Source of the DNA: Micromonospora echinofusca
Lineage (GTDB): Bacteria > Actinomycetota > Actinomycetes > Mycobacteriales > Micromonosporaceae
Assembly: GCF_900091445.1 (NCBI RefSeq)
Contig: NZ_LT607733.1
Coordinates: 2,063,501-2,127,500 of the forward strand
Length of the DNA: 64,000 nucleotides
Direction of reading: 5' to 3'
The position numbers were made by a program, and so were the translations under genes. The notes below the pieces were generated by a model, which worked only from the letters and a program-made list of their open reading frames with translations, was not told the DNA's origin and did not search any database. Of this stretch, positions 1-64,000 are shown one piece after another (within the stretch, counting starts at the first letter, position 1; each line of letters opens with the position of its first letter).

Positions 1-3
1 GCC

Positions 4-1320
4 GTGAGCTGGTCGCGGACGGACGACGTCCCGCGCACGAACGGCGAGCGGTACCTGTTGTTCCTGGAGGCGAACACGAGCGGGACCGGCGTGCTCGCCC
101 TGAGCGTCGCGCGACGGATGGGGCTGCGTCCGGTACTGCTCACCGACCGCCCCGACCGCTACCCGGGGCTCGCCGACACCGACTGCGAGGTCCTCGTCTG
201 CGGGACTCACGACCTGCCGGGCCTGCGCTCGCTCATCCAGGGCAGGTTCCGTCGTGAACAGCTCGCCGGGGTGACGACGACGAGCGACTTCTACACCGTG
301 CTCGCCGCCGAGCTGGCCCACTGGCTGGGACTGCCGGGCAACCCGCCGGCAGCCGTAGCCGCCTGCCGGAACAAGGCCCTGCTGCGGGAGGCGCTGCGGG
401 ACAGCGGGATCCGGCAACCCCGGTTCGTCGCGGTGACGGACCCGGCACGGGCCGCTGCCGCGGTGAGCGAGGTCGGACTGCCGTGCGTGGTGAAGCCCGC
501 GGACGACTCCTCCTCGAACGCCGTGCTGCTCTGCGCCACCGTCGAGGAGGCGACCGCGCACGTGGCGACGGTCCTGGGGATGCGCTTCAACGTCCGGGGA
601 ATGCCGACCGCCCGCTGCGCACTGGTCGAGGAGTACCTGCGGGGTGCCGAGTTCAGCGTCGAGGTGTTCGGCGAGAGCACCGGGAACCGCTGTCTCGGGA
701 TCACCGAGAAGCGGGTGACCGGTGGGCCGCACTTCGTGGAGCTCGGTCACGTCTTCCCCGCGGACCTGCCGACGGATCAGGCAACCGAAATGGTGGATGC
801 CGTCCTGCGGGCGCTCGCCACGGTCGGGATGTCACACGGGGCGACCCACACCGAGGTACGCCTCACGCCGTCCGGCCCGGCCATCATCGAGATCAATCCC
901 CGCCCGGCCGGCGGGATGATCCCCGAGCTCTACCGCCTCGCCACCGGCTCCAACCTGCTCGCCGCGCAGCTCGCGGCAGCCGTCGGAGAACCGACCCGGC
1001 TCTCCTCGGCCACGCACGGGTACGCCGGGATCGAGTTCCTGGTGGCTCCGCGACCCGGGACGCTCCGGGGTACCGCGGGCGCGGCGGAGATCGAGCGCCT
1101 CGACGGCGTCGAACAGGTGACCGTGACGGCGTCCCCCGGCACGTCCGTGCGACCACCACGGAACGCCTACGACCGCCTGGGATACGTCATCGCCACGGGC
1201 TCCAGCAGAGCGGAGGTGATCCACCGGATCCACACCGCCGTGGACCGGGTCCAGCTGCTGGTCGACGAGGAGCGCCCGGAAGTCTTCAGCGACGAAGCGT
1301 CCCTGGCCCCGGCCCACTGA
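4..1320 (+). CDS. ATP-grasp ligase (amino-acid ligase-like), first visible gene of the NRPS locus
   Basis: A 438-residue cytoplasmic ATP-grasp enzyme, predicted to activate a carboxylate as acyl-phosphate and join it to an amine. The ATP-grasp core is visible: the lysine-bearing strand CVVKPADDSSSNAV near residues 161-175, the EEYLRGAEFSVEVF strand near 211-224, and the metal-binding IIEINPRPAGGM near 295-306. The GTG at position 4 is the first start in the window; because the sequence begins three bases earlier, a start further upstream cannot be excluded. The stop lies 9 bp before the FAAL-NRPS gene, so both are probably in one operon. In peptide clusters such ligases add an extra amino acid or make an unusual dipeptide building block; which applies here is unknown. 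Family assignment is firm, substrate is not visible. Confidence 0.85.
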   Translation: MSWSRTDDVPRTNGERYLLFLEANTSGTGVLALSVARRMGLRPVLLTDRPDRYPGLADTDCEVLVCGTHDLPGLRSLIQGRFRREQLAGVTTTSDFYTVLAAELAHWLGLPGNPPAAVAACRNKALLREALRDSGIRQPRFVAVTDPARAAAAVSEVGLPCVVKPADDSSSNAVLLCATVEEATAHVATVLGMRFNVRGMPTARCALVEEYLRGAEFSVEVFGESTGNRCLGITEKRVTGGPHFVELGHVFPADLPTDQATEMVDAVLRALATVGMSHGATHTEVRLTPSGPAIIEINPRPAGGMIPELYRLATGSNLLAAQLAAAVGEPTRLSSATHGYAGIEFLVAPRPGTLRGTAGAAEIERLDGVEQVTVTASPGTSVRPPRNAYDRLGYVIATGSSRAEVIHRIHTAVDRVQLLVDEERPEVFSDEASLAPAH

Positions 1321-1329
1321 GAGACGACC

Positions 1330-4300
1330 ATGACGCACACCTCGCTCATCGCGGCCCTGTCAGCCTGGGCGGACACCCGGGCGGACGAGCACGCTCTGAC
1401 CTTCGTCGACAGTGCCGGGGCGGCGACCAGCACCACGTACGGGCAGCTCGACGAGGGCGCCCGTACCGTGGCCGGCCACCTGCGGTCGACCGCTGAACCG
1501 GGCGACCGGGCGCTGCTGCTCTTCCCACCCGGCCTCGACTACGTCACGGCCTTCCTCGGCTGCCTCTACGCCGACGTGGTCGCGGTGCCGCTCTACCCGC
1601 CGGGCCCCAGCGCGCGCCTCGACCGTGTCACCTCCGTCGTGCGCGACTGTGGAGCCACCCACGCGCTGACCACCGCGAAGCTGGTCGAAGCGCTGTCGGG
1701 GCTGGCGGCCGAGCCGGACGGACCGGCGGTGCACCCGATCGAGGCGGTACGGGCGCAAGCCGCCCCGGTCGGACCCGACCGGCCGGGGCAGGGCGATCTC
1801 GCCTTCCTCCAGTACACCTCCGGATCGACGGGCGATCCCAAGGGGGTCATGGTCGGCCACGGCAACCTCACCGACAACCACCGGGCCATCGCCGCCGGCT
1901 TCGGGATCACCACCGACGACGTGGTGCTCAGCTGGCTGCCGATGTACCACGACATGGGTCTCATCGGCACCACGTTGCTGCCGCTGTTCGTGGGCATACC
2001 GGCGATCCTGCTCGACACGTACGCGTTCGTCCGGGATCCGCTGCGGTGGCCGGCGGAGGTGTCCCGTTTCAGGGCGACCCTCTCCGGCGGACCCAACTTC
2101 GCCTACCAGCTCCTGGCGGACCGCTTCGACGCCGGGCTGCTCGACGGGACCGACCTCAGCTCGTGGCGGATCGCCTTCAACGGCGCGGAGCCGGTGGACC
2201 GGCGGACGATGGACGCGTTCTCCGCCGCGTACGCGCCGCTCGGGTTCGACCGCCGGGCGTTCTATCCGTGTTACGGCCTGGCGGAGGCGACGCTCTTCGT
2301 CAGCGGCCCCGAGGCCTCGACCGGCTACCGCGCCAGCACCTTCGAAAGGAACGCGCTCGAAACGGGCCGGCTGACCGAGGCGACCGGAGCAGCGGGGACG
2401 GACTCGGTCACGCTGGTCTCCTGCGGCACCCCGCCACCGGGTACGACGGTCGCCGTGCGCCGCCCGGACGGCGAACCCTGCGCTGCGGGCGAGGTCGGCG
2501 AGATCTGCGTGAGTTCCGGCGGGGTGGCCGCCGGGTACTGGGGCAGGTCCGACTCCGCCGCGACGTTCGCCGCCACCGTCGGCGGCCAGCAGGGGACGTT
2601 CCTGCGTACCGGGGACCTCGGCGCGACGTACGACGGCGAACTCTACGTCGCCGGGCGCCAGAAGGACCTGATCATCCGAGCGGGCCGCAACTACCACCCG
2701 CACGACATCGAGACCGTCGCCACCGCGGGCGACGAGCACCTGCGCCCGGGCGGTGCCGCGGCGTTCCAACCGGAGACCGGTGATCAGCGGGTGGCGCTGG
2801 TGGTCGAGGCGTCCCGCAGCGGGCTGGCGCGGCTGCGCGCGGACCCCGCGCTGCTCACGCCGCTGACCGGTGGGCTGCGGCGTCGGGTGGCCACCGACTG
2901 CGGGCTGGACCTCGACGACGTGCTCGTCGTCATGCCCGGCGCGATACCGAAGACCTCCAGCGGGAAGATCCGCCGGCGTGCCACCAGGGAGCAGTTCGTC
3001 GGCGGACGGCTCAAGCTCGTCGTGCCGGCGGTCCCGCCCGTGGCACCAGAGCGGGCCGCCGCCGACACCCACCCCGGCGACCGGCCCGCCGCCGTGGAAC
3101 AGCTCGTCCGGCGGTACGCGAACCTCGAAGGGCCCGAGTTGGACCCGTCGCTGCCGCTGGCGGCGCTGGGACTCGGTTCGCTGCGACTGATCGAACTCAA
3201 GGCGGCGGTCGAGCGGTTGGTGAACGGCACCCTGGACACCGAGCTGTTCTTCGGCGACCGGTCGGTGGCCGAGCTGGTCGCCGCCGCCGCGGAGCCCGGC
3301 CCGGCCGCCGTACCGCTGCCGGCGCAGACCGGCGCGGTGAGCCCCGCCTCGGCCGGCCAGGTCGAGCTGCACTTCTACGACGAGGTGTCCCGCGGCAACC
3401 GGGCGAACAACCTGGCGGTCGCCCTGCGCCTCTCCGGCCGCGTCGAGGAGGAACTGCTGCGTGCCGCGATCGACACGGCCGTCGCTCGGCACCCCGCGCT
3501 GCGCACGACCCTCGGACCCCTCGGCTCCGGCGTCCAGACAGTTCACGACCAGGGCACGGTCGACTGGGAGTGCCGGGCCTTCCCGGACGGCCCCGACGAG
3601 GCGGTACGGGCCTACCTGCACGAGCGGGCATACCGCCCCTTCGACCTCGTGAAGGGCCCGTTGGTGCGGGTGGGGGTCGCGTACCCGCCGGACGGCACGG
3701 TGCTTCTCGTGGCGTGTCATCACGCGGTCGTCGACCACTGGTCGCTCCAGCTCCTGCTCGCCGAGATCCTGCCCCGGATCACGGGCGGCGACGCCCCGCC
3801 GGCCACGGCGGGACCGGGCGCGGCGGACGCCACCGACTGGGCCCGGTTACAGCAGCAGGCGCGACTCGATCCCGACCGGCGGGACCGGGTCACGGCCCTG
3901 GCGCAGAAGTGGCGGCCCCTGCGTGACCTCGTCCTCTTTCCGCAACGACCCGCCTCAGCCCGGCCGCCACGACGACGACCGGACCCGGACCGGCACCGGG
4001 CCGACTGGATCGACTTCGAGGTCGACCCGGACGTCGTACGGAACCTCCACCGGCACGCGGCGCGGCGCGGCTTCACCCCCTTCGTCTGCCTGCTGGCCGC
4101 CTACGCCGAGGCCCTGCACCAGGTGACCGACGAGCCGCGGATCGTGATCGGCGCGCCGCACCACGGGCGCACCGACCCGCGCTTCGCCGGCACCGTCGGC
4201 TACCTGGTCAACATGGTGCCCATCCTCGGTGACCTGACCGACCGGCCCGATCCGTCGGCGCTCGAGGAACGCCTGTGGCGGGAATTCCGGGCGGCACTGT

Positions 4301-4689
4301 CGACCGCGGACGTTCCCTTCAGCGACCTGGTCCGGGCACTCGCTGCGGATCGGCACGGCCAGAATCCGCTCTTCCAGGCGACGTTGACGCTCCAGCAGCC
4401 GGTGGACGGCAGCGACGTGGGACTGTCCGTGCCCTGGCTCCGCCGACGGCGACGGGTCGGCGCCCACGACGTCGAGACGTTCGACCTGCCACCCGTGGAC
4501 GCCGCCTTCGCGACGAGCCTCTACGGCGCCCTCGACGCGGACGGACTCGCGTTCCGCCTCGTCCACCAACGCAACCTCGTGTCCGCGGAGGCGGCAGCCG
4601 AGGTGTGCCGGCGCTTCTCCGAGAATCTCGCCCGGTTGGTCCGACGGCCGTCCACACCACTCGCTCACGACCCGGTTCGACTCAGCTAA
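1330..4689 (+). CDS. Fatty-acyl-AMP ligase / PCP / starter condensation protein
   Basis: 1119 residues that should start the assembly line. Residues about 1-570 are a fatty-acyl-AMP ligase: AMP-binding core YTSGSTGDPKG at 162-172, YHDMGL motif, and the C-terminal lysine K546 in TSSGKIRRR. A carrier domain follows with its phosphopantetheine serine at S617 (GLGSLRL). Residues about 670-1110 form a condensation domain with HHAVVDHWS at 797-805, a variant of HHxxxDG in which Gly is His. By family knowledge a FAAL adenylates a free fatty acid and loads it on the carrier; the C domain then passes the acyl group to the first amino acid. There is no A domain in this protein: it ends after C, and the next protein starts with A. 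The ATG at 1330 follows GAGACGACC, a weak ribosome site. Chain length of the acyl group cannot be read from sequence. Confidence 0.92.
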   Translation: MTHTSLIAALSAWADTRADEHALTFVDSAGAATSTTYGQLDEGARTVAGHLRSTAEPGDRALLLFPPGLDYVTAFLGCLYADVVAVPLYPPGPSARLDRVTSVVRDCGATHALTTAKLVEALSGLAAEPDGPAVHPIEAVRAQAAPVGPDRPGQGDLAFLQYTSGSTGDPKGVMVGHGNLTDNHRAIAAGFGITTDDVVLSWLPMYHDMGLIGTTLLPLFVGIPAILLDTYAFVRDPLRWPAEVSRFRATLSGGPNFAYQLLADRFDAGLLDGTDLSSWRIAFNGAEPVDRRTMDAFSAAYAPLGFDRRAFYPCYGLAEATLFVSGPEASTGYRASTFERNALETGRLTEATGAAGTDSVTLVSCGTPPPGTTVAVRRPDGEPCAAGEVGEICVSSGGVAAGYWGRSDSAATFAATVGGQQGTFLRTGDLGATYDGELYVAGRQKDLIIRAGRNYHPHDIETVATAGDEHLRPGGAAAFQPETGDQRVALVVEASRSGLARLRADPALLTPLTGGLRRRVATDCGLDLDDVLVVMPGAIPKTSSGKIRRRATREQFVGGRLKLVVPAVPPVAPERAAADTHPGDRPAAVEQLVRRYANLEGPELDPSLPLAALGLGSLRLIELKAAVERLVNGTLDTELFFGDRSVAELVAAAAEPGPAAVPLPAQTGAVSPASAGQVELHFYDEVSRGNRANNLAVALRLSGRVEEELLRAAIDTAVARHPALRTTLGPLGSGVQTVHDQGTVDWECRAFPDGPDEAVRAYLHERAYRPFDLVKGPLVRVGVAYPPDGTVLLVACHHAVVDHWSLQLLLAEILPRITGGDAPPATAGPGAADATDWARLQQQARLDPDRRDRVTALAQKWRPLRDLVLFPQRPASARPPRRRPDPDRHRADWIDFEVDPDVVRNLHRHAARRGFTPFVCLLAAYAEALHQVTDEPRIVIGAPHHGRTDPRFAGTVGYLVNMVPILGDLTDRPDPSALEERLWREFRAALSTADVPFSDLVRALAADRHGQNPLFQATLTLQQPVDGSDVGLSVPWLRRRRRVGAHDVETFDLPPVDAAFATSLYGALDADGLAFRLVHQRNLVSAEAAAEVCRRFSENLARLVRRPSTPLAHDPVRLS

Positions 4690-4696
4690 GGCGGAG

Positions 4697-7600
4697 ATGA
4701 TGACTGCTTCCGATGGTGCCGTCGGTAATCTGGTGGAGTCGTTCGACGAGGTCGTCCGACGTGACCCGGACAGCATCGCGGTGTGCTGCGCAGACCGGCG
4801 GATGTCGTACGCCGAGGTGGCCGCCCGGTCGACGGCTCTCGCCGCGGCGATCAGGGCGCGCGTCGACGACCCGTCCCGGCCGGTGCTGCTGCTCCTGCCG
4901 CGTTCGGCGGACATGGTGGTCGCGGGCCTGGCCGTGCTGCGGGTGGGCGCGGCGTACGTGCCGGTCGATCCGTCCACTCCCGCCGCCCGGCTGAGGCTGA
5001 TCGTGGCGGACGCGGCGCCCTCGCTGGTGTTGACGACGCCCGAGCTGGCGGAGCTGCTGCCGCCGGACACCCCGGTGATGGGGCCGCAGGACGTCGCGCA
5101 GGACCGGAGCGACGACACCGACGGGCGGTGCCCTGCCGCCTGGGACACCCGCGCCTACGTGATCTACACCTCGGGCACCACCGGGCGGCCGAAGGGCGTG
5201 GAGGTCAGCCACGGCAACGTGCTGCGCCTGATCCGGGTCACCCGGCCGCAGTTCGGCTTCGGCGCCGGGGACGTCTGGACGATGTTCCACTCGTTCGCCT
5301 TCGACTTCTCCGTCTGGGAGATGTGGGGGGCGCTGCTGTCCGGTGGCCGGCTGGTCGTCGTGGGACAGGACGTCGCACGGGACCCGGTCGCCTTCCGGGC
5401 GTTGCTCGCCGACGAACAGGTGACGATGCTCAGCCAGACGCCCACCGCCTTCAACAGCCTGGTGGCGCACGAGACCTCCCAGCCCGACAGGCTGCCGCTC
5501 AAGTGGGTGGTCTTCGGCGGTGAGGCACTGCGCTTCGGTGGCCTCCGGCCCTGGGTGGACAGGTACGGCGACCAGCAGCCGCAGCTGGTCAACATGTACG
5601 GCATCACGGAGACGACGGTCCACTCCTCGTACCGCAGGGTCCTCGCGGCCGACCTGACGAGCACGGCCAGCCTCATCGGCCGTCCGCTGCCGGATCTCGG
5701 CTTCCTGCTCTGGGACGAGCGGGGCCGGCCGGTGGCCCCGGGCCGGACCGGTGAGATCGTCGTGACCGGGCCAGGGGTGGCCACCGGATACCTGGGCCAG
5801 CCCGAGGCGACCGGCGAGCGGTTCCTCGACCTGACCGTCGACGGCAGGCCCGTGCGGGGATACCGCTCCGGTGACCTCGCGCGCCTGACCCCCGCCGGGG
5901 AGTACGAGTACCTGGGACGGGCCGACGACCAGGTCAAGATCCGTGGGCACCGGGTCGAGCTCGGGGAGATCCACGCGGCGCTGACCGCGGTACCCGGCGT
6001 CGGGCAGGTCGCGGTGACCGTCCGCCGGGCGCGGCCGCAGCGCAATCCGGTGGTGAAGCAGGAGGCGGTGTCGGGCCGGATCTCCTCGGTGCGCAGTCTC
6101 GTCCGGGCCGGGCAGCCGGCGTCGGGCACCGGCAACGACCGGACGCAGATCGTCGCGTACGTGACCCACGACCCCGGCTGCGAGCTGGGGGAGGTCCCGG
6201 AACTGCTGCGGGCGAGCCTGCCGTCGTACATGCTTCCGGCGTTCGTCGTCCCGGTGCCGGAGATTCCCGTGAACGCCAACGGGAAGGTCGACTTCACGCT
6301 CCTGCCCGCACCGACCGCGGCCAACCAGCTCCGGGCGCCGACGGCCACGGAGCCGGTCGCCGACGCCTCGTCGGCGACCGCGCAGCGGGCGATCTGCGCG
6401 CTGTTCGAGGAGGTGCTCGGCGTCGAGGGGGTGGGACCCGACGACTCCTTCTTCGGCATCGGCGGGGACTCCATCATCGCGGTGCAGCTGCGTGCGGCCG
6501 CGGCGAACCGCGGGATGACGCTGGACCTGGCGGACATCTACGAGCTGAAGACGCCGCGTGCGCTGGCCGCGTACGCGGTCGCCACCGACGAGTCGGTCGA
6601 CCCGCCGGTCGAGCCGTTCAGCCTCGTCGACCCGGCGGACCGGGCGCTCCTGCCGGCCGGCGCGGTGGACGCCTACCCGTTGGCCACCCTCCAGGCCGGC
6701 GTGCTGTTCCACAGCGCGTACGCCGAGGGCGTCAACATGTACTGCGACATCTTCATGTTCCGGTTGCGCGCCAGGTTCGACCACGACGCCATGAGCCGCG
6801 CGCTCGCGCGGGTGACCGAGCGCCACGAGATCCTGCGGACGTCGTTCCACCTGTCCGGCTTCTCGCAACCGCTCCAGGTCGTCCACGCGCAGGCCCGCAC
6901 CCCGCTGACCGTGGCGGACCTGAGCCGCCTCGACGAGGACCGGCAGCTGGCCGAGTTCGAGGCCTGGCAACGCCGGGAGATGAGCAACCCGTACGACTGG
7001 GCGCGGCCGCCACTGGTCCGGTTCACGGCGCACCTGCTCGGCCCGGACGAGTTCATGTTCTCCATGAGTTTCCACGACACGATGTTCGACGGGTGGAGCG
7101 AGACGTCACTGCTCGCGGAGATCCTCGTCGACTACTGGCAGGACCTGCGGGGCATCGCGTCGCACGACCGTGCCCTGCCCGTGCGCCGGTACGCCGACTT
7201 CATCGCCAAGGAACAGGCCGTGCTCCGCGACGAGGCGGTGCGGGAGTTCTGGCGGCAGGAGCTGGCCGACGTCGAGCCGAGCCTGCTGCCCCGCCTGGCC
7301 CGGGGCTCCGGCGCCGTCCACGAGGGGCGGATGGGCTTCCTCAGCGCGGACCTCCCGGCGGAACTCTCCGACCGCCTGCACCAGCTCGCCGCCGCCTGCG
7401 GGGTGTCGGTCAAACACGTGGTGATGGCCGTCCACTCGCGGGTGGTGATGGCGCTCACGGGACGCGACGACGTCGTGCTCGGCGTCGCCGCCAACGGGCG
7501 GATCGAGGAGGAGGGCGGCACCGAGGTCATCGGCCTGCACCTCAACCTCGTACCCTTCCGGCTCCGGCCACGGGGTCGCACCTGGCGCGACCTGATCGCG

Positions 7601-10600
7601 GCGACCAGCGACAAGGAGCGGGAGCTGCTGCCGGTGCGGCGCTTCCCGCACGCCGAGATGCTCCGTCTCGCCGGTGTACCCGAGCTGACCGACATCATGT
7701 TCAACTACACCCACTTCCACGGCTACGAACGGCTCGCCCATGCCACGGGCATCGAGGTGGTGGACGGCTTCGGCTACATCCAGACGAACTTCACCCTGCG
7801 GGCCGAGTTCAACAAGGATCCGTTCAGTCGACTGCTCACGCTCGACCTCGAAGCGAACATGGAGCGGATCTCGGCGGACCAGCTCCACGAGGTGGCGGAC
7901 ATCTTCCTGCGGGCGCTGACGAGCGTCGTCGACCAGCCGGACGACGAGCCGACCCAGGTCGCGCTGCTCGGTGAGCAGCGGTACCGGGCGTTGCTGGCGA
8001 TCTCACGCGGGCCGGTCGAGCCGGCGACGGCGACGGGCTTCCTCGACCGGATGGCCCACTCGGTGCAGACGTTCCCTGACGAGGTGGCCGCCATCTGCCG
8101 CGGCCGCGAGATCACCTACCGGGAGCTCGCCGCACACGTCGAGCGGGTGGCCGGATGGCTGCGCGAACGGCAGGTGGGTCACGGCACCGTGGTCGGCCTG
8201 GCCAGCGGCCGGAACATCGACTACCTCGTCGTCACCCTCGCCATCCTCCGCCTCGGCGCGGTGTACCTGCCGCTGCCGCAGGGCCCCGCCGCACGCGTTG
8301 CCCGCATGGTCCAACGGGCGCAGGCGAGGCTGGTGGTGTGCGACGAGACGCACCGCGCCGCGCTGGCCGCGATCGGTGAGGTGGAGCTGGTGGATCTGGC
8401 GGACGTCCTCGCCGCCGCTGCCGGCACCCCGGTCGCGCTCGGCCCGGCACCGAGCGGTCGGGACAGCGCGTACATCATCTTCACGTCGGGATCCACGGGC
8501 GAGCCCAAGGGCGCCCTGATCCGGCACGACGGCATGCTCAACCACCTCGACGCCAAGATCCAGCAACTGGACCTGCGGCCCGGCGACCGGCTGGCCCAGG
8601 ACGCCGCCGCCACCTTCGACATCTCCGTCTGGCAGTTCCTCGCGCCACTCGCCGTCGGTGCCACGACCGTGATCTACCCGGACGAGATCGGTCAGGACGC
8701 GGCGTCGCTGCTGCGGGCCGTCGCCGAGGACGGGGTCACCGTGCTGGAGGTGACGCCCTCCGTGCTCAACATCATGTGCGCCGAACTCGCGTTCTACGGC
8801 GTCGACGCGTTCCCTCCGTTCCGCCTGCGCTGGGTCGCCTCGCAGGCGGAGACGCTGACCCCACAGTCCGCCAACACGTTCCGCCGGCTGCTTCCCGAGG
8901 TGGGGCTGCTGAACATGTGGGGGACGACCGAGACGTCCGACGACGTCCTGCACCACCTCGTCGCGGCGGACGTCGACGAGCGGGACGCCTCCGTCCCCAT
9001 CGGACGGCCCGTGCGCAACACCGCCCTGTACGTGTTGGACGGCGGCCGCGAGCCGGTGCCCACCGGCACGCCGGGAGAGCTGTACGCCGGCGGGATCTGC
9101 GTCGGCGGCGGCTACCTCAACGACCCCGACCGGACCGCAGCGGTCTTCGTCAGCGACCCCTTCGCCGTCGACGGGGACGCCATCATGTACCGCACCGGTG
9201 ACCGCGGCCGTCGGCTGGCGGACGGCTCGGTGGAGTTCCTCGGCCGGATCGACAACCAGCTCAAGATCAGAGGGAACCGGGTCGAACTGGACGAGGTCAG
9301 CCGCGCCCTCGCCGGTGTCGAGGGCGTCCAGGAGAGTGTGGTGATCGTCCGGCAGTCCGCCGACGGCGGCAAGCAACTCGCCGGGTTCTACGTACCGGAA
9401 GTGCTCTCCGGCGGCGCCGGCGGTGCGGCCGAGGGCTCCCTGGTCCGCCGGGACCTGCGGCCCGAGGAGGTCCGCTCCGGGCTCAGCCAGGTCTTGCCAC
9501 GCAACGCCATCCCGGACTTCCTCGTCCGCATCGACCAGTTGCCGCGGACGAGCCACGGCAAGGTCGACACCCGCTCGCTGGCGGTGACGGCCCTCTCCCC
9601 GGTCGACGAACCGACCGAGGAGAGCTGTGCCCCGATGACCTCGACGGAGGAGGCCGTCGCCGAGATCTGGGCCTCCGTGCTGTCCGGTCGCCGGCCCGGG
9701 CCCCAGGTCAGCTTCTTCGACCTGGGCGGCCACTCCCTGCACGCGACGCAGGTCCTCGCCCGGCTGCGCGACCGTCTCGGGGTCCGCCTGCCGATCCGGG
9801 AGCTGTTCGAGAACCCGACGCTGCGGGGTTTCGCCGCCCGGGTCGAGGCGGCGCTGACGGACGACCGGGAGTCGGGCGTGCCGATCCCGGCGAGGCCCGC
9901 CGGCCTGCGGGAGTTCCCGCTGTCCATGGCGCAGTCGAGCCTCTGGTACCTCGACCAGCTCGACTCCGACGGCGCCTACACCGACGGTTACCTTCTGCAT
10001 CTTCGTGGCGACCTCGACGTGACGGCGCTGCGGACGGCCGTCGACCGGCTCGTCGCGCGGCACGAGGTGTTGTCCAGCCGGATCGTCGAACGCGACGGTG
10101 TGCCGCTGCTGGTCGTGGATCCCGAAGCGAAGCCGCGCCTGCGGGTCCGGCAGGCCACTGACGCGGTGGTCGCGCAGGGGGACACCGAGGCGATGCTGGA
10201 GTACGTCCGGCAGCGGGCGACGCGGCGCATCGACCTCGGTGGTGTGCTGACCGAGGCGACCCTGTACCGCTTCTCCGACCGGGACCACGTCCTCGAATGG
10301 ACGAGCCACCACGTCGTCACCGACGGCTGGTCCAACGAGGTGATCCTGCGGGAGATCGCGGAGTCGTACGCGGCCCACCGGGCGGGACGGGAGGCGGACC
10401 TCGCCCCGCTCCCGATCCAGTACGGCGACTACTCCCGCTGGCAGCAGAACTACCTCGAATCGGCGCCGGCCCGACGCGAGGGCGACTTCTGGCGGTCCTA
10501 CCTGAAGGGTTACGACGGGGAACTCGCCCTCGCGACCGACCTGGAGCGGACCGAGGACCGTGCGCGGGCCGCGGGCCAGCACCGCCGGGAGTGGGACGAG

Positions 10601-11386
10601 AGCTTGTCCGCCGAGGTGAGGGCGTTCGCGCAGCAACACCACGTGACCCTCTTCATGGTCGTGCACGCCGTCAGCGCGGTGCTGATGGCCAAGCTCGCCC
10701 AGCAGTCGGACGTGGTGATCGGTGCGGCCGTCGCCGGTCGGCACCCGGCGGAGACGAAGGACCTCGTCGGCTTCTTCGCCAACACCGTGCCGTTTCGCTA
10801 CCAGGTCGACCCGGAGCACAGCGCGCGGGCCATGATCGCAGCGGTCCGGGACAGCGCCCTGAACGCCCTGGATCACCAGAGCCTGCCGTTGCAGAAGATC
10901 GTGGACCTCGTGGGAGCACCCCGCCGACCCGGAGTCAGCCCCCTGGTCCAGGTCGTGGTCTCCGTCGCCCGGTCGATGCGCGGTGCCGCCGCGCTGCCGG
11001 GGTTGGACACGAGCGTGACCCAGCTGGGCGCGCAGACGAGCCGCTTCGACCTGTTGCTGCACTTCACCGACGACGACCGGATCGGGCTGACCATCGAGTA
11101 CGACCGGTCGCTGTTCACTCCGGGGGCCATCGACCGGCTGGCCAGGGCGGCCGACCGGCTGCTGAGGTTCTTCTCGGGCAGCCCGGACCGGCCGGTGGAG
11201 GAGGCGACACTCGTCGACGACGAGGACCGCGGGGCGCTCGGGGAGCTCTGGCGGGAGGTGAGCGGCCAGTCCCTCGAGATCGACCACCGCGCGACGGCGA
11301 CCCTCATCGACTCCCCGCACTGGGGCGCGTACGTGTCGCGGGTCGAAGCGGCAGGGCTGATCGTCCCGCTGGTGCTCGCCCTGTGA
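4697..11386 (+). CDS. Two-module NRPS, A-PCP-C-A-PCP-C
   Basis: 2229 residues. Order: A1 (about 1-520; YTSGTTGRPKG from 157), PCP1 (S592 in GGDS), C1 (about 640-1080), A2 (about 1110-1600), PCP2 (S1680 in GGHS), C2 (about 1730-2200; HHVVTDG from H1871). My reading of the specificity pocket for A1 is D-F-W-S-V-G-M-V-H-K, close to threonine codes; A2 reads D-I-W-E-A-Q-M-D-D-K, which I do not recognise, and its acidic residues suggest a basic side chain. C1 has H793-D794-x3-D798-G799 where HHxxxDG is normal, so the usual catalytic second His is Asp. There are no epimerase or methyltransferase domains. The ATG sits 8 bp after the previous stop with GGCGGAG before it. The protein starts with A and ends with C, so it needs docking on both sides. 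Confidence 0.95.
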   Translation: MMTASDGAVGNLVESFDEVVRRDPDSIAVCCADRRMSYAEVAARSTALAAAIRARVDDPSRPVLLLLPRSADMVVAGLAVLRVGAAYVPVDPSTPAARLRLIVADAAPSLVLTTPELAELLPPDTPVMGPQDVAQDRSDDTDGRCPAAWDTRAYVIYTSGTTGRPKGVEVSHGNVLRLIRVTRPQFGFGAGDVWTMFHSFAFDFSVWEMWGALLSGGRLVVVGQDVARDPVAFRALLADEQVTMLSQTPTAFNSLVAHETSQPDRLPLKWVVFGGEALRFGGLRPWVDRYGDQQPQLVNMYGITETTVHSSYRRVLAADLTSTASLIGRPLPDLGFLLWDERGRPVAPGRTGEIVVTGPGVATGYLGQPEATGERFLDLTVDGRPVRGYRSGDLARLTPAGEYEYLGRADDQVKIRGHRVELGEIHAALTAVPGVGQVAVTVRRARPQRNPVVKQEAVSGRISSVRSLVRAGQPASGTGNDRTQIVAYVTHDPGCELGEVPELLRASLPSYMLPAFVVPVPEIPVNANGKVDFTLLPAPTAANQLRAPTATEPVADASSATAQRAICALFEEVLGVEGVGPDDSFFGIGGDSIIAVQLRAAAANRGMTLDLADIYELKTPRALAAYAVATDESVDPPVEPFSLVDPADRALLPAGAVDAYPLATLQAGVLFHSAYAEGVNMYCDIFMFRLRARFDHDAMSRALARVTERHEILRTSFHLSGFSQPLQVVHAQARTPLTVADLSRLDEDRQLAEFEAWQRREMSNPYDWARPPLVRFTAHLLGPDEFMFSMSFHDTMFDGWSETSLLAEILVDYWQDLRGIASHDRALPVRRYADFIAKEQAVLRDEAVREFWRQELADVEPSLLPRLARGSGAVHEGRMGFLSADLPAELSDRLHQLAAACGVSVKHVVMAVHSRVVMALTGRDDVVLGVAANGRIEEEGGTEVIGLHLNLVPFRLRPRGRTWRDLIAATSDKERELLPVRRFPHAEMLRLAGVPELTDIMFNYTHFHGYERLAHATGIEVVDGFGYIQTNFTLRAEFNKDPFSRLLTLDLEANMERISADQLHEVADIFLRALTSVVDQPDDEPTQVALLGEQRYRALLAISRGPVEPATATGFLDRMAHSVQTFPDEVAAICRGREITYRELAAHVERVAGWLRERQVGHGTVVGLASGRNIDYLVVTLAILRLGAVYLPLPQGPAARVARMVQRAQARLVVCDETHRAALAAIGEVELVDLADVLAAAAGTPVALGPAPSGRDSAYIIFTSGSTGEPKGALIRHDGMLNHLDAKIQQLDLRPGDRLAQDAAATFDISVWQFLAPLAVGATTVIYPDEIGQDAASLLRAVAEDGVTVLEVTPSVLNIMCAELAFYGVDAFPPFRLRWVASQAETLTPQSANTFRRLLPEVGLLNMWGTTETSDDVLHHLVAADVDERDASVPIGRPVRNTALYVLDGGREPVPTGTPGELYAGGICVGGGYLNDPDRTAAVFVSDPFAVDGDAIMYRTGDRGRRLADGSVEFLGRIDNQLKIRGNRVELDEVSRALAGVEGVQESVVIVRQSADGGKQLAGFYVPEVLSGGAGGAAEGSLVRRDLRPEEVRSGLSQVLPRNAIPDFLVRIDQLPRTSHGKVDTRSLAVTALSPVDEPTEESCAPMTSTEEAVAEIWASVLSGRRPGPQVSFFDLGGHSLHATQVLARLRDRLGVRLPIRELFENPTLRGFAARVEAALTDDRESGVPIPARPAGLREFPLSMAQSSLWYLDQLDSDGAYTDGYLLHLRGDLDVTALRTAVDRLVARHEVLSSRIVERDGVPLLVVDPEAKPRLRVRQATDAVVAQGDTEAMLEYVRQRATRRIDLGGVLTEATLYRFSDRDHVLEWTSHHVVTDGWSNEVILREIAESYAAHRAGREADLAPLPIQYGDYSRWQQNYLESAPARREGDFWRSYLKGYDGELALATDLERTEDRARAAGQHRREWDESLSAEVRAFAQQHHVTLFMVVHAVSAVLMAKLAQQSDVVIGAAVAGRHPAETKDLVGFFANTVPFRYQVDPEHSARAMIAAVRDSALNALDHQSLPLQKIVDLVGAPRRPGVSPLVQVVVSVARSMRGAAALPGLDTSVTQLGAQTSRFDLLLHFTDDDRIGLTIEYDRSLFTPGAIDRLARAADRLLRFFSGSPDRPVEEATLVDDEDRGALGELWREVSGQSLEIDHRATATLIDSPHWGAYVSRVEAAGLIVPLVLAL

Positions 11387-11414
11387 GGACCGGCGGGACG
11401 AGACCTGGGGAGAA

Positions 11415-14135
11415 GTGCTCATGACGTCGACCGACCGCGCGCTCCGGCTGCGTCGGCGGCTCGCCGGACGCCGCGACGTGTCCGTACCGGCGCTCGGCCG
11501 GACCGCCACCGCGACGGTCACCGCCGACAACCTGGTCGCCGCCTTCGACGAGGTCGCCGGTAGGCACCCCGACCGGGTCGCCGTCCGCTGTGACCGGCAG
11601 GCCCTGACGTACCGGGAGCTGGCCGCCGCCTCCCGGGTCCTGGCAAGCCGGATCGCGACGGTCGCGACGCCCGGCCAGCCGGTCGGTGTGCTGCTGCCGC
11701 GCTCGGCACGGATGATCGTGGCGGCGCTGGCGGTGCTCCGGACGGGCGCCGCGTACCTGCCGCTCGACCCGGAGGCGCCCGCCGTCCGTACCGGCATGAT
11801 CGTCGGTGCCGCGGCGCCGTCCCTGGTGATCACCACGGGTACGCTGGCCGGCTCCCTGCCCGCGACGGTCGCGGCTGTCCTGCTCGACGCCTCGGACAGC
11901 GGCGCGTTGCGGCCGGACCCGCCCGCCGCACCGGCCCGCCCGATCGCGCCCACCGACCGGGCGTACGTCATCCACACCTCGGGCACGACCGGCCGGCCCA
12001 AGGGGATCGAGGTCTCGCACGCCAACGTCCTGCGCCTGGTCGGCACCACGCAGCCACTGTTCGGCTTCGGGCCGGACGACGTGTGGACCATGGCGCACTC
12101 GTTCGCCTTCGACTTCTCGGTGTGGGAAATGTGGGGGCCGTTGCTCACCGGCGGGTGTGTGGTCGTCGTCGAGGGCGAGGTCATGCGGGACCCGGTCGCC
12201 CTGCGGCGCCTGCTGCGGGCGGAGCGGGTCACGATGCTCAGCCAGACGCCCACCGCCTTCAGCTCGCTGGCGGCCCAGGAGGACGAGTACGACGACCGGC
12301 TGCCGCTGCGGTGGGTGGTCTTCGGCGGTGAGGCGCTCCGGTTCGCAGATCTGCGGCCATGGGTCGCCAAGTACGGCGACGCCGCGCCCGAACTGGTCAA
12401 CATGTACGGGATCACCGAGACCACCGTCCACGCGTCGTACCGCCGGATCCTCGCCTCCGACGTCACCGGCACGACCAGCCTGATCGGTGCGCCACTTCCC
12501 GACCTCGACTTCCTGTTGTGGGACGAGGACGACCAGCCGGTCGCCGACGGTGAGATCGGGCAGATCATCGTCACGGGTGCGGGCGTGGCCCTCGGATACC
12601 TGGGGCAACCGGAACTCACCGCGCAGCGGTTCGTCACCGTCACCGACGCGCAGGGCCGGCCCGTACGCGGATACCGCTCCGGGGACCTCGCCCGGCGGAC
12701 GCCTTCCGGCGAGTACGAGTACCACGGGCGCAACGACGACCAGGTCAAGATCCGTGGCTACCGCCTGGAGGTGGGAGAGGTGCACGCCGCCCTGCTCGCC
12801 CGTCCCGGTGTGCGGCAGGCCGCGGTGGTGCCGCACACCGCACCCGGCGCGGGAACGCGGCTGGTGGCGTACGTCGTCGGTGACGCCGGTCCGGCGGAGC
12901 TGCGCTCCTGGATGGAGGGTCGGCTTCCGGTGTACGCCGTACCGTCCGCGTTCATCCTCGTCGACGCGCTGCCGCGAACCGCCAACGGCAAACTCGACCG
13001 GGCGGCCCTGCCCGACCCGAACCCCGTCCTGACGCCACACGTGCCCGCAGGCGTCGACGACGTCACGCGGTCCCTGCTGGCGATCCTGGCGGAGCTGCTG
13101 CCCGGCACCGAGGTCGAAGCGGACACCGACTTCTTCCGGCAGGGCGGGAACTCCCTGCTGGCGACCCGCCTGCTGGCCGCCGTACGCCGACAGTTCGGTG
13201 TCGTCGTCCCGCTGCGCGACTTCCTGAAGGCGCCGACGGTACGAGCGGTGGCGGGCGCGGTCCGTCGGGCCCGGCCGGCCGGACGGAGTGCGGCGTCCCG
13301 CCGCCCGGTCGACCTGTTGCCGCTGGGGGACTCCGTGGCGGGCCGGGCGCCCGTGGTGGCGCTGCCCGGCGTCTTCGGGATCGGCGCCTCGATGGCGCGG
13401 CTGTCGACGCACGTGCGGGGCCGCCCGTTCTACGCCCTGCACACCCGCGACCTCCTCCGGGCGCAGGACGGCACGCCGTCCGCCGCCGTCGCCGCCCAGG
13501 CCTGCCTGACCGAGCTGCTGCCCGTCGTCGATCCCGGCGTCCACCTCGTCGGACATTCCCTGGGTGGGGCGATGGCGCTGCACCTCGCCCACGCGCTGCG
13601 GGCGGGCGGCCGCCAGGTGCGGAGCATCACCCTGCTCGACGCACCGAGCCCACGATGTCTCCACCAGCGCCGCTCCGAGGAACACCGGACCCGGCTGGTC
13701 GCCTTCCTCTCCGACGTCGCCGTCGCGTTTCCGGAGCACACCCGGCGGTGGCGTGAGCTCTCCCCGCAGTCCGCGGCCGGGTTGCCCGACACGGAACTCC
13801 TGCGTTGGGCCGCCTCCACCGCCGCGCCCGCGCTGGCTGCCACGATCGGCGAGCTCGCCGACGCCTTCGAGGACTACCGGACGATGGGACGGATCATGGC
13901 GGAGCCCGCGCCTGCCCTGGCCGTGCCCGCACTGCTGCTGGTGGCGGGCCTGGAGAGGTCCGACGACGATGACGGGCACACCGGGGGCTGGCACCTGGTG
14001 CTGCCGAACCTGACCGAGACGGTGGTGGCCACCACCCACGAGGGCCTGCTGCGTGACCCCGAAGCGGCTACCGTCGCCGAGGCAATGATCGAGTTCCAGC
14101 GCCAGCAGGACAAGACGGAAGGAAACCCGAGTTGA
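11415..14135 (+). CDS. Terminal NRPS, A-PCP-TE
   Basis: 906 residues starting at a GTG (about 6 bp after GGGGAGAA). A domain about 40-530 with HTSGTTGRPKG and a pocket I read as D-F-W-S-V-G-M-V-H-K, identical to A1 of the preceding protein; PCP with S580 in GGNS; thioesterase about 640-900 with the nucleophile S715 in GHSLGG and a likely catalytic His in TTHEGLL. It should add the third residue, taken over from the C domain that ends the preceding protein, and then release the chain as acid, ester or ring. The A1 and A3 domains are also very alike outside the pocket (for example the shared AFDFSVWEMW and VVFGGEALRF), suggesting duplication of one threonine-type domain. The stop overlaps the next start, so it is translationally coupled to the exporter. 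Confidence 0.94.
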   Translation: MLMTSTDRALRLRRRLAGRRDVSVPALGRTATATVTADNLVAAFDEVAGRHPDRVAVRCDRQALTYRELAAASRVLASRIATVATPGQPVGVLLPRSARMIVAALAVLRTGAAYLPLDPEAPAVRTGMIVGAAAPSLVITTGTLAGSLPATVAAVLLDASDSGALRPDPPAAPARPIAPTDRAYVIHTSGTTGRPKGIEVSHANVLRLVGTTQPLFGFGPDDVWTMAHSFAFDFSVWEMWGPLLTGGCVVVVEGEVMRDPVALRRLLRAERVTMLSQTPTAFSSLAAQEDEYDDRLPLRWVVFGGEALRFADLRPWVAKYGDAAPELVNMYGITETTVHASYRRILASDVTGTTSLIGAPLPDLDFLLWDEDDQPVADGEIGQIIVTGAGVALGYLGQPELTAQRFVTVTDAQGRPVRGYRSGDLARRTPSGEYEYHGRNDDQVKIRGYRLEVGEVHAALLARPGVRQAAVVPHTAPGAGTRLVAYVVGDAGPAELRSWMEGRLPVYAVPSAFILVDALPRTANGKLDRAALPDPNPVLTPHVPAGVDDVTRSLLAILAELLPGTEVEADTDFFRQGGNSLLATRLLAAVRRQFGVVVPLRDFLKAPTVRAVAGAVRRARPAGRSAASRRPVDLLPLGDSVAGRAPVVALPGVFGIGASMARLSTHVRGRPFYALHTRDLLRAQDGTPSAAVAAQACLTELLPVVDPGVHLVGHSLGGAMALHLAHALRAGGRQVRSITLLDAPSPRCLHQRRSEEHRTRLVAFLSDVAVAFPEHTRRWRELSPQSAAGLPDTELLRWAASTAAPALAATIGELADAFEDYRTMGRIMAEPAPALAVPALLLVAGLERSDDDDGHTGGWHLVLPNLTETVVATTHEGLLRDPEAATVAEAMIEFQRQQDKTEGNPS

Positions 14136-15400
14136 CCCGGGAACCGGCTGCGAGCGCAGCGTTCCGCCCACCGCGACTGGCCAGGATCCTCGTCGGCGGT
14201 TCCGGCGTGATGAGCCTGGCCAACGGCGTGACGATTCCCTTCCTCGCCATCTATCTCCGCAACGAACTCGGCCTGTCCGTCTCGACGGTCGGCCTGGTCA
14301 TCGGCTCCTCCGTCCTCTTCGGCATCTCCGGCGGGTTTCTCGGCGGCGCGCTCTCCGACATCGTGGGACGCCGCCGGGTCCTGCTCTCCTGCCTGCTGGT
14401 GGTGATCGGCAGCTTCGTCGGGTTCTTCTTCGCGCGCGACGCCGTGACGGCGTTCGTCTTCAACGCGTCCATGGCGTTCGCCACCAGTGCCTTCAGCCCG
14501 GTTGCGAAGGTACTCATCAGCGACCTGCTCCCCGTTGCGCTGCGGGTGAAGTGGTTCTCCTACCAGTACCTCGCGATCAACGCCGGCTACGCCGTCGGTC
14601 CGCTGATCGGCGTGGCCCTCGGGTTCACCGGCGCTCGGATCTCCTTCCCCGCCGCAGCCGTCGTGTACCTGGTCTACCTCGCCGTCCTCTGGACGGCCAC
14701 GCGGCAATTGCCGCGACCGTCCATCGAGGACGCCGGGCTGGCGACGCTCGGCCGCAGCACGGGCGCCATCGTCCGCGGACTGGGCGAATCGGCCCGGGCG
14801 GTCATGTCGGACCGCCGCCTGCTTCTCCTGCTCATCGGCGCGATCCTGTTGGAGACGGTGCACAGCCGGATCTCGGTGCTGCTCGCCCAGAACTTCGTCA
14901 TCGACTTCGCCGACAGCGCCCGGGTGCTCGCCGCGGTCATGACCACCAACGCGGTGGCGGTGATCATCCTCCAGCTCTTCGCCGCCGGTTACGTGCAGCG
15001 CTACAACCCGCTGAACGCCATCACCCTCGGCGGGATCCTCACCTTCGTCGGGATGGCCGGCTTCGCGATCTCCGAGCAGATGTGGCACTACATCGTGGCG
15101 ATGGTGGTGTTCACCGTCGCCGAGACCCTGATCGTGCCGTCGGAGTTCGCGCTCGTCGACCGCATCGCGCCCGAGGACCGGCGCGGAGCCTACTTCGGCG
15201 CACAGACCTTCGCGCAGGTCGGCGGGTTCACGGGACCGTTCCTCGGCAGCCTCGTCCTCGCGTCCTTCGGCGGGCCGGTCATGTTCCTCGCCATCGGCTC
15301 CCTGGCGATGGTGAGCGTCGCGATCTACCTGCTGGTCGGCCGGCGCATCCCCGACCTGAATCGCCATGACACCCACCCGGAGACCGAAAAGGCGTCGTGA
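14132..15400 (+). CDS. MFS transporter, probable product exporter
   Basis: 422 residues with about twelve hydrophobic spans, typical of the major facilitator superfamily; the loop after span 2 carries GGALSDIVGRRRVL, the usual GxxxDxxGRR signature. A TTG start overlaps the stop of the NRPS (TTGA), and its own stop overlaps the acylase start (GTGA). Being locked between the thioesterase gene and an acylase gene, it most likely exports the peptide product. Drug-type proton antiporters are the closest family by appearance. Substrate is inferred from position only. Confidence 0.88.
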   Translation: MTREPAASAAFRPPRLARILVGGSGVMSLANGVTIPFLAIYLRNELGLSVSTVGLVIGSSVLFGISGGFLGGALSDIVGRRRVLLSCLLVVIGSFVGFFFARDAVTAFVFNASMAFATSAFSPVAKVLISDLLPVALRVKWFSYQYLAINAGYAVGPLIGVALGFTGARISFPAAAVVYLVYLAVLWTATRQLPRPSIEDAGLATLGRSTGAIVRGLGESARAVMSDRRLLLLLIGAILLETVHSRISVLLAQNFVIDFADSARVLAAVMTTNAVAVIILQLFAAGYVQRYNPLNAITLGGILTFVGMAGFAISEQMWHYIVAMVVFTVAETLIVPSEFALVDRIAPEDRRGAYFGAQTFAQVGGFTGPFLGSLVLASFGGPVMFLAIGSLAMVSVAIYLLVGRRIPDLNRHDTHPETEKAS

Positions 15401-17832
15401 GAGCCGCGGCGGGCATCCTGCGCCTGGCCGCCTGGCCGAGCAGTCGTGCGCTCCGGCGGACCCGGGTGCTTTATCTGGCGGCCCTGCACGGGACCGTCGA
15501 CATCGACCGCGACGCGCGCGGCATCCCGTGGATCCGCGCGGGCGACGAGCGCGATCTCTACGTGGGCGTCGGGGTCGCGATGGCGTACGACCGGCTGTGG
15601 CAGATGGACGTCCTGCGCCGGCGGGCGACCGGACGACTGGCGGAGGTGTTCGGCGCTCGCGCCGCCGGTTCGGACGTCCTCGCCCGTACCCTCGCCTTCG
15701 AGCGGGCCGCCCGCCAGAGCGAGGCGCTGCTCTCACCGCCTGCCCGCGCCAACCTCGCGGCCTTCGCCCACGGGGTCGACACCGCGGTGCGCCGGATGCG
15801 CCGCCGCGGGCAGCTCCCGCCCGAATTCCACCTCATGAGGTACCGGCCGGGCCCGTGGTCGGTCAGCGACTCGCTGGCCATCGTCAAGCAGCTCGGTTTC
15901 CACCTGGGCCGCAACCTGCAGCAGGAGATGTTCCGCAGCCGGCTGCTGGCGGAGCGACCGGACCTCGTCCGCAGCTTCCTGGCGCCGAAGTACCCACCCG
16001 GTGGCAGCGTCACCATCGCCGCCGACGCCCCGGCAGGGCCGGCGGCACGACGCGGCGACACCGCCCTGCTGTCCGCGGCCGGCGCCGCCCACCTCGGCGA
16101 CCTCTTCGCGGGCCGGCAGGGCAGTGGCTCGAACGCCTGGGCGGTGTCCGCGGCCAGGTCCGCCACCGGCTTCGCGGCGCTGGCCAACGACCCGCACATC
16201 CTGTTCACCCAGCCGAGCCTCTGGTATCAGCTGGGACTGGACCTCGACGGCGAACGCGCGTACGGGGTGACGGTGCCGGGCGTGCCCGGACTCGTGATCG
16301 GCGCCAACCCGGATCTCGCGTGGGGGGTGACCAACTCCACCATCGACACCCAGGACCTGGCCGTGGGGGAGCGGACGGACCCGCCGGGAGAGTCACGGTG
16401 GTCGCAGACCGGCGTCGTCCGGGTGCGAGGCGGGAACGAGATCTCCGTGACCGCCGCAGGCGGGACGGGATACGTCGACCTGCCGGGCCCGCGCGGTGCG
16501 GAAGCGGACCCGGTGGCCCTCTACTGGAGTGGACTGCACCCGTCCACCGAGGCCGAGAGCTGCCAGCGCATGTGGCGGGCGCGCGACTACCCGGCGTTCC
16601 GCGAGACCCTGCGGGGCTTCGGGGTGCCCGTGCTCAACCTCGTCGTCGCGACCCGCGACGGTACGGTCGCGCTGCGGACGGCCGGGATCGTGCCCCGCCG
16701 TGACCGCCAGGAGGGCCTCGCCCCGGCCGGCGCGGCCGAGGTGGCCGCTCGCTGGAGCACCACGCTCGGATTCGACGAGCTGCCGGAGGTCGTCGATCCG
16801 CCAGCGGGCTACGTGGTCAGCGCCAACCACCAGATCCTGCCCGACGGGGTCGGCCCGCACCTGGGCAGCGACTGGGGCGGACCGTACCGGGCCGACCGGA
16901 TCGGGGAGCTGTTGACGGCGACGCCGACGGCCCACCCGGACGACTTCGGCGCGTGGCAGATGGACCTGCGCAACGGCCGGGCACAGCGCATCCTGCCCAC
17001 CCTGCTGAAGGCGCTCGACGAGCATCCACCGGAGTCGCCGCTGGCCGTGTTCGGCCATCAGTCGTTGGCCGCCTGGGACGGCAGGGACGACGCCGATCAG
17101 GCCGCACCTCTGGTCTTCGGGGCGCTGGCCCGGGTGTTGACCGAACGCTGGATCACCAGCCGGCTCGGCGCGGCCGTCGCCGACGCCATGACCGATGCCA
17201 CCCTTCAGGTGGACCACCTGGTGATGGACGGGGATGCCCGCCGGCGGCTCGGCGAGACGGAGGACCTGCCGGTCGTCGTCGCCGACGCCCTCACCGAGGC
17301 GGCGCGTCGACTCGCCGACAGATTCGGCGACGACCCCACCGGCTGGCGCTACGGCAGGTTGAACCGGATCGCGGACCAGCATCCCCTGGCGGCGGTGTCG
17401 GAGACGCTGCGCTCGCTGTACGGATCACCCCCGACTCCGGTGGGCGGTGGCGGGCAGAGCGTCTGTCTCATGTATCCCGACCGCGACGGCCAGGTGGTCG
17501 AGGGTGCGCCGTGGCGCTTCGTCGTCGAGTTCGGCTCCGCCGGCAGCACCCGCATCCGCGACGTGCTCCGCCACGGCAGCTCGGGCAATCCCCTCTCGCC
17601 GCACTACGGGGACCAGACGCCGGCGCACGCCGAGGGGCGGCTGTACGAGGTACGCCTCGACAGCCCACCGGAGGTGCGTAGACGCCTGACCCTGGCGCCC
17701 CGGACGGCGGGGCGGTCGGATCGTGCACGTCGACGGTGGGCTTCTCCGCCGGCCTCGATGGTGCTCACCGTCACCCGTGCTCGAGGGGTGGCGACGGGAG
17801 GCGACTCGAACGGGTCATCGCCAGCGAGATGA
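15397..17832 (+). CDS. Penicillin acylase-family Ntn hydrolase (amide deacylase)
   Basis: 811 residues of the self-cleaving penicillin/AHL acylase family, which hydrolyse the amide between an acyl chain and an amine. The alpha chain opens with the family block VDIDRDARGIPWI, the spacer ends at RQGSG, and the beta chain should begin at S245 in GSNAWAVS, the N-terminal nucleophile. Full family length. The GTG start overlaps the exporter stop. I see no convincing Sec or Tat signal: the N-terminus is MRAAAGILRLAAWPSS followed by a basic stretch, so cellular location is open. Clustered with a fatty-acyl-loading NRPS and an exporter, its natural substrate is probably the acyl-peptide. The last 62 bp run into the convergent gene on the other strand, and the C-terminal ~45 residues look low-complexity. 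Confidence 0.9.
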   Translation: MRAAAGILRLAAWPSSRALRRTRVLYLAALHGTVDIDRDARGIPWIRAGDERDLYVGVGVAMAYDRLWQMDVLRRRATGRLAEVFGARAAGSDVLARTLAFERAARQSEALLSPPARANLAAFAHGVDTAVRRMRRRGQLPPEFHLMRYRPGPWSVSDSLAIVKQLGFHLGRNLQQEMFRSRLLAERPDLVRSFLAPKYPPGGSVTIAADAPAGPAARRGDTALLSAAGAAHLGDLFAGRQGSGSNAWAVSAARSATGFAALANDPHILFTQPSLWYQLGLDLDGERAYGVTVPGVPGLVIGANPDLAWGVTNSTIDTQDLAVGERTDPPGESRWSQTGVVRVRGGNEISVTAAGGTGYVDLPGPRGAEADPVALYWSGLHPSTEAESCQRMWRARDYPAFRETLRGFGVPVLNLVVATRDGTVALRTAGIVPRRDRQEGLAPAGAAEVAARWSTTLGFDELPEVVDPPAGYVVSANHQILPDGVGPHLGSDWGGPYRADRIGELLTATPTAHPDDFGAWQMDLRNGRAQRILPTLLKALDEHPPESPLAVFGHQSLAAWDGRDDADQAAPLVFGALARVLTERWITSRLGAAVADAMTDATLQVDHLVMDGDARRRLGETEDLPVVVADALTEAARRLADRFGDDPTGWRYGRLNRIADQHPLAAVSETLRSLYGSPPTPVGGGGQSVCLMYPDRDGQVVEGAPWRFVVEFGSAGSTRIRDVLRHGSSGNPLSPHYGDQTPAHAEGRLYEVRLDSPPEVRRRLTLAPRTAGRSDRARRRWASPPASMVLTVTRARGVATGGDSNGSSPAR

Positions 17833-18631
17833 ACACGGGCAGCACCGGGGCAAGCAGCACGTAGAGCCATCCCGTCGACCCCAACACCAATCCCTGGTAC
17901 GCCGCCAGGGCTGCTGCTGAGGCGACGTAGAGCACGGCGTGCGCCGGCGCCCACCACCGCCCCTTCGCGAACAGTACCGTCAGGAATCCCAGGACCAGCG
18001 GGGCCGCGAACTGGCCCAGCACGCGTGTGTCCGAGCCGGATGCCAGGCCGACGCCAGCCACGAACGCGAACAGCAGCGAGACCGCCGTGTAGCCGAGGAA
18101 GGCGATGCAGGCGACCGACAAGGCGGTGAGCAGTTGCCGTGCCCGAGGTGCCAGCGGGTGCGTACGCGCCCGTAGGTTCCGGTGCACCAGCACGCTGAAC
18201 GCCATGGTCTGCAGCAGCATCTCCGGCAGCCCGACAGCGTGGAACCACAGCGGCAGCCGTGTGTAGAGAAGCCCCTCGAACGAGCTCGGGGCGGCTGCGG
18301 GGGTACCGAGGATCCCGATCGTCACGAACACGGCCCAGAGCCACAGCCATCCCCACCGGGAGGCGGCCAGGACGCCGCGGAAGGGCAGCAGCACCACCCC
18401 GAACATGACCCCTCGGAGCAGTTGGAGCGTCGTGGACGCCACGATGTCCACGGACCCGTAGGGCAGGTAGTAGTCGCCGATCACCGGTCGCTCAAGGATG
18501 TCGGCGTAGTCCAGGGCGCGGGATGCGATCAAGCCGACGAGGAGGTAGGTGACCACGTGGCTGAGAGCGGCCGAGGCCACGAAGCGGAGCGACCCGGGGA
18601 ACCTGATCGCGACACGAGTGAATGCGGCCAT
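17771..18631 (-). CDS. Uncharacterised multi-spanning membrane protein
   Basis: 286 residues with about seven hydrophobic segments and short basic loops; no recognisable motif or cofactor site. The ATG is preceded by GGCAGGAGGG at good spacing, so the start is well supported. It is transcribed towards the acylase gene and overlaps its 3' end by 62 bp. I do not recognise the family. The loops contain LPYGSVDIVAST and GRWWAPAHAVLY, which could serve as search handles. A link to the peptide locus is possible only by proximity. Confidence 0.75.
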   Translation of the reverse strand: MAAFTRVAIRFPGSLRFVASAALSHVVTYLLVGLIASRALDYADILERPVIGDYYLPYGSVDIVASTTLQLLRGVMFGVVLLPFRGVLAASRWGWLWLWAVFVTIGILGTPAAAPSSFEGLLYTRLPLWFHAVGLPEMLLQTMAFSVLVHRNLRARTHPLAPRARQLLTALSVACIAFLGYTAVSLLFAFVAGVGLASGSDTRVLGQFAAPLVLGFLTVLFAKGRWWAPAHAVLYVASAAALAAYQGLVLGSTGWLYVLLAPVLPVFISLAMTRSSRLPSPPLEHG

Positions 18632-18885
18632 GGTGCCCTCCTGCCCGCCGTGTCGAGACCGGTCACCGGCGGTGGCGGAACCGATCGATGGGGCGCGGCG
18701 GCCATCTCAGACTACCGTCATTGGTGTCGCGGTGCTGCAACGCCTACCGGCTGCAGGATCCTCGGGAACAGCTACACCGACGCCACCCGATGACGTCCCT
18801 GTTGGAGTTCGTGCCGGGGTTTGCGGGCTGTGAGCGGACCGGCCGGGACTGGCGAGTGCCCGTCCCGGCCGGGTGTCGGCTCAGG

Positions 18886-19755
18886 TCACCTGCTCAGGAG
18901 TGGTTGCCAGCCGTCGCGGTAGCGCAGGCCGTGAGGTTGCAGTCGGACCTGGTCGTGCACTGTCCCGGAGATCGGCTCGGTTCGTACCGCCTGGGGCCGG
19001 TCCACCACGACGCAGACGTCCTCGCCGGGCCACCACCAGCCGCAGGAGCGGGCCAGGCCGGCCCAGGCGTCGAGGTGTGCGGCCTCGTCCGGCTCGTACC
19101 GGGCAAGGCCGAGTCGATGCAGCACGTCGTAGTAGGCGATCCATGAGGCGTCCTGCTGCCCGTACCAGCACACGGGCACCGGGCCGTCGTCCGCGAGCGC
19201 CGCGCGCACGGGTAGGTAGTACCCGTGCGCGAGGCTCCGGTGCAATGCCGTGCGTACGCCCTGGTGCAGCAGGACAGCGAGCGGGACGCCGCTGTCGAGC
19301 GCCTGCGACGGCGCCAGTTCGGGCCATGGTTCCTTGGTCTTGCTCGTGCGCACGGGTGACAGCTCGGGATCGGTGTGCGTGACGCCCGCGCTCAGCGCGC
19401 CGCGCAACTGGGAGGCGGTCATGGCGAGATCGCTGGCCAGCGGTGGTGTTCCGCGCGGCCGGGGTGCCCGGATGCGTTCGTAGAGTTGATCGAGGGTGGG
19501 CCAGCCGGTGATCAGGGGCCGCGCCTTGTCCGGCGAGTCGACCCATTCGAACCGAGGTCGCGGCCGCGATGCCCTGGCGTAGATCGCGGTCAGGCACCGT
19601 TCGGCGGTCGACTTGTCGGCCGGCTGTGTGGACAGGGCGTGATCGAGCCATTCCTGGCGGATCCGGATGGCTTGCTGCCACAGGTCGTGCGGGTTGCCGC
19701 TGCGAACGGCCTGTGGAGGTTTCGCGGCGTCGTTGCGCCGCGTGGGGGCGCTCAC
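18886..19755 (-). CDS. DUF6745-like protein
   Basis: 289 residues, soluble, no signal or membrane segment. The second half carries the pattern I associate with DUF6745-type proteins: WYGQQDASWIAYYDVLHRLG, then a Trp-rich SCGWWWPGEDVCVVVDRP, and a closing LRYRDGW. The function of this family is unknown; several actinomycete members occur beside leucine-rich or STM4014-like proteins, but none is present here. The GTG at 19755 gives the longest product; the preceding sequence shows no strong ribosome site. Stand-alone gene, transcribed away from the methyltransferase. Confidence 0.65.
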   Translation of the reverse strand: MSAPTRRNDAAKPPQAVRSGNPHDLWQQAIRIRQEWLDHALSTQPADKSTAERCLTAIYARASRPRPRFEWVDSPDKARPLITGWPTLDQLYERIRAPRPRGTPPLASDLAMTASQLRGALSAGVTHTDPELSPVRTSKTKEPWPELAPSQALDSGVPLAVLLHQGVRTALHRSLAHGYYLPVRAALADDGPVPVCWYGQQDASWIAYYDVLHRLGLARYEPDEAAHLDAWAGLARSCGWWWPGEDVCVVVDRPQAVRTEPISGTVHDQVRLQPHGLRYRDGWQPLLSR

Positions 19756-19944
19756 AGCGCCAGGGCGTCGCCGCCCTTCCGGTACGAGATCATGAAACGA
19801 CTATGGCCCACCACGGGGCACCGGCGCAAGGCGGTTTCCCACCCGCAGCGCCCCGTCACGGACGTGGCGCGACGTGCTGCACGGGGCCGACCAGGACGGG
19901 GCGGGGAGCTTGCGCCGAGGCATGCCGGCACGTAGGTTGCCGAT

Positions 19945-19972
19945 GTATCAGGCCGATATATCGGCCTGATAC
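19945..19972. promoter_or_regulatory. Perfect 28-bp palindrome, likely operator
   Basis: The half-site GTATCAGGCCGATA is followed directly by its exact reverse complement, with no spacer. It lies 71 bp upstream of the methyltransferase start. There is no T-tract and no spacer loop, so it suits a dimeric or tetrameric repressor better than a terminator. No regulator gene is adjacent. Confidence 0.7.
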
Positions 19973-20043
19973 CCACCGAGATCCAGGGCGGCGAGACCAT
20001 CGCGCGCACCGCGCGGGGCGGTGCCAGCCGGGGAGGCAGCGAC

Positions 20044-20793
20044 ATGTCCAGCGCGCAGCTGTACGACACCATCGGCGCCACCTACACCGCGACACGGCGC
20101 ACCGAACCGCGGATCGCCGCCCGGGTCTGGGCCGCCCTCGGCGACGCGCGGACGGTCGTGAACGTCGGGGCCGGCACCGGCTCCTACGAGCCCGTCGACC
20201 GTGACGTCGCCGCGGTGGAACCGTCGGCGCTCATGCGCGCACAGCGCCCCGCACGCGCAGCCCCATGTGTGGCTGCCGCTGCGGAGAGCCTTCCGTTCGA
20301 GGACCAGTCGTTCGACGCGGCGATGGCCTTCGCCACCCTCCACCACTGGCGGGACCCGGTCGCGGGCCTGCGTGAGATGCGGCGCGTCGCCCGCCGCCGC
20401 GTGGTGGTGTTCACGCACGACACCAGCGCCGCCGGATGGCTTGATCGATTCTGGCTCACCCGCGACTACCTTCCCGAGGCCGCGAGCCTCCTCGTCGACC
20501 GGCCGTCGCTGAGCGAACTGGCCGGCGCGATCGAGGCCCGGGTGGAGCCGGTACCCATCCCGTGGGACTGTGCCGACGGCTTCTTCGAGGCCTACTGGCG
20601 CCGGCCCGAGGCGTACCTGGACGAGCGGGTCCGCCGCGGCATGTCGGTCTGGACCAAGGTCGGGCCGGACGCCGAGCAGAGGGCGGTACGCAGCCTCCGT
20701 GACGACCTCGCCTCAGGTCGGTGGGCGGAGCGCAACCGCGACCTCGTCGGCCTCGACACGGCAGAACTCGGCCTGCGCCTGCTCGTGGGCTGA
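20044..20793 (+). CDS. Class I SAM-dependent methyltransferase
   Basis: 249 residues, soluble. SAM-binding motif I is VVNVGAGTGSYEP near residues 38-50, the acidic end of strand 2 is AVEPS, and the following AAAESLPFEDQSFDAAMAF fits motifs II-III, followed by LHHW and a GLREMRRVARRRVVVF helix-strand pair. This is the UbiE/type-11 layout. The C-terminal third (WDCADGFFEAYWRRPEAYL) is probably the substrate cap. ATG start with GGAGGC eight bases before it. The large palindrome upstream suggests inducible expression. Small-molecule substrate is likely but unknown. Confidence 0.85.
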   Translation: MSSAQLYDTIGATYTATRRTEPRIAARVWAALGDARTVVNVGAGTGSYEPVDRDVAAVEPSALMRAQRPARAAPCVAAAAESLPFEDQSFDAAMAFATLHHWRDPVAGLREMRRVARRRVVVFTHDTSAAGWLDRFWLTRDYLPEAASLLVDRPSLSELAGAIEARVEPVPIPWDCADGFFEAYWRRPEAYLDERVRRGMSVWTKVGPDAEQRAVRSLRDDLASGRWAERNRDLVGLDTAELGLRLLVG

Positions 20794-20833
20794 GTCCGAT
20801 CGGGCTGGCGAGCTGGGTGCGGCCGCTGGCCCT

Positions 20834-21427
20834 TCACGGCGTGGTCGGGTTCGTCGGGGTGTCGGCGAGCTGGGTGACAAGGAAATCGAGGCGTTCCTCC
20901 TGCGCGTCCGGGGGGATGCGGCCGCTCTCCGACAGGACGGCCATGCCGTGCAACGCGCTCCAGAGGACCTCGGCGAACAGCTCCCGCCGTTCGTTGTCCG
21001 GACGGAAGCAGCTGACGAACTCGTCGAACGAGGCCCGCAGCGGAGGCGGTGTCTCGACGCTTGCGAACTTCAGGTCGGTGGGCAGGATGAACATGGCCTG
21101 GTACAGGGCGGGTCGCTCGGTCGCGAAGTCCAGGTAGGCGCGGCAGACGGCGCGCAGGGCCCGCCCGGCATCGGGGGCGGCCTGCCGCGCGCGGCGCAGA
21201 TGGACGGCGAGTTCCCCGAAGCCGTCCAGGGCGACGGCGCTGACGATGGCGTCCTTGCCGGTGAAGTGGCTGTACAGCACCGGCTGGCTGTACTCGACGC
21301 GCTCGGCCAGCCGTCGGGTCGTCACCGCCTCCCAGCCTTCGGTCTCCGCGAGCTCGCGGGCGGCCGTGACGATCAGCTGATGGCGGTGGGCGCGTTCGCG
21401 TTCGCGGCGCTCGCTGATGGCGGACAT
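20834..21427 (-). CDS. TetR-family transcriptional repressor
   Basis: 197 residues. The N-terminal helix-turn-helix covers about residues 17-60 (TRRLAERVEYSQPVLYSHF is the recognition region), and the ligand-binding part resembles the WHG-type C-terminal domain. It is divergent from the DUF4267 gene, and the 104-bp gap contains two copies of CTAGCGSCGCTAG, so it very likely represses itself and that gene. ATG start 9 bp from the first operator, so the operator covers its own ribosome site. Confidence 0.9.
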   Translation of the reverse strand: MSAISERRERERAHRHQLIVTAARELAETEGWEAVTTRRLAERVEYSQPVLYSHFTGKDAIVSAVALDGFGELAVHLRRARQAAPDAGRALRAVCRAYLDFATERPALYQAMFILPTDLKFASVETPPPLRASFDEFVSCFRPDNERRELFAEVLWSALHGMAVLSESGRIPPDAQEERLDFLVTQLADTPTNPTTP

Positions 21428-21436
21428 GACGACATC

Positions 21437-21449
21437 CTAGCGGCGCTAG
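21437..21449. promoter_or_regulatory. TetR operator copy 1
   Basis: CTAGCGGCGCTAG, a 13-bp palindrome around a central base, just upstream of the TetR start codon. Matches copy 2 except for the central base. Confidence 0.65.
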
Positions 21450-21486
21450 ACCTGCTGTCGGCGTTAGGGTACCGTCGCTCTCACTG

Positions 21487-21499
21487 CTAGCGCCGCTAG
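21487..21499. promoter_or_regulatory. TetR operator copy 2
   Basis: CTAGCGCCGCTAG, the same palindrome as copy 1, centre-to-centre 50 bp away and 33 bp before the DUF4267 start. A single half-like TCGGCGTTAG lies between them at 21458-21467. Confidence 0.65.
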
Positions 21500-21531
21500 A
21501 TCCGGCGCTTCCGTCGAAGAGGGGACGACCC

Positions 21532-21909
21532 GTGCTCATCAACGTCGCCAACGTGCTCGCCGGCCTGATCGGCGTGGGCATCAGCTTCATGGGCGTACGC
21601 GCCTTCTGGGCGCCGCAGGCCGCAGCCGGCTTCGGCATCCCCGGCACGCCGACCGAGGACCCCACCTTCCAGGCATGGCTGTCGGTCAAGGCCGTGCGCG
21701 ACATGGCCGCGGGGCTCTTCATCTTCATCCTGCTGGCCGGAGCGACACCCGACCTGCTGGGCTGGTTCATGCTGGCCGCCGCCGGCATACCCGCAGGCGA
21801 CGCACTGGTCGTGTGGCGCAGCAAGGGGCCCAAGGCGGCCGTCTACGGCGTCCACGGGGCCACCGCCGTGGTGATGCTGGCGATCGGCGTGATCCTGCTC
21901 GTCGCCTGA
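21532..21909 (+). CDS. DUF4267 small membrane protein
   Basis: 125 residues, four hydrophobic segments; the motif AWLSVKAVRDMAAGLFI is characteristic of DUF4267 proteins. GTG start at 21532 with GAGGGGACGA before it. The gene is divergent from and probably repressed by the TetR protein, an arrangement typical of this family, in which the membrane protein is the only target. Biochemical role unknown. Confidence 0.8.
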   Translation: MLINVANVLAGLIGVGISFMGVRAFWAPQAAAGFGIPGTPTEDPTFQAWLSVKAVRDMAAGLFIFILLAGATPDLLGWFMLAAAGIPAGDALVVWRSKGPKAAVYGVHGATAVVMLAIGVILLVA

Positions 21910-21974
21910 CCGATCGTCTCGCTGCTCCGGCCGGCCAGGACGCCCACTGGCGGACGGGGGAAGGGTGTCCAGCC

Positions 21975-22442
21975 ATTCTCAGCTTCCAGATCACTCCGAT
22001 CGGTACGGTCCGAAACGACCGTACGGATGTCCAGCACACCGACAACTGGGGTGCCGTCCGCAGCACGATCACCATCGACGAGCGCTTCGGTGAGGCGTGC
22101 CTCCAGGGCCTGGAGGGCTTCTCCCACGTGGAGGTCCTCTTCCTCTTCGACCAGTTCCCGGAGCACGGCGACTACCGCGAACCCCGCCCCAACCGTGGCC
22201 GATCCGATCTCCCGCCCGTGGGCGTCTTCGCCGGCCGCGGCCCCCGCAGACCGAACCGCATCGGGGTGACGTGCTGTGCCATCGAGTCCGTCCACGGCCG
22301 CGAACTGACGGTGGTGGGCCTCGACGCGGTGTCGGGCACCCCGGTCATCGACCTGAAGCCGACGATGACGGAGTTCCTGCCGGTGGACGTCAAGCAGCCG
22401 GAATGGGTCAGCCGCCTGATGTCGGAGTACTTCCGGCCGTAG
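21975..22442 (+). CDS. trmO: TrmO / TsaA-like tRNA methyltransferase, apparent ATT start
   Basis: About 155 residues matching the TrmO (YaeB/VirR) beta-barrel family, which uses SAM to N6-methylate threonylcarbamoyl-adenosine 37 of tRNA. Visible family blocks: ITPIGTVRNDR at the start, LEGFSHVEVLFLFDQF, and RPNRIGVTCCAIESVHG containing the conserved RPNRIG. In this frame there is no ATG, GTG or TTG between the preceding stop region and the family N-terminus; ATT at 21975 has GGGGGAAGGG about 10 bases before it and gives the expected length, so I choose it. An overlapping CTG at 21906 is the alternative. Follows DUF4267 by 65 bp. Confidence 0.8.
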   Translation: MLSFQITPIGTVRNDRTDVQHTDNWGAVRSTITIDERFGEACLQGLEGFSHVEVLFLFDQFPEHGDYREPRPNRGRSDLPPVGVFAGRGPRRPNRIGVTCCAIESVHGRELTVVGLDAVSGTPVIDLKPTMTEFLPVDVKQPEWVSRLMSEYFRP

Positions 22443-22665
22443 CCGGGACCTGGGGCGAAGCTCGACGCCGCGTCGCGCAGGAGCTTCGCCGGGTGCGCCG
22501 GTGCGGAGGACTCGACGGTGGAGCCGCCGTCGCGTACCTGCGAGGACGGTGACCGTCCGGCGCGGGTCGGGGCCTGCCATGCGCGGACGGCCCGGTGGGT
22601 CGCCCGTCGCGGACGACCGACACCCTGCCGCGCACCGCCCCGCAGGCATCGGCTAGGAACGTGAC

Positions 22666-24231
22666 ATGCCCCGCTACCTGCTCTTTCCCGGCCGCCACCA
22701 CCTGCTGACCCGGTTCCAGGCCGGGTACCTGCGCCAGCTCGCGGCGCAGGGCGACGACAGCCTCGCCGACGGTGACGCGGCGGCCGGGAGCGAGGACGCC
22801 GGCGGGGCGACCGTCGTCTGGGCGGTGACCTCGGCCAACCACGAGAACACCCGGCGCAACCCGGTGCCGTACCACCGGCGGGAGGCGGCGATCGAACGGT
22901 TCAGCGTGCTCACCGGGCTCCGGTCGGTGGTGGTACCGATCTTCGACACCGCCCCGACCGACCGGTTCGCCGAGGTGACCCTCAAGACCGTCGCGGCGTC
23001 CACCGGGCTGGAGCTGACCCCGGCGGACACGGTGGTCGCCTGCTCCACGCCGGAGGTCGCCGCGATGTACGAACGGCTCGGGTTCCGCATCGCCGGGGTG
23101 GAGGCCGACGTCGAGCCGGCACCGGTGCGGCCGTGGGACGTCCTGCTGCGGCTGGCCGACGACGACCCGTCGTGGCGTGACCTCACCCACCCGGCGACCG
23201 TCGACGTGTACCGCCGCTACCGGCTCGACGACCTGGTCCGCTCGGTGGTGAACGACCCGGTGGTCGGCGACGAGGGCGGACTGACCGCCACCCGCGACTA
23301 CCGGACGTACGCCGAGGCGTTCAGCGACGCCGCGCAGCGCAAGTGGGACGCGGTACGCGAGCACGTGCGGCCGGGGCGGATCGTCGACGTCGGCTGTGGC
23401 GCGGGCGCCGTCTTGGAGCTGGCCGACCGGGAGCCGGCCCTGCGCGAGAGCGACCTGATCGGCGTCGAGGTGGCCCGGCAGCTGTTCGAGGAGTGCGTGC
23501 ACAAGAAGGCGCAGGGCGTGTTCACGAACCCGAACGTCTTCTTCTACCGCCGTAACGTGCTCGGCGGGGCGGTGTTCGCGCCGCGCTCGGTGGACACCAC
23601 CATGACCTTCGCGCTGACCCACGAGATCTGGTCGTACGGCGAGCGGATGGCCTCGCTGCGCCGGTTCGTGCAGGCCCTCTACGACCACACCGTGCCCGGT
23701 GGGGTGTGGATCAACAGTGACGTGTGCGGGCCCGACGGCAGGGATCGGACGGTGCGCCTGCGGCTGACCGCCACGGACGGCGTCAACCCGTCCCGGCCGC
23801 GTACCGACCTGGCGAGCCTGCCGCCCGGCGAGGTGGCGGCGTACGTCGGCGGGCTGTCGACCCGGGCCCGGCTGGACCAGTTCGCGGTCGACTACCGGTT
23901 CCCGTTCGCGTACCGCCCGGTGGACGGGGCGGACGACACGATCGAGCTGACCCTCGGCGCGGCCATGGACTTCCTCACCCGCAAGGACTACACCGACAAC
24001 TGGCTGTCGGAGACCCAGGAGCAGTTCTGCGGCATGGAGTACGCCGACTGGAAGTCGTTGCTCACCGACGTCGGCTTCGAGATCGACGGCGCGAGCGGGA
24101 CGTCCCGCAACGACTGGATCGTCACCAACCGTCTCGCCCCGGTGGCCGCCCTCAGCACCCCGGCGGGCGAGCCGCTGGACTGGCCGGTCACCCACGTACG
24201 CCTGGTCGCCCGCCGTCCGGTCAACACCTGA
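22666..24231 (+). CDS. Fusion: NMN-adenylyltransferase-like domain + SAM methyltransferase
   Basis: 521 residues in two parts. Residues 1-150 look like a NadM-type nucleotidyltransferase: FPGRHHLLTRFQAGYLRQL aligns with the FPGRFQPFHxGH start of that family, and SANHENTRRNPVPYHRREA with its SxxxHTxxNPFTxxER segment. The HxGH catalytic pair reads T-R-F-Q here, so adenylyl transfer may be lost. Residues about 215-521 are a class I methyltransferase, with IVDVGCGAGAVLELAD as motif I near 240 and LIGVEVA after it. ATG start follows the AGGAACGTGAC region. Stand-alone gene. Function unknown; a nucleotide or modified-base substrate would fit the N-terminal part. Confidence 0.75.
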   Translation: MPRYLLFPGRHHLLTRFQAGYLRQLAAQGDDSLADGDAAAGSEDAGGATVVWAVTSANHENTRRNPVPYHRREAAIERFSVLTGLRSVVVPIFDTAPTDRFAEVTLKTVAASTGLELTPADTVVACSTPEVAAMYERLGFRIAGVEADVEPAPVRPWDVLLRLADDDPSWRDLTHPATVDVYRRYRLDDLVRSVVNDPVVGDEGGLTATRDYRTYAEAFSDAAQRKWDAVREHVRPGRIVDVGCGAGAVLELADREPALRESDLIGVEVARQLFEECVHKKAQGVFTNPNVFFYRRNVLGGAVFAPRSVDTTMTFALTHEIWSYGERMASLRRFVQALYDHTVPGGVWINSDVCGPDGRDRTVRLRLTATDGVNPSRPRTDLASLPPGEVAAYVGGLSTRARLDQFAVDYRFPFAYRPVDGADDTIELTLGAAMDFLTRKDYTDNWLSETQEQFCGMEYADWKSLLTDVGFEIDGASGTSRNDWIVTNRLAPVAALSTPAGEPLDWPVTHVRLVARRPVNT

Positions 24232-24355
24232 CACCTGGTGGCCGGTCGGGCGACCACCCGGTCGGCCCATGCCCACCCACCCGTCGACGCTGCCTGGTGC
24301 GGCTCCGGTGGCGCCCGACCTTCCGCCAGCGCCGTCGGGCGTCGGACCCGGACAC

Positions 24356-24390
24356 GGCGGTGGCCGGGCCTGTCCGGCCTGACCACCGCC
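24356..24390. terminator. Hairpin between convergent genes
   Basis: GGCGGTGG pairs with CCACCGCC, with an inner CCGG/CCGG pair, placed 12 bp before the xylanase stop and 125 bp after the methyltransferase stop. Could end transcription from both sides. No T-tract, as is usual in high-GC actinomycetes. Confidence 0.4.
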
Positions 24391-24401
24391 CAGCCCACGG
24401 G

Positions 24402-26381
24402 TCAGCCCGTCGTGCAGGTCAGCCCGTCGAGGGTGAAGCCGACCGGGCGGTTGTTGCTGGTCTTCCAGCCGGCGAGGAAGCCGAACTCGACCGTCCCGCC
24501 GGCGGGCAGGGCGGAGTTCCAGGACGTGGGGGTGACCGTCACCTCCGGGCCGTCCTGCCGGACCGTGCCGTTCCAGAGCTGGCTGACCAGCTGGCCGTCC
24601 GGGAACCGCCAGCGCACGGTCCAGCCGTCGTGCGCGGCCACCCCGGTGTTGGTGATCCTGAGGCTCGCCTGGAAGCCGCCCGGCCACTGGTTGGTGACGG
24701 TGTACGTCGCCCGGCAGGTGTCCAGCCCCGTGGTCGGCGTGGCAGTCGGGGAGGCCGTGGGGGAGGCCGTCGGCGTCGGAGTCGGATCGATGCGGGTCGG
24801 GTCGACGATTCCCCAGTAGGCCGACTTCGCCTGGAGTTCCGTGTCGAACAGCAGCGGCGCGTCCTTGCGGGCCACCGGGAAGGTGTCCAGCCAGGTGTCG
24901 TCGTCCGCCAGTCCCCAGAGGGTCACCGAGGTCAGTTCGTCGGCGTAGCGGCGGTAGAGGGCGAACAGGTCCCGGTACCGGTACGCCTGGGTCAGCAGCC
25001 GGTCGGCCGGCGGGGTGGGGAAGGACTCGTCGTTGGCGACGTAGATGCTGACGTCCATCTCGGTGACCTGTTGCTCCACGCCGAGCGGGATGAACGCCTG
25101 GAGCATGGCCTCGGTCTCGGCGATGGACGGCCACTGGACGTTGACGTGCATCTGGTGCCCGACGCCGTCGACCGGTACCCCCTCCGCCCGCAGCCGGGTC
25201 ACCAGGTCGCGCAGCTTGTCGCGCTTGGCCGGCACGTTGGTGTTGTAGTCGTTGATGTAGAGCTTGGCCGTCGGCGCGACCTCCCGGGCCACCCGGAACG
25301 CGGTCCGCAGGTAGTCCAGCCCGCTGATCTCGTACCAGCGGCTGCGCCGCAGCCCGTCGGACTGGTTCTCGTCGATCACCTCGTTGGCGACGTCCCAGAC
25401 CCCGATGGCGTCGCCGTAGCGGCCGACGACCGCCCGGATGTGCGCCTCCAGCCGGGACAGCAGCAGGGCCTTGTCGGCCGGGTCCGAGGTCAGCGGGGTG
25501 CCGTCGGTGTCGGTGAAGACCCAGGCCGGGGTCTGCTGGTGCCAGACGAGGGTGTGTCCGCGTACCGACAGGCCGTTGCCGGTGGCGAACCCGACCTGCG
25601 TGTCGGCGTCGGCCCACCGGAAGGCGCCCTCGGTCGGCTGGGTCGCGTCCCACTTGAGCGCGTTGCCGGGCGTGACCGTGTCGAAGTGCCGGCGCAGCAG
25701 GACCGCCTGGTCGCCGATGATCTGCCGGTTGCCGATCGCCGCCCCGATCGGGAAGTCGGTGGCCAGCACCTCCCGCAGGGCCGGGATGTCCGTCTGCACG
25801 GGCCTGGTCGGCTGGTACGCCATGGTGAAGTCGTCGAGGTGCAGGCCGGCGGTGCCGCCGGCGGTCTCCACGTACGCCGACAGCCCGTCCACGTCGTGGG
25901 CGAGCACGTACGTGCCACTGAGCCGGACCCAGGCGTCGGCGGTGACCGCGGTGTCACCCACCACCTGGTCGTAGGCGGAGGTGCCGCCGGAGTCGCGTTG
26001 CACGCTGAGCCGGACCTGGCCGGGCGACTCGCCGGCGGCGAGCCGGACCCACACCGTCAGCGTGTAGCGGGTTCCCTCGACCATCTCGTCGAGCAGGTCG
26101 ATGGCGGGGCCCTGCCAACTCGCGGTGCGGCCGGAGGTGAGCAGGCTGCGGGTGCCGCCGTGGGCGACGGCGGTGCTGACCGCGACGGTCTCACCGGCCC
26201 GGGGCCGGAAGCCCTGGGTGGTGCCGTCCTCGAAGGTGGCGTCGAGGACCGGGACGGGGTCGGCGGCGCGGGCGGAGGGAGTGGACAGTGGAACGGCGGC
26301 GGCCACGGCGACGGTGGCGAGGCAGGCCAGGGCCAGCAGCCCCGGCAGGAGGCGGCGACGGCGCGTCCAGGGAGCGCGCAT
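24402..26381 (-). CDS. Secreted GH10 endo-beta-1,4-xylanase with CBM4/9-like and CBM2 modules
   Basis: 659 residues from the ATG at 26381 (GGAAGGACACCCCC before it); an ORF extension upstream is not used because the signal peptide begins here (RRRRLLPGLLALACLATVAV, cleaved after ARA-A). Order: N-terminal beta-sandwich carbohydrate-binding module (about 40-190), GH10 barrel (about 200-530) with acid/base Glu in WDVANEVID and nucleophile Glu in VTEMDVSI, a Pro-Thr-Ser linker, and a C-terminal CBM2 (CRATYTVTNQWPGGFQ to the end) that binds cellulose or xylan. It hydrolyses the xylan backbone outside the cell. No LacI-type arabinose operator is seen upstream, so control may differ from the arabinose regulon. 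Confidence 0.95.
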   Translation of the reverse strand: MRAPWTRRRRLLPGLLALACLATVAVAAAVPLSTPSARAADPVPVLDATFEDGTTQGFRPRAGETVAVSTAVAHGGTRSLLTSGRTASWQGPAIDLLDEMVEGTRYTLTVWVRLAAGESPGQVRLSVQRDSGGTSAYDQVVGDTAVTADAWVRLSGTYVLAHDVDGLSAYVETAGGTAGLHLDDFTMAYQPTRPVQTDIPALREVLATDFPIGAAIGNRQIIGDQAVLLRRHFDTVTPGNALKWDATQPTEGAFRWADADTQVGFATGNGLSVRGHTLVWHQQTPAWVFTDTDGTPLTSDPADKALLLSRLEAHIRAVVGRYGDAIGVWDVANEVIDENQSDGLRRSRWYEISGLDYLRTAFRVAREVAPTAKLYINDYNTNVPAKRDKLRDLVTRLRAEGVPVDGVGHQMHVNVQWPSIAETEAMLQAFIPLGVEQQVTEMDVSIYVANDESFPTPPADRLLTQAYRYRDLFALYRRYADELTSVTLWGLADDDTWLDTFPVARKDAPLLFDTELQAKSAYWGIVDPTRIDPTPTPTASPTASPTATPTTGLDTCRATYTVTNQWPGGFQASLRITNTGVAAHDGWTVRWRFPDGQLVSQLWNGTVRQDGPEVTVTPTSWNSALPAGGTVEFGFLAGWKTSNNRPVGFTLDGLTCTTG

Positions 26382-26666
26382 GGGGGTGTCCTTCCGGTAC
26401 GGGTGGATGCGCGCGGACCGCTGGGCGAGGTTCTCGCGGATGCGGTCGCACGCCGGTCGACCGGCATGAGCCCGCATGCCGGTGGTCGGTGGTCCCGCTC
26501 CGCCCGCGGCACCCGTGCCGGGCACCGCTGTCGAGGACCGATGGTACGGATCACGGGCGCGGCGCTCCAGGGTCCGTGCCGACCGGCGGGCGGGAGCGGT
26601 CGTCCGCGCGCCCGCGGCGCCACGGCGTCGGACCGGCGCTGTCACCACCCGGTCACCTGATCGATA

Positions 26667-26694
26667 TTGTCAAATATTTACCAAGCCGTATATC
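26667..26694 (+). promoter_or_regulatory. Putative promoter of the Mau-like cassette
   Basis: TTGTCA at 26667 and TATATC at 26689 with a 16-bp spacer in an unusually AT-rich patch (AAATATTTA), 41 bp before the first gene of the cassette. Sequence match only. Confidence 0.45.
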
Positions 26695-26734
26695 GTGCCG
26701 GTGCTAAGTTCCGGACCCGACGAAGGGCGGTCGC

Positions 26735-27442
26735 ATGGCAGCCAGAGGTGCGCCGGTGACGCATCGTGCGATCGACCAGAACCGGTTCACGCTGGACGGC
26801 TCACTCGACCTCAGCGCGCCGTTCACCTCCGTGGCCGACGTGACGATCGGTGGCCGGCTGCACGAGTTCACGGCCGGCGCGGTCGGGCTCGCGGACGACG
26901 TGGCCCGCACCCTCGGCGTCGAGACGTTCGACGAGGAACTCACCTACCAGGGCGGAACCCTGCTGACCGCGCGCATCCGGTCCTACGACCCCCAGATCCA
27001 GTTGGCCGAGGAGCGGCTCGTGGCGGTCTGGCGGGGACGGCGACACTGCTTCTTCACCGAGATGTACGGCGCGGCGACCACCGACCTGCTCGGCGCGCTG
27101 CGGGCACTGCGCGTCGAGGAGCACGACGACGGGCTGGCCCTGCGCCCGACCTCGAAGACCGGCGCCAGGTTCGCCGAACCCGCCACCGTGCTCAAGGAGG
27201 TGCCCGGGCTCGGCCTGCTGGAGATCGCACCGCTGACCAAGCAGCGCGTCGGGCAACTGCCCTCCTGGCGTGGCCTGCGGACGCAGGCCGGTGAGCTCTT
27301 CCGCGACGTCCTGCCCGACGGGCAGCCCTACTTCGTACTGGCGGCGGCCGACGCCTGGCTCAGCCTGGTGCCGTTCGCCGACACGGACATGGAGCAGGTG
27401 CCCGCCCTGGTCGACCGGCTCCGCGTCCGGACGGCCGGGTAG
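26735..27442 (+). CDS. Hypothetical protein, first gene of the Mau-like redox cassette
   Basis: 235 residues, soluble, no signal peptide or membrane span, only one cysteine (HCFFTEMYG). I do not recognise a domain; the N-terminal third reads as beta strands (VADVTIGGRLHEFTAGAV) and the C-terminus as alternating strand and helix. ATG start, with GAAGGGCGGTCGC before it. Only 6 bp separate it from the MauE-like gene, so it is almost certainly cotranscribed and functionally linked. It might be a cytoplasmic partner or chaperone of the cysteine-rich substrate, but nothing in the sequence shows this. Confidence 0.7.
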   Translation: MAARGAPVTHRAIDQNRFTLDGSLDLSAPFTSVADVTIGGRLHEFTAGAVGLADDVARTLGVETFDEELTYQGGTLLTARIRSYDPQIQLAEERLVAVWRGRRHCFFTEMYGAATTDLLGALRALRVEEHDDGLALRPTSKTGARFAEPATVLKEVPGLGLLEIAPLTKQRVGQLPSWRGLRTQAGELFRDVLPDGQPYFVLAAADAWLSLVPFADTDMEQVPALVDRLRVRTAG

Positions 27443-27448
27443 GCCGCG

Positions 27449-28039
27449 ATGTCCGTACTGCTGGCCGGCGTGGCCGCGTACACCGTCCTGTTCACCCTGC
27501 TCGTCAGCACCGCCGAGCACCTGTCCCGGCCGGCGGCGCTCGCCGGGGCCCTGGCCGCGCACCGGATCCTTCCCGCCCCGGCCGCGCTCGCCGCCGTCGC
27601 CATCGCCGGCGAGGCGGTGCTCGCCGGCGCCGGGATCGTGGCGCTGCTCCGTCCCGGCGGCGAGGGCCTGCTCGTCGGGGCCCTCGCCGGCAGCGCCGCG
27701 CTCCTCGCGCTGTACGCCGGCTACGGCCTGCTCGTGAGGTCGACGGGGCGCGCCCGACCGTGCGGATGCTCCCGGGTGGAACTGCCGATGACCGGTTGGG
27801 TGGTGGCACGAGCGGCGGTGCTCGCCGGGCTCGCCCTGGTCGCGCTGTCGCTGTCCGACTCGATCGTTGCGCTGAACCGCGCCGACGCCGCACTCGCCGT
27901 CGTGCTGCTGGCCTCCGCCACGTTCACCGCGCTGCTGTGGCACCTGCCCGCCGCGATGTACGACCCGGCGACGGCGCCGGCCGGGCGCCCCACGACTGGC
28001 CGGTCCCTCGGCACGACGGAAAAAGGCCTGCCCGGATGA
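27449..28039 (+). CDS. MauE/DoxX-like redox-associated membrane protein
   Basis: 196 residues with four hydrophobic spans and a CGC motif in the loop RPCGCSRVELPMTGW, the hallmark of MauE-type proteins. In methylamine dehydrogenase maturation MauE and MauD are both needed to form the many disulfides of the small subunit; the same role is inferred here, passing redox equivalents across the membrane to the MauD-like thioredoxin. ATG start; its stop overlaps the next start (ATGA). No other methylamine-utilisation genes (mauB, mauG) are present in the window. Confidence 0.8.
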   Translation: MSVLLAGVAAYTVLFTLLVSTAEHLSRPAALAGALAAHRILPAPAALAAVAIAGEAVLAGAGIVALLRPGGEGLLVGALAGSAALLALYAGYGLLVRSTGRARPCGCSRVELPMTGWVVARAAVLAGLALVALSLSDSIVALNRADAALAVVLLASATFTALLWHLPAAMYDPATAPAGRPTTGRSLGTTEKGLPG

Positions 28040-28584
28040 GCTTCCAGACCAGCGCACTGATCCTGAGCTGGATCGCGATACTCCTGCTGGCGTTCACGGT
28101 CTCGGGCCTGGTACGCCAGGTGCACGCGCTGTCGAGCGGAGCGGTGCAGCGTCGTCCCGAGTCGGTCGGCCTGCGGCCGGGCACACCGGCCCCCGCAATC
28201 GCCCGGTTGGCGCCGGCGGCACCGACGGTTCCGCTGGTGCTGCTCTTCCTGGAGCCCGACTGCGGGACCTGCACCGAGGTGCTGGCCGAAGCGACCGACC
28301 ACCACGAGCGCCCCGGTCTGGAGTTCCGGGTCCTCTACCGGGAGGACCCGCCGGCGCGTGCCGCGCAGTTGCCGATCACCGTGCTCGGCGGGCAGGCGGA
28401 ACTGTTCGAGCGGTACGACGCCATCGCCACCCCGTTCGCCACCGTCGTCGACCGGGCCGGGCGGGTGCTCCGCGCCGAGCCGATCGGCTCCCGCGCGGCA
28501 CTGCACCGCCTGCTCGACGAGGTCGACAGCCCACCCGGCGGCTCCGCACCGGCGGGCGCCACGAATCAGGGAGGCCGGGCATGA
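28036..28584 (+). CDS. MauD/TlpA-like membrane-anchored thioredoxin
   Basis: 182 residues. One N-terminal membrane anchor (ALILSWIAILLLAFTVSGLV) is followed by an extracytoplasmic thioredoxin-type domain with a CGTC active site in LFLEPDCGTCTEVL and the cis-proline loop in AIATPFATVVDRAGRV. MauD-type proteins exchange disulfides with an exported substrate. The ATG overlaps the mauE-like stop and its own stop overlaps the start of the cysteine-rich protein (ATGA), so all three are made together. The protein before it supplies the membrane partner, the one after it the probable substrate. Confidence 0.8.
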   Translation: MSFQTSALILSWIAILLLAFTVSGLVRQVHALSSGAVQRRPESVGLRPGTPAPAIARLAPAAPTVPLVLLFLEPDCGTCTEVLAEATDHHERPGLEFRVLYREDPPARAAQLPITVLGGQAELFERYDAIATPFATVVDRAGRVLRAEPIGSRAALHRLLDEVDSPPGGSAPAGATNQGGRA

Positions 28585-29516
28585 CCGGTATCGACACCGT
28601 CCCCTGGCTGCGCGGCGACGACCCGGGGACCGGGCCCGCCGTGCGGCGGGTGCCGCTGGAGCGGGGCGGCCACAGGCGCGCGGGGTGGGCCCTGTCGCGA
28701 CGCACCCTGCTCCGGGCGGGCACCGCGGTGGGCATGGCCGCGCTCAGCGTGTTCCCGGCAGCCCGCCGCGCGTACGCCGACGGCTACACCATCTACGCCG
28801 GGTGCCCGACGTACGCCAGCGACCACAACTGCTCACCGGGGTGCGGCCCGAGCACGATCTTCGCCGATTCCTGCAACACCAGCGGGACGTACACGGGGTT
28901 CCACAAGAACGACGGCGTCACCTGGATCCTGCGGCCGAACCAGTGCTACGGCGGCACCTACGACGGCTGGCTGTGGGCCTACAACGGGGCGTGCGGCGCG
29001 TGCGCCTGCTCGGTGGAACGCCGGTGCCACGACGGGTACAAGAAGACCAGCGCGGGCTGGGTGAAGTCGATCTGCCGATGGAACACCAAGTGCGGATGCC
29101 TGGGCGCGGCCAGTTGGCCCACCACCCGGCGGAGCAACACGGGGGTCAACGTCTACACCGTGCAGCACCTGCTGACCGCCCGCGGGCACGCGACCGACAT
29201 CGACGGGATCTTCGGTGGCGACACCGAGGCGAAGGTGAAGAGCTTCCAGACGGCGGCCGGGCTCGGGGCCACCGGTGTCGTCGACGCGACCACCTGGCCG
29301 AAGCTCGTGACCACGGTCCGCTCCGGGAACAGCGGCCACGCCGTCAGCGCCGCCCAGCGTCAGCTCAACAGGCGCGGCTACGCGCTGGTGGTCGACGGGT
29401 CCTTCGGGCCGGCGACGGACAGCGCGACGCGGGACTTCCAGCGGCAGAACGGGCTGACGATCGACGGGGTGATCGGGGGCAACTCCTGGCGGACGCTGAC
29501 CGGCGCCGCCGTATGA
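28581..29516 (+). CDS. Tat-exported 12-cysteine protein with two peptidoglycan-binding repeats
   Basis: 311 residues. An unusually long leader precedes the Tat motif SRRTLLRAG (residues 39-47), with cleavage likely near residue 64-66. Residues about 68-176 form a compact domain with twelve cysteines, including CGACAC and KCGCLG, plus several conserved-looking Trp. Residues about 180-235 and 245-305 are two peptidoglycan_binding_1 repeats (IDGIFGGDTEAKVKSFQ and VDGSFGPATDSATRDFQ). Long Tat leaders and twelve cysteines forming six disulfides are known for the small subunit of methylamine dehydrogenase, and MauE/MauD-like genes sit directly upstream, so this is most likely the disulfide-rich substrate of that pair, anchored in the cell wall. 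No heavy chain or MauG is seen; a tryptophan-derived cofactor is not shown. Could instead be a toxin or wall enzyme. Confidence 0.8.
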   Translation: MTGIDTVPWLRGDDPGTGPAVRRVPLERGGHRRAGWALSRRTLLRAGTAVGMAALSVFPAARRAYADGYTIYAGCPTYASDHNCSPGCGPSTIFADSCNTSGTYTGFHKNDGVTWILRPNQCYGGTYDGWLWAYNGACGACACSVERRCHDGYKKTSAGWVKSICRWNTKCGCLGAASWPTTRRSNTGVNVYTVQHLLTARGHATDIDGIFGGDTEAKVKSFQTAAGLGATGVVDATTWPKLVTTVRSGNSGHAVSAAQRQLNRRGYALVVDGSFGPATDSATRDFQRQNGLTIDGVIGGNSWRTLTGAAV

Positions 29517-29686
29517 CCCGGACGCTGCCGGGAGGTGCCCGGGCGGTACTGCGCCGGAGCGGCGACCCCCTCGTACCCCTCCTGCTGCTCGCCGTCGGCG
29601 CGCTCGCCGCCGCCGCGTACGGGCACGTCCTCACCTGGGCGATGATCGGAGGGCTCGCGGGTTACACGCTCTCCGGCTCCGTTTGA
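29513..29686 (+). CDS. Small membrane protein (57 aa)
   Basis: 57 residues with two hydrophobic stretches (LVPLLLLAVGALAAAAYG and HVLTWAMIGGLAGYTL) and a basic N-terminus. The ATG overlaps the stop of the cysteine-rich gene (ATGA), strong support that it is translated. It ends in GYTLSGSV. The next membrane-protein ORF is in the same frame, separated only by this TGA and 27 codons, so a single interrupted gene is an alternative. Function unknown. Confidence 0.6.
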   Translation: MTRTLPGGARAVLRRSGDPLVPLLLLAVGALAAAAYGHVLTWAMIGGLAGYTLSGSV

Positions 29687-29767
29687 ACGCACAACAGCGC
29701 GCACGCGCTGGCCTCGCCCGGGTGGCGGGATCGAGATCGGCAGGGCGTCGTCCTCACCCTGTTCGTC

Positions 29768-30271
29768 GTGGGGTTGATCGCCGGTGGCCTGCTCAGCGGA
29801 TCGGTGCTGTGGTTGCTCTCCGGCCTCTCCGCGCCCCTGCCCGTCCCGTGGCGGTACGCGGGCATCGTGGCGGTGGCGCTGCTGGGGCTGCTCCGCGAGG
29901 TCGGCCTGGTGCCGCTCCGGCTGCCGCAGAACGCCCGGCAGGTGCCGCAGGACGTGCTCCAGCGCAGCCTGCGGCGCGGGGCCCTGCAGTTCGGCTTCGA
30001 GATGGGCACCGGGGTCCGCACGTACGTCTCGGCGAGCGCCCCGTACGTGCTGGCGGTCGCTGTGCTCCTCGGCGGTCAGCGCCTGCACGTCGCGATGCTC
30101 GCCGGGATCGGGTTCGGCGTCGGACGGGCGATGACCCCGCTGGCCCGCCGAGCCGCCGGCACCGGCGACAGGTGGGACGCCGACCTGCGGGTACGGATCC
30201 GGACGATCACCGTCACGGCGGGCGCCGTGCTCGTGGCCGCCGTCGGTCTGCTCGCCGTGCGGCAGTTCTGA
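29768..30271 (+). CDS. Membrane protein ending the Mau-like cassette (start uncertain)
   Basis: 167 residues from a GTG at 29768 with about five hydrophobic spans (first: LIAGGLLSGSVLWLLSGL). The open frame reaches back to 29687, just after the stop of the 57-aa gene, and the residues before the GTG (QGVVLTLFVVG) also look like the start of a membrane span, so the true start may lie upstream, perhaps at a rare codon (no ATG, GTG or TTG is available there). The ribosome site at 29768 is poor. I do not recognise the family; position suggests it belongs to the redox cassette. Confidence 0.6.
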   Translation: MGLIAGGLLSGSVLWLLSGLSAPLPVPWRYAGIVAVALLGLLREVGLVPLRLPQNARQVPQDVLQRSLRRGALQFGFEMGTGVRTYVSASAPYVLAVAVLLGGQRLHVAMLAGIGFGVGRAMTPLARRAAGTGDRWDADLRVRIRTITVTAGAVLVAAVGLLAVRQF

Positions 30272-30403
30272 ACGCGGCGCGAGCCGCTGTTGTCCCGGCA
30301 GCCGCAGCTTCCCCTCGGTGACGGCCGGGAGTACGGTGACAGCAGGTGCGCCGGGAAGTCTGGTCGGCAGTTCGAGTCTTGCTGCTGGCCTACGGAGGCT
30401 CCG

Positions 30404-31294
30404 ATGGGCACTGCCGCCCTGCGCACCGAAAACCTGTCCAAGCGGTATGGCCGGCTGCTCGCGGTCGACGACGTCACCCTCGACGTCGCGCCGGGAGAGG
30501 TGTTCGGCTTCCTCGGCCCGAACGGCGCCGGAAAGTCGACCACGATCCGGCTGCTGCTCGGCCTGGCCCGGCCGACCTCGGGCCGGGCGTGGATCTTCGA
30601 CACGGACGCCGCCGATGTCGCCGCCGCGCATCGCCGGCTCGCCTACGTGCCGGCGGACGTGGCGCTGTGGCCGCGGCTGACCGGCGCCGAGGTCCTGGAC
30701 CTGCTCGGGCGCATCGGCCCCGGCGTCGATACCGCCTACCGGGACGAGCTCGTCGAGCGGTTCGCGTTGGACGTGTCCAAGCCGGCCCGCACCTACTCGA
30801 CGGGTAACCGGCAGAAGGTGGCCCTGGTCGCGGCGTTCGCCACCCGGGCGCCGCTGCTGGTGCTCGACGAGCCGACGAGCGGCCTGGACCCGCTGATGGA
30901 ACTCGAGTTCCGGCGGGCCGTCGGGACCGCCCGCGACAACGGGCAGACGGTGTTCCTCAGCTCCCACCAGCTTGTCGAGGTCGAGTCCGTCTGCGATCGC
31001 GTCGGCATCCTGCGCGCCGGCAAGCTGATCGAGGTGGCAACCGTCGCGGGGCTGCGCCGGCTGCACCGCACCGAGGTGGCCGCCACGTTCACCGGCACGC
31101 CACCGGACCTCACCGGCGTCCCGGGCGTCGACGCCCTACGCGGCGACGGCGTGTCGGCCCTGCGGTTCACCCTGAACGGCCCGCCCGCGGCGGCGCTGCG
31201 CGCCCTGGCGGACGCCGGCGTGGCGACGATCGCGGTGCGCGAGCCCAGCCTCGAGGAGATCTTCCTCGCCTACTACGGAGGGGACGTCCGATGA
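30404..31294 (+). CDS. ABC transporter ATP-binding protein (drug-export type)
   Basis: 296 residues. Walker A GPNGAGKS, Walker B LLVLDEPTSGLD, and a signature that reads YSTGNRQK rather than LSGGQ, common in ABC-2 drug exporters of the DrrA type. A C-terminal extension with LEEIFLAYYGG is typical of that subfamily. ATG start with ACGGAGG six bases before it. Its stop overlaps the permease start (ATGA). Powers the neighbouring permease; substrate unknown. Confidence 0.9.
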   Translation: MGTAALRTENLSKRYGRLLAVDDVTLDVAPGEVFGFLGPNGAGKSTTIRLLLGLARPTSGRAWIFDTDAADVAAAHRRLAYVPADVALWPRLTGAEVLDLLGRIGPGVDTAYRDELVERFALDVSKPARTYSTGNRQKVALVAAFATRAPLLVLDEPTSGLDPLMELEFRRAVGTARDNGQTVFLSSHQLVEVESVCDRVGILRAGKLIEVATVAGLRRLHRTEVAATFTGTPPDLTGVPGVDALRGDGVSALRFTLNGPPAAALRALADAGVATIAVREPSLEEIFLAYYGGDVR

Positions 31295-32892
31295 GCGCCC
31301 CCACGCTGACCGCGGTGCGTCCCCGGCGGGTGCTGAACGCTCTCGCGGCGCGACAGGTGCGCCGCGGTGCCGCGGTCGTCGTCGCGATCTGCGCCGGCAT
31401 GTCCGCGCTGATCGTGGTCACCTACCGTACGCAGCCGCTGGATCCGGCCGCGTTGGCGGCGCTGACGCGCAACCCGGCGATCCGCACCCTGTTCGGCGAG
31501 CCGGTCGCGCTCGACGACGCGGGCGGGTTCACGGTGTGGCGGACCGGAACGGTCCTGGCCGTGCTGCTCGGTGTGTGGTCGATGCTGGCCGCCACCCGGA
31601 TCACCCGCGGCGAGGAGGATGCCGGTCGGTGGAGTCTGCTGCTGTCCGGTCGTACCACTCTCCCCGAAGCCGTCCGCTGGCACCTCGGCATCCTCGCGGT
31701 CGTACCGGCTGTGGCCGGCGGGGCGACCGCGGCGGCGATGATCGTCGCAGGCGCGGGCGTCACCGGTTCGGTGCTGCACGGCACCGCCCTGGCCGTCGTC
31801 GGGTTCTTCTTCGTCGTCGTGGGTGGAGCCACCGCGCAGATGTTCGCCAGCCGGTCGGCGGCCAACGGCGCCGCAGCCGCCGTTCTGGTCGTCGGGCTGC
31901 TGATGCGGATGGTGGGCGATGGCGTACCCGCCCTGGCCTGGCTTCGCTGGCTGTCACCGTTCGGCCTCATGGCGCTGGCCCGCCCGTTCGACACCGACCG
32001 AGGGCTGCCGGTGCTGGCGCTGGGGCTCGCCGCAGTGCTGCTGACGGCCGGCACGGGCCGGCTCGCGGCGCGCCGCGACGTCGGCGGGGCGATCGTCGGT
32101 CCGGCCGGCGGCCGGTCGGCGCACACGGCGCTGCTCGGTTCCGTGCCGGCCTTCGCGGTGCGGCGCACCCTGCGGCCGTTGGCCGGGTGGTCGGCCGGCG
32201 TCGGCGCGTACTTCCTGCTCATCGGGGTGATTGCCCGGTCGATGACCGACTTCCTGACGGCCAGCCCGGAGTTCGCGACGAGGGCGGCCGCGGCCGGCTT
32301 CGGGGAACTCGGCACCGTGCGGGGCTACGCGGCAACCATGTACGCCCTGCTCGCGGTGCCCGTCGGGGTGTTCGTCGCGGTCCGGCTCGCGGCCGTCGCG
32401 GCGGACGAGAGCGCCCGGCGGCTCACGTTGGTGTTGGCCGCGCCGGTGACCCGGCTGCGGCTGCTGGCCGCCGAGACGGCCGCCGCGATCGGCGGCGCGT
32501 TCGTCCTGGTCACGGTGGCGGGTCTCGCCATGTGGGTCGGTACGGCCACGGTCGACGCGGGACTGGGCGTGGGCGACGCCCTCGCCGGTGCCTGGAACGT
32601 CCTGTCCGTCGTGGCGCTCTGCCTCGGCACCGCGGTCCTGGCGCTGGGCTGGATGCCCCGCGCCGTCGCGGCGATCGGCGCCCTGCCGGCTGCCGGCGGC
32701 TTCCTGTGGCACGTCGTCGCGGACAGCGTCGGCGCTCCCGCCTGGCTCGCCGCGTCGACTCCCTTCGCGCACCTGGCCGCCGTGCCGGCCACGACACCGG
32801 ACTGGGCCGCAGCCCTGGTCATGGCCGGCCTGGCAGCGGCCGGACTCGTCGCGGGCGCGATCGGATACCGCCGCCGCGACCTGCACACCTGA
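31291..32892 (+). CDS. ABC-2 type permease (two-lobe)
   Basis: 533 residues with about twelve hydrophobic spans in two similar halves, as in the large DrrB-like exporter permeases of actinomycetes. ATG overlaps the ATPase stop. Together they form a complete exporter with two ATPases per permease. Nothing in the sequence names a substrate, and no regulator gene adjoins the pair. Confidence 0.85.
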   Translation: MSAPTLTAVRPRRVLNALAARQVRRGAAVVVAICAGMSALIVVTYRTQPLDPAALAALTRNPAIRTLFGEPVALDDAGGFTVWRTGTVLAVLLGVWSMLAATRITRGEEDAGRWSLLLSGRTTLPEAVRWHLGILAVVPAVAGGATAAAMIVAGAGVTGSVLHGTALAVVGFFFVVVGGATAQMFASRSAANGAAAAVLVVGLLMRMVGDGVPALAWLRWLSPFGLMALARPFDTDRGLPVLALGLAAVLLTAGTGRLAARRDVGGAIVGPAGGRSAHTALLGSVPAFAVRRTLRPLAGWSAGVGAYFLLIGVIARSMTDFLTASPEFATRAAAAGFGELGTVRGYAATMYALLAVPVGVFVAVRLAAVAADESARRLTLVLAAPVTRLRLLAAETAAAIGGAFVLVTVAGLAMWVGTATVDAGLGVGDALAGAWNVLSVVALCLGTAVLALGWMPRAVAAIGALPAAGGFLWHVVADSVGAPAWLAASTPFAHLAAVPATTPDWAAALVMAGLAAAGLVAGAIGYRRRDLHT

Positions 32893-32960
32893 GCGCCTGC
32901 GACACGGTCTCGGCCCTGCGCCGACGGTTGCGGTGACGCGCAGGACGGCCGGAGACAGAC

Positions 32961-32990
32961 ACCTGACCGGCGGCGGGCAGCCGGTCAGGT
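32961..32990. terminator. Bidirectional terminator hairpin
   Basis: Perfect 11-bp stem (ACCTGACCGGC / GCCGGTCAGGT) with an 8-base loop, between the convergent ABC permease and phospholipase-D genes. Confidence 0.7.
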
Positions 32991-32995
32991 CGTGC

Positions 32996-34306
32996 TCAGC
33001 GGACGGCGCCGCCGCGGGCCCGGCAGGTGTCCCGCACGTGCCAGAAGTCGCGCAGGTACTCGTCGTGCATGCCGCGCCCCATGATCCGCAGCAGGGTCTC
33101 GTCGGCCTGTCGCAGGGCCGAGACGGCGTAGTTGTGGCTGCCGGTGAAGACCCGCGGCACGATGTCGTCGTCGTACGCGCCGTCGATCAGCATGTACTTG
33201 TTGTGGGTCCGGATGTCGCGCCCCGGGCCGACGTTGAAGTTGCACCTGGTGAGCTGGATGTTGCCGCCCAGCGCGTTGAGCACGGCGGTGTTCGCCTCGG
33301 TGTAGACGACGTCGACCCAGCAGCCGGCGTTGCGCAGGGCGGTGAGTCGCTTGGCCACCTCGGGCCGGTTGAACGAGTACATGTTGACCCGGATGTCGGT
33401 CTGCCGGCGGGTGCCCGCGTCGTCGTAGCTGCACGAGGTCACGGCGTTCAGGATGCTGACCACGGTGTCGGTGGCAGGGTCGGAGAGCGGCTGGCCGGAG
33501 CGTTCGCGGCGGGGGAAGAAGTGCGCCTTGTAGGTGCTGCCGGTCGGGGTCACCCAGTAGTAGTCGTTGTCGCCGGTCGAGCCGTACCGGTGGGAGCGCA
33601 GGTCCGCGAAGTACGTCCGGTAGGCGTTGTAGGTGGTGGCGTCGCTGAACGTCACCCCGTTGTTGTACGCCTCGTTCGCGTCCCACCACGTCAGGTTCGC
33701 CGAGCCCTGGAAGACCACGTTGGACACGCTCGCCCCGGTGCCGAGCACGATCCTCGACGCGGTCAGGAACTTGTTGTGGTTGTACGCGGTGACCGTCGAG
33801 TCGGTGTACTGGATCGCCCGGGTGCCGATGCAGCCTCGGTCCTGGCTGGGAAAGCGGTCCGCGCAGTGCACGATGTACGAGCCGGCGGTGTCGGTCGAGC
33901 CGAGGACCGGTTGCAGCCGTTGGAACGGGCGCCCGGTCGCCGAGGACTGGTCCACGATGATCTTCACTCGGACGCCCCGCTCGTACGCGGAGATGAGGCG
34001 GCCGGGGATGTCCGGCGTGGTGGCGGAGTCCGTCACGTCCGAGAACGAGAAGTGGAACCACGACATCTGGATCTCCTCGCCCGCCGGGACCCGGTCGATG
34101 ATCCCGCCCAGCTGCATGAAGATCGCGTTCTGCTCGGCGACCGAGCCGAGCGGCCGGCTGAACACCGGCTTGTCCAGCACCGGGTCGGGCCCGGCGGCGC
34201 TGGCCGGCGCGGGGCGGAGGGCGGGGACGCCGCTGGCGGCGAGGACGGTCACGAGGACCAGTGCCGAACGGGTCGCGAGTCGCGTCATGAATCGATTGAC
34301 GGCCAT
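32996..34306 (-). CDS. Secreted phospholipase D-like protein
   Basis: 436 residues with a Sec signal (MTRLATRSALVLVTVLAASG, cleavage near SAA-GPD). Two PLD-type halves: the first catalytic region reads YNHNKFLTAS (HxK present, but the Asp of HxK(x)4D is Ser), the second THNKYMLIDG (HxK(x)4D complete), each followed by the usual Ser/Gly-Asn motif (FQGSANLTWW and FTGSHNYAVS). Such proteins cleave phosphodiesters of phospholipids or nucleic acids outside the cell. The start could also be the Met at 34288; neither has a strong ribosome site. Confidence 0.85.
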   Translation of the reverse strand: MAVNRFMTRLATRSALVLVTVLAASGVPALRPAPASAAGPDPVLDKPVFSRPLGSVAEQNAIFMQLGGIIDRVPAGEEIQMSWFHFSFSDVTDSATTPDIPGRLISAYERGVRVKIIVDQSSATGRPFQRLQPVLGSTDTAGSYIVHCADRFPSQDRGCIGTRAIQYTDSTVTAYNHNKFLTASRIVLGTGASVSNVVFQGSANLTWWDANEAYNNGVTFSDATTYNAYRTYFADLRSHRYGSTGDNDYYWVTPTGSTYKAHFFPRRERSGQPLSDPATDTVVSILNAVTSCSYDDAGTRRQTDIRVNMYSFNRPEVAKRLTALRNAGCWVDVVYTEANTAVLNALGGNIQLTRCNFNVGPGRDIRTHNKYMLIDGAYDDDIVPRVFTGSHNYAVSALRQADETLLRIMGRGMHDEYLRDFWHVRDTCRARGGAVR

Positions 34307-34659
34307 GAATGGAGGATGCCATCGGCGCCGGCCGGCGGGCTACCCCTCGCTAAGGCGGCGGGGAAGGGCGCGGGCGGCCCCTCCCGCCCTGGCGCTGCAG
34401 GGGTGCCGGTCCGAGGCCGGCAGGGCGGAGGCCCGACGAGAGCCGATGCCCTAGGACGCTTCAGGGGGTGCGCCCGGCTGCCTCCGGCCCGGCCGGCCTC
34501 ACCCGACGGCACTTGTCACGTCCGCGCCGGCCGGCGGTGCGCACGGCGGTTGCGGCGCAGGTCGTCGGTGGGTGGGCGGGCATGCGGGCCCCGCCGCGGC
34601 GCCGCCCGGCGGCAAATGCGATAGCCACGCCGAAACGGCGGGTGCGATGATCGACACCT
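34307..34659. other. Intergenic region, no gene seen
   Basis: 353 bp between the phospholipase-D gene and the tRNA. GC-rich, no ORF with coding character on either strand. It must contain the promoters of both neighbours, but I cannot pick out a convincing -35/-10 pair. Confidence 0.4.
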
Positions 34660-34788
34660 GGGTCGCTAGCTCAACTGGCTAGAGCATTCGACTGAGTAGC
34701 GCGTCCGCTCTCCGCCTGTGCGGGCATGGAGGCGCTTCCTTCTCCTTGTTGGATCGAAGGGTTCGGGGTTCGAGTCCCCGGCGACCCA
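34660..34788 (+). tRNA. tRNA gene with ~55-nt insertion in the anticodon loop
   Basis: All four tRNA helices are perfectly paired: acceptor GGGTCGC/GCGACCC, D stem GCTC/GAGC, anticodon stem TTCGA (34687-34691)/TCGAA (34754-34758), T stem CGGGG/CCCCG with TTCGAGT loop, plus T8-A9, GG in the D loop, a 5-nt variable loop and discriminator A. The anticodon loop, normally 7 nt, is 62 nt long (34692-34753). Removing 55 nt gives exactly 74 nt, a standard length. The insert can fold by itself (AGCGC 34698-34702 with GCGCT 34732-34736; inner CCGC-CTGT-GCGG). The anticodon cannot be assigned; the body resembles lysine-type tRNAs. CCA is not encoded. Either a recently broken gene or a tRNA with a non-group-I intron. 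Confidence 0.65.
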
Positions 34789-34844
34789 CTCTGCCGCGGC
34801 TGCGGGTCGGCAACCGCCGGAGTCGACCGGAACGGGGGGACCAC

Positions 34845-37004
34845 GTGCTCGAGAATCTGATCATCCAGAAGACACTGCGGGTGCCGGCCAGCACCGGCGC
34901 GGCCGGCGACGGCGGGCCGGTGGCCCGGCAACTGGACGCGGCGCTGCTCGACGTCGGGTTCTCGGCGTCGCGGGCGCTGCTGGAGCACATCGGCGCCCTG
35001 GCGCCCGCGCCGGCGATGGACCTCGCCGCCACGGTCGTCGCGGCGGTGCGCGAGCTGGTGGGCGACCACGTCCAGCACAACGCCTATTTCATCGGCTTCC
35101 CCGACGACGTGCCGGACACCATCGAGTTCTGGGCGGACCGCCTGCGGGCGGCCGTACTCACCGGCGGAGGCACGGCGAGCGACGCCCAGCTGCGCGACGC
35201 CGTGGCCTCGGGCGGCGTGAACCTGCTCGACCTGCCGGCCTACGGGACGTACCAGCACACCTGGGCCGAGCTCCTTGCCGCGCACGACGATCTGATCAGC
35301 GCAGCCGGCGACCGGGTGACGGTGCTGCGTCTCGGCGACGCCGTCGACGTGGAGGCAGAGCGGCTCTACCTTGCCCTCGCCGGCAGTGCGACGCCGCACG
35401 GCGAAGCGGACCTCGCGATCCTCAGCGAGCTGGCGGTCTCCTGTGTGGACGGCGCGCAGCCGGCCGAGATCCCGGTGCGCGAGAACCGGGCCGTGCTCAA
35501 CGGGATCCGGCTCGTCCTCGGGCGGCCGCTGGTCGGCGTCGACACGACGACCGACGTGCTGCGCCTCGCCTGCCAGGTCTCCGGCGGCGACGCCTCACTG
35601 GTGGCACCCACGCGGTTCCGTGCGTTCCGGCGCCCGGAGCGGCGGATGCTGCTGGCCGCGCTGGACGAGGTCGTCGGCGCGAGCCCGGCGAAGCTCGCCG
35701 ACGTCGTGCGCCACGCGGAGCGGTGGAAGCGGCTGGGGGAGCGGCTGCACCCGCACGAGTACGGCCAGTGGCCGCACGCGCAGGCGGTGTTCGCGGTCGC
35801 GCGCGGCGAGCGGCCGGTCCGCACCATCGCCGGCCGCGCGGAGGCCGCGATCCGCGCCGGAGCCGTCGGTCGGGCCGCATCGGTGCTGTCGGCCGCGCCG
35901 GGTCTGCTCCTGCGCTCCGCCGACCGGCTGCTGCGGCTGGCGCCGCCGGCGGAGCGAACCGCTGTGGTCGAATCGGTCACCGGTGCGCTCGCCTCGGCGT
36001 CGGGCCGGGTCCTCCTCTCGTTGCGCGAGCATGTCGACAACCGGCTGACGCCCGCGTCCGCCCGGCTGTACGCGAGCCGCTCGCGCAACGCCTGGGTCGG
36101 GCCCGACGAGCGGCTGCCGCTGCCGGCCGGGCTGGTGGCCGAGCTGTCGTCGTTGCTGGACGCCGAGATCAGCGCCCGGCTGCCGGAGCTGGAACGACCG
36201 CTGGTGGTGGATCCGGAGGTGCTCGACGTCGCACTGCCGCTGTCCGGCAAGGCCGCCGAAGGCGGTTTCGCGGTGCTGCCGAGGGGCTCGCGCGCGGTGG
36301 TCTCCGGTGAGCTGCTCCGCTTCTTCACGTACTGGCGTCAGAACAGTCGTCGCACCGACTACGACCTGTCGGTGCTGCTGCTCGACGACGGGTTCCACAG
36401 CGCGGGCCAGGTGTCGTGGACGAACTACCACCACGACGGCGTGGTGCACTCCGGCGACATCACCGAAGCGGGGAACGGTGCGACCGAGTTCGTCGACGTG
36501 CCCCTGACAGTCGGTGGGCGGTACGTCGTGCCGCAGGTCAACATCTACGCGGGCGAGTCGTTCGACGAGGTCGCCGAGTCGATGTTCGGGTACCAGACCC
36601 GTGCGCGCGACCAGCTCGGCGCCCCGTTCGACGCGCGCACCGTGCGGGCGCGTTCGCACCTGCGGGGCCAGGGCCGGGTCGCGCTGCCGATGGTGTTCGT
36701 CAGGGGCGAGCATGGCTGGCAGGCCGTGTGGCTGCACCTGTACCTGCGCGGCCGGCCCTCGTTCAACCGGGTGGAGGGGAACACGTTCACCACGGCCGAC
36801 CGGGTACGCGCTCTGCTGGAGCGGCGTCACCTCACGGTGTCGTACCTGGTCGACCGGTGGCGGGCGGGGGCCGAGGTGACGATGTGGGACGGCCGGCTGC
36901 CGGAGGAGCCGGTCACCTTCGTCGGCATCGAGGCGCCCGAGGGGCTGCCGGACGGATCGGAGGCGTATACGCTCGACCGGCTCAGTGAGTTGATCCCTGA
37001 GTAA
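34845..37004 (+). CDS. Large protein with C-terminal TerD-like domain
   Basis: 719 residues, cytoplasmic. The first ~450 residues are helical with no motif I recognise. From about residue 495 a TerD-like calcium-binding stress domain is visible: DYDLSVLLLDDGF, then SWTNYHHDGVVHSGDI and EFVDVPLTVGGRYVVPQVNIYAG. The TerD fold is known from tellurite-resistance and stress systems; large actinomycete proteins with such a tail exist (SCO0854-like) without known function. GTG start at 34845 with ACGGGGGGA before it, 56 bp after the interrupted tRNA. Stand-alone gene. Confidence 0.75.
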   Translation: MLENLIIQKTLRVPASTGAAGDGGPVARQLDAALLDVGFSASRALLEHIGALAPAPAMDLAATVVAAVRELVGDHVQHNAYFIGFPDDVPDTIEFWADRLRAAVLTGGGTASDAQLRDAVASGGVNLLDLPAYGTYQHTWAELLAAHDDLISAAGDRVTVLRLGDAVDVEAERLYLALAGSATPHGEADLAILSELAVSCVDGAQPAEIPVRENRAVLNGIRLVLGRPLVGVDTTTDVLRLACQVSGGDASLVAPTRFRAFRRPERRMLLAALDEVVGASPAKLADVVRHAERWKRLGERLHPHEYGQWPHAQAVFAVARGERPVRTIAGRAEAAIRAGAVGRAASVLSAAPGLLLRSADRLLRLAPPAERTAVVESVTGALASASGRVLLSLREHVDNRLTPASARLYASRSRNAWVGPDERLPLPAGLVAELSSLLDAEISARLPELERPLVVDPEVLDVALPLSGKAAEGGFAVLPRGSRAVVSGELLRFFTYWRQNSRRTDYDLSVLLLDDGFHSAGQVSWTNYHHDGVVHSGDITEAGNGATEFVDVPLTVGGRYVVPQVNIYAGESFDEVAESMFGYQTRARDQLGAPFDARTVRARSHLRGQGRVALPMVFVRGEHGWQAVWLHLYLRGRPSFNRVEGNTFTTADRVRALLERRHLTVSYLVDRWRAGAEVTMWDGRLPEEPVTFVGIEAPEGLPDGSEAYTLDRLSELIPE

Positions 37005-37129
37005 GCGGCGAGAGCCGAGGCCATGCGGGCGCTTCCTGCTATCCCGTTCGATTCGGTACCTCCGCCATGCGGGGGATTGGTATTCAGCACCCGCGCTCTC
37101 CTCGGCCCTCGCTCGCCCCGGCGGTGTCC

Positions 37130-37846
37130 TCAGGCCAGCAGGCCCTCACGCATCCGTGCGCCCAGGTTGATCGCACCTACCGCCCGGGGGCCGGTCGGGT
37201 CGTACACGTCGTAGGTGTTGTTGCGGCGCATCAGCTCCCGGACGGCAGGCGGCAGCCGGGGCGGGTCGTCCATGGCCGCGAGGACCTGCGCGGTGCTCGA
37301 GATCAGGCGATCGGCCAGGGTGGCGGCGTCGGTGTCCAGCCGCACGCGGCCGTACTCCCAGCCGGCCGTGGTCAGGTCGAGCACCTCGAACATGCGGGTC
37401 ACCAGCGGGTCCGGGTCGGTCACCCGGTCGAGCCGGGACGCCTGGCTGCCGAGCACCGCGACGGCGGCGGCCACCTGCGCGTACGGATGAAAGCCGCACG
37501 GCAACGCGGACAGCGGCCATCGCAGGGCCTGGCCGGCTTCCTTCCACAGCGGCCGGTAGTTGCGGCGGTTCACCAGGAGCCGCCGGCCGGTGCGTCGGTG
37601 CACCTCGTGGGCCTGGGCCTGTAGGTCCGCGTGGGCCTCGTCGGCGACCTGGCTCACGATCCGGGCCGCCACCACCAGGCCGTCGTCGTCGCCCAGCATC
37701 GCGGTGACCGCCTGGGCCTGCTCGCGGAACGGAATTCGCGTGTGGGCGCCGTACCGGTGCTGGACGTCCCGCAGCAGCGCCTGCTGCCGGCCCGCGTCGA
37801 GTTGGACCCGCCCGCCACCGCCCAGTAACCCCCGGAGCCACCGCAT
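37130..37846 (-). CDS. Hypothetical protein
   Basis: 238 residues from the ATG at 37846 (MRWLRGLLGGGGRVQLDAG); the reading frame continues upstream but that part reads as non-coding. Helical throughout, no signal peptide. Recognisable features are only compositional: NRRNYRPLWKEAG, a Pro-rich CGFHPYAQ, and MRRNNTYDVYDPTGPRAVGAINLG near the end. Family unknown. It is convergent with the TerD-like gene. Confidence 0.6.
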   Translation of the reverse strand: MRWLRGLLGGGGRVQLDAGRQQALLRDVQHRYGAHTRIPFREQAQAVTAMLGDDDGLVVAARIVSQVADEAHADLQAQAHEVHRRTGRRLLVNRRNYRPLWKEAGQALRWPLSALPCGFHPYAQVAAAVAVLGSQASRLDRVTDPDPLVTRMFEVLDLTTAGWEYGRVRLDTDAATLADRLISSTAQVLAAMDDPPRLPPAVRELMRRNNTYDVYDPTGPRAVGAINLGARMREGLLA

Positions 37847-38048
37847 TTCGCCTCGTTTCAGCAGAGCCGTCCCGGACCGCGGCAATGCTAGTGCGTCAGA
37901 CCTTTCCCGTACGGATCGGGTGGCTTGATCGCCACGGCGCCCATGCAGCAGCACACGTGCGGGAATGCCGCCGTCGCAGTGGTGTTTCGGGTGCCGTGGC
38001 GCGTCACCGGCTGGCGGCCTGGCGACGTTACGGCTTGACGAACGGCAT

Positions 38049-38060
38049 GTTATCGCTCAC
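38049..38060. promoter_or_regulatory. LacI-type operator, site 1
   Basis: GTTATCGCTCAC, two mismatches to GTTAGCGCTAAC, 184 bp before the GH62 start. Confidence 0.6.
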
Positions 38061-38153
38061 AGTCGATGGCTAGGGGCGGCGGCGGTGTGGTTCACCGGGC
38101 GGCCACGCTCGTCCGCCTCGGGCCAGGCTTCCACCAGGGTGTGCACGGAACGT

Positions 38154-38165
38154 GTTAGCGCTAAC
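38154..38165. promoter_or_regulatory. LacI-type operator, site 2 (perfect palindrome)
   Basis: GTTAGCGCTAAC, a perfect 12-bp palindrome 78 bp before the GH62 start; taken as the consensus for the five sites in this window. Confidence 0.75.
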
Positions 38166-38243
38166 TCCTGTGCGCCCGGCGCGCCGCCACGCGTCGCGGT
38201 GCGCCCGTCCTCGTACGCCATTTCCCTGTGTTTGAGGAGGATC

Positions 38244-39764
38244 ATGTCTGCCTTTCGTCAGACTCCATCGATCGCGCCGCCGTCGCGGCGGCGCGGGTGG
38301 CTGCTGCGGTTCGTCGCCGCTGGCGTGGCCCTGTTGGTCGGCGGTGCCGCCGCGGCGGTGGTGTCGTCGACGCCCGCCGCCGCGGCGACGGTCGACACGA
38401 GCGCGTGGTACGTGTTGATCAACCGCAACAGCGGCAAGGCCCTGGACGTCTACAACCTGTCCACGAATGACGGCGCGCGCATCGTGCAGTGGGCGCGCAA
38501 CGACGGCAACCAGCAGCAGTGGCAGTTCGTGGACTCCGGCGGTGGCTACTACCGGTTGCGGTCGCGGTTGTCCGGCAAGGTGCTGGACGTCTACAACTTC
38601 TCGACCGCCAACGGCGGCAGCATCGTGCAGTGGGCCGACAACAACACGGTCAACCAGCAGTTCCGGTTGGCCGACTCCGCCGGGGGCTACGTCCGCCTGG
38701 TCAACCGGAACAGCAACAAGGTGGTAGAGGTGCAGGGCGCCTCGACCGCCGACGGTGGCAGCGTCGTGCAGTACGACGACTGGAACGGCAACAACCAGCA
38801 GTGGCAGCTCGTCCGCGTCGACGGCGGAGGAAACCCCACCACGCCGCCGCCTGGTACGTGTGCTCTGCCGTCGTCGTACCGGTGGTCGTCGTCGGGTGCG
38901 TTGGCGCAGCCGCGGGCGGGATGGGTGTCGCTGAAGGACTTCACCCACGCCCCCTACAACGGCCGGCACCTCGTCTACGCCACCACTCACGACACCGGCA
39001 CCAGGTGGGGCTCGATGAACTTCGGCCTCTTCACGAACTGGTCCGACATGGGCTCGGCCAGCCAGAACCCGATGCCGTTCGCCGCCGTCGCGCCGTCACT
39101 GTTCTACTTCGCCCCGAGAAACATCTGGGTCCTGGCCTACCAGTGGGGTGGACCCGCCTTCTCCTACCGCACGTCGAGCGACCCCACCAACGTCAACAGC
39201 TGGTCGTCGCCGCAGACGCTGTTCTCCGGCAGCATCTCCGACTCCGGCACCGGTCCCATCGACCAGGCGGTCATCGGTGACAGCACGAACATGTACCTGT
39301 TCTTCGCCGGCGACAACGGCAGGATCTACCGCGCCAGCATGCCCATCGGCAACTTCCCCGGCAGTTTCGGCTCCACCTCGACGGTGATCATGAGCGACAC
39401 CACGAACAACCTGTTCGAAGGCGTCCAGGTCTACAAGCTCCAGGGCCAGAACCGGTACCTCATGCTCGTCGAGGCGATCGGCGCGCAGGGCCGCTACTTC
39501 CGCTCCTTCACCGCCACCAGCCTGAGCGGTACGTGGACACCGCAGGCGGCCACCGAGAGCAACCCCTTCGCCGGCAAGACCAACAGCGGCGCCACCTGGA
39601 CCAACGACATCAGCCACGGCGAGTTGATCCGCAGCAACGCCGACCAGACCATGACCATCGACCCCTGCAACCTCCAACTGCTCTACCAAGGCCGATCCCC
39701 CAACTCCGGCGGCGACTACGGCCTGCTGCCCTACCGGCCGGGCATCCTGACCCACCAACGCTGA
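38244..39764 (+). CDS. Secreted GH62 alpha-L-arabinofuranosidase with N-terminal CBM13
   Basis: 506 residues. Sec signal (about 1-48, ending TPAAAA-TVD), then a ricin-type CBM13 trefoil (about 50-195) with QxW repeats QQQWQF, NQQFRL and NQQWQL, a short Pro-Thr linker, and a GH62 five-bladed propeller (about 205-506) starting [20 protein letters not shown], with [18 protein letters not shown] and NISHGE-like ending [11 protein letters not shown]62 enzymes remove arabinose side chains from arabinoxylan. ATG with TTGAGGAGGATC before it. Two operators upstream place it in the arabinose regulon. The CBM13 is very similar to that of the GH43 gene at 53055. Confidence 0.93.
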
Positions 39765-39862
39765 CGACGTGACACCGGTTCCGCTCGGCTGTTCCTGACG
39801 TTCGCGGGCGCCGGCGAGTGCCGACGGTCAGCGTCAGGGTGCGGGACCAGGATCGGAAAGTC

Positions 39863-39903
39863 GCCCGGGGCGGGCTCGGCGTGACGCCGAGCCCGCCCCG
39901 GGC
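39863..39903. terminator. Strong hairpin terminator 1
   Basis: Perfect 19-bp GC stem (5' arm 39863-39881, 3' arm 39885-39903) with a TGA loop, 99 bp after the GH62 stop. Confidence 0.75.
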
Positions 39904-39953
39904 CACGCGGAGGGTACGTGGTGCAGGAACCGATCGGTTCGTTGTCGGACGCC

Positions 39954-40005
39954 CGGGAGAGGGCTGTGCGGTGACGATCGAGCGTCACCGCACAGCCCTC
40001 TCCCG
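39954..40005. terminator. Strong hairpin terminator 2
   Basis: Perfect 23-bp stem (arms 39954-39976 and 39983-40005) around the 6-base loop ATCGAG, 8 bp beyond the stop of the GH43 gene on the minus strand. Confidence 0.8.
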
Positions 40006-40013
40006 AGGTCGAC

Positions 40014-41822
40014 TCAGGCGCGGGACCACTGCATGCTCGCGGCGGAGCTGCACGTCCGCTGTTCCAGGACGGCGCCGGGAGCGGTGGATCCGGCGACCAC
40101 GCCCAGGCACTTGTTGCTGTTGGCGTTGACCAGGTGGTGGTAGCCATCACCGGTGGATCGCCAGCTGAACACCTGGTTGAGGCCGTCGTGGCAGGTGTAC
40201 TGGACGATCCGGGCCCCGTCGGCCGTGGAGAAGTTCAGCACGTCGACGCACTTGCCGCTGTGGACGCTCTGCAGGCGTACGTTGCCGCTGCCGGCATCGA
40301 GGAACCGCCACTGTTGCCAGCTCTGTCCGTTGCTCGTCCACTGACCGATCACGGCCAGGTCGTCGAGGTTCGGCTGCTGGACGTCGACGACCTGGCCACT
40401 GTTGCGGTTGGTGACCCGGTACGACGGGGCGGCCGTCCCGCTGCCGAACTGCCACCAGTTGACGTTGAACAGGTTTCCGGTGCCTCCGGCGAATCGCAGA
40501 TACAGGTCGCGGGTGCCGGTGGCCCCGCTGACCGCGCAGGTGGAGGTGGTCCACGTCTGCCAGCCGCCGGTACCGCCGACGGCACACGTGCCGGCGAGCG
40601 GACCGGTGACGCTGTCGAGTCGTACCTCGATCCGACCGCCGGCCGCCGCGGAGGCCACCCGGGCGCTGAAGGAGCTCGTGCCGGTGCCGAAGGCGACGCC
40701 CTTGACCTTGATGTAGTCGCCGTTGGCGAGGTAACCCACGTTCATGCCACCCTCGCTGGACGGCTCGGTCTCGATGCCGGAACCCCAGGCGATCGTCTCG
40801 GCCTCCTGCCGTGTGTACGGGTTCAGCGTGCCGACCTGTGGGACGCCGGCGGTGGTCATGTTCATCGTGGGGATGGTGCCGTCGGGGTTGTAGGCGAACT
40901 TCTCCACCGCCACGGAGCGGGTGAATCCGCCGCCGCCGGGCAGCGCCCCGTTGTGGTAGAAGAAGTACGACCCCCCGTTGAAGTCGACGAAGCCGGGGTG
41001 ATTGGTGAAGCTGGCACCCTGCCGCGGCATGATCGTGCCCCGGTACGTCCACGGTCCGGTCGGGCCGGGTGCCGTCGAGTAGCCGATGAACTCGGAGCAG
41101 CACTCCGCCGCGAACACGTTGTAGTAGAGCCCGTTGCGCTTGAAGACCCACGGGCCTTCCTCGTAGAGCGTCGGGCGGCTCGGGTTGCCGGTCCGGGTGC
41201 CGAACCCGGCGGTGGTGAGCGGGATCCGGGTCGGGCTGCCGGAGAACGAGATCATGTCGGGATTGAGCCGCACGAACCACAGGTTCGGGTTACCCCAGTA
41301 CAGATACGCCTGCCCGTCGTCGTCGACGAAGGCGTGCGGGTCGATCTCACCGTTGCCGACGAGCGGGCGGCCGAGCGCATCCCGGAACGGCCCGGTGGGG
41401 CTGTCGGCGACCCCGACCCCGATCACCATTCCTCCACCGCGCTGCCGCACCGGGACGTACCAGTAGAACTTCCCGTTTCGCGGGACGACGTGGCCTGCCC
41501 AGGCGTCCGCGTCCGCCCAGGCGAAGGTGCCGAGGTTCATCGGGACGCCGTGGTCGGTCCAGTTGACCATGTCGGCCGACGAGAAGACCCGCCACTCGCG
41601 CATGGTGAAGTACGTCGAGCCGTCCTCGTCGTGCCCGGTGTAGACGTAGACGCGTCCGTCGTGCACCATCGGTGCCGGGTCGGCGGTGTAGATGTGCTGG
41701 ACGATCGGGTTGTCGGCCTGCGCCGTGGCAGGCGGTAGGGCGATGGCGCAGATCAGGCCGGCGAGTACGGCGATGGCGTGCCGAGTTCTCGTCCTGATCC
41801 GGCGTGCACGTGTCAGCTTCAT
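40014..41822 (-). CDS. Secreted GH43 arabinanase/arabinofuranosidase with CBM6 and CBM13
   Basis: 602 residues. Sec signal (AIAVLAGLICAIALPPATAQA-D). GH43 propeller (about 38-320): catalytic base Asp in YTADPAPMV, pKa-tuning Asp in EIDPHAFVDDDG, and acid Glu in YEEGPWVFKRNG. A CBM6-type sandwich (about 335-460; GGMNVGYLANGDYIKVKGV) and a C-terminal ricin-type CBM13 (about 470-602) with QQWRF and MQWSR QxW repeats. Expected to act outside the cell on arabinan or arabinoxylan fragments. ATG start directly at the gene edge; no operator copy is visible in the 133 bp towards GH27, so it may be read through from there or have its own control. Confidence 0.92.
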   Translation of the reverse strand: MKLTRARRIRTRTRHAIAVLAGLICAIALPPATAQADNPIVQHIYTADPAPMVHDGRVYVYTGHDEDGSTYFTMREWRVFSSADMVNWTDHGVPMNLGTFAWADADAWAGHVVPRNGKFYWYVPVRQRGGGMVIGVGVADSPTGPFRDALGRPLVGNGEIDPHAFVDDDGQAYLYWGNPNLWFVRLNPDMISFSGSPTRIPLTTAGFGTRTGNPSRPTLYEEGPWVFKRNGLYYNVFAAECCSEFIGYSTAPGPTGPWTYRGTIMPRQGASFTNHPGFVDFNGGSYFFYHNGALPGGGGFTRSVAVEKFAYNPDGTIPTMNMTTAGVPQVGTLNPYTRQEAETIAWGSGIETEPSSEGGMNVGYLANGDYIKVKGVAFGTGTSSFSARVASAAAGGRIEVRLDSVTGPLAGTCAVGGTGGWQTWTTSTCAVSGATGTRDLYLRFAGGTGNLFNVNWWQFGSGTAAPSYRVTNRNSGQVVDVQQPNLDDLAVIGQWTSNGQSWQQWRFLDAGSGNVRLQSVHSGKCVDVLNFSTADGARIVQYTCHDGLNQVFSWRSTGDGYHHLVNANSNKCLGVVAGSTAPGAVLEQRTCSSAASMQWSRA

Positions 41823-41955
41823 GGTTCACTCCCAAGGGTGTCGGGCGGTCCAGCGTCGGCGCAACCGCTGACCGGTACGGCCCGCGTCCGCGGGCGGCGG
41901 CCGGGTGGGGGGAGGGCGCGTCCACCCGGCCGCGGACCATGGTCGGCGCCACCGG

Positions 41956-43608
41956 TCACACCCGGCTCCATCGCTGGTTGGGGTTGCCGTGGCAGGACCA
42001 GAGGATGACCGTGGTGCCGTTCGCGGTGCCACCGTTGTTGACGTCCAGGCACAGCGACGGGAAGCGGACGTTGCTCACCGTGCCGTTGCTGTGGAAGGCC
42101 CACTGCTGGTTCGTACCGCCGTTGCAGTCCCAGATATGCACCCGGGTGCCGTTGGCGGCGGTCGTCGGGACGTCCAGGCACTTGCCGAGGATCCGCAGCG
42201 TCTGGCCGTTCTGGGTGATCTGCTGGTTGGGACCGGCGTGGCAGTCCCAGATCAGCGTCCCGGTGCCGTTGGCGGTGTTCGAGTTGTCGACGTCGAGGCA
42301 TCGCCCGGCGGAATCGCTGCGTAGCCGGAACGTGGCGGGGGGAGGCGGGTTGGTGGTGCCGCCGCCGCTGACCCGGTACACCACCGTGCCGTGGGCGGGG
42401 ACGCTCGCGGAGATGGCGCCGGTGGTCGTGGAGGTGGCGTTGGTCCACGCGTCCCGCAGGGTGAACGAGGTGCCGGTCTTGCCGATCGCCGCCGCCGTGG
42501 TGGAGATCGTCGTGGCGGAGCCGCCCTGGTTGAACAGGGCGACCGCGACGTCACCGTTGGCCAGCCGCTTGGCCAGGACCCGCCGGGTGCCGTCGTGGGA
42601 CACCTGGACCGCCTGCAGGCCGAGACCGTCCTGGTTGATGGCGACCAGGTTCTGGTTCTTGAGAATGGTCAGCGTCGCCGCGCTGGCCGAGCGCAGGTCG
42701 TTGCCCATCATGAGCGGCGCCGCCATGATCGACCACAGTGCGAAGTGGCTGCGCATCTCGGTGTCGGTCATGCCGCCGTTGCCGATCTCCAGCATGTCCG
42801 GGTCGTTGAACCCGCCCGGTGCGGCGTACCCGGCGAGCGGCACGTTGACGTCGACGATGTTCTGGATGCCCATCGGGTAGCCGTTGGTCTGGCCGGTGTT
42901 CCACGCGTTGGTGATGTCCTCGGTGGTGCGCCAGAGGTTCGCCACGTCGCTCCAGTTGCGCTGCGGCCCGGTCTTCTCGTGGATGCTGTTCGGGTTGATG
43001 CTGTAGACGATCGGTCGGCCGGTGGCGGCCAGGGCGTCCCGCATGATGCCGAACCTGGCGACCTGGTCGTTGATGGTCCCGGTGGGGGAGCACCAGTCGT
43101 ACTTCAGGTAGTCCACGCCCCAGGCGGCGAACTGTCGGGCGTCCTGGTATTCGTGCCCGAGGCTGCCGGTCGAGCCGGGGAAGGCGTCGAAGTACTGCGC
43201 ACAGGTCTGGTCCAGTGGTGCCTGGTAGATGCCGAACAGCAGGCCGCGCGAGTGCAGGTAGTCGCCGAGCGCCTTCATGCCGCTCGGGAATCGCTGCGGA
43301 TGCGCCTGGAGGTTGCCCTGCGCGTCCCGGTCCGGGTTGAACCAGCAGTCGTCGACGACGACGTACCTGTACCCGAGGTCCCGCAGCCCGTTGGCGACGA
43401 TCGAGTCGGCCATCTGGCGGATGAGTGTCTCGTCGATGTTGCAGCCGAACGTGTTCCAGGTGTTCCAACCCATCGGCGGCGTCCGGGCGACGCCGTTGTT
43501 CAGCGCCTGTGCGGGAGGGGGCGCGACGACCCCGTCCGCGACGGTCGTCGCGAGGGCCACCGCCAGGACGCCCAGGGCGGCGGTCAGCCATTGTCTCGGT
43601 CTGCGCAC
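41956..43608 (-). CDS. Secreted GH27 alpha-galactosidase / beta-L-arabinopyranosidase with CBM13
   Basis: 550 residues from the GTG at 43608 (GAGGAGG before it). Sec signal ending PAQA-LNN. GH27 barrel starts ARTPPMGWNTWNTFGC; nucleophile Asp in YLKYDWC, likely acid/base Asp in TTEDITNAW. After a C-terminal beta domain and a GGGTTNPPPP linker comes a ricin-type CBM13 (about 425-550) with repeats NQQI, NQQWAF and NQRWSR. GH27 proteins with this CBM13 architecture in Streptomyces include beta-L-arabinopyranosidases, and the arabinose operon next door favours that activity over plain alpha-galactosidase; sequence alone does not settle it. Divergent from araB, sharing the operator region. Confidence 0.92.
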   Translation of the reverse strand: MRRPRQWLTAALGVLAVALATTVADGVVAPPPAQALNNGVARTPPMGWNTWNTFGCNIDETLIRQMADSIVANGLRDLGYRYVVVDDCWFNPDRDAQGNLQAHPQRFPSGMKALGDYLHSRGLLFGIYQAPLDQTCAQYFDAFPGSTGSLGHEYQDARQFAAWGVDYLKYDWCSPTGTINDQVARFGIMRDALAATGRPIVYSINPNSIHEKTGPQRNWSDVANLWRTTEDITNAWNTGQTNGYPMGIQNIVDVNVPLAGYAAPGGFNDPDMLEIGNGGMTDTEMRSHFALWSIMAAPLMMGNDLRSASAATLTILKNQNLVAINQDGLGLQAVQVSHDGTRRVLAKRLANGDVAVALFNQGGSATTISTTAAAIGKTGTSFTLRDAWTNATSTTTGAISASVPAHGTVVYRVSGGGTTNPPPPATFRLRSDSAGRCLDVDNSNTANGTGTLIWDCHAGPNQQITQNGQTLRILGKCLDVPTTAANGTRVHIWDCNGGTNQQWAFHSNGTVSNVRFPSLCLDVNNGGTANGTTVILWSCHGNPNQRWSRV

Positions 43609-43864
43609 GTGTTCCTCCTCGGTCTGAGCGGTAAGTGGCGTCGGTGTCGGGCGCCGACGCCGGGTGACGGCGAACGAGGGCGTCACCGGGCGTGGTCGGG
43701 GGATGCTCGCCCGGCCCTGTCGGCGGGCATCGATGGCGCACCTCGGGTCGGTTCGTTCAGCCGCGGCCGACCGCGTGCGGATCACGTCGTCGCCGTCCGT
43801 CGTCGCGACCCCGGTCGGCTCCAGCCCCGTGGCTGCCCGGATGTGTCGCGATGATGCGCGAAAT

Positions 43865-43876
43865 GTTATCGCTGAC
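43865..43876. promoter_or_regulatory. LacI-type operator, site 3
   Basis: GTTATCGCTGAC inside the near-palindrome ATGTTATCGCTGACAT; 257 bp upstream of GH27. Confidence 0.6.
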
Positions 43877-44059
43877 ATCCACCGATGTAAATTGCTGTGT
43901 CGGTGTCGATCGGTCCGCGCGGAGGCTGGCGCCAGTCCGGATCCGCCGCGATGGACCAGACGTGCTGCTCAATGCATGTGCGAAGGTGGTCGTCCCCGGA
44001 GTGGAGGCTGTCTCCCGGCCGCTGTCGCTGCGAGCGGGCGAATGCAAAGGGGGCCGAGA

Positions 44060-44071
44060 GTTGTCGCTAAC
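44060..44071. promoter_or_regulatory. LacI-type operator, site 4
   Basis: GTTGTCGCTAAC, two mismatches to the consensus; 241 bp before araB. Confidence 0.6.
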
Positions 44072-44256
44072 AATGCGCTGCCGGCGAGTCGGAGGCGGAT
44101 GGTGGGCGATCCGCCCTCCGGTGCACCCGCCCGACGGGCGTCGGCACCCTGTCCGGCCGCCGCGCGCAGGCGGACGGTGACTGTGCGTGAAGTTCCTGGT
44201 TCCGGGTGCGCGCTCCCGCCCGTCCTTCCGTTACGGAGCTGTTGCCGGATGGTGTC

Positions 44257-44285
44257 TTGACGATGTTCGATGTGAGCGTTAACAC
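44257..44285 (+). promoter_or_regulatory. Putative araB promoter overlapped by operator
   Basis: TTGACG at 44257 and TAACAC at 44280 with a 17-bp spacer. Operator site 5 covers the end of the spacer and most of the -10, so bound repressor would block polymerase. Confidence 0.65.
44272..44283. promoter_or_regulatory. LacI-type operator, site 5
   Basis: GTGAGCGTTAAC (reverse complement GTTAACGCTCAC), 29 bp before the araB start. Confidence 0.7.
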
Positions 44286-44312
44286 TAGGCCGGTCATTGA
44301 TCGGAGGTGGGC

Positions 44313-45989
44313 ATGAGCAGTGTGGACGGTAGGGGCGATCGGTACGTGGTCGGAGTCGACTACGGCACGCTCTCCGGGCGGGCCCTCGTGGTGCGGGTCC
44401 GCGATGGTGCCGAGGTCGGGACCGCGGTGCACGAGTACCGGCACGGCGTGATCGAAGCCGCGCTCCCCGACGGCGGCCCGGCACTGCCCCCCGACTGGGC
44501 CCTTCAGGACCCGCAGGACTACCGCGACGTCCTGCGGCACGCCGTCCCCGCGGCGATGGCCGACGCCGGGGTGGATCCGTCGCAGGTGATCGGCATCGGC
44601 ACCGACTTCACCGCCTGCACGGTGCTGCCGACGCTCGCCGACGGCACGCCGCTGTGCGAGATACCGGCGCTGCGCCACCGCCCGCACGCCTGGGTGAAGC
44701 TGTGGAAGCACCACGCGGCCCAACCGCAGGCCGACCGCATCAACGCGCTGGCCCACGAGCGCGACGAGCCGTGGCTCGGTCGCTACGGCGGCAAGATCTC
44801 CGCCGAGTGGCAGTTCGCCAAGGGCCTGCAGATCCTCGCGGAGGACCCGGAGATCTACCACCGCGCCGAGCGCTTCGTCGAGGCCGCCGACTGGATCGTG
44901 TGGCAGTTGTGCGACGAGGAGACCCGCAACGTCTGCACCGCCGGATACAAGGGCATCCGACAGGACGGCCGATACCCGTCGACCGACTACCTGAGCGCGC
45001 TCGACCCGGACTTCGCCGACTTCGTGACCAAGCTGGACGGCCCGCTGCTGCCGCTCGGCGAGCGCGCCGGCACCCTCAGCGCCCGCGCCGCCGCCTGGAC
45101 GGGACTGCCGGCGGGCATCGCGGTCGCCGCCGGCAACGTCGACGCGCACGTCACCGTGGCCGCCGCGCGGGCCCTGGCGCCCGGCCGACTGGTGGCCATC
45201 ATGGGCACCTCCACCTGCCACGTGGTCAACGGCACCCGGCTCGCCGAGGTACCCGGGATGTGCGGTGTCGTCGACGGCGGCATCAGCGCGGGCGCGTGGG
45301 GCTACGAGGCCGGGCAGAGCGGGGTCGGGGACATCTTCGGCTGGTTCGTCAGGCACGCCGCGCCGGCCGGAGTCGCGTCGCACGAGCGTCTCACCGAGCT
45401 GGCCGCCGGCCAACCGGTCGGGGCCCACGGCCTCGTCGCGCTCGACTGGTGGAACGGCAACCGGTCGCTGCTGGTCAACCACGACCTCAGCGGGATGATC
45501 GTCGGGCTGACGCTGGCCACCCGGCCGCAGGACGTCTACCGGGCGCTGCTGGAGTCCACGGCGTTCGGCACCCGGCTGGTCATCGAGGCATTCGTCGAGG
45601 CCGGGATACCGGTGCACGACCTGGTCGTCGCCGGCGGTCTCACCTCGAACCGGCTGCTCATGCAGATCTACGCCGACGTCACCAACCGCCCGCTGGGCAT
45701 CATCGGCTCCGCCCAGGGGCCGGCGCTCGGCTCGGCGATCCACGCGGCGGTCGCCGCCGGGGCGTACCCGGACGTCCACCGCGCCTCCGAGGCGATGGGC
45801 CGGGTCGACGAGGGCGTGTACCAGCCGGACCCGGACAACGTGCGGGCGTACGAAGCCCTGTACGCCGAGTACCGGGCCCTGCACGACCACTTCGGTCGCG
45901 GCGGCGACGACGTCATGCTCCGCCTGCGGGCGATGCGGAACGCCGCCGCGCACGCGCCGAGGGCGACGGCCCTGGAGGTGGCCGGGTGA
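44313..45989 (+). CDS. araB: L-ribulokinase
   Basis: 558 residues, FGGY carbohydrate kinase of the AraB type; phosphorylates L-ribulose to L-ribulose-5-phosphate. Nucleotide-binding opening YVVGVDYGTLSGRALVV, catalytic-region TDFTAC, the AraB-typical LKLWKHHAAQPQADRIN-like segment (VKLWKHHAAQPQADRIN), KISAEWQFAKGLQI, and the C-terminal ATPase motif VAGGLTSNRLLMQIYADV. ATG at 44313 sits 5 bases after GGAGGT; the GTG at 44307 would overlap that site and is rejected. First gene of the araB-araD-transporter-araA operon; its stop overlaps araD. Confidence 0.96.
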   Translation: MSSVDGRGDRYVVGVDYGTLSGRALVVRVRDGAEVGTAVHEYRHGVIEAALPDGGPALPPDWALQDPQDYRDVLRHAVPAAMADAGVDPSQVIGIGTDFTACTVLPTLADGTPLCEIPALRHRPHAWVKLWKHHAAQPQADRINALAHERDEPWLGRYGGKISAEWQFAKGLQILAEDPEIYHRAERFVEAADWIVWQLCDEETRNVCTAGYKGIRQDGRYPSTDYLSALDPDFADFVTKLDGPLLPLGERAGTLSARAAAWTGLPAGIAVAAGNVDAHVTVAAARALAPGRLVAIMGTSTCHVVNGTRLAEVPGMCGVVDGGISAGAWGYEAGQSGVGDIFGWFVRHAAPAGVASHERLTELAAGQPVGAHGLVALDWWNGNRSLLVNHDLSGMIVGLTLATRPQDVYRALLESTAFGTRLVIEAFVEAGIPVHDLVVAGGLTSNRLLMQIYADVTNRPLGIIGSAQGPALGSAIHAAVAAGAYPDVHRASEAMGRVDEGVYQPDPDNVRAYEALYAEYRALHDHFGRGGDDVMLRLRAMRNAAAHAPRATALEVAG

Positions 45990-46693
45990 ACACCGACACG
46001 GCACGGCAGGTGCGGGCCCTGCGGGAGACGGTGGCCCGCCTGCACGGCGAGCTGACCCGGTACGCGCTCGTGGCCTGGACCGCCGGCAACGTCTCGGCTC
46101 GGGTCCCGGGCCAGGACCTCATGGTGATCAAGCCCAGCGGGGTGGACTACGACGCCCTGACGGCGGACACCATGGTCGTCTGCGACCTGCACGGCACCGT
46201 GGTCGACGGGGACGCGGCGCCGTCCAGCGACACGGCCGCGCACGCCTACGTCTACCGGGCCATGCCCGAGGTCGGCGGCGTCGTGCACACCCACAGCAGC
46301 TACGCCACCGCCTGGGCGGCCCGGGGTGAGGCCATCCCGTGCTGGTTGACCGCGCAGGCCGACGAGTTCGGCGGGGAGATCCCGGTGGGACCGTTCGCGC
46401 TGATCGGTGGGGACGACATCGGCAAGGGGATCGTCAGCACCCTGTCCGGGCACCGCTCGCCCGCGGTGCTCATGCGCAACCACGGGGTCTTCACCATCGG
46501 CAGGGACGCCCGCGCGGCGGTCAAGGCCGCGGTGATGTGCGAGGACGTCGCCCGCACCGCGCACCTGGCAAGGGCACTCGGGCAGCCGCTGCCGATGGCG
46601 CAGGCCGACATCAGCTCGCTTCACGACCGCTACCAGAACGTCTACGGCCAACGCTCCACCGGCGGGTCACCGGGAGTGCCTCGACGCTCCTGA
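45986..46693 (+). CDS. araD: L-ribulose-5-phosphate 4-epimerase
   Basis: 235 residues of the class II aldolase/AraD family, converting L-ribulose-5-phosphate to D-xylulose-5-phosphate. Zinc ligands in VVHTHSSYA and the later MRNHGVFTIG; phosphate-binding TAGNVSAR and IKPSGVDYD near the N-terminus. GTG start overlaps the araB stop (GTGA), so translation is coupled. Full length. Confidence 0.95.
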   Translation: MNTDTARQVRALRETVARLHGELTRYALVAWTAGNVSARVPGQDLMVIKPSGVDYDALTADTMVVCDLHGTVVDGDAAPSSDTAAHAYVYRAMPEVGGVVHTHSSYATAWAARGEAIPCWLTAQADEFGGEIPVGPFALIGGDDIGKGIVSTLSGHRSPAVLMRNHGVFTIGRDARAAVKAAVMCEDVARTAHLARALGQPLPMAQADISSLHDRYQNVYGQRSTGGSPGVPRRS

Positions 46694-46796
46694 CCGGCCC
46701 ATCCGTCGGGCACGGCCCCTCCCGCACCAACCCCGTCACGACCCGGGACACGCGCCCCAGGTCACGGGTCCGGATCACCCATCCCGAGGAGAACCG

Positions 46797-47789
46797 ATGA
46801 GAACCAGGAGAACGGCACGCACCATCGTCGCCGTCGTCGCCGCCGTGCTGCTCACGGGCAGCGTGGCGGCCTGCGGCAACAGCGACACCGGCGACGGCTC
46901 CGCCGCCGACGGCACGATCACGCTGGGCTTCTCGCAGGTCGGCGCGGAGAGCGGCTGGCGGACGGCGAACACCACCTCGATCAAGGAAGCCGCTGCGGCG
47001 GCGGGCATCGAGCTCAAGTTCGACGACGCGCAGCAGAAGCAGGAGAACCAGATCAAGGCGATCCGCAACTTCATCCAGCAGAAGGTGGACGTCATCGCCT
47101 TCTCGCCGGTGGTGGAGTCCGGCTGGGACACCGTGCTCAAGGAGGCCAAGGACGCCGGCATCCCGGTGATCCTGACCGACCGCTCCGTCGACTCGGCCGA
47201 CAAGTCCCTCTACAAGAGCTTCCTCGGGTCGGACTTCGTCAAGGAGGGCCGCCTCGCCGGCGAGTGGCTGGTGGAGCAGACCAAGGGCGCCAGTGGCCCG
47301 GTGAACATCGTCGAGCTTCAGGGAACGACCGGATCGGCGCCGGCCAACGACCGCAAGGAGGGCTTCGCCAAGGCGATCGCTGCCAACCCGAACCTGAAGA
47401 TCGTCGCCTCGCAGTCGGGCGACTTCAAGCGGGCCGACGGCAAGCAGGTCATGGAGCAGTTCCTCAAGGCCAACCCGAAGATCGACGTGCTCTTCGCGCA
47501 CAACGACGACATGGGCCTGGGCGCGCTGGAGGCGATCACCGCAGCCGGCAAGGTGCCCGGCAAGGACATCACCATCATCACCATCGACGCGGTGAAGGAC
47601 GGCATGCAGGCCCTCGCGGACGGCAAGTTCAACTTCATCGCCGAGTGCAGCCCGCTGCTCGGCCCCCAGCTGATGGACCTGGCGAAGAAGGTCCACGCCG
47701 GCGAGGAGGTGCCCGCCCGGATCGAGACCGAGGAGACCACCTTCACCCAGGAGCAGGCCAAGGAGGCGCTGCCCAACCGCAAGTACTGA
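46797..47789 (+). CDS. Sugar ABC transporter substrate-binding lipoprotein (YtfQ-like)
   Basis: 330 residues. Lipoprotein signal with lipobox SVAAC-GNS; periplasmic-binding type 1 fold. GFSQVGAESGWRTANTTSIKEAA is the opening of the galactofuranose binder YtfQ, and QQKVDVIAFSPVVESGWD and GLGALEAITAAGK follow the same family. In this locus the ligand is probably arabinose (likely the furanose form). First gene of the importer, 103 bp after araD, with GAGGAG before the ATG. Confidence 0.92.
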   Translation: MRTRRTARTIVAVVAAVLLTGSVAACGNSDTGDGSAADGTITLGFSQVGAESGWRTANTTSIKEAAAAAGIELKFDDAQQKQENQIKAIRNFIQQKVDVIAFSPVVESGWDTVLKEAKDAGIPVILTDRSVDSADKSLYKSFLGSDFVKEGRLAGEWLVEQTKGASGPVNIVELQGTTGSAPANDRKEGFAKAIAANPNLKIVASQSGDFKRADGKQVMEQFLKANPKIDVLFAHNDDMGLGALEAITAAGKVPGKDITIITIDAVKDGMQALADGKFNFIAECSPLLGPQLMDLAKKVHAGEEVPARIETEETTFTQEQAKEALPNRKY

Positions 47790-47794
47790 CCGAC

Positions 47795-47828
47795 GCCGGG
47801 GCCGCCGCCCGGCGGCGGCGACCCCGGC
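47795..47828. terminator. Hairpin between binding-protein and ATPase genes
   Basis: GCCGGGG pairs with CCCCGGC, and an inner CCGCCG/CGGCGG pair extends it. Placed right after the binding-protein gene it could protect that mRNA end or partly stop transcription, a common way to make more binding protein than membrane parts. Confidence 0.5.
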
Positions 47829-47878
47829 TCGTCGCTGGCCCTTCTCGTACCGCCACTCTCCAGAAGAGGTCCGATCAG

Positions 47879-49420
47879 ATGACGGGTAGCCGTCCGGTCC
47901 TGACCATGACCGGGATCAGTAAGACCTTCCCCGGGGTACGCGCGCTCCACGACGTCGACTTCCGGCTGTTCCCGGGCGAGGTCCACGCCCTGATGGGCGA
48001 GAACGGTGCCGGCAAGTCGACCCTGATCAAGGTGTTGACCGGCGTGCACGCCATCGACGAGGGCACCGTCGTGCTCGACGGTGAGCGGGTCAGCTTCAGC
48101 GGCCCGATGCAGGCGTCGGCCTGCGGCGTGAGCACCGTCTACCAGGAGGTCAACCTCTGCGCCAACCTGTCCGTGGCGGAGAACATCTTCATCGGCCGCG
48201 AGCCTCGCCGGTTCGGCGCGATCCGCTGGGGCGAGATGCGCAGGCGGGCGCGGGAACTGCTGGCCCGGCTGGACCTCGACGTGGACGTCGGCTCGCCGCT
48301 CGGCACGTACTCGCTGGCGGTGCAGCAGATGGTCGCCATCGCCCGGGCGATCGACGTAAGGGCCCGGGTGCTGATCCTGGACGAGCCGACGTCCAGCCTG
48401 GACGCGGGCGAGGTTGCCCAACTGTTCCGGATCATGCGGCAACTGCGCGACGAGGGCATCGCCATCCTGTTCGTGACGCACTTCCTCGACCAGGTCTACG
48501 ACATCGCCGACCGCATCACCGTGCTGCGCAACGGCGCTCTGGTGGGGGAGTACCGGACCGGGGAACTGCCCCAGCTGAGCCTCGTCGAGAAGATGATCGG
48601 CAAGGAGCTCGACGTCCTGGAACGCCTCGACGAGCAGCAGCAGCGGACCACCGCCGTCCGGCGCGACGCGGCTCCGCTGGTGGACGCGTCGGCGCTGGGT
48701 CGCACCGGCGCGGTCGCGCCCTTCAGCCTGCGGATCCACGCCGGTGAGGTGGTCGGGCTCGCCGGCCTGCTCGGCTCCGGCCGTACCGAGGTGGCGCGTC
48801 TGCTGTTCGGTGCCGACCGCGCCGACCACGGCACGGTCCTCATCGACGGCGGCGGGACGCAGGTGCGCCACCCCGGCCAGGCCATCGCCCGCGGCGTCGG
48901 GTTCTGCTCGGAGAACCGCCGCGCGGAGGGCGTCATCCCCGAGCTGTCGGTGCGGGAGAACATGATCCTCGCGATGCAGGCGGCCCGTGGTTGGCTGCGG
49001 CCGATTCCTCGCCGCCGGCAGGACGAGCTGGTCGACAGGTACGTCCGGGCGCTCAGCATCCGGCCGGCGAACCCGGACCTGCCGGTGCGCAACCTCTCCG
49101 GCGGCAACCAGCAGAAGGTGCTCCTGGCCCGCTGGCTCATCACCGAGCCACGTCTGCTGATCCTCGACGAGCCCACCCGTGGCATCGACATCGGCGCGAA
49201 GACCGAGATCCAGAGACTGGTGGTCCAGCTCTCCGACGACGGCATGGCGGTGCTGTTCATCTCCGCCGAGCTGGAGGAGGTGCTGCGGCTGAGCCACCGG
49301 GTGGCCGTGATGCGTGACCGGACGATGGTCGCCCAGCTCGACAACGACGACACCCTCGACGCCGACCGCGTCATGCGGACCATCGCCCGTGCCACCAGCG
49401 GCGGGGAGGCGGTCCGGTGA
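47879..49420 (+). CDS. Sugar ABC transporter, double ATP-binding protein (YtfR/AraG-like)
   Basis: 513 residues with two nucleotide-binding domains. First: Walker A GENGAGKS, signature-region YSLAVQQM, Walker B VLILDEPTSSLD. Second: GLLGSGRTE in place of Walker A (the usual inactive form in this family), signature LSGGNQQK, Walker B LLILDEPTRGID. Drives import with the two permeases that follow. ATG with AGAGGTCCGATC before it; stop overlaps the first permease start. Confidence 0.95.
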   Translation: MTGSRPVLTMTGISKTFPGVRALHDVDFRLFPGEVHALMGENGAGKSTLIKVLTGVHAIDEGTVVLDGERVSFSGPMQASACGVSTVYQEVNLCANLSVAENIFIGREPRRFGAIRWGEMRRRARELLARLDLDVDVGSPLGTYSLAVQQMVAIARAIDVRARVLILDEPTSSLDAGEVAQLFRIMRQLRDEGIAILFVTHFLDQVYDIADRITVLRNGALVGEYRTGELPQLSLVEKMIGKELDVLERLDEQQQRTTAVRRDAAPLVDASALGRTGAVAPFSLRIHAGEVVGLAGLLGSGRTEVARLLFGADRADHGTVLIDGGGTQVRHPGQAIARGVGFCSENRRAEGVIPELSVRENMILAMQAARGWLRPIPRRRQDELVDRYVRALSIRPANPDLPVRNLSGGNQQKVLLARWLITEPRLLILDEPTRGIDIGAKTEIQRLVVQLSDDGMAVLFISAELEEVLRLSHRVAVMRDRTMVAQLDNDDTLDADRVMRTIARATSGGEAVR

Positions 49421-50487
49421 ACGCCGTCGCCGACCGCCTCCGTCCGCTGACCGGCCACCGCCTGTTCTGGCCGGTGCTCGTGCTGGTGGTGATGCTCCTG
49501 GCCAACGCGGTCAACCGGCCCGGCTTCCTCGCCATCGAGGTCAAGAACGGGCACCTGTACGGCTCCCTCGTCGACATTCTCCGGCTGAGCGCACCGCTGA
49601 TGCTGGTCGCGCTGGGCATGACCCTCGTCATCGCCACCGGCGGCATCGACCTGTCCGTCGGTTCGCTCTGTGCCATCGCAGGCGCCATCGCCTGCCTTCA
49701 CATCAGCACGGCGCCCGATCAGAACAGCCCGTCGACCGTCCTCACGGCGGTCGCGCTGGCCTTCGGCGCCGCGCTCGTGCTCGGCGCCTGGAACGGGGTG
49801 CTGGTCGCCGTCATCGGCATCCAGCCCATCATCGCCACGCTGATCCTCATGGTGGCCGGGCGAGGCCTGGCACAGCTGATCACCGAGGGCCAGATCATCA
49901 CGATCAACTCCGGCCCGTACCGGGCGATCGGGCTCGGCCACTTCCTGACCCTGCCGCTGGCCATCTTCACCGCACTCGCGGCGGCCCTGCTCATCGCCGC
50001 CCTCACCCGCCGCACCGCGCTCGGCCTGATCATCGAGTCCGTCGGTGGCAACGCCGAGGCGAGCCGGCTGGCCGGCATCCGCTCCGGGCGCGTCACCTTT
50101 CTCGTGTACGTGGTCAGCGCCGCCTGCGCCGCGATCGCCGGTTTCATGATGACGGCGAACGTGTCCAGCGCCGACGGCAACGCCGCCGGTCTCTGGGTGG
50201 AACTCGACGCGATCCTCGCGGTGGTCATCGGGGGCACCTCACTGGCCGGCGGCCGGTTCTCCCTCGGCGGCACCGTCCTCGGCGCGTTGATCATCCAGAC
50301 CCTCACCACCTCGGTCTACGCCCTGAACATCTCGCCGCAGACGGCCCTGCTGTTCAAGGCGGTCGTCGTCATCGCCGTCTGCCTCATCCAGTCGCCGGCG
50401 TTCCGGGCCAGGTTCCGCCGCCGACGGGGCGCACCCACACCCGGGCCCGCGGCGGCGCGGCGGGAGAAGGAGCAGGTGCCGGCATGA
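49417..50487 (+). CDS. Sugar ABC transporter permease 1 (YtfT-like)
   Basis: 356 residues, about nine to ten membrane spans, with the RbsC/YtfT-type motifs LGMTLVIATGGIDLSVGS and the coupling helix VGGNAEASRLAGI. GTG start overlaps the ATPase stop, and its stop overlaps the next permease (ATGA). Forms a heterodimeric channel with the next protein. Confidence 0.93.
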   Translation: MNAVADRLRPLTGHRLFWPVLVLVVMLLANAVNRPGFLAIEVKNGHLYGSLVDILRLSAPLMLVALGMTLVIATGGIDLSVGSLCAIAGAIACLHISTAPDQNSPSTVLTAVALAFGAALVLGAWNGVLVAVIGIQPIIATLILMVAGRGLAQLITEGQIITINSGPYRAIGLGHFLTLPLAIFTALAAALLIAALTRRTALGLIIESVGGNAEASRLAGIRSGRVTFLVYVVSAACAAIAGFMMTANVSSADGNAAGLWVELDAILAVVIGGTSLAGGRFSLGGTVLGALIIQTLTTSVYALNISPQTALLFKAVVVIAVCLIQSPAFRARFRRRRGAPTPGPAAARREKEQVPA

Positions 50488-51476
50488 GCAGTACGTCGCT
50501 GACCACCGGCCGCACCTGGCGGCCCGGGGTGCCCCGGCGGCACGTACCGGTCCTGGCCACGCTCGCCCTGCTGCTGGTCATGTACGGCGTCGGCGTGTCC
50601 CAGTACCGCGCGTTCTCCAACGTCCAGGTCGTCTTCAACGTCTTCATCGACAACGGGTTCCTGCTGGTCGTCGCGGTCGGCATGACCTTCGTGATCCTCA
50701 CCGGCGGCATCGACCTGTCGGTCGGCTCCGTGGTCGCGATGACCGCGATGGTGTCGGCGTCGCTGCTGCGGGTCGGGCTGCCCGCGGGCCTGGTGCTGGT
50801 CATCGCGCTGCTGATCGGCCCGACCCTCGGGTTCCTGATGGGCTGCGCCATCCACTTCTTCGAGATCCAACCGTTCATCGCCACCCTCGCCGGGATGTTC
50901 TTCGCCCGGGGCATGTGCACGTTCATCAGCGACGCGTCGATCCCCATCACCGACGGCTTCTGGACGGCCGTGTCACAGGAGCGCATCGGGGATCCCAGGG
51001 GGAACTTCGTGTCGATCAGCGTGCTGATCGCGTTCGCGGTGGTGCTCGTGGCCGCCTACGTGCTCACGTACACCCGCTTCGGCCGCAACGTGTACGCGAT
51101 CGGCGGCAACCCGCAGTCGGCGTTGCTGATGGGCCTGCCGGTGGGGCGTACCCGCATCGCCGTCTACACGGTGAGCGGGTTGTGCTCGGCCGTGGGCGGC
51201 ATCCTGCTGTCGTTCTACACGCTCTCCGGGGCACCGCTGATCGCCGTCGGTATGGAACTGGACGTGATCGCGGCCGTCGTCATCGGCGGCACCGTCCTCA
51301 CCGGCGGGTCCGGCTACGTGTTCGGCACGGTGCTCGGCGTGCTGGTGCTCGGCGTGATCCAGACTCTGATCACCTTCGACGGGAGCCTCAACTCCTGGTG
51401 GACGAGGATCGTGATCGGTGGCCTGCTCTTCGCCTTCATCCTCCTCCAGCGCCTCATCGGCATCCGCCTCAAGTGA
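50484..51476 (+). CDS. Sugar ABC transporter permease 2 (YjfF-like)
   Basis: 330 residues; same architecture as permease 1, with VGMTFVILTGGIDLSVGS and the coupling helix IGGNPQSALLMGLPV. Two distinct permeases plus one double ATPase and one binding protein is the YtfQRT-YjfF arrangement for furanose sugars. ATG overlaps the preceding stop. Confidence 0.93.
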   Translation: MSSTSLTTGRTWRPGVPRRHVPVLATLALLLVMYGVGVSQYRAFSNVQVVFNVFIDNGFLLVVAVGMTFVILTGGIDLSVGSVVAMTAMVSASLLRVGLPAGLVLVIALLIGPTLGFLMGCAIHFFEIQPFIATLAGMFFARGMCTFISDASIPITDGFWTAVSQERIGDPRGNFVSISVLIAFAVVLVAAYVLTYTRFGRNVYAIGGNPQSALLMGLPVGRTRIAVYTVSGLCSAVGGILLSFYTLSGAPLIAVGMELDVIAAVVIGGTVLTGGSGYVFGTVLGVLVLGVIQTLITFDGSLNSWWTRIVIGGLLFAFILLQRLIGIRLK

Positions 51477-51500
51477 CCGCCCCTCTCGGAAGGCAATTGC

Positions 51501-53003
51501 ATGGCATCGCACCCCGAACCCGAGGTCTGGTTCCTCACCGGCAGTCAGGGCCTGTACGGCGAGGACACCCTCCGGCAGGTCGCCGACCAGTCCCGGCAGA
51601 TTGCCGCGCAGCTCGACGACGCACCGGGGATCCCCGTACGGGTGGTCTGGAAGCCGATCCTGACCTCCAGCACCGACATCCTCGACGCGTGTCGGGACGC
51701 CGCCGTGCAGGGCGCGGTCGGGGTGATCGCCTGGATGCACACCTTCTCGCCGGCCAAGATGTGGATCGCCGGTCTGGACGCCCTGCGCACGCCGCTGCTG
51801 CACCTGCACACCCAGGCCAACGTCATGCTGCCCTGGGACGAGATCGACATGGACTTCATGAACCTGAACCAGGCCGCGCACGGCGACCGTGAGTTCGGCT
51901 TCATCCAGACCCGTCTCGGCGTCGCTCGCAAGACCGTCGCCGGGCACGTCAGCGACCCCCGGGTGACCGCCCGGATCGGGGCCTGGGCGCGGGCCGCGCT
52001 CGGGTACTCGGCGATGCGTTCGCTGCGGCTGGCGCGCTTCGGGGACAACATGCGCGACGTGGCGGTTACCGAGGGCGACAAGGTCGAGGCGGAGCTGCGC
52101 TTCGGCGTCTCGGTCAACACCTACGGGGTGAACGACCTCGTCGCGGTCGTCGACCAGGTGGCCGACGCGCGCATCGACGACCTGGTCAAGGAGTACGACG
52201 ACACCTTCCGCGTCGATCCGCAGCTACGGCCGGGCGGGGCGCGACACGACTCCCTGCGCTACGCCGCGCGGCTGGAACTGGGCCTGCGCGCGTTCCTGGA
52301 CGAGGGCGGTTTCCGGGCGTTCACCACGAACTTCGAGGACCTGGGCGGCCTGCGCCAGCTCCCGGGCATCGCCGTGCAGCGACTCATGGCCGACGGCTAC
52401 GGCTTCGGCGGGGAGGGCGACTGGAAGACCTCGGTGCTGGTGCACTCGCTCAAGTCGATGGCGGTCGGGGTGCGGGGCGGGACGTCCTTCATGGAGGACT
52501 ACACCTACGACCTGACGCCCGGCGACGAGCTGGTGCTCGGCGCCCACATGCTCGAGGTGTGCCCGTCGATCGCCGGTGACACCCCGAAGGTCGAGATCCA
52601 TCCGTTGAGCATCGGCGGACGCGAGGATCCCGTCCGGTTGGTGTTCGACGCCGCGCCCGGTCCGGCGGTGGTGCTCGGCCTCGCGGACATGGGGGAGCGC
52701 TTCCGTCTGGTGGCCAACGAGGTCGACGTGGTGGCGCCGCCGCGTCCGCTACGCCGGCTGCCGGTCGCGCGGGCCGTGTGGCGGCCCCGCCCGCACCTGG
52801 CCGGCTCGGCGGAGGCCTGGATCACCGCCGGCGCCCCGCACCACACCGTGCTGTCCCAGGCGGTGGGCGTGGAGGAGCTGTACGACCTGGCCGAGATGAC
52901 ACGCACCGAGCTGGTCGTCATCGACGGGCACACCGACCCACGCCGCTTCGCCGACGAGATCCGGTGGAACCAGGCCTACTACCGGCTCGCCCGGGGGTTC
53001 TGA
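51501..53003 (+). CDS. araA: L-arabinose isomerase
   Basis: 500 residues, full family length. Converts L-arabinose to L-ribulose, the step before AraB. Starts [21 protein letters not shown], the family signature; metal/substrate residues are in [17 protein letters not shown] and [15 protein letters not shown] 24 bp after the permease stop, with CGGAAGGCAATTGC before it. Completes the araB-araD-importer-araA operon. Confidence 0.97.
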
Positions 53004-53054
53004 CCCGCGCGCCCCGACGGATCCGTTCCCTGTCAACGCTCTCGAAGGAGGATC

Positions 53055-55139
53055 ATGGTGGCCATCGATGGACCCCCGCGGGCTGTGCCCCGACGACGTG
53101 GTTGGCTGACGCGTGTCTCCGCCGCGGTGGTGGCGGTGCTCGTGGCGGGCGGGCTCGTCGCGGTGTCCCCGGCCCCGGCGTCGGCGGCGACGGTCGACAC
53201 GAACGCGTGGTACGTGTTGGTGAACCGCAACAGCGGCAAGGCCCTCGACGTGTACGACCGGGCGACGACCGACGGGGCGCGCATCGCGCAGTGGTCGCGT
53301 AACGACGGCAACTGGCAGCAGTGGCAGTTCGTGGATTCCGGTGGCGGTTTCTACCGGCTGAGGTCGCGGCATTCGGGCAAGGTGCTCGACGTGTACAACT
53401 TCTCCACGGCCAACGGTGCGGCCGTGGTGCAGTGGGCGGACCACAACGGCACGAACCAGCAGTTCCGGCTGGCGGATTCGGCCGGCGGCTTCGTGCGGTT
53501 GGTGAACCGCAACTCGAACCGGGCCGTGGAGGTGCAGAACGCCTCCACGGCCGACGGCGGCAACGTCGTGCAGTACGACGACTTCAACGGCACCCACCAG
53601 CAGTGGCAGTTGATCCGCGTGGGCGACGCCGGCACCCCCGGCGGCACCTTCACCAACCCGGTCGTCTGGCAGGACTTCGCCGACGTCGACATCATCCGGG
53701 TCGGCGACGTCTACTACATGTCCGCGTCCACCATGCACTACTCCCCGGGCGCACCGGTGCTGCGCTCGTGGGACCTGGTGAACTGGGAGTTCGCCGGGCA
53801 CTCGGTGCCCCGGTTGGACTTCGGCACGAAGTACGACATGGCAGGCGGCACCCACGGCTACGTCGACGGCATCTGGGCCTCCACGCTGAACTACCGGCCG
53901 AGCAACCGGACCTTCTACTGGGCCGGCTGCATCGACTTCGCCCAGACGCACATCTACACCGCGTCCGCGGTCGACGCCACGTGGAACCGCCATGCCACCA
54001 TCCCCCACTGCTACTACGACGCGGGGATGCTGATCGACGACAACGACACCATGTACGTCGCGTACGGCAACGGCACGATCAGCGTCGCCCAGCTGTCCGC
54101 CGACGGGCGTACCCAGGTGCGGGCCCAGCAGGTCTACCAGACGCCGTCGAGCATCGGCACGTTGGAGGGGGCACGCTTCTACAAGCGCAACGGCGCCTAC
54201 TACATCTGGCTCACCCGCCCGGCCAACGGTCAGTACGTGCTCAAGTCGACCAACGGTCCGTTCGGCCCGTACGAGCAGCGACAGGTGCTGCTCGACATGC
54301 CCGGTCCGATCGCCGGCGGCGGGGTGCCCCACCAGGGCGGGCTGGTGCAGACCCAGACCGGCGCCTGGTACTACATGGCGTTCACCGACGCGTACCCGGG
54401 TGGGCGGATGCCGACGTTGGCGCCCATCACCTGGACCAGCGACGGCTGGCCCCGGGTGCAGGCGGTCAACGGCGCCTGGGGGAGCACCTATCCCCATCCG
54501 CTGCCACCGCGCCCGGTCAAGCCGCTCACCGGCACCGACACCTTCCCGGGCACCAGCCTCGGCGTCCAGTACGAGTGGAACCACAACCCGGACGACAACC
54601 GGTGGTCGGTGAATGACGGGCTGCGCCTACAGACCGCGTCGGTGACCAACGACCTCTACCGGGCCCGCAACACGCTGACCCACCGGATCCAGGGGCCGAC
54701 CTCGACCGGAACCATCGAGCTGGACTACTCCACCATGCGCGACGGCGACCGGGCCGGGCTGGCGATGCTGCGCGACACGTCGGCGTGGATCGGGATCAAG
54801 CGGGACAATGGCGCCACCCGCGTGGTCATGACCAATGGCCTGACCATGGGCAGCGACAACTGGAACACGACGGGTACCGGCACCGAGATCGCCAGCGCGC
54901 CGGTCTCCGGCGGGCGGATCTGGTTGCGCGCCAACGCCGACATCCGACCCGGCTCGGGGCGGCAGGCGAGGTTCTCGTACAGCACCGACGGGGTCACCTT
55001 CGTCGCGCTGGGCAACGCGCTGACCCTCAACAACGCCTGGCAGTTCTTCATGGGATACCGGTTCGGCATCTTCAACCACGCCACCCAGTCCCTGGGCGGC
55101 GCGGTGACGGTGCGTCGGTTCACCCTCAGCACACCGTGA
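53055..55139 (+). CDS. Secreted CBM13-GH43 glycosidase with C-terminal beta-sandwich
   Basis: 694 residues. Sec signal (about 1-50, ending ASA-ATV), ricin-type CBM13 (about 50-195; QWQF, NQQFRL, QQWQL repeats), then a GH43 propeller (about 200-500) opening FTNPVVWQDFADVDIIRVGDVYY (base Asp), with acid Glu in TLEGARFYKRNG, and a C-terminal sandwich (about 505-694) with WNHNPDDNRW, as in beta-xylosidase/arabinofuranosidase members. Its CBM13 is a close copy of that in the GH62 gene. ATG after AAGGAGG, 51 bp downstream of araA, so it may be the last gene of the operon. Confidence 0.92.
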   Translation: MVAIDGPPRAVPRRRGWLTRVSAAVVAVLVAGGLVAVSPAPASAATVDTNAWYVLVNRNSGKALDVYDRATTDGARIAQWSRNDGNWQQWQFVDSGGGFYRLRSRHSGKVLDVYNFSTANGAAVVQWADHNGTNQQFRLADSAGGFVRLVNRNSNRAVEVQNASTADGGNVVQYDDFNGTHQQWQLIRVGDAGTPGGTFTNPVVWQDFADVDIIRVGDVYYMSASTMHYSPGAPVLRSWDLVNWEFAGHSVPRLDFGTKYDMAGGTHGYVDGIWASTLNYRPSNRTFYWAGCIDFAQTHIYTASAVDATWNRHATIPHCYYDAGMLIDDNDTMYVAYGNGTISVAQLSADGRTQVRAQQVYQTPSSIGTLEGARFYKRNGAYYIWLTRPANGQYVLKSTNGPFGPYEQRQVLLDMPGPIAGGGVPHQGGLVQTQTGAWYYMAFTDAYPGGRMPTLAPITWTSDGWPRVQAVNGAWGSTYPHPLPPRPVKPLTGTDTFPGTSLGVQYEWNHNPDDNRWSVNDGLRLQTASVTNDLYRARNTLTHRIQGPTSTGTIELDYSTMRDGDRAGLAMLRDTSAWIGIKRDNGATRVVMTNGLTMGSDNWNTTGTGTEIASAPVSGGRIWLRANADIRPGSGRQARFSYSTDGVTFVALGNALTLNNAWQFFMGYRFGIFNHATQSLGGAVTVRRFTLSTP

Positions 55140-55566
55140 TGCCGGTCGCCTTCCCTGGACGTGCGGCAGCCTGAGGACGGTGCGGCGGACGGGCCGGGGC
55201 GGGACGCGGAGCATGGTCGCGAACCGCTCCGGCCCCGGGCCGCGCGCCGCCAGGAATCCCTGCTCCGAGGGGGCCACGCGATCCCTCGGGCAGCGGGCAC
55301 GGATGTTGTCGCAGGACCCGTAGGGGCGATGGACGCAGACGCACCCCACCGATTCGTCGGGGTCCGGCGACGCCGTGCCGGACCGGACGGCTCAGCCGCA
55401 CTCTGGGCGACGGGACGGCTGGCGTAGACTGTCGACGTTCCAACCTCGGTCACCCGGCACACGTCGCCGTGGCGGATGGGAGGGCGGATTCAGCACCACG
55501 AAGGCCGCTCCCGTCGACGTCGGCGTGCGCGATCGCCGACGGGCGGGCGGGGGAGGTGAGGTGGCC
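55140..55566. other. Intergenic region before LacI
   Basis: 427 bp without a gene. An imperfect inverted repeat near its start is listed as a terminator; no copy of the GTTAGCGCTAAC operator was found, so the regulator is probably not autoregulated through that site. Confidence 0.4.
55191..55242. terminator. Imperfect hairpin after the GH43 gene
   Basis: CGGAGC/GCTCCG inner stem and GGCCGGGGC/GCCCCGGGCC outer stem (one bulge). Plausible end of the arabinose operon. Confidence 0.4.
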
Positions 55567-56574
55567 GTGCGGAGTCCCGCGATGACGGATGTGGCTCGCC
55601 TCGCCGGCGTCTCCCACCAGACGGTGTCCCGGGTCCTCAACGGGCACCCCAACGTGCGCGAGCAGACCCGGCTTCGCGTCCAGGCGGCCATCGCCGAGCT
55701 GGGCTACCGACCCAACCGGGCCGCGCGGGCGCTGGTGACCGGCCGGTCCCAGGTCATCGGCGTGGTCGCGCAGAACACCACCCTCTACGGTCCGGCCTCG
55801 CTGCTGGCCGCCCTGGAGCAGGCGGCCGCCGAGGCGGGGTTCGCGGTCAGCGTCGGCAGCGTGAGCGACCTGGACCACCAGTCCATCTCCGCGGCGGTGG
55901 AGCGGCACCTCGCGCACCGGGTCGCCGGCATCGTCGTGATCGCGCCGGTGGAATCGGCCGGGGAGGCCCTCGAACGGCTTCCTCAGGACGTGCCCCTGGT
56001 CACCGTCGACGGTGACCCGCGCCGACCGATCCCGCTGGTGACCGTCGACCAGGTCGCCGGCGCCCGGGCCGCCACGCAGCACCTCCTCGACGCGGGGCAC
56101 CGGACGGTCTGGCACGTCTCCGGCCCACCGGACTGGTTCGACAGCGCGGGGCGCATCGAAGGATGGCGGGAGGCCCTGCAACTGGCCGGCGCCGAGGTGC
56201 CGCCGCTGGTCCCGGCGGACTGGTCCGCGGCGGCCGGCTACCGGTGCGGTCAGATGCTCGCCCGGATGCCGGAGGTCACGGCGGTCTTCACCGCCAACGA
56301 CCACCTGGCGCTGGGTGTGCTGCGGGCGTTGCACGAACACGGCCGGCGGGTGCCCGACGACATCAGCGTGGTCGGCTTCGACGACGTGCCGGAGGCGGCG
56401 TACTTCATCCCGCCGCTGACCACCGTGCGGCCCGACTTCGCCGCCGTCGCCCGGGCGAGCCTGGACATGTTGCTCGCCCAGATCGCGTCCCCGGACCTCG
56501 CCGGCCCGTTGCGGCAGACGGTCGCACCGAGCCTGGTCGCCCGCGCCAGCGTCGCGGCCCCGCCGCGCCGGTAG
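55567..56574 (+). CDS. LacI-family repressor, probable arabinose regulator
   Basis: 335 residues. LacI helix-turn-helix TDVARLAGVSHQTVSRVLNGH near residues 6-27 and the hinge-helix region RPNRAARALVTGRS, followed by a periplasmic-binding-like sensor (VIGVVAQNT to SVVGFDDVPEAAYF). Recognition-helix residues and the palindromic GTTAGCGCTAAC sites around GH62, GH27 and araB fit a LacI dimer; the inducer is likely arabinose or an arabinoside. Start is uncertain: GTG 55561, GTG 55567 or ATG 55582; GGGAGG lies 10 bp before 55567. Confidence 0.92.
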   Translation: MRSPAMTDVARLAGVSHQTVSRVLNGHPNVREQTRLRVQAAIAELGYRPNRAARALVTGRSQVIGVVAQNTTLYGPASLLAALEQAAAEAGFAVSVGSVSDLDHQSISAAVERHLAHRVAGIVVIAPVESAGEALERLPQDVPLVTVDGDPRRPIPLVTVDQVAGARAATQHLLDAGHRTVWHVSGPPDWFDSAGRIEGWREALQLAGAEVPPLVPADWSAAAGYRCGQMLARMPEVTAVFTANDHLALGVLRALHEHGRRVPDDISVVGFDDVPEAAYFIPPLTTVRPDFAAVARASLDMLLAQIASPDLAGPLRQTVAPSLVARASVAAPPRR

Positions 56575-57009
56575 CCACCCCACCGCGCGCGGGCGTGGTG
56601 CGACGGGCCGAGGCGTACGCCTTCGCGGCCCGCGGGCACGCCAACCACCGGTCGCGGCAGGCCGCGTCCTGGCCGCCGGAGCGCCTCTCGGCGGCGTCGA
56701 CTTTTCGGCGCGCGGCTGTGTCCCGGCATGCGGTCGTGGTGGGCGAGCGGGCTCGTTTGATGGGTCGCCGGCCGGGCCGACTGACCTGCTGATTCTCGGC
56801 CGAATACTCCCTAATCGCCGCAGGCGCCACTGGTCGGGCTGTCCGGACCCAAGGTATGAGAAGGGGCCGAGTCCGACCAACCATCACTCTTGCAATGAAT
56901 ATGAGATCTATGAATACTTCGACGCCTCCGGTCGGTGAGCCTCACCAGCCGATCGGGTGCCCGGGGCTACCTGAAAGGCAGCCCGTGCTCAGCTCCATGG
57001 AGGTACCAC
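56575..57009. other. Intergenic region before the protease
   Basis: 435 bp without a gene. A less GC-rich patch near 56800-56925 (TTGCAATGAATATGAG) probably contains the protease promoter, but no clear -35/-10 spacing was found. Confidence 0.4.
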
Positions 57010-58062
57010 ATGCGACTCTCCGGGTCTCCGCTGCGCCGCGCCACCGCACTGTCGGTGGCCGGTGCGCTGGTCGTCGGCGTGTTGACCAGCAGCCCCGCTC
57101 AGGCAGCACCCGCCGCGCCCGCCTCGCCCGATCGAGCGACCGCGCTCGCCGCCGCCCTCGGCGACCGTTCCGGCGGGGCGTACGCCGGGGCCGACGGCGC
57201 CATGGTCGTCACCGTGACCGACGACGCCGCTGCCCGTAAGGTCCGCGCGGCCGGCGCCACCCCGAAGCTCGTCACCCGCGGAGCCGACGACCTCGCCCGG
57301 GCCACCGCCGCGCTGGACAGCGCCGCGCGGGTGCCGGGCACCGCATGGTGGACCGACCCGGCGACCAACCAGGTCGTGGTCTCCGTCGACAGCACGGTGA
57401 CCGGCGCGAAGCTCGAACGCGTCGAGGCCGTCGCCGAGCGGCTCGACGGCACCGTCCGTATCCAGCGGGAGTCCGGCACGCTCAGCACCCGGGCCGCCGG
57501 CGGTGCGGCCATCTACGCCGAGGGCGGGGGCCGGTGCTCGCTGGGCTTCAACGTCCGCAGCGGCGACACCCACTACTTCCTCACCGCCGGGCACTGCACC
57601 GACATCACCGCCAACTGGTACGCCGACTCCGGGCAGAGCAGCCTGCTCGGCACCGGCGGCACCGGCAGCTTCCCCGGTGACGACTACGGCATCGTGCGGC
57701 ACACCGACCCGGCCGCCGCCGACGGCAGCGTCACCCTGTACGACGGCACCACCCGCGACATCACCGGCGCGGCCGACGCCTTCGTCGGGCAGTCGGTGCA
57801 GCGCTCCGGCAGCACCACCGGCCTGCACGGCGGCGCCGTCGAGGCGACCGACGCCACGGTGAACTACGCCGAGGGCAGCGTCAGCGGCCTGATCCGCACC
57901 ACGGTCTGCGCCGAGCCGGGCGACAGCGGCGGCGCGCTCTTCAGCGGAAGTACCGCCCTGGGCCTGACCTCGGGTGGCAGCGGCAACTGTTCCTCCGGCG
58001 GGACCACCTACTTCCAGCCGGTCACCGAGGCGCTGAGCGTCTACGGGGTGGAGATCGTCTGA
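57010..58062 (+). CDS. Secreted streptogrisin-like serine protease (S1E) with propeptide
   Basis: 350 residues. Sec signal (about 1-35, ending AQA-APA), an alpha-lytic-protease-type propeptide (about 36-165; [16 protein letters not shown]), and a chymotrypsin-fold catalytic domain from about 170 with His in FLTAGHCTD, Asp in GDDYGIVRH, and Ser in [10 protein letters not shown]. Cysteine pairs flank His and Ser as expected. The propeptide would be removed by self-cleavage after export. ATG with CATGGAGGTACCAC before it. Confidence 0.94.
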
Positions 58063-58076
58063 GGGACGGCACACCA

Positions 58077-58105
58077 GCGGGGCCGCCGGACACCGGCGGC
58101 CCCGC
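58077..58105. terminator. Protease terminator hairpin
   Basis: Perfect 12-bp stem (GCGGGGCCGCCG / CGGCGGCCCCGC) with loop GACAC, 14 bp after the protease stop. Confidence 0.75.
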
Positions 58106-58165
58106 CCCTGTGTCCGCGCCCCGAGCCCCCGACCCGGCCCGGGACGCCGGTAAAGGTCATCGATA

Positions 58166-58194
58166 TTGACGTTCGACGACGGCACGGACAGAAT
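58166..58194 (+). promoter_or_regulatory. Putative promoter of the SGNH hydrolase
   Basis: TTGACG at 58166 and CAGAAT at 58189 with a 17-bp spacer, 35 bp before the ATG. Confidence 0.6.
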
Positions 58195-58229
58195 CACGGC
58201 ACCCACCATGATCCCCTCTGGGAGATGCC

Positions 58230-59123
58230 ATGACCCGTCCCCGCCTGCCGTTGCTCCGGGCGGCCAGCCGGCTCGCCGCGTTCGCCGCGGCCACCGTCGG
58301 TGTGCTGCTCGCCTTCGCCGTGCCGGCCAACGCCGCCGCACCCACCGGGCGCTACGTCGCGCTCGGTGACTCGTACACCTCCGCCCCGCTGGTCCCCACC
58401 CAGGTGGACCTGAACTGCCTGCGCTCCAACCGCAACTACCCGTCGCTGGTCGCAACCTCCGCCGGCTCGTCGTCGTTCGCCGACGTGAGCTGCTCCGGCG
58501 CCACCACCGAGGACATCCTCGTCGGCGGCAGCGGCGCGCTGGGCATCTCGCTGCCGCCGCAGCTCAGCGCCGTCACCTCGAACACGAGCCTGGTCACCGT
58601 GCAGATCGGCGGCAACGACATCGGCTTCTCCGGCATCATCAGCGACTGCGCGGAGGCGAGCCTCAAGAGCCCGCTCGGGTCCCCGTGCAAGAACCGGTAC
58701 ACCGCCGGAGGCGTCGACCAGTTGCAGGCCAGGATCGCCGCCACCGCGCCGAAGGTGACCGCCGTGCTGCAGGCGGTCCGCCGGGCCGCCCCGAGCGCGC
58801 GGGTCGTGGTGCTCGGGTACCCGGCGATCCTGCCCGACAGCGGCTACGGCTGCTGGCCGGTGGTGCCGATCGCCTACCAGGACGTGCCGTACCTGCGCAG
58901 CGTCCAGAAGTCGCTGAACACGATGCTCGCCGCCACCGCGGCCGCGAACGACGCCAGCTACGCCGACGTCTACGCCCCGTCGGTCGGCCACGACACGTGC
59001 AAGAGCAGCGGCACCCGGTGGGTCGAGGGGCTGGTCCCGCAGAACGCCGCCGCCCCGTTCCACCCCAACGCCAGGGGCGAGCAGGGCATGGCCAACGCGC
59101 TGCTGGCCAAGCTGAACAGCTGA
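58230..59123 (+). CDS. Secreted SGNH/GDSL hydrolase
   Basis: 297 residues. Sec signal (about 1-32, ending ANA-AAP). SGNH blocks: I, YVALGDSYTSAP with nucleophile Ser; II, FADVSCSGATTED; III, VQIGGNDIGFS; V, FHPNARGEQGMA with catalytic His. Six cysteines fit the three disulfides of Streptomyces-type SGNH lipases/esterases. It hydrolyses lipid or acyl esters outside the cell. ATG with GGGAGA at close spacing. Stand-alone, with its own promoter and terminator. Confidence 0.93.
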   Translation: MTRPRLPLLRAASRLAAFAAATVGVLLAFAVPANAAAPTGRYVALGDSYTSAPLVPTQVDLNCLRSNRNYPSLVATSAGSSSFADVSCSGATTEDILVGGSGALGISLPPQLSAVTSNTSLVTVQIGGNDIGFSGIISDCAEASLKSPLGSPCKNRYTAGGVDQLQARIAATAPKVTAVLQAVRRAAPSARVVVLGYPAILPDSGYGCWPVVPIAYQDVPYLRSVQKSLNTMLAATAAANDASYADVYAPSVGHDTCKSSGTRWVEGLVPQNAAAPFHPNARGEQGMANALLAKLNS

Positions 59124-59149
59124 CCGACCCGTCGGCCCACGGGGCCGCG

Positions 59150-59189
59150 CCGCGCTCTGCCCGGTCTCCGGACCGGACAGAGCGCGGCC
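59150..59189. terminator. SGNH hydrolase terminator hairpin
   Basis: GCCGCGCTCTG pairs with CAGAGCGCGGC, then a C-A mismatch and CCGGT/ACCGG; sits between the convergent SGNH and SDR genes. Confidence 0.7.
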
Positions 59190-59238
59190 GCCGCCTCACG
59201 CGCAGGGCCCCGCGGACCCGACCGGTTCCGGGCCGGGG

Positions 59239-60066
59239 TCACGCGACGATGTGATGGCCCGCCTTGACGACCTGGTCGTACTCGCTACGCCGGGCGTCGT
59301 AGGCGGCCTCCAGGAAGGTCTCCGAGTCCGGTCCCACCGGCAGCCGTAGCGGCGGCGACTCCATCTGACCGAGCCGCCAGACCACGTCCGCGAAGAGCGC
59401 GGGGGAGTTCACCTCGACCTTGGTGTTCATGCCGCGCAGCGCGCCGAGCAGGCCGTCGCTGACGGGCGTGTAGTCCGCGATCCGGTGCTCCGGCATGACC
59501 AGGTTGGCGCTGTAGCCGGTGGCGAAGCCGCCCGGCTGAAGGATGGTGACCTTCACCCCGAGGTGCCCGGCCTCGGCGGCCAGCGACTCGGCCGCTCCCT
59601 CCATCGCGAACTTGCTCGCCGTGTACGCGGCCAGCCCGGGGAAGGGGACCACACCGGCGACCGAGCTGACGAAGACCGCGTGCCCGCGGCGCTGCGCCCG
59701 CCACAGCGGCAGTACGGCCCGGGTGAGCCGCCACGGCCCGAAGACGTTGGTGTCGAACTGCGCGGCGAGTTCCGCGTCGGAGACCTCCTCGAAGGTGCCG
59801 AACTGCCCGTAGGCGGCGTTGTTCACCAGGACGTCGACGCCACCGAAGGCGCCCACCGCCCGCTCGACCGCCTCCGCGCACTGCGCCGGATCCCGTACGT
59901 CCAGGGCGGCGGCCACCAGGTTGCCCGGATGCCGGGCCACCAGTTCGTCGAGGGTCTCCGGCCGCCGGGCCGTCGCCACCACCTGTTCCCCCTCGGCGGC
60001 GAGCCGGGCTGCGAGGGCCCGACCGAGTCCGCTCGAACACCCCGTGATCAACCATCGCTTCGCCAT
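59239..60066 (-). CDS. SDR-family oxidoreductase
   Basis: 275 residues from the ATG at 60066 (GGGGAAGG before it). Classical short-chain dehydrogenase: NADP-binding TGCSSGLG near the N-terminus with ATARRPE after strand 2 (Arg pair favours NADP), DVRDP, NNAAYG, catalytic Ser in FVSSVAG and YTASK. The C-terminus continues as in the YusZ-like/epimerase-annotated SDRs. Substrate unknown; stand-alone. Confidence 0.9.
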   Translation of the reverse strand: MAKRWLITGCSSGLGRALAARLAAEGEQVVATARRPETLDELVARHPGNLVAAALDVRDPAQCAEAVERAVGAFGGVDVLVNNAAYGQFGTFEEVSDAELAAQFDTNVFGPWRLTRAVLPLWRAQRRGHAVFVSSVAGVVPFPGLAAYTASKFAMEGAAESLAAEAGHLGVKVTILQPGGFATGYSANLVMPEHRIADYTPVSDGLLGALRGMNTKVEVNSPALFADVVWRLGQMESPPLRLPVGPDSETFLEAAYDARRSEYDQVVKAGHHIVA

Positions 60067-60209
60067 CACTGCCGACCTTCCCCAACCCGAAGGGTCACCC
60101 ATCGGAAGCAGAGTGTCAGGGGCGTCGACGCGGGTGAAGGGGTACCGACTGTCACCAACCGGATTCGTCGGGTACCCGGCGTACCTCCTGATCCCTGTGT
60201 TTGGATCGA

Positions 60210-62012
60210 TCAGCTGCGCCCGTCAGGCGGCGAAGTCGCACGGGACGCAGCCGTCGTAGGGTTCAGCGTCCGTTCGCCCGCGACCAAGGCGGAAAGCCAG
60301 CGCTCCTCGGCAAGGAGCTCCGCCGGCGGGCCGTGCGCGACGACCCGGCCGTCCCGAACCACCGCCAACGCGTCCGCATCCAGTGCCCCCGACAGGTCGT
60401 GGGTCACGACGATCGTGGTGCGTTCCAGGCGCAGCAGGCGGGTGGCCTGCTGCACGGCTCGGTCGGTCTCGACGTCCAGGCTGCTGGTCGCCTCGTCCCA
60501 GATCAGCACCGCCGGGTCTGCCATCCACGCCCGTAGGATCGCGACCACCTGACGCTGACTCGCCGACAGCGCCGCTCCGCGCACGCCCACCTGAGTGCCG
60601 AGACCACCGGACGTGGCGGACAGGACCGGCCAGACCCCCAGCTTACGGGCGGCCGCCTCGATGTCGGCGTCGGTGGCCGTGGGATCGCCCCACCGGATGT
60701 TGTCCCCGATGGAACCGGTGAAGAGGAACCCCTCCTGCGGCACGTATGCGACCGCCCGGCGCAGGTCTGCGTGGGTCAGCCGGCGCAGGTCCACCCCGTC
60801 GAGGGTGATCCGGCCTCGCCGCGGGTCGTAGAAGCGCAGCACCAGCTTCGCCAGCGTCGACTTGCCGGCCCCGCTCGGGCCGACGACGGCCAGGGTGCTG
60901 CCGGCCGGCACGGTGAGGCTCACCTCGTGCAGCACATCGGGTCCGGTGACGCCGTCGGCGTCGGGGTAGGCGAAGGTGATGCCGGACAGGACGACCCCTC
61001 CGCGCGGCTTCACCAGCCGTACCGGAGACGTCGGGTCGGCCACGGTCGCCGGTGTCGCCATGATGCCGTTGACCCGCTCTGCGCCCGCGGCAGCGGCCTG
61101 CACCGTGTCGTACACGGTGGACAACTCGTAGATCGGGCTGAAGAAGCCGCGCAGGTAGAGCAGGAAGGCGGTGAGGGTGCCGATCTCCAGGCCGTCGGTG
61201 ACGACGGAACGGGCGCCCATGGCCAGGACGGCGACGGTGGCGAGCGTCGAGCAGAGGTCGATGGTGGGGAAGTAGACGCCAGCGCTGCGGACCGTCGCGG
61301 CCTTGGCCAGCCGCTCCTCGGCATCCACCGCGGCGAGCCGGGCCAGTGTGGCCCGTTCGTGGCGGAACGCCTGGATGACCGGCACGGCGGTGAGCATCTG
61401 CTGCACTTGAACGGTCACCGCCGTCGCGGTCTCCCGCACCTGTCGCCAGGCCACCGCGGACCGGCGGCGGAACCATCTGGTGGCCAACGCCAGCACGGGC
61501 ACCACGACCAGGCAGGCGAGGGCCAGCCCCGGATCAAGCAGTACGAGGACGACGGCCGTGCCGGCGAAGGTGAGCGTACTGACGAAGAGGGTGACGAATC
61601 CCTGGGTCAGCAACCCCGTCATCGCCTCGATGTCGGCGGTGAGGCTAGCCACCAGCCGGCCCGGGCGATTGTGTTCGTGGTACTGCATGGGCAGCCGCTG
61701 GAGGTGCGAGAATAGCGCCACCCGGGCGGTGCACAGCATGCCGTGTCCCGCCCGCGCGACCGCGCGGACCTGGGTGCGGGCCGCAAGCACCTCGATGCCA
61801 GCCAGCGCGATGCCGGCCATTGCCGCCAAGGACAGCACCCCGGCGTTCCCGGTCAGGATCCCGTCGTCGATGGCGACCTTCACCAGGTACGGGATGGCGA
61901 GCGCGGCGGCGGTCTGGACGACGGCCGCCGCGACACCGAGCAGTACCGGCCCTCGGTGCGCCCGCGCCAACGGTCGCAGCAACGCGACCGTGCCCCCTCG
62001 CCGAGCGGTCAC
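60210..62012 (-). CDS. Heterodimeric ABC exporter subunit B
   Basis: 600 residues: six-span membrane domain (about 1-310) fused to an ATPase domain (about 340-590). Walker A GPSGAGKST and Walker B VLIWDEATSSLD are complete, including the catalytic Glu, but the signature reads LSASQ instead of LSGGQ. The GTG start overlaps the stop of subunit A (GTGA). The defect is complementary to that of subunit A, so the two should work as one asymmetric exporter with one active and one degenerate ATP site. Confidence 0.92.
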   Translation of the reverse strand: MTARRGGTVALLRPLARAHRGPVLLGVAAAVVQTAAALAIPYLVKVAIDDGILTGNAGVLSLAAMAGIALAGIEVLAARTQVRAVARAGHGMLCTARVALFSHLQRLPMQYHEHNRPGRLVASLTADIEAMTGLLTQGFVTLFVSTLTFAGTAVVLVLLDPGLALACLVVVPVLALATRWFRRRSAVAWRQVRETATAVTVQVQQMLTAVPVIQAFRHERATLARLAAVDAEERLAKAATVRSAGVYFPTIDLCSTLATVAVLAMGARSVVTDGLEIGTLTAFLLYLRGFFSPIYELSTVYDTVQAAAAGAERVNGIMATPATVADPTSPVRLVKPRGGVVLSGITFAYPDADGVTGPDVLHEVSLTVPAGSTLAVVGPSGAGKSTLAKLVLRFYDPRRGRITLDGVDLRRLTHADLRRAVAYVPQEGFLFTGSIGDNIRWGDPTATDADIEAAARKLGVWPVLSATSGGLGTQVGVRGAALSASQRQVVAILRAWMADPAVLIWDEATSSLDVETDRAVQQATRLLRLERTTIVVTHDLSGALDADALAVVRDGRVVAHGPPAELLAEERWLSALVAGERTLNPTTAASRATSPPDGRS

Positions 62013-63721
62013 CGATGACCACCGCCCGCCTCGGTGGCGTCGCGCAGAACGCCAGCATCGGTCAGCGTCACCACGCGGCCGGCTCTGTGTCGCGCGGTGC
62101 CGGGTCGTGTCAGGTGCAGCACCGTCACCGTGCCGACCAACTCGCCCAGGCGGTCGTGCACGCGTCGTCCGGTCTCCATGTCGACCTGGGTCAGCGCGTC
62201 GTCGAGGACGAGGATCCCAGGTTCCATCAGGAGCGCCCGGGCGAGGGCCAGGCGTTGGCGTTGCCCGCCGGAGAGGAGGTGTCCCTGATCGCCGACCACG
62301 GTGTCCAGACCCTCGGGCAGCGAGTGGATCACCTCGTCGGCAGCGGCAAGGCGCAGGGCCCGGTCGAGTTGCGCGTCGGTGGCCATGGACCGGCCGATGA
62401 GCAGGTTGTCCCGGACGGTGCCGTGCAACAGGGTGACTTCCTGCGGGACGTAGCCCACCGTGCCGCGCAGGGAGGCGAGCGTGACGTCGGAGACGTCGAC
62501 GCCGTTGACCAGCAGGCGGCCGGAGTCCGGCGGCCAGAGCCGTACCAGGAGCCCGGCCAGGGCCGACTTGCCGCAACCACCGGGGCCCTCGATCGTCACG
62601 TGCTCACCGGCCATTACGTGCAACCGGATCCGGCGCAGGCCCGGCCATGTCCCGCCGGGATGCCGGAAGCAGAGGTCGTCGAGGGTGACGGAAGCCCCGC
62701 CGGAAGGTCGGGGGAGGTGGACCGCGTCAGGACGGTCGGTCATCGTCGCGCGTCGGTCCAGCACCTCGAAGACGCGTACGGCGCTAGCGGCGGCCCGCCG
62801 GGCGGAGCCGAACAACCCGACCATCGAGGCGACCGGCCAGACCAGCAGCGCCATGTAGGTGCTCAGCGCCACGAGGGTGCCCACAGTCAGCGATCCCCGG
62901 ATCGTCAGGTAGCCGCCGAACCAGACGATGAGCACCAGCCCGATCTCGGGCAGCCCGATCGTCCAGGGCAGGTAACGGGCCTGGAGAGCGGAGGCGGCCA
63001 CGTTCTGCTCGCGAACCTCGATCGACCTGCGGGTGAACGCCCGGATTTCCTCGTTCTCCCGGCCGAGCCCCTTGACGACCCGGATGCCCGCCGCGTTCTC
63101 CTCGGCGTGCGTGGCCAGCGCGGCCACCCTCTCCTGGAGGGTGGCCGAGACGGCGAACGTCCTGCGGCCGTAGCCCACGGTGACTAGACCGAACAGCGGC
63201 AGGACGCAGGTGGCGGCGAGTCCCACCGGCCAGGACAGCAACCAGATCTGGGTCAGGGCGGCGGCAGCGGTCAGCGAGTTGAGGATGATGAACAGAGCGG
63301 AGTAGGAAACGAAGGCGCGGATGATCCGCACGTCGGATCCGACGAGGGAGAGCACCCGGCCGCTCTCGACGCGGCTGTGCCAGCCAACGTCGAGCGAGAG
63401 CAGGTGGCGGAACAGCCGGGCCCGCAGGTCGGCCTCCAGTCGCAGTCCGACGCCACCGCTGGCCTCCCGACGAACGATGTCGCAGAGCCAACGCAGGGCG
63501 GCCAGCCCGAGCAGGAGCCACAGGCCGTCGGTGGTGGCGTCGCTGTCGCGGGGCACCAGTCCGTGATCGATGATGTGCCGGATCACCAGGGGCAGTGCGT
63601 TGGTGAGGAGGATGACCAGGACGCCCAACCCGACTGCCGCCGCGGCCGCCCGCCACTGGGGCCGCAGCAGTGCCACTACGCGGAGCAGGCCATCCCGCTC
63701 GTTGACGGCGTCGGTCGGCAT
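62009..63721 (-). CDS. Heterodimeric ABC exporter subunit A
   Basis: 570 residues, six-span membrane domain plus ATPase. Signature LLSGGQRQRLAL is intact, Walker A is GPGGCGKSA, but Walker B reads GILVLDDALTQVD, with Asp in place of the catalytic Glu. This is the degenerate half of a heterodimeric exporter. ATG start with AGGAGTCC before it. It follows the unknown gene at the window edge by 11 bp, so that gene and both exporter subunits probably share an operon; the exporter may move that gene's product or a related compound. Confidence 0.92.
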   Translation of the reverse strand: MPTDAVNERDGLLRVVALLRPQWRAAAAAVGLGVLVILLTNALPLVIRHIIDHGLVPRDSDATTDGLWLLLGLAALRWLCDIVRREASGGVGLRLEADLRARLFRHLLSLDVGWHSRVESGRVLSLVGSDVRIIRAFVSYSALFIILNSLTAAAALTQIWLLSWPVGLAATCVLPLFGLVTVGYGRRTFAVSATLQERVAALATHAEENAAGIRVVKGLGRENEEIRAFTRRSIEVREQNVAASALQARYLPWTIGLPEIGLVLIVWFGGYLTIRGSLTVGTLVALSTYMALLVWPVASMVGLFGSARRAAASAVRVFEVLDRRATMTDRPDAVHLPRPSGGASVTLDDLCFRHPGGTWPGLRRIRLHVMAGEHVTIEGPGGCGKSALAGLLVRLWPPDSGRLLVNGVDVSDVTLASLRGTVGYVPQEVTLLHGTVRDNLLIGRSMATDAQLDRALRLAAADEVIHSLPEGLDTVVGDQGHLLSGGQRQRLALARALLMEPGILVLDDALTQVDMETGRRVHDRLGELVGTVTVLHLTRPGTARHRAGRVVTLTDAGVLRDATEAGGGHR

Positions 63722-63732
63722 AGGACTCCTGG

Positions 63733-64000
63733 TCAGCCGCGTAGGGAGAGGGCCGGGCGGCGGGCCTGCTCCGTCATGAAGTCGAGCATGGTGAACCCGT
63801 CGGGCAGCACGCCCCGGTATCGGGTGAAGATCTCCCGGTACAGGTTGAACACCAGCAGGTCGGACTTCTGGTCGAAGTAGGCGCCGTACTCGTCGTCGCG
63901 CAGGTAGTCCACCGGCAGCACCTGCTCGCAGAGGCGGATGAACCGCTCCCGGTGCCCGAGTACCGAGGTGGGTGCCCCGATCTTGCGGCGCAGCACGCTG
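63733..64000 (-). CDS. Unknown protein, C-terminal part (runs off the window)
   Basis: At least 87 residues in an open frame that continues to the window edge; a GTG at 63996 could be a start but is more likely internal. Charged and aromatic (DDEYGAYFDQKSDLLVFNLY), no membrane span, ends QARRPALSLRG. I do not recognise it. Upstream of and probably cotranscribed with the ABC exporter. Confidence 0.6.
   Translation of the reverse strand, partial: SVLRRKIGAPTSVLGHRERFIRLCEQVLPVDYLRDDEYGAYFDQKSDLLVFNLYREIFTRYRGVLPDGFTMLDFMTEQARRPALSLRG

What the first reader, a model, noticed from the sequence alone, without database searches (positions are those of the whole stretch)
1330..17832. Acyl-tripeptide NRPS locus with built-in export and deacylation
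Seen: FAAL-PCP-C, then A-PCP-C-A-PCP-C, then A-PCP-TE, an MFS exporter and a penicillin-acylase-family hydrolase, all coupled by short gaps or overlapping starts. Known: FAAL plus starter C gives an N-acyl peptide; penicillin/AHL acylases cut fatty amides. Inference: a three-residue peptide is made as an inactive N-acyl prodrug, exported, and trimmed to a free-amine product, giving self-protection. Acyl-prodrug schemes are known with other peptidases, but this set of parts for so small a peptide I do not recognise.
Basis: partly seen in the sequence, partly recalled or inferred. Interest (0 to 1): 0.82.

Follow-up and report, generated by a model that had tools for sequence, protein, structure and literature searches.

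The report
Acyl-tripeptide gene cluster with unsecreted acylase
A seven-gene cluster in a soil bacterium seems to build a fat-tailed three-amino-acid peptide and carries an enzyme of the kind that clips such tails off, but neither that enzyme nor any close relative that could be scored shows the usual export tag, so the clipping more likely happens inside the cell than after export as first proposed.

Summary
The parts are real: FAAL-PCP-C, A-PCP-C-A-PCP-C, A-PCP-TE, MFS, penicillin-acylase-family enzyme, + strand, 1330-17832. Two more genes run in from the left: an argininosuccinate-lyase-like gene and an SbnA-like/ATP-grasp fusion ending at 1320, read as diamino-acid supply. A-domain codes look Thr, diamino acid, Thr. 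The block recurs at 12 loci, MFS then acylase in all 12. Acyl-then-deacylate NRPS logic is known (PvdQ, Tem25, GdnD). Two features are unusual. First, the acylases form a discrete clade in which 0 of 60 scored members has a hydrophobic N-terminus, against 42 of 47 outgroup acylases: this argues against export-then-trim. Second, the C domain after Thr1 is closest to McyA and AmbE condensation domains, recalled as dehydrating, yet has HDxxxDG instead of HHxxxDG in 10 of 10 readable loci. So residue 1 may become dehydrobutyrine, and deacylation would free an enamine. Product, acyl chain and acylase substrate are untested. The described dehydrated tripeptide albopeptide (recalled, not held) must be compared. 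New variant of a known kind.

The parts
1..1320 (+). C-terminal part (439 of 766 aa) of a PLP-enzyme (SbnA-like)/ATP-grasp ligase fusion; the gene starts 980 bp left of the window (L017:9020-11320). An argininosuccinate-lyase-like gene (492 aa, L017:7471-8949) lies wholly outside, further left
   Evidence: PLP half best SbnA 5d87 E 7.7e-47, TIGR03945 251 bits (below its cut-off 349.95); ATP-grasp with LAL_C2; lyase TIGR00838 250.6 bits (below its cut-off 279.5)
1330..4689 (+). FAAL-PCP-C loading protein, 1119 aa
   Evidence: starter C motif HHAVVDH
4697..11386 (+). NRPS A1-PCP-C-A2-PCP-C, 2229 aa (start 4697 or 4700)
   Evidence: pocket codes DFWSVGMVH (Thr-like) and DIWEAQMDD (diamino-acid-like); GrsA numbering and reference codes recalled
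6647..7966 (+). Condensation domain between residues 1 and 2: McyA/AmbE-like (dehydrating type by recall) with HDxxxDG in place of HHxxxDG
   Evidence: controls
11415..14135 (+). NRPS A3-PCP-TE, 906 aa (start 11415 or 11421)
   Evidence: code DFWSVGMVH, TE motif GHSLGG
14132..15400 (+). MFS transporter, presumed exporter, 422 aa, TTG start overlapping the NRPS stop
   Evidence: relatives share the N-terminal extension
15397..17832 (+). Penicillin-amidase-family (Ntn-hydrolase) acylase, 811 aa, predicted beta-chain start S245; no signal peptide seen

Best explanation
A seven-gene operon (one gene wholly and one partly left of the window, five inside) that makes an N-acyl tripeptide from Thr (possibly dehydrated to dehydrobutyrine), a diamino acid (2,3-diaminopropionate or 2,3-diaminobutyrate) and Thr, and takes the acyl group off in the cytosol before export. 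Steps: (1) SbnA-like PLP enzyme, ATP-grasp and lyase make the diamino acid (inferred). (2) FAAL adenylates an acid and loads the fused PCP; the starter C domain joins it to residue 1 (domains shown, reaction inferred). (3) Modules 1-3 extend, the McyA/AmbE-like C domain may dehydrate Thr1, and the TE releases (domains shown, chemistry inferred). (4) The unsecreted acylase removes the acyl group inside the cell (family, fold, catalytic residues and lack of a hydrophobic N-terminus shown; substrate and place of action inferred). (5) The MFS protein exports the product (inferred). The acyl group would then be a traceless starter or mask, not an extracellular safety cap.
For: Domain order and coupling. 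Operon conserved 91-96% in Micromonospora C31 amid different flanking genes. Same order in 12 loci, MFS-acylase adjacent in 12 of 12. Among searched genomes that carry the PLP/ATP-grasp fusion, the clade acylase is in 6 of 6 with a FAAL-tripeptide locus beside it and in 1 of 53 others; that one, S. cirratus, has its own FAAL-tripeptide locus elsewhere. S245, H267, N477 and R498 are invariant in a 50-row alignment. AlphaFold2 model pLDDT 89.9, pTM 0.90; closest solved folds D-succinylase and cephalosporin acylases. Hydrophobic N-terminus in 0 of 60 clade members versus 42 of 47 outgroup. A2 code DIWE[AV][QSA]MDD in all 10 loci with a readable A2. C domain after module 1: McyA and AmbE best in 3 of 3 loci tested, not listed for the window's other two C domains.
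Against: No biochemical evidence that the acylase acts on this product. The missing signal rests on hydropathy, not a trained predictor; 22 of 61 clade members have RR in their first 20 residues; starts are predicted, and in C31 and three Streptomyces relatives the frame is open further upstream, out of phase with the MFS gene. The closest solved relative (26% identity) is a D-succinylase, named for a small dicarboxylic acyl group, so fatty-amide specificity is not given by homology. GdnD is predicted periplasmic. The HD motif replaces a His recalled as catalytic, so whether that C domain dehydrates, condenses or does both is open.
Confidence: 0.45

Rival explanations
1. Cytosolic detoxification: the acyl-tripeptide itself is the active product, exported by the MFS pump; the cytosolic acylase inactivates molecules that remain in or re-enter the cell, so it is a self-immunity enzyme.
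For: Fits the missing signal peptide and the pairing with a transporter. In glidonin work the acylated forms inhibit the producer, deacylated ones do not, and deacylation is read as possible detoxification, with Tem25 compared to it (PMC10587159, passages).
Against: The acylase directly follows the MFS gene of the biosynthetic operon in 12 of 12 loci, while GdnD is encoded about 1 Mb from its cluster and predicted periplasmic. This is weak, since immunity genes are often in the operon too.
Confidence: 0.27
2. One reading: an inactive N-acyl tripeptide is exported by the MFS protein and trimmed outside to the free-amine product for self-protection.
For: Known logic with another hydrolase (colibactin; PMC9854587, passages), and lipid removal after release in telomycin (PMC9113097, passages). 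Parts present.
Against: No hydrophobic N-terminus in the acylase or in any of 60 clade relatives scored, while 42 of 47 outgroup acylases have one; in-frame extension only 9 codons in the window.
Confidence: 0.15
3. The acylase is not a deacylase of the main product: it acts as an acyl transferase, cleaves a different amide, or clears shunt products.
For: Closest solved relative is a D-succinylase at 26% identity; no substrate evidence.
Against: Invariant Ntn catalytic residues and close co-occurrence with the FAAL-started assembly line.
Confidence: 0.1

Closest known systems
Albopeptide, a dehydrated non-ribosomal tripeptide of Streptomyces (Wang and others 2021; title recalled, nothing seen, not held)
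   Same: By recall: a tripeptide NRPS product in which a condensation domain turns Thr into dehydrobutyrine
   Different: Not compared: neither paper nor cluster was available. It could be a described relative of this locus
Pyoverdine PvdL/PvdQ (acyl start, Ntn acylase)
   Same: Acyl start unit on an NRPS, removed by an Ntn-hydrolase acylase (PMC10587159 passages; PvdL start recalled)
   Different: PvdQ matches this acylase weakly by sequence (5ubl E 8e-10; NF051460 58.5 of 950 bits) and at about 19-20% identity by fold; periplasmic (recalled); peptide longer
Telomycin (FAAL, ACP, acylase Tem25)
   Same: Actinobacterial FAAL-started NRPS with an in-cluster acylase; lipid removed after release (PMC9113097 passages; PMC10587159 passages)
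   Different: Cyclic depsipeptide of 9 plus 2 residues, free-standing ACP, ABC transporters; here 3 residues, FAAL-PCP-C fusion, MFS. Tem25 sequence not compared
Glidonins / GdnD
   Same: Lipopeptide deacylated by a PvdQ-like acylase
   Different: Acyl start by a starter C domain; acylase about 1 Mb from the cluster and predicted periplasmic
2,3-diaminobutyrate or diaminopropionate supply genes (mureidomycin npsG homologue; SbnA; friulimicin dab genes recalled)
   Same: SbnA-like PLP enzyme, ATP-grasp and argininosuccinate-lyase-like protein, often next to NRPS genes; npsG is proposed for DABA (PMC4572928 passages; its sequence not compared)
   Different: The GHMP-family kinase found in 61 of 79 such loci had no match in either Micromonospora genome
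McyA and AmbE condensation domains (8jbr, 7r9x)
   Same: Closest solved relatives of the module-1 C domain (281 and 179 bits; next 113)
   Different: They show HH where this family has HD in the active-site motif
D-succinylase / cephalosporin acylase (7eby, 7ea4, 4hsr)
   Same: Closest solved fold and sequence of the acylase
   Different: 26-27% identity; not known to me from NRPS clusters (recall)

Membership tests
Penicillin-amidase family (PF01804, Ntn hydrolase) | Profile match over cut-off and Ntn-hydrolase fold | tested here: met
   534 bits vs 21.3; Foldseek to 7ea4 TM 0.78/0.83
Penicillin-amidase family (PF01804, Ntn hydrolase) | Nucleophile Ser at beta-chain start plus conserved His, Asn, Arg | tested here: met
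   S245, H267, N477, R498 invariant in 50 rows; role assignment recalled
PvdQ/GdnD-type secreted deacylase of lipopeptides | Export signal or periplasmic/extracellular place | tested here: not met
   0 of 60 scored clade members with KD12>=1.9 before the domain; outgroup 42 of 47; KD19 max 0.68 near the N-terminus. Hydropathy only, place not measured
PvdQ/GdnD-type secreted deacylase of lipopeptides | Cleaves the N-acyl group of the pathway's peptide | not testable with these tools
   needs an assay
PvdQ equivalog (NF051460) | Score over curated cut-off 950 | tested here: not met
   58.5 bits
Fatty acyl-AMP ligase | Best named relatives FAAL rather than CoA ligases | tested here: met
   no NCBIfam FAAL model reaches its cut-off
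Fatty acyl-AMP ligase | FAAL-specific insertion and acyl-chain length | not tested
   not examined
Three-module lipopeptide NRPS | Starter C plus three A-PCP modules and TE | tested here: met
   (PCP3 by Pfam; the motif scan missed it)
Three-module lipopeptide NRPS | HHxxxDG motif in each C domain | tested here: not met
   Starter C HHAVVDH, module-1 C HDTMFDG, module-2 C HHVVTDG
Dehydrating (modAA, recalled) condensation domain | Closest relatives are known members (McyA, AmbE) | tested here: met
   controls 87, 94
Dehydrating (modAA, recalled) condensation domain | Turns the upstream Ser/Thr into a dehydro residue | not testable with these tools
   needs an assay; A1 code is Thr-like
SbnA (TIGR03945) | Score over cut-off 349.95 | tested here: not met
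   251 bits, the best of its matches
2,3-diaminobutyrate cassette with GHMP kinase | Kinase gene present | tested here: not met
   no match in G000 and G061; matches in 5 of 5 other genomes
Extracellular acyl-prodrug system (colibactin type) | Membrane-bound or secreted activating hydrolase | tested here: not met
   (hydropathy)

The most novel reading that the evidence does not exclude
The acyl group is an intracellular mask on a reactive residue. Thr1 is dehydrated to dehydrobutyrine by a McyA/AmbE-like condensation domain with a family-wide His-to-Asp change; as an N-acyl enamide it is stable. A dedicated clade of unsecreted penicillin-acylase-family enzymes then removes the acyl group in the cytosol, freeing an enamine that hydrolyses to a 2-oxobutyryl cap or is captured by the side-chain amine of the neighbouring diamino acid to close a six-membered dihydropyrazinone-type ring, and an MFS protein exports the result. 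This would tie the FAAL, the odd C domain, the diamino acid in position 2 and the acylase into one piece of chemistry, and would separate acyl-start biosynthesis from the extracellular-prodrug logic.
Probability: 0.2. Interest if true: 0.75.

Novelty: new variant of a known kind. Interest (0 to 1): 0.55.

Why it matters
It offers a compact seven-gene system in which to test why some NRPS pathways add a lipid only to remove it: safety cap, starter chemistry, detoxification, or a mask on a reactive residue. The missing export signal in a whole acylase clade makes the site of deacylation directly testable, and the conserved HDxxxDG motif asks how a condensation domain works without the usual second His. 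It also points to a little-known family of small diamino-acid peptides in Micromonospora, Actinoplanes, Kutzneria, Streptomyces and probably Catenuloplanes.

Tried and rejected
Kutzneria 744 'MFS-acylase fusion' (998 aa): rejected, it reads across an N run. Epimerase domain in module 3 of relatives: rejected, the extra domain has an HHxxxDG condensation motif (8 of 8 loci) and no EGHGR motif in the 4 scanned. Amphipathic N-terminal helix as a membrane tether: the hydrophobic moment exceeds shuffles at p<0.05 in 7 of 61, too weak to claim. A clean empty site in close relatives: not found; of the flanking genes the upstream GH30 has relatives, but the three neighbourhoods fetched are not syntenic. 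Dap versus Dab from the A2 code: not separable, Kutzneria and G124 (kinase present) share DIWEAQMDD with the kinase-less Micromonospora. ATP-grasp as a peptide-bond former for this product: disfavoured, the same fusion sits beside many other NRPS loci. MIBiG and antiSMASH were not available. Recalled, not seen: friulimicin dab and pacidamycin genes, Fu 2015 beyond what the papers cited say, albopeptide, the dehydrating class of McyA/AmbE C domains, EDDS lyase, the chemistry of free dehydrobutyrine, and the Stachelhaus reference codes.

Full report
OBSERVATION. The five genes described are at the stated coordinates on the + strand, with the stated domains by Pfam and NCBIfam. The loading domain is FAAL-like. 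Inside the window genes are 7-28 bp apart or overlap by 4 bp. The window edge cuts the operon. In the genome (one contig of 7.0 Mb, window at 2063501-2127500) a 766-aa PLP-enzyme/ATP-grasp fusion ends at 1320 and a 492-aa argininosuccinate-lyase-like gene precedes it. About 1.3 kb without a called gene lies left of the lyase, and a convergent gene without a Pfam match overlaps the acylase tail. The run is seven genes and about 20.4 kb; that it is one transcript is inferred.

UPSTREAM GENES. The PLP half is closest to SbnA in the PDB (5d87, E 7.7e-47) and in NCBIfam (TIGR03945, 251 bits, below its cut-off 349.95). The lyase matches argininosuccinate lyases (TIGR00838 250.6 bits, cut-off 279.5) and 6g3d at E 2e-32, recalled as EDDS lyase. 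The ATP-grasp half resembles the N-terminal half of PRK02186, an ATP-grasp/lyase fusion. The fusion is common: at least 526 proteins at E<=1e-10 (capped candidates). In 79 loci from a genome scan (98 relatives found, best 80 kept) a lyase-family gene is in 67 and a GHMP-kinase-family gene in 61, often beside NRPS genes. Mureidomycin's npsG homologue is proposed for 2,3-diaminobutyrate (PMC4572928, passages); its sequence was not compared. I read the pair as diamino-acid supply. The kinase (Pfam GHMP_kinases_N only) has no match in either Micromonospora genome and matches in 5 of 5 other genomes searched. That favours diaminopropionate from O-phosphoserine here, but the A2 code does not settle it.

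ASSEMBLY LINE. Pocket residues by script, GrsA numbering from memory: A1 DFWSVGMVH, A2 DIWEAQMDD, A3 DFWSVGMVH; recalled codes are Thr DFWNIGMVH and diaminobutyrate DIWELTxDD. The thioesterase motif is GHSLGG. C-domain motifs: starter HHAVVDH, after module 2 HHVVTDG, but after module 1 HDTMFDG. The HD form is in 10 of 10 loci with a readable module-1 C domain. Among the ORFs of all 79 cassette loci, HDxxxDGW occurs only in 5 FAAL-tripeptide loci, against 108 HHxxxDG motifs (the sixth FAAL locus, L058, ends before that domain). The best solved relatives of this domain are McyA (8jbr, 281 bits) and AmbE (7r9x, 179 bits), next 113; the same two lead for S. africanus and G361, and neither is listed at E<=1e-15 for the window's other two C domains. 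I recall both as dehydrating condensation domains that turn an upstream Ser or Thr into a dehydro residue. McyA and AmbE show HH at the aligned place. So acyl-Thr or acyl-dehydrobutyrine, then Dap or 2,3-Dab, then Thr, is the predicted peptide.

FAMILY. MFS then acylase are adjacent in 12 of 12 (in Kutzneria across an N gap; in S. niveiscabiei the acylase is cut at a contig end). FAAL-PCP-C is in 11; the G312 contig starts too late to tell. Of those 11, PLP enzyme and ATP-grasp are beside the NRPS in 10 (not S. cirratus), the lyase in 9 (not S. cirratus or gapped Kutzneria), the kinase in 8 (27-28% identical in G280 and G361; not window, C31, S. cirratus). Module 3 is A-PCP-TE in 3 (window, C31, G124) and A-PCP-C-TE in 8; it was not found in Kutzneria. 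G280 lacks the two-module protein. In S. africanus, S. acidiscabies and S. niveiscabiei a further gene overlaps the acylase end, so the acylase is not always last. Against my reading, S. cirratus shows the diamino cassette need not be adjacent, though that genome has two elsewhere (L030, L048). The locus is sporadic: 6 of 300 genomes of the family including the window's own, 1 of 394 of the class, its own.

ACYLASE. The protein search (220 proteins at E<=1e-10, best 120 listed) shows 63 clusters at 48% identity or more, then a drop to 36%. Among searched genomes with the PLP/ATP-grasp fusion, the clade acylase is in 6 of 6 with a FAAL-tripeptide locus beside it and in 1 of 53 others. Of the 79 loci, 62 were sent and 17 were not; 2 of the 62 were not held. 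The one exception, S. cirratus, has its own FAAL-tripeptide locus. S245, H267, N477 and R498 are invariant in 50 aligned sequences. The model is good (pLDDT 89.9) and closest to D-succinylase (26%) and cephalosporin acylases (20-27%), then the AHL acylase MacQ (17-18%) and, further down, PvdQ (19-20%). The family is secure; a fatty-amide preference is not.

WHERE IT ACTS. The catalytic domain starts about 34 residues in. Only 9 more codons are open upstream in the window and 5 in A. solisilvae; in C31 (436), S. africanus (145), S. acidiscabies and S. niveiscabiei (42 each) the frame is longer, out of phase with the MFS gene, so there the start is less sure. By a 12-residue Kyte-Doolittle mean of the N-terminal extension, 0 of 60 clade members reach 1.9 (maximum 1.78) and 42 of 47 outgroup members do; 3 of 63 clade and 10 of 57 outgroup proteins were dropped because the anchor motif was not found. 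Extensions under 12 residues cannot score. No segment of the window acylase reaches 1.4 over 19 residues; 22 of 61 clade members carry RR in the first 20 residues. Another acylase-family protein of the same genome (L002) also seems to lack such a stretch, so unsecreted members are not unique to this clade. This is hydropathy, not a trained predictor, and it is the main evidence against export-then-trim.

MECHANISM. Best supported (0.45): acyl group put on at loading, removed in the cytosol, product exported. Main rival (0.27): the acylated peptide is the active product and the acylase protects the cytosol, as deacylation is read in glidonins (PMC10587159, passages). The extracellular prodrug keeps 0.15. 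Boldest reading (0.2, overlapping the first): if residue 1 is dehydrobutyrine, deacylation frees an enamine that gives 2-oxobutyryl or is captured by the diamino side chain; this is chemical inference. Shown here: gene content, order, conservation, families, motifs, lack of a hydrophobic N-terminus. Inferred: every reaction and the product.

NOVELTY. Removal of an NRPS acyl group by penicillin-acylase-family enzymes is known: PvdQ, Tem25, GdnD (telomycin also PMC9113097, passages). Prodrug activation outside the cytosol is reviewed in PMC9854587 (passages). Searches found no description of this locus in the held library, and none used dehydration terms. Albopeptide, a dehydrated tripeptide known to me by title, may be a described relative; its paper is not held. 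I rate the finding a new variant of a known kind: small peptide with diamino cassette, recurrent MFS-acylase pair, an acylase clade that appears unsecreted, and a condensation domain with a conserved HD motif.

Noticed in passing
window 17713-17832: The window acylase runs 39 aa past the stop of its 92%-identical C31 orthologue and its tail overlaps a convergent gene (17771-18631 -); a 90%-identical cluster member, P0121, is also long (804 aa).
   Followed up: partly
A. solisilvae, S. africanus, S. acidiscabies, S. niveiscabiei, S. cirratus, G280, G361, G312 (L113, L114, L116-L117, L120, L131-L132, L140, L142, L144): Eight relatives end in A-PCP-C-TE: a condensation domain with HHxxxDG sits before the thioesterase with no PCP seen between, which suggests an extra release or coupling step absent in the window.
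   Followed up: partly
L018 (G025:C5 about 160000-177400): In Micromonospora C31 the operon lies beside a second, convergent NRPS cluster with a PLP gene 35% identical to the SbnA-like half; one A code (DVWHVSLVD) looks Ser-like by recall.
   Followed up: no
L131-L132 (S. cirratus): FAAL-tripeptide-acylase locus without an adjacent diamino cassette, in a genome that has two such cassettes elsewhere (L030, L048).
   Followed up: partly
L140-L141 (G280): The two-module NRPS gene is missing between the FAAL protein and the last module, while the near-identical arrangement in G361 has it; deletion or assembly loss.
   Followed up: no
L040:9495-10574, L059:12274-13341 and relatives: A GntG-family PLP aldolase (435.6 bits, cut-off 230) lies in 29 of 79 cassette loci, but not in the window operon.
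   Followed up: partly
L017:2493-6200 (left of the window) and window 24402-26477, 38244-39764, 41956-43608: The operon is set among plant-polysaccharide enzymes: GH10, GH30, GH10 with CBM, GH62, alpha-galactosidase.
   Followed up: no
L002 (G000:C1:3863483-3865516): Another PF01804 protein of the same genome also appears to lack a hydrophobic N-terminus, so unsecreted members exist outside this clade.
   Followed up: no
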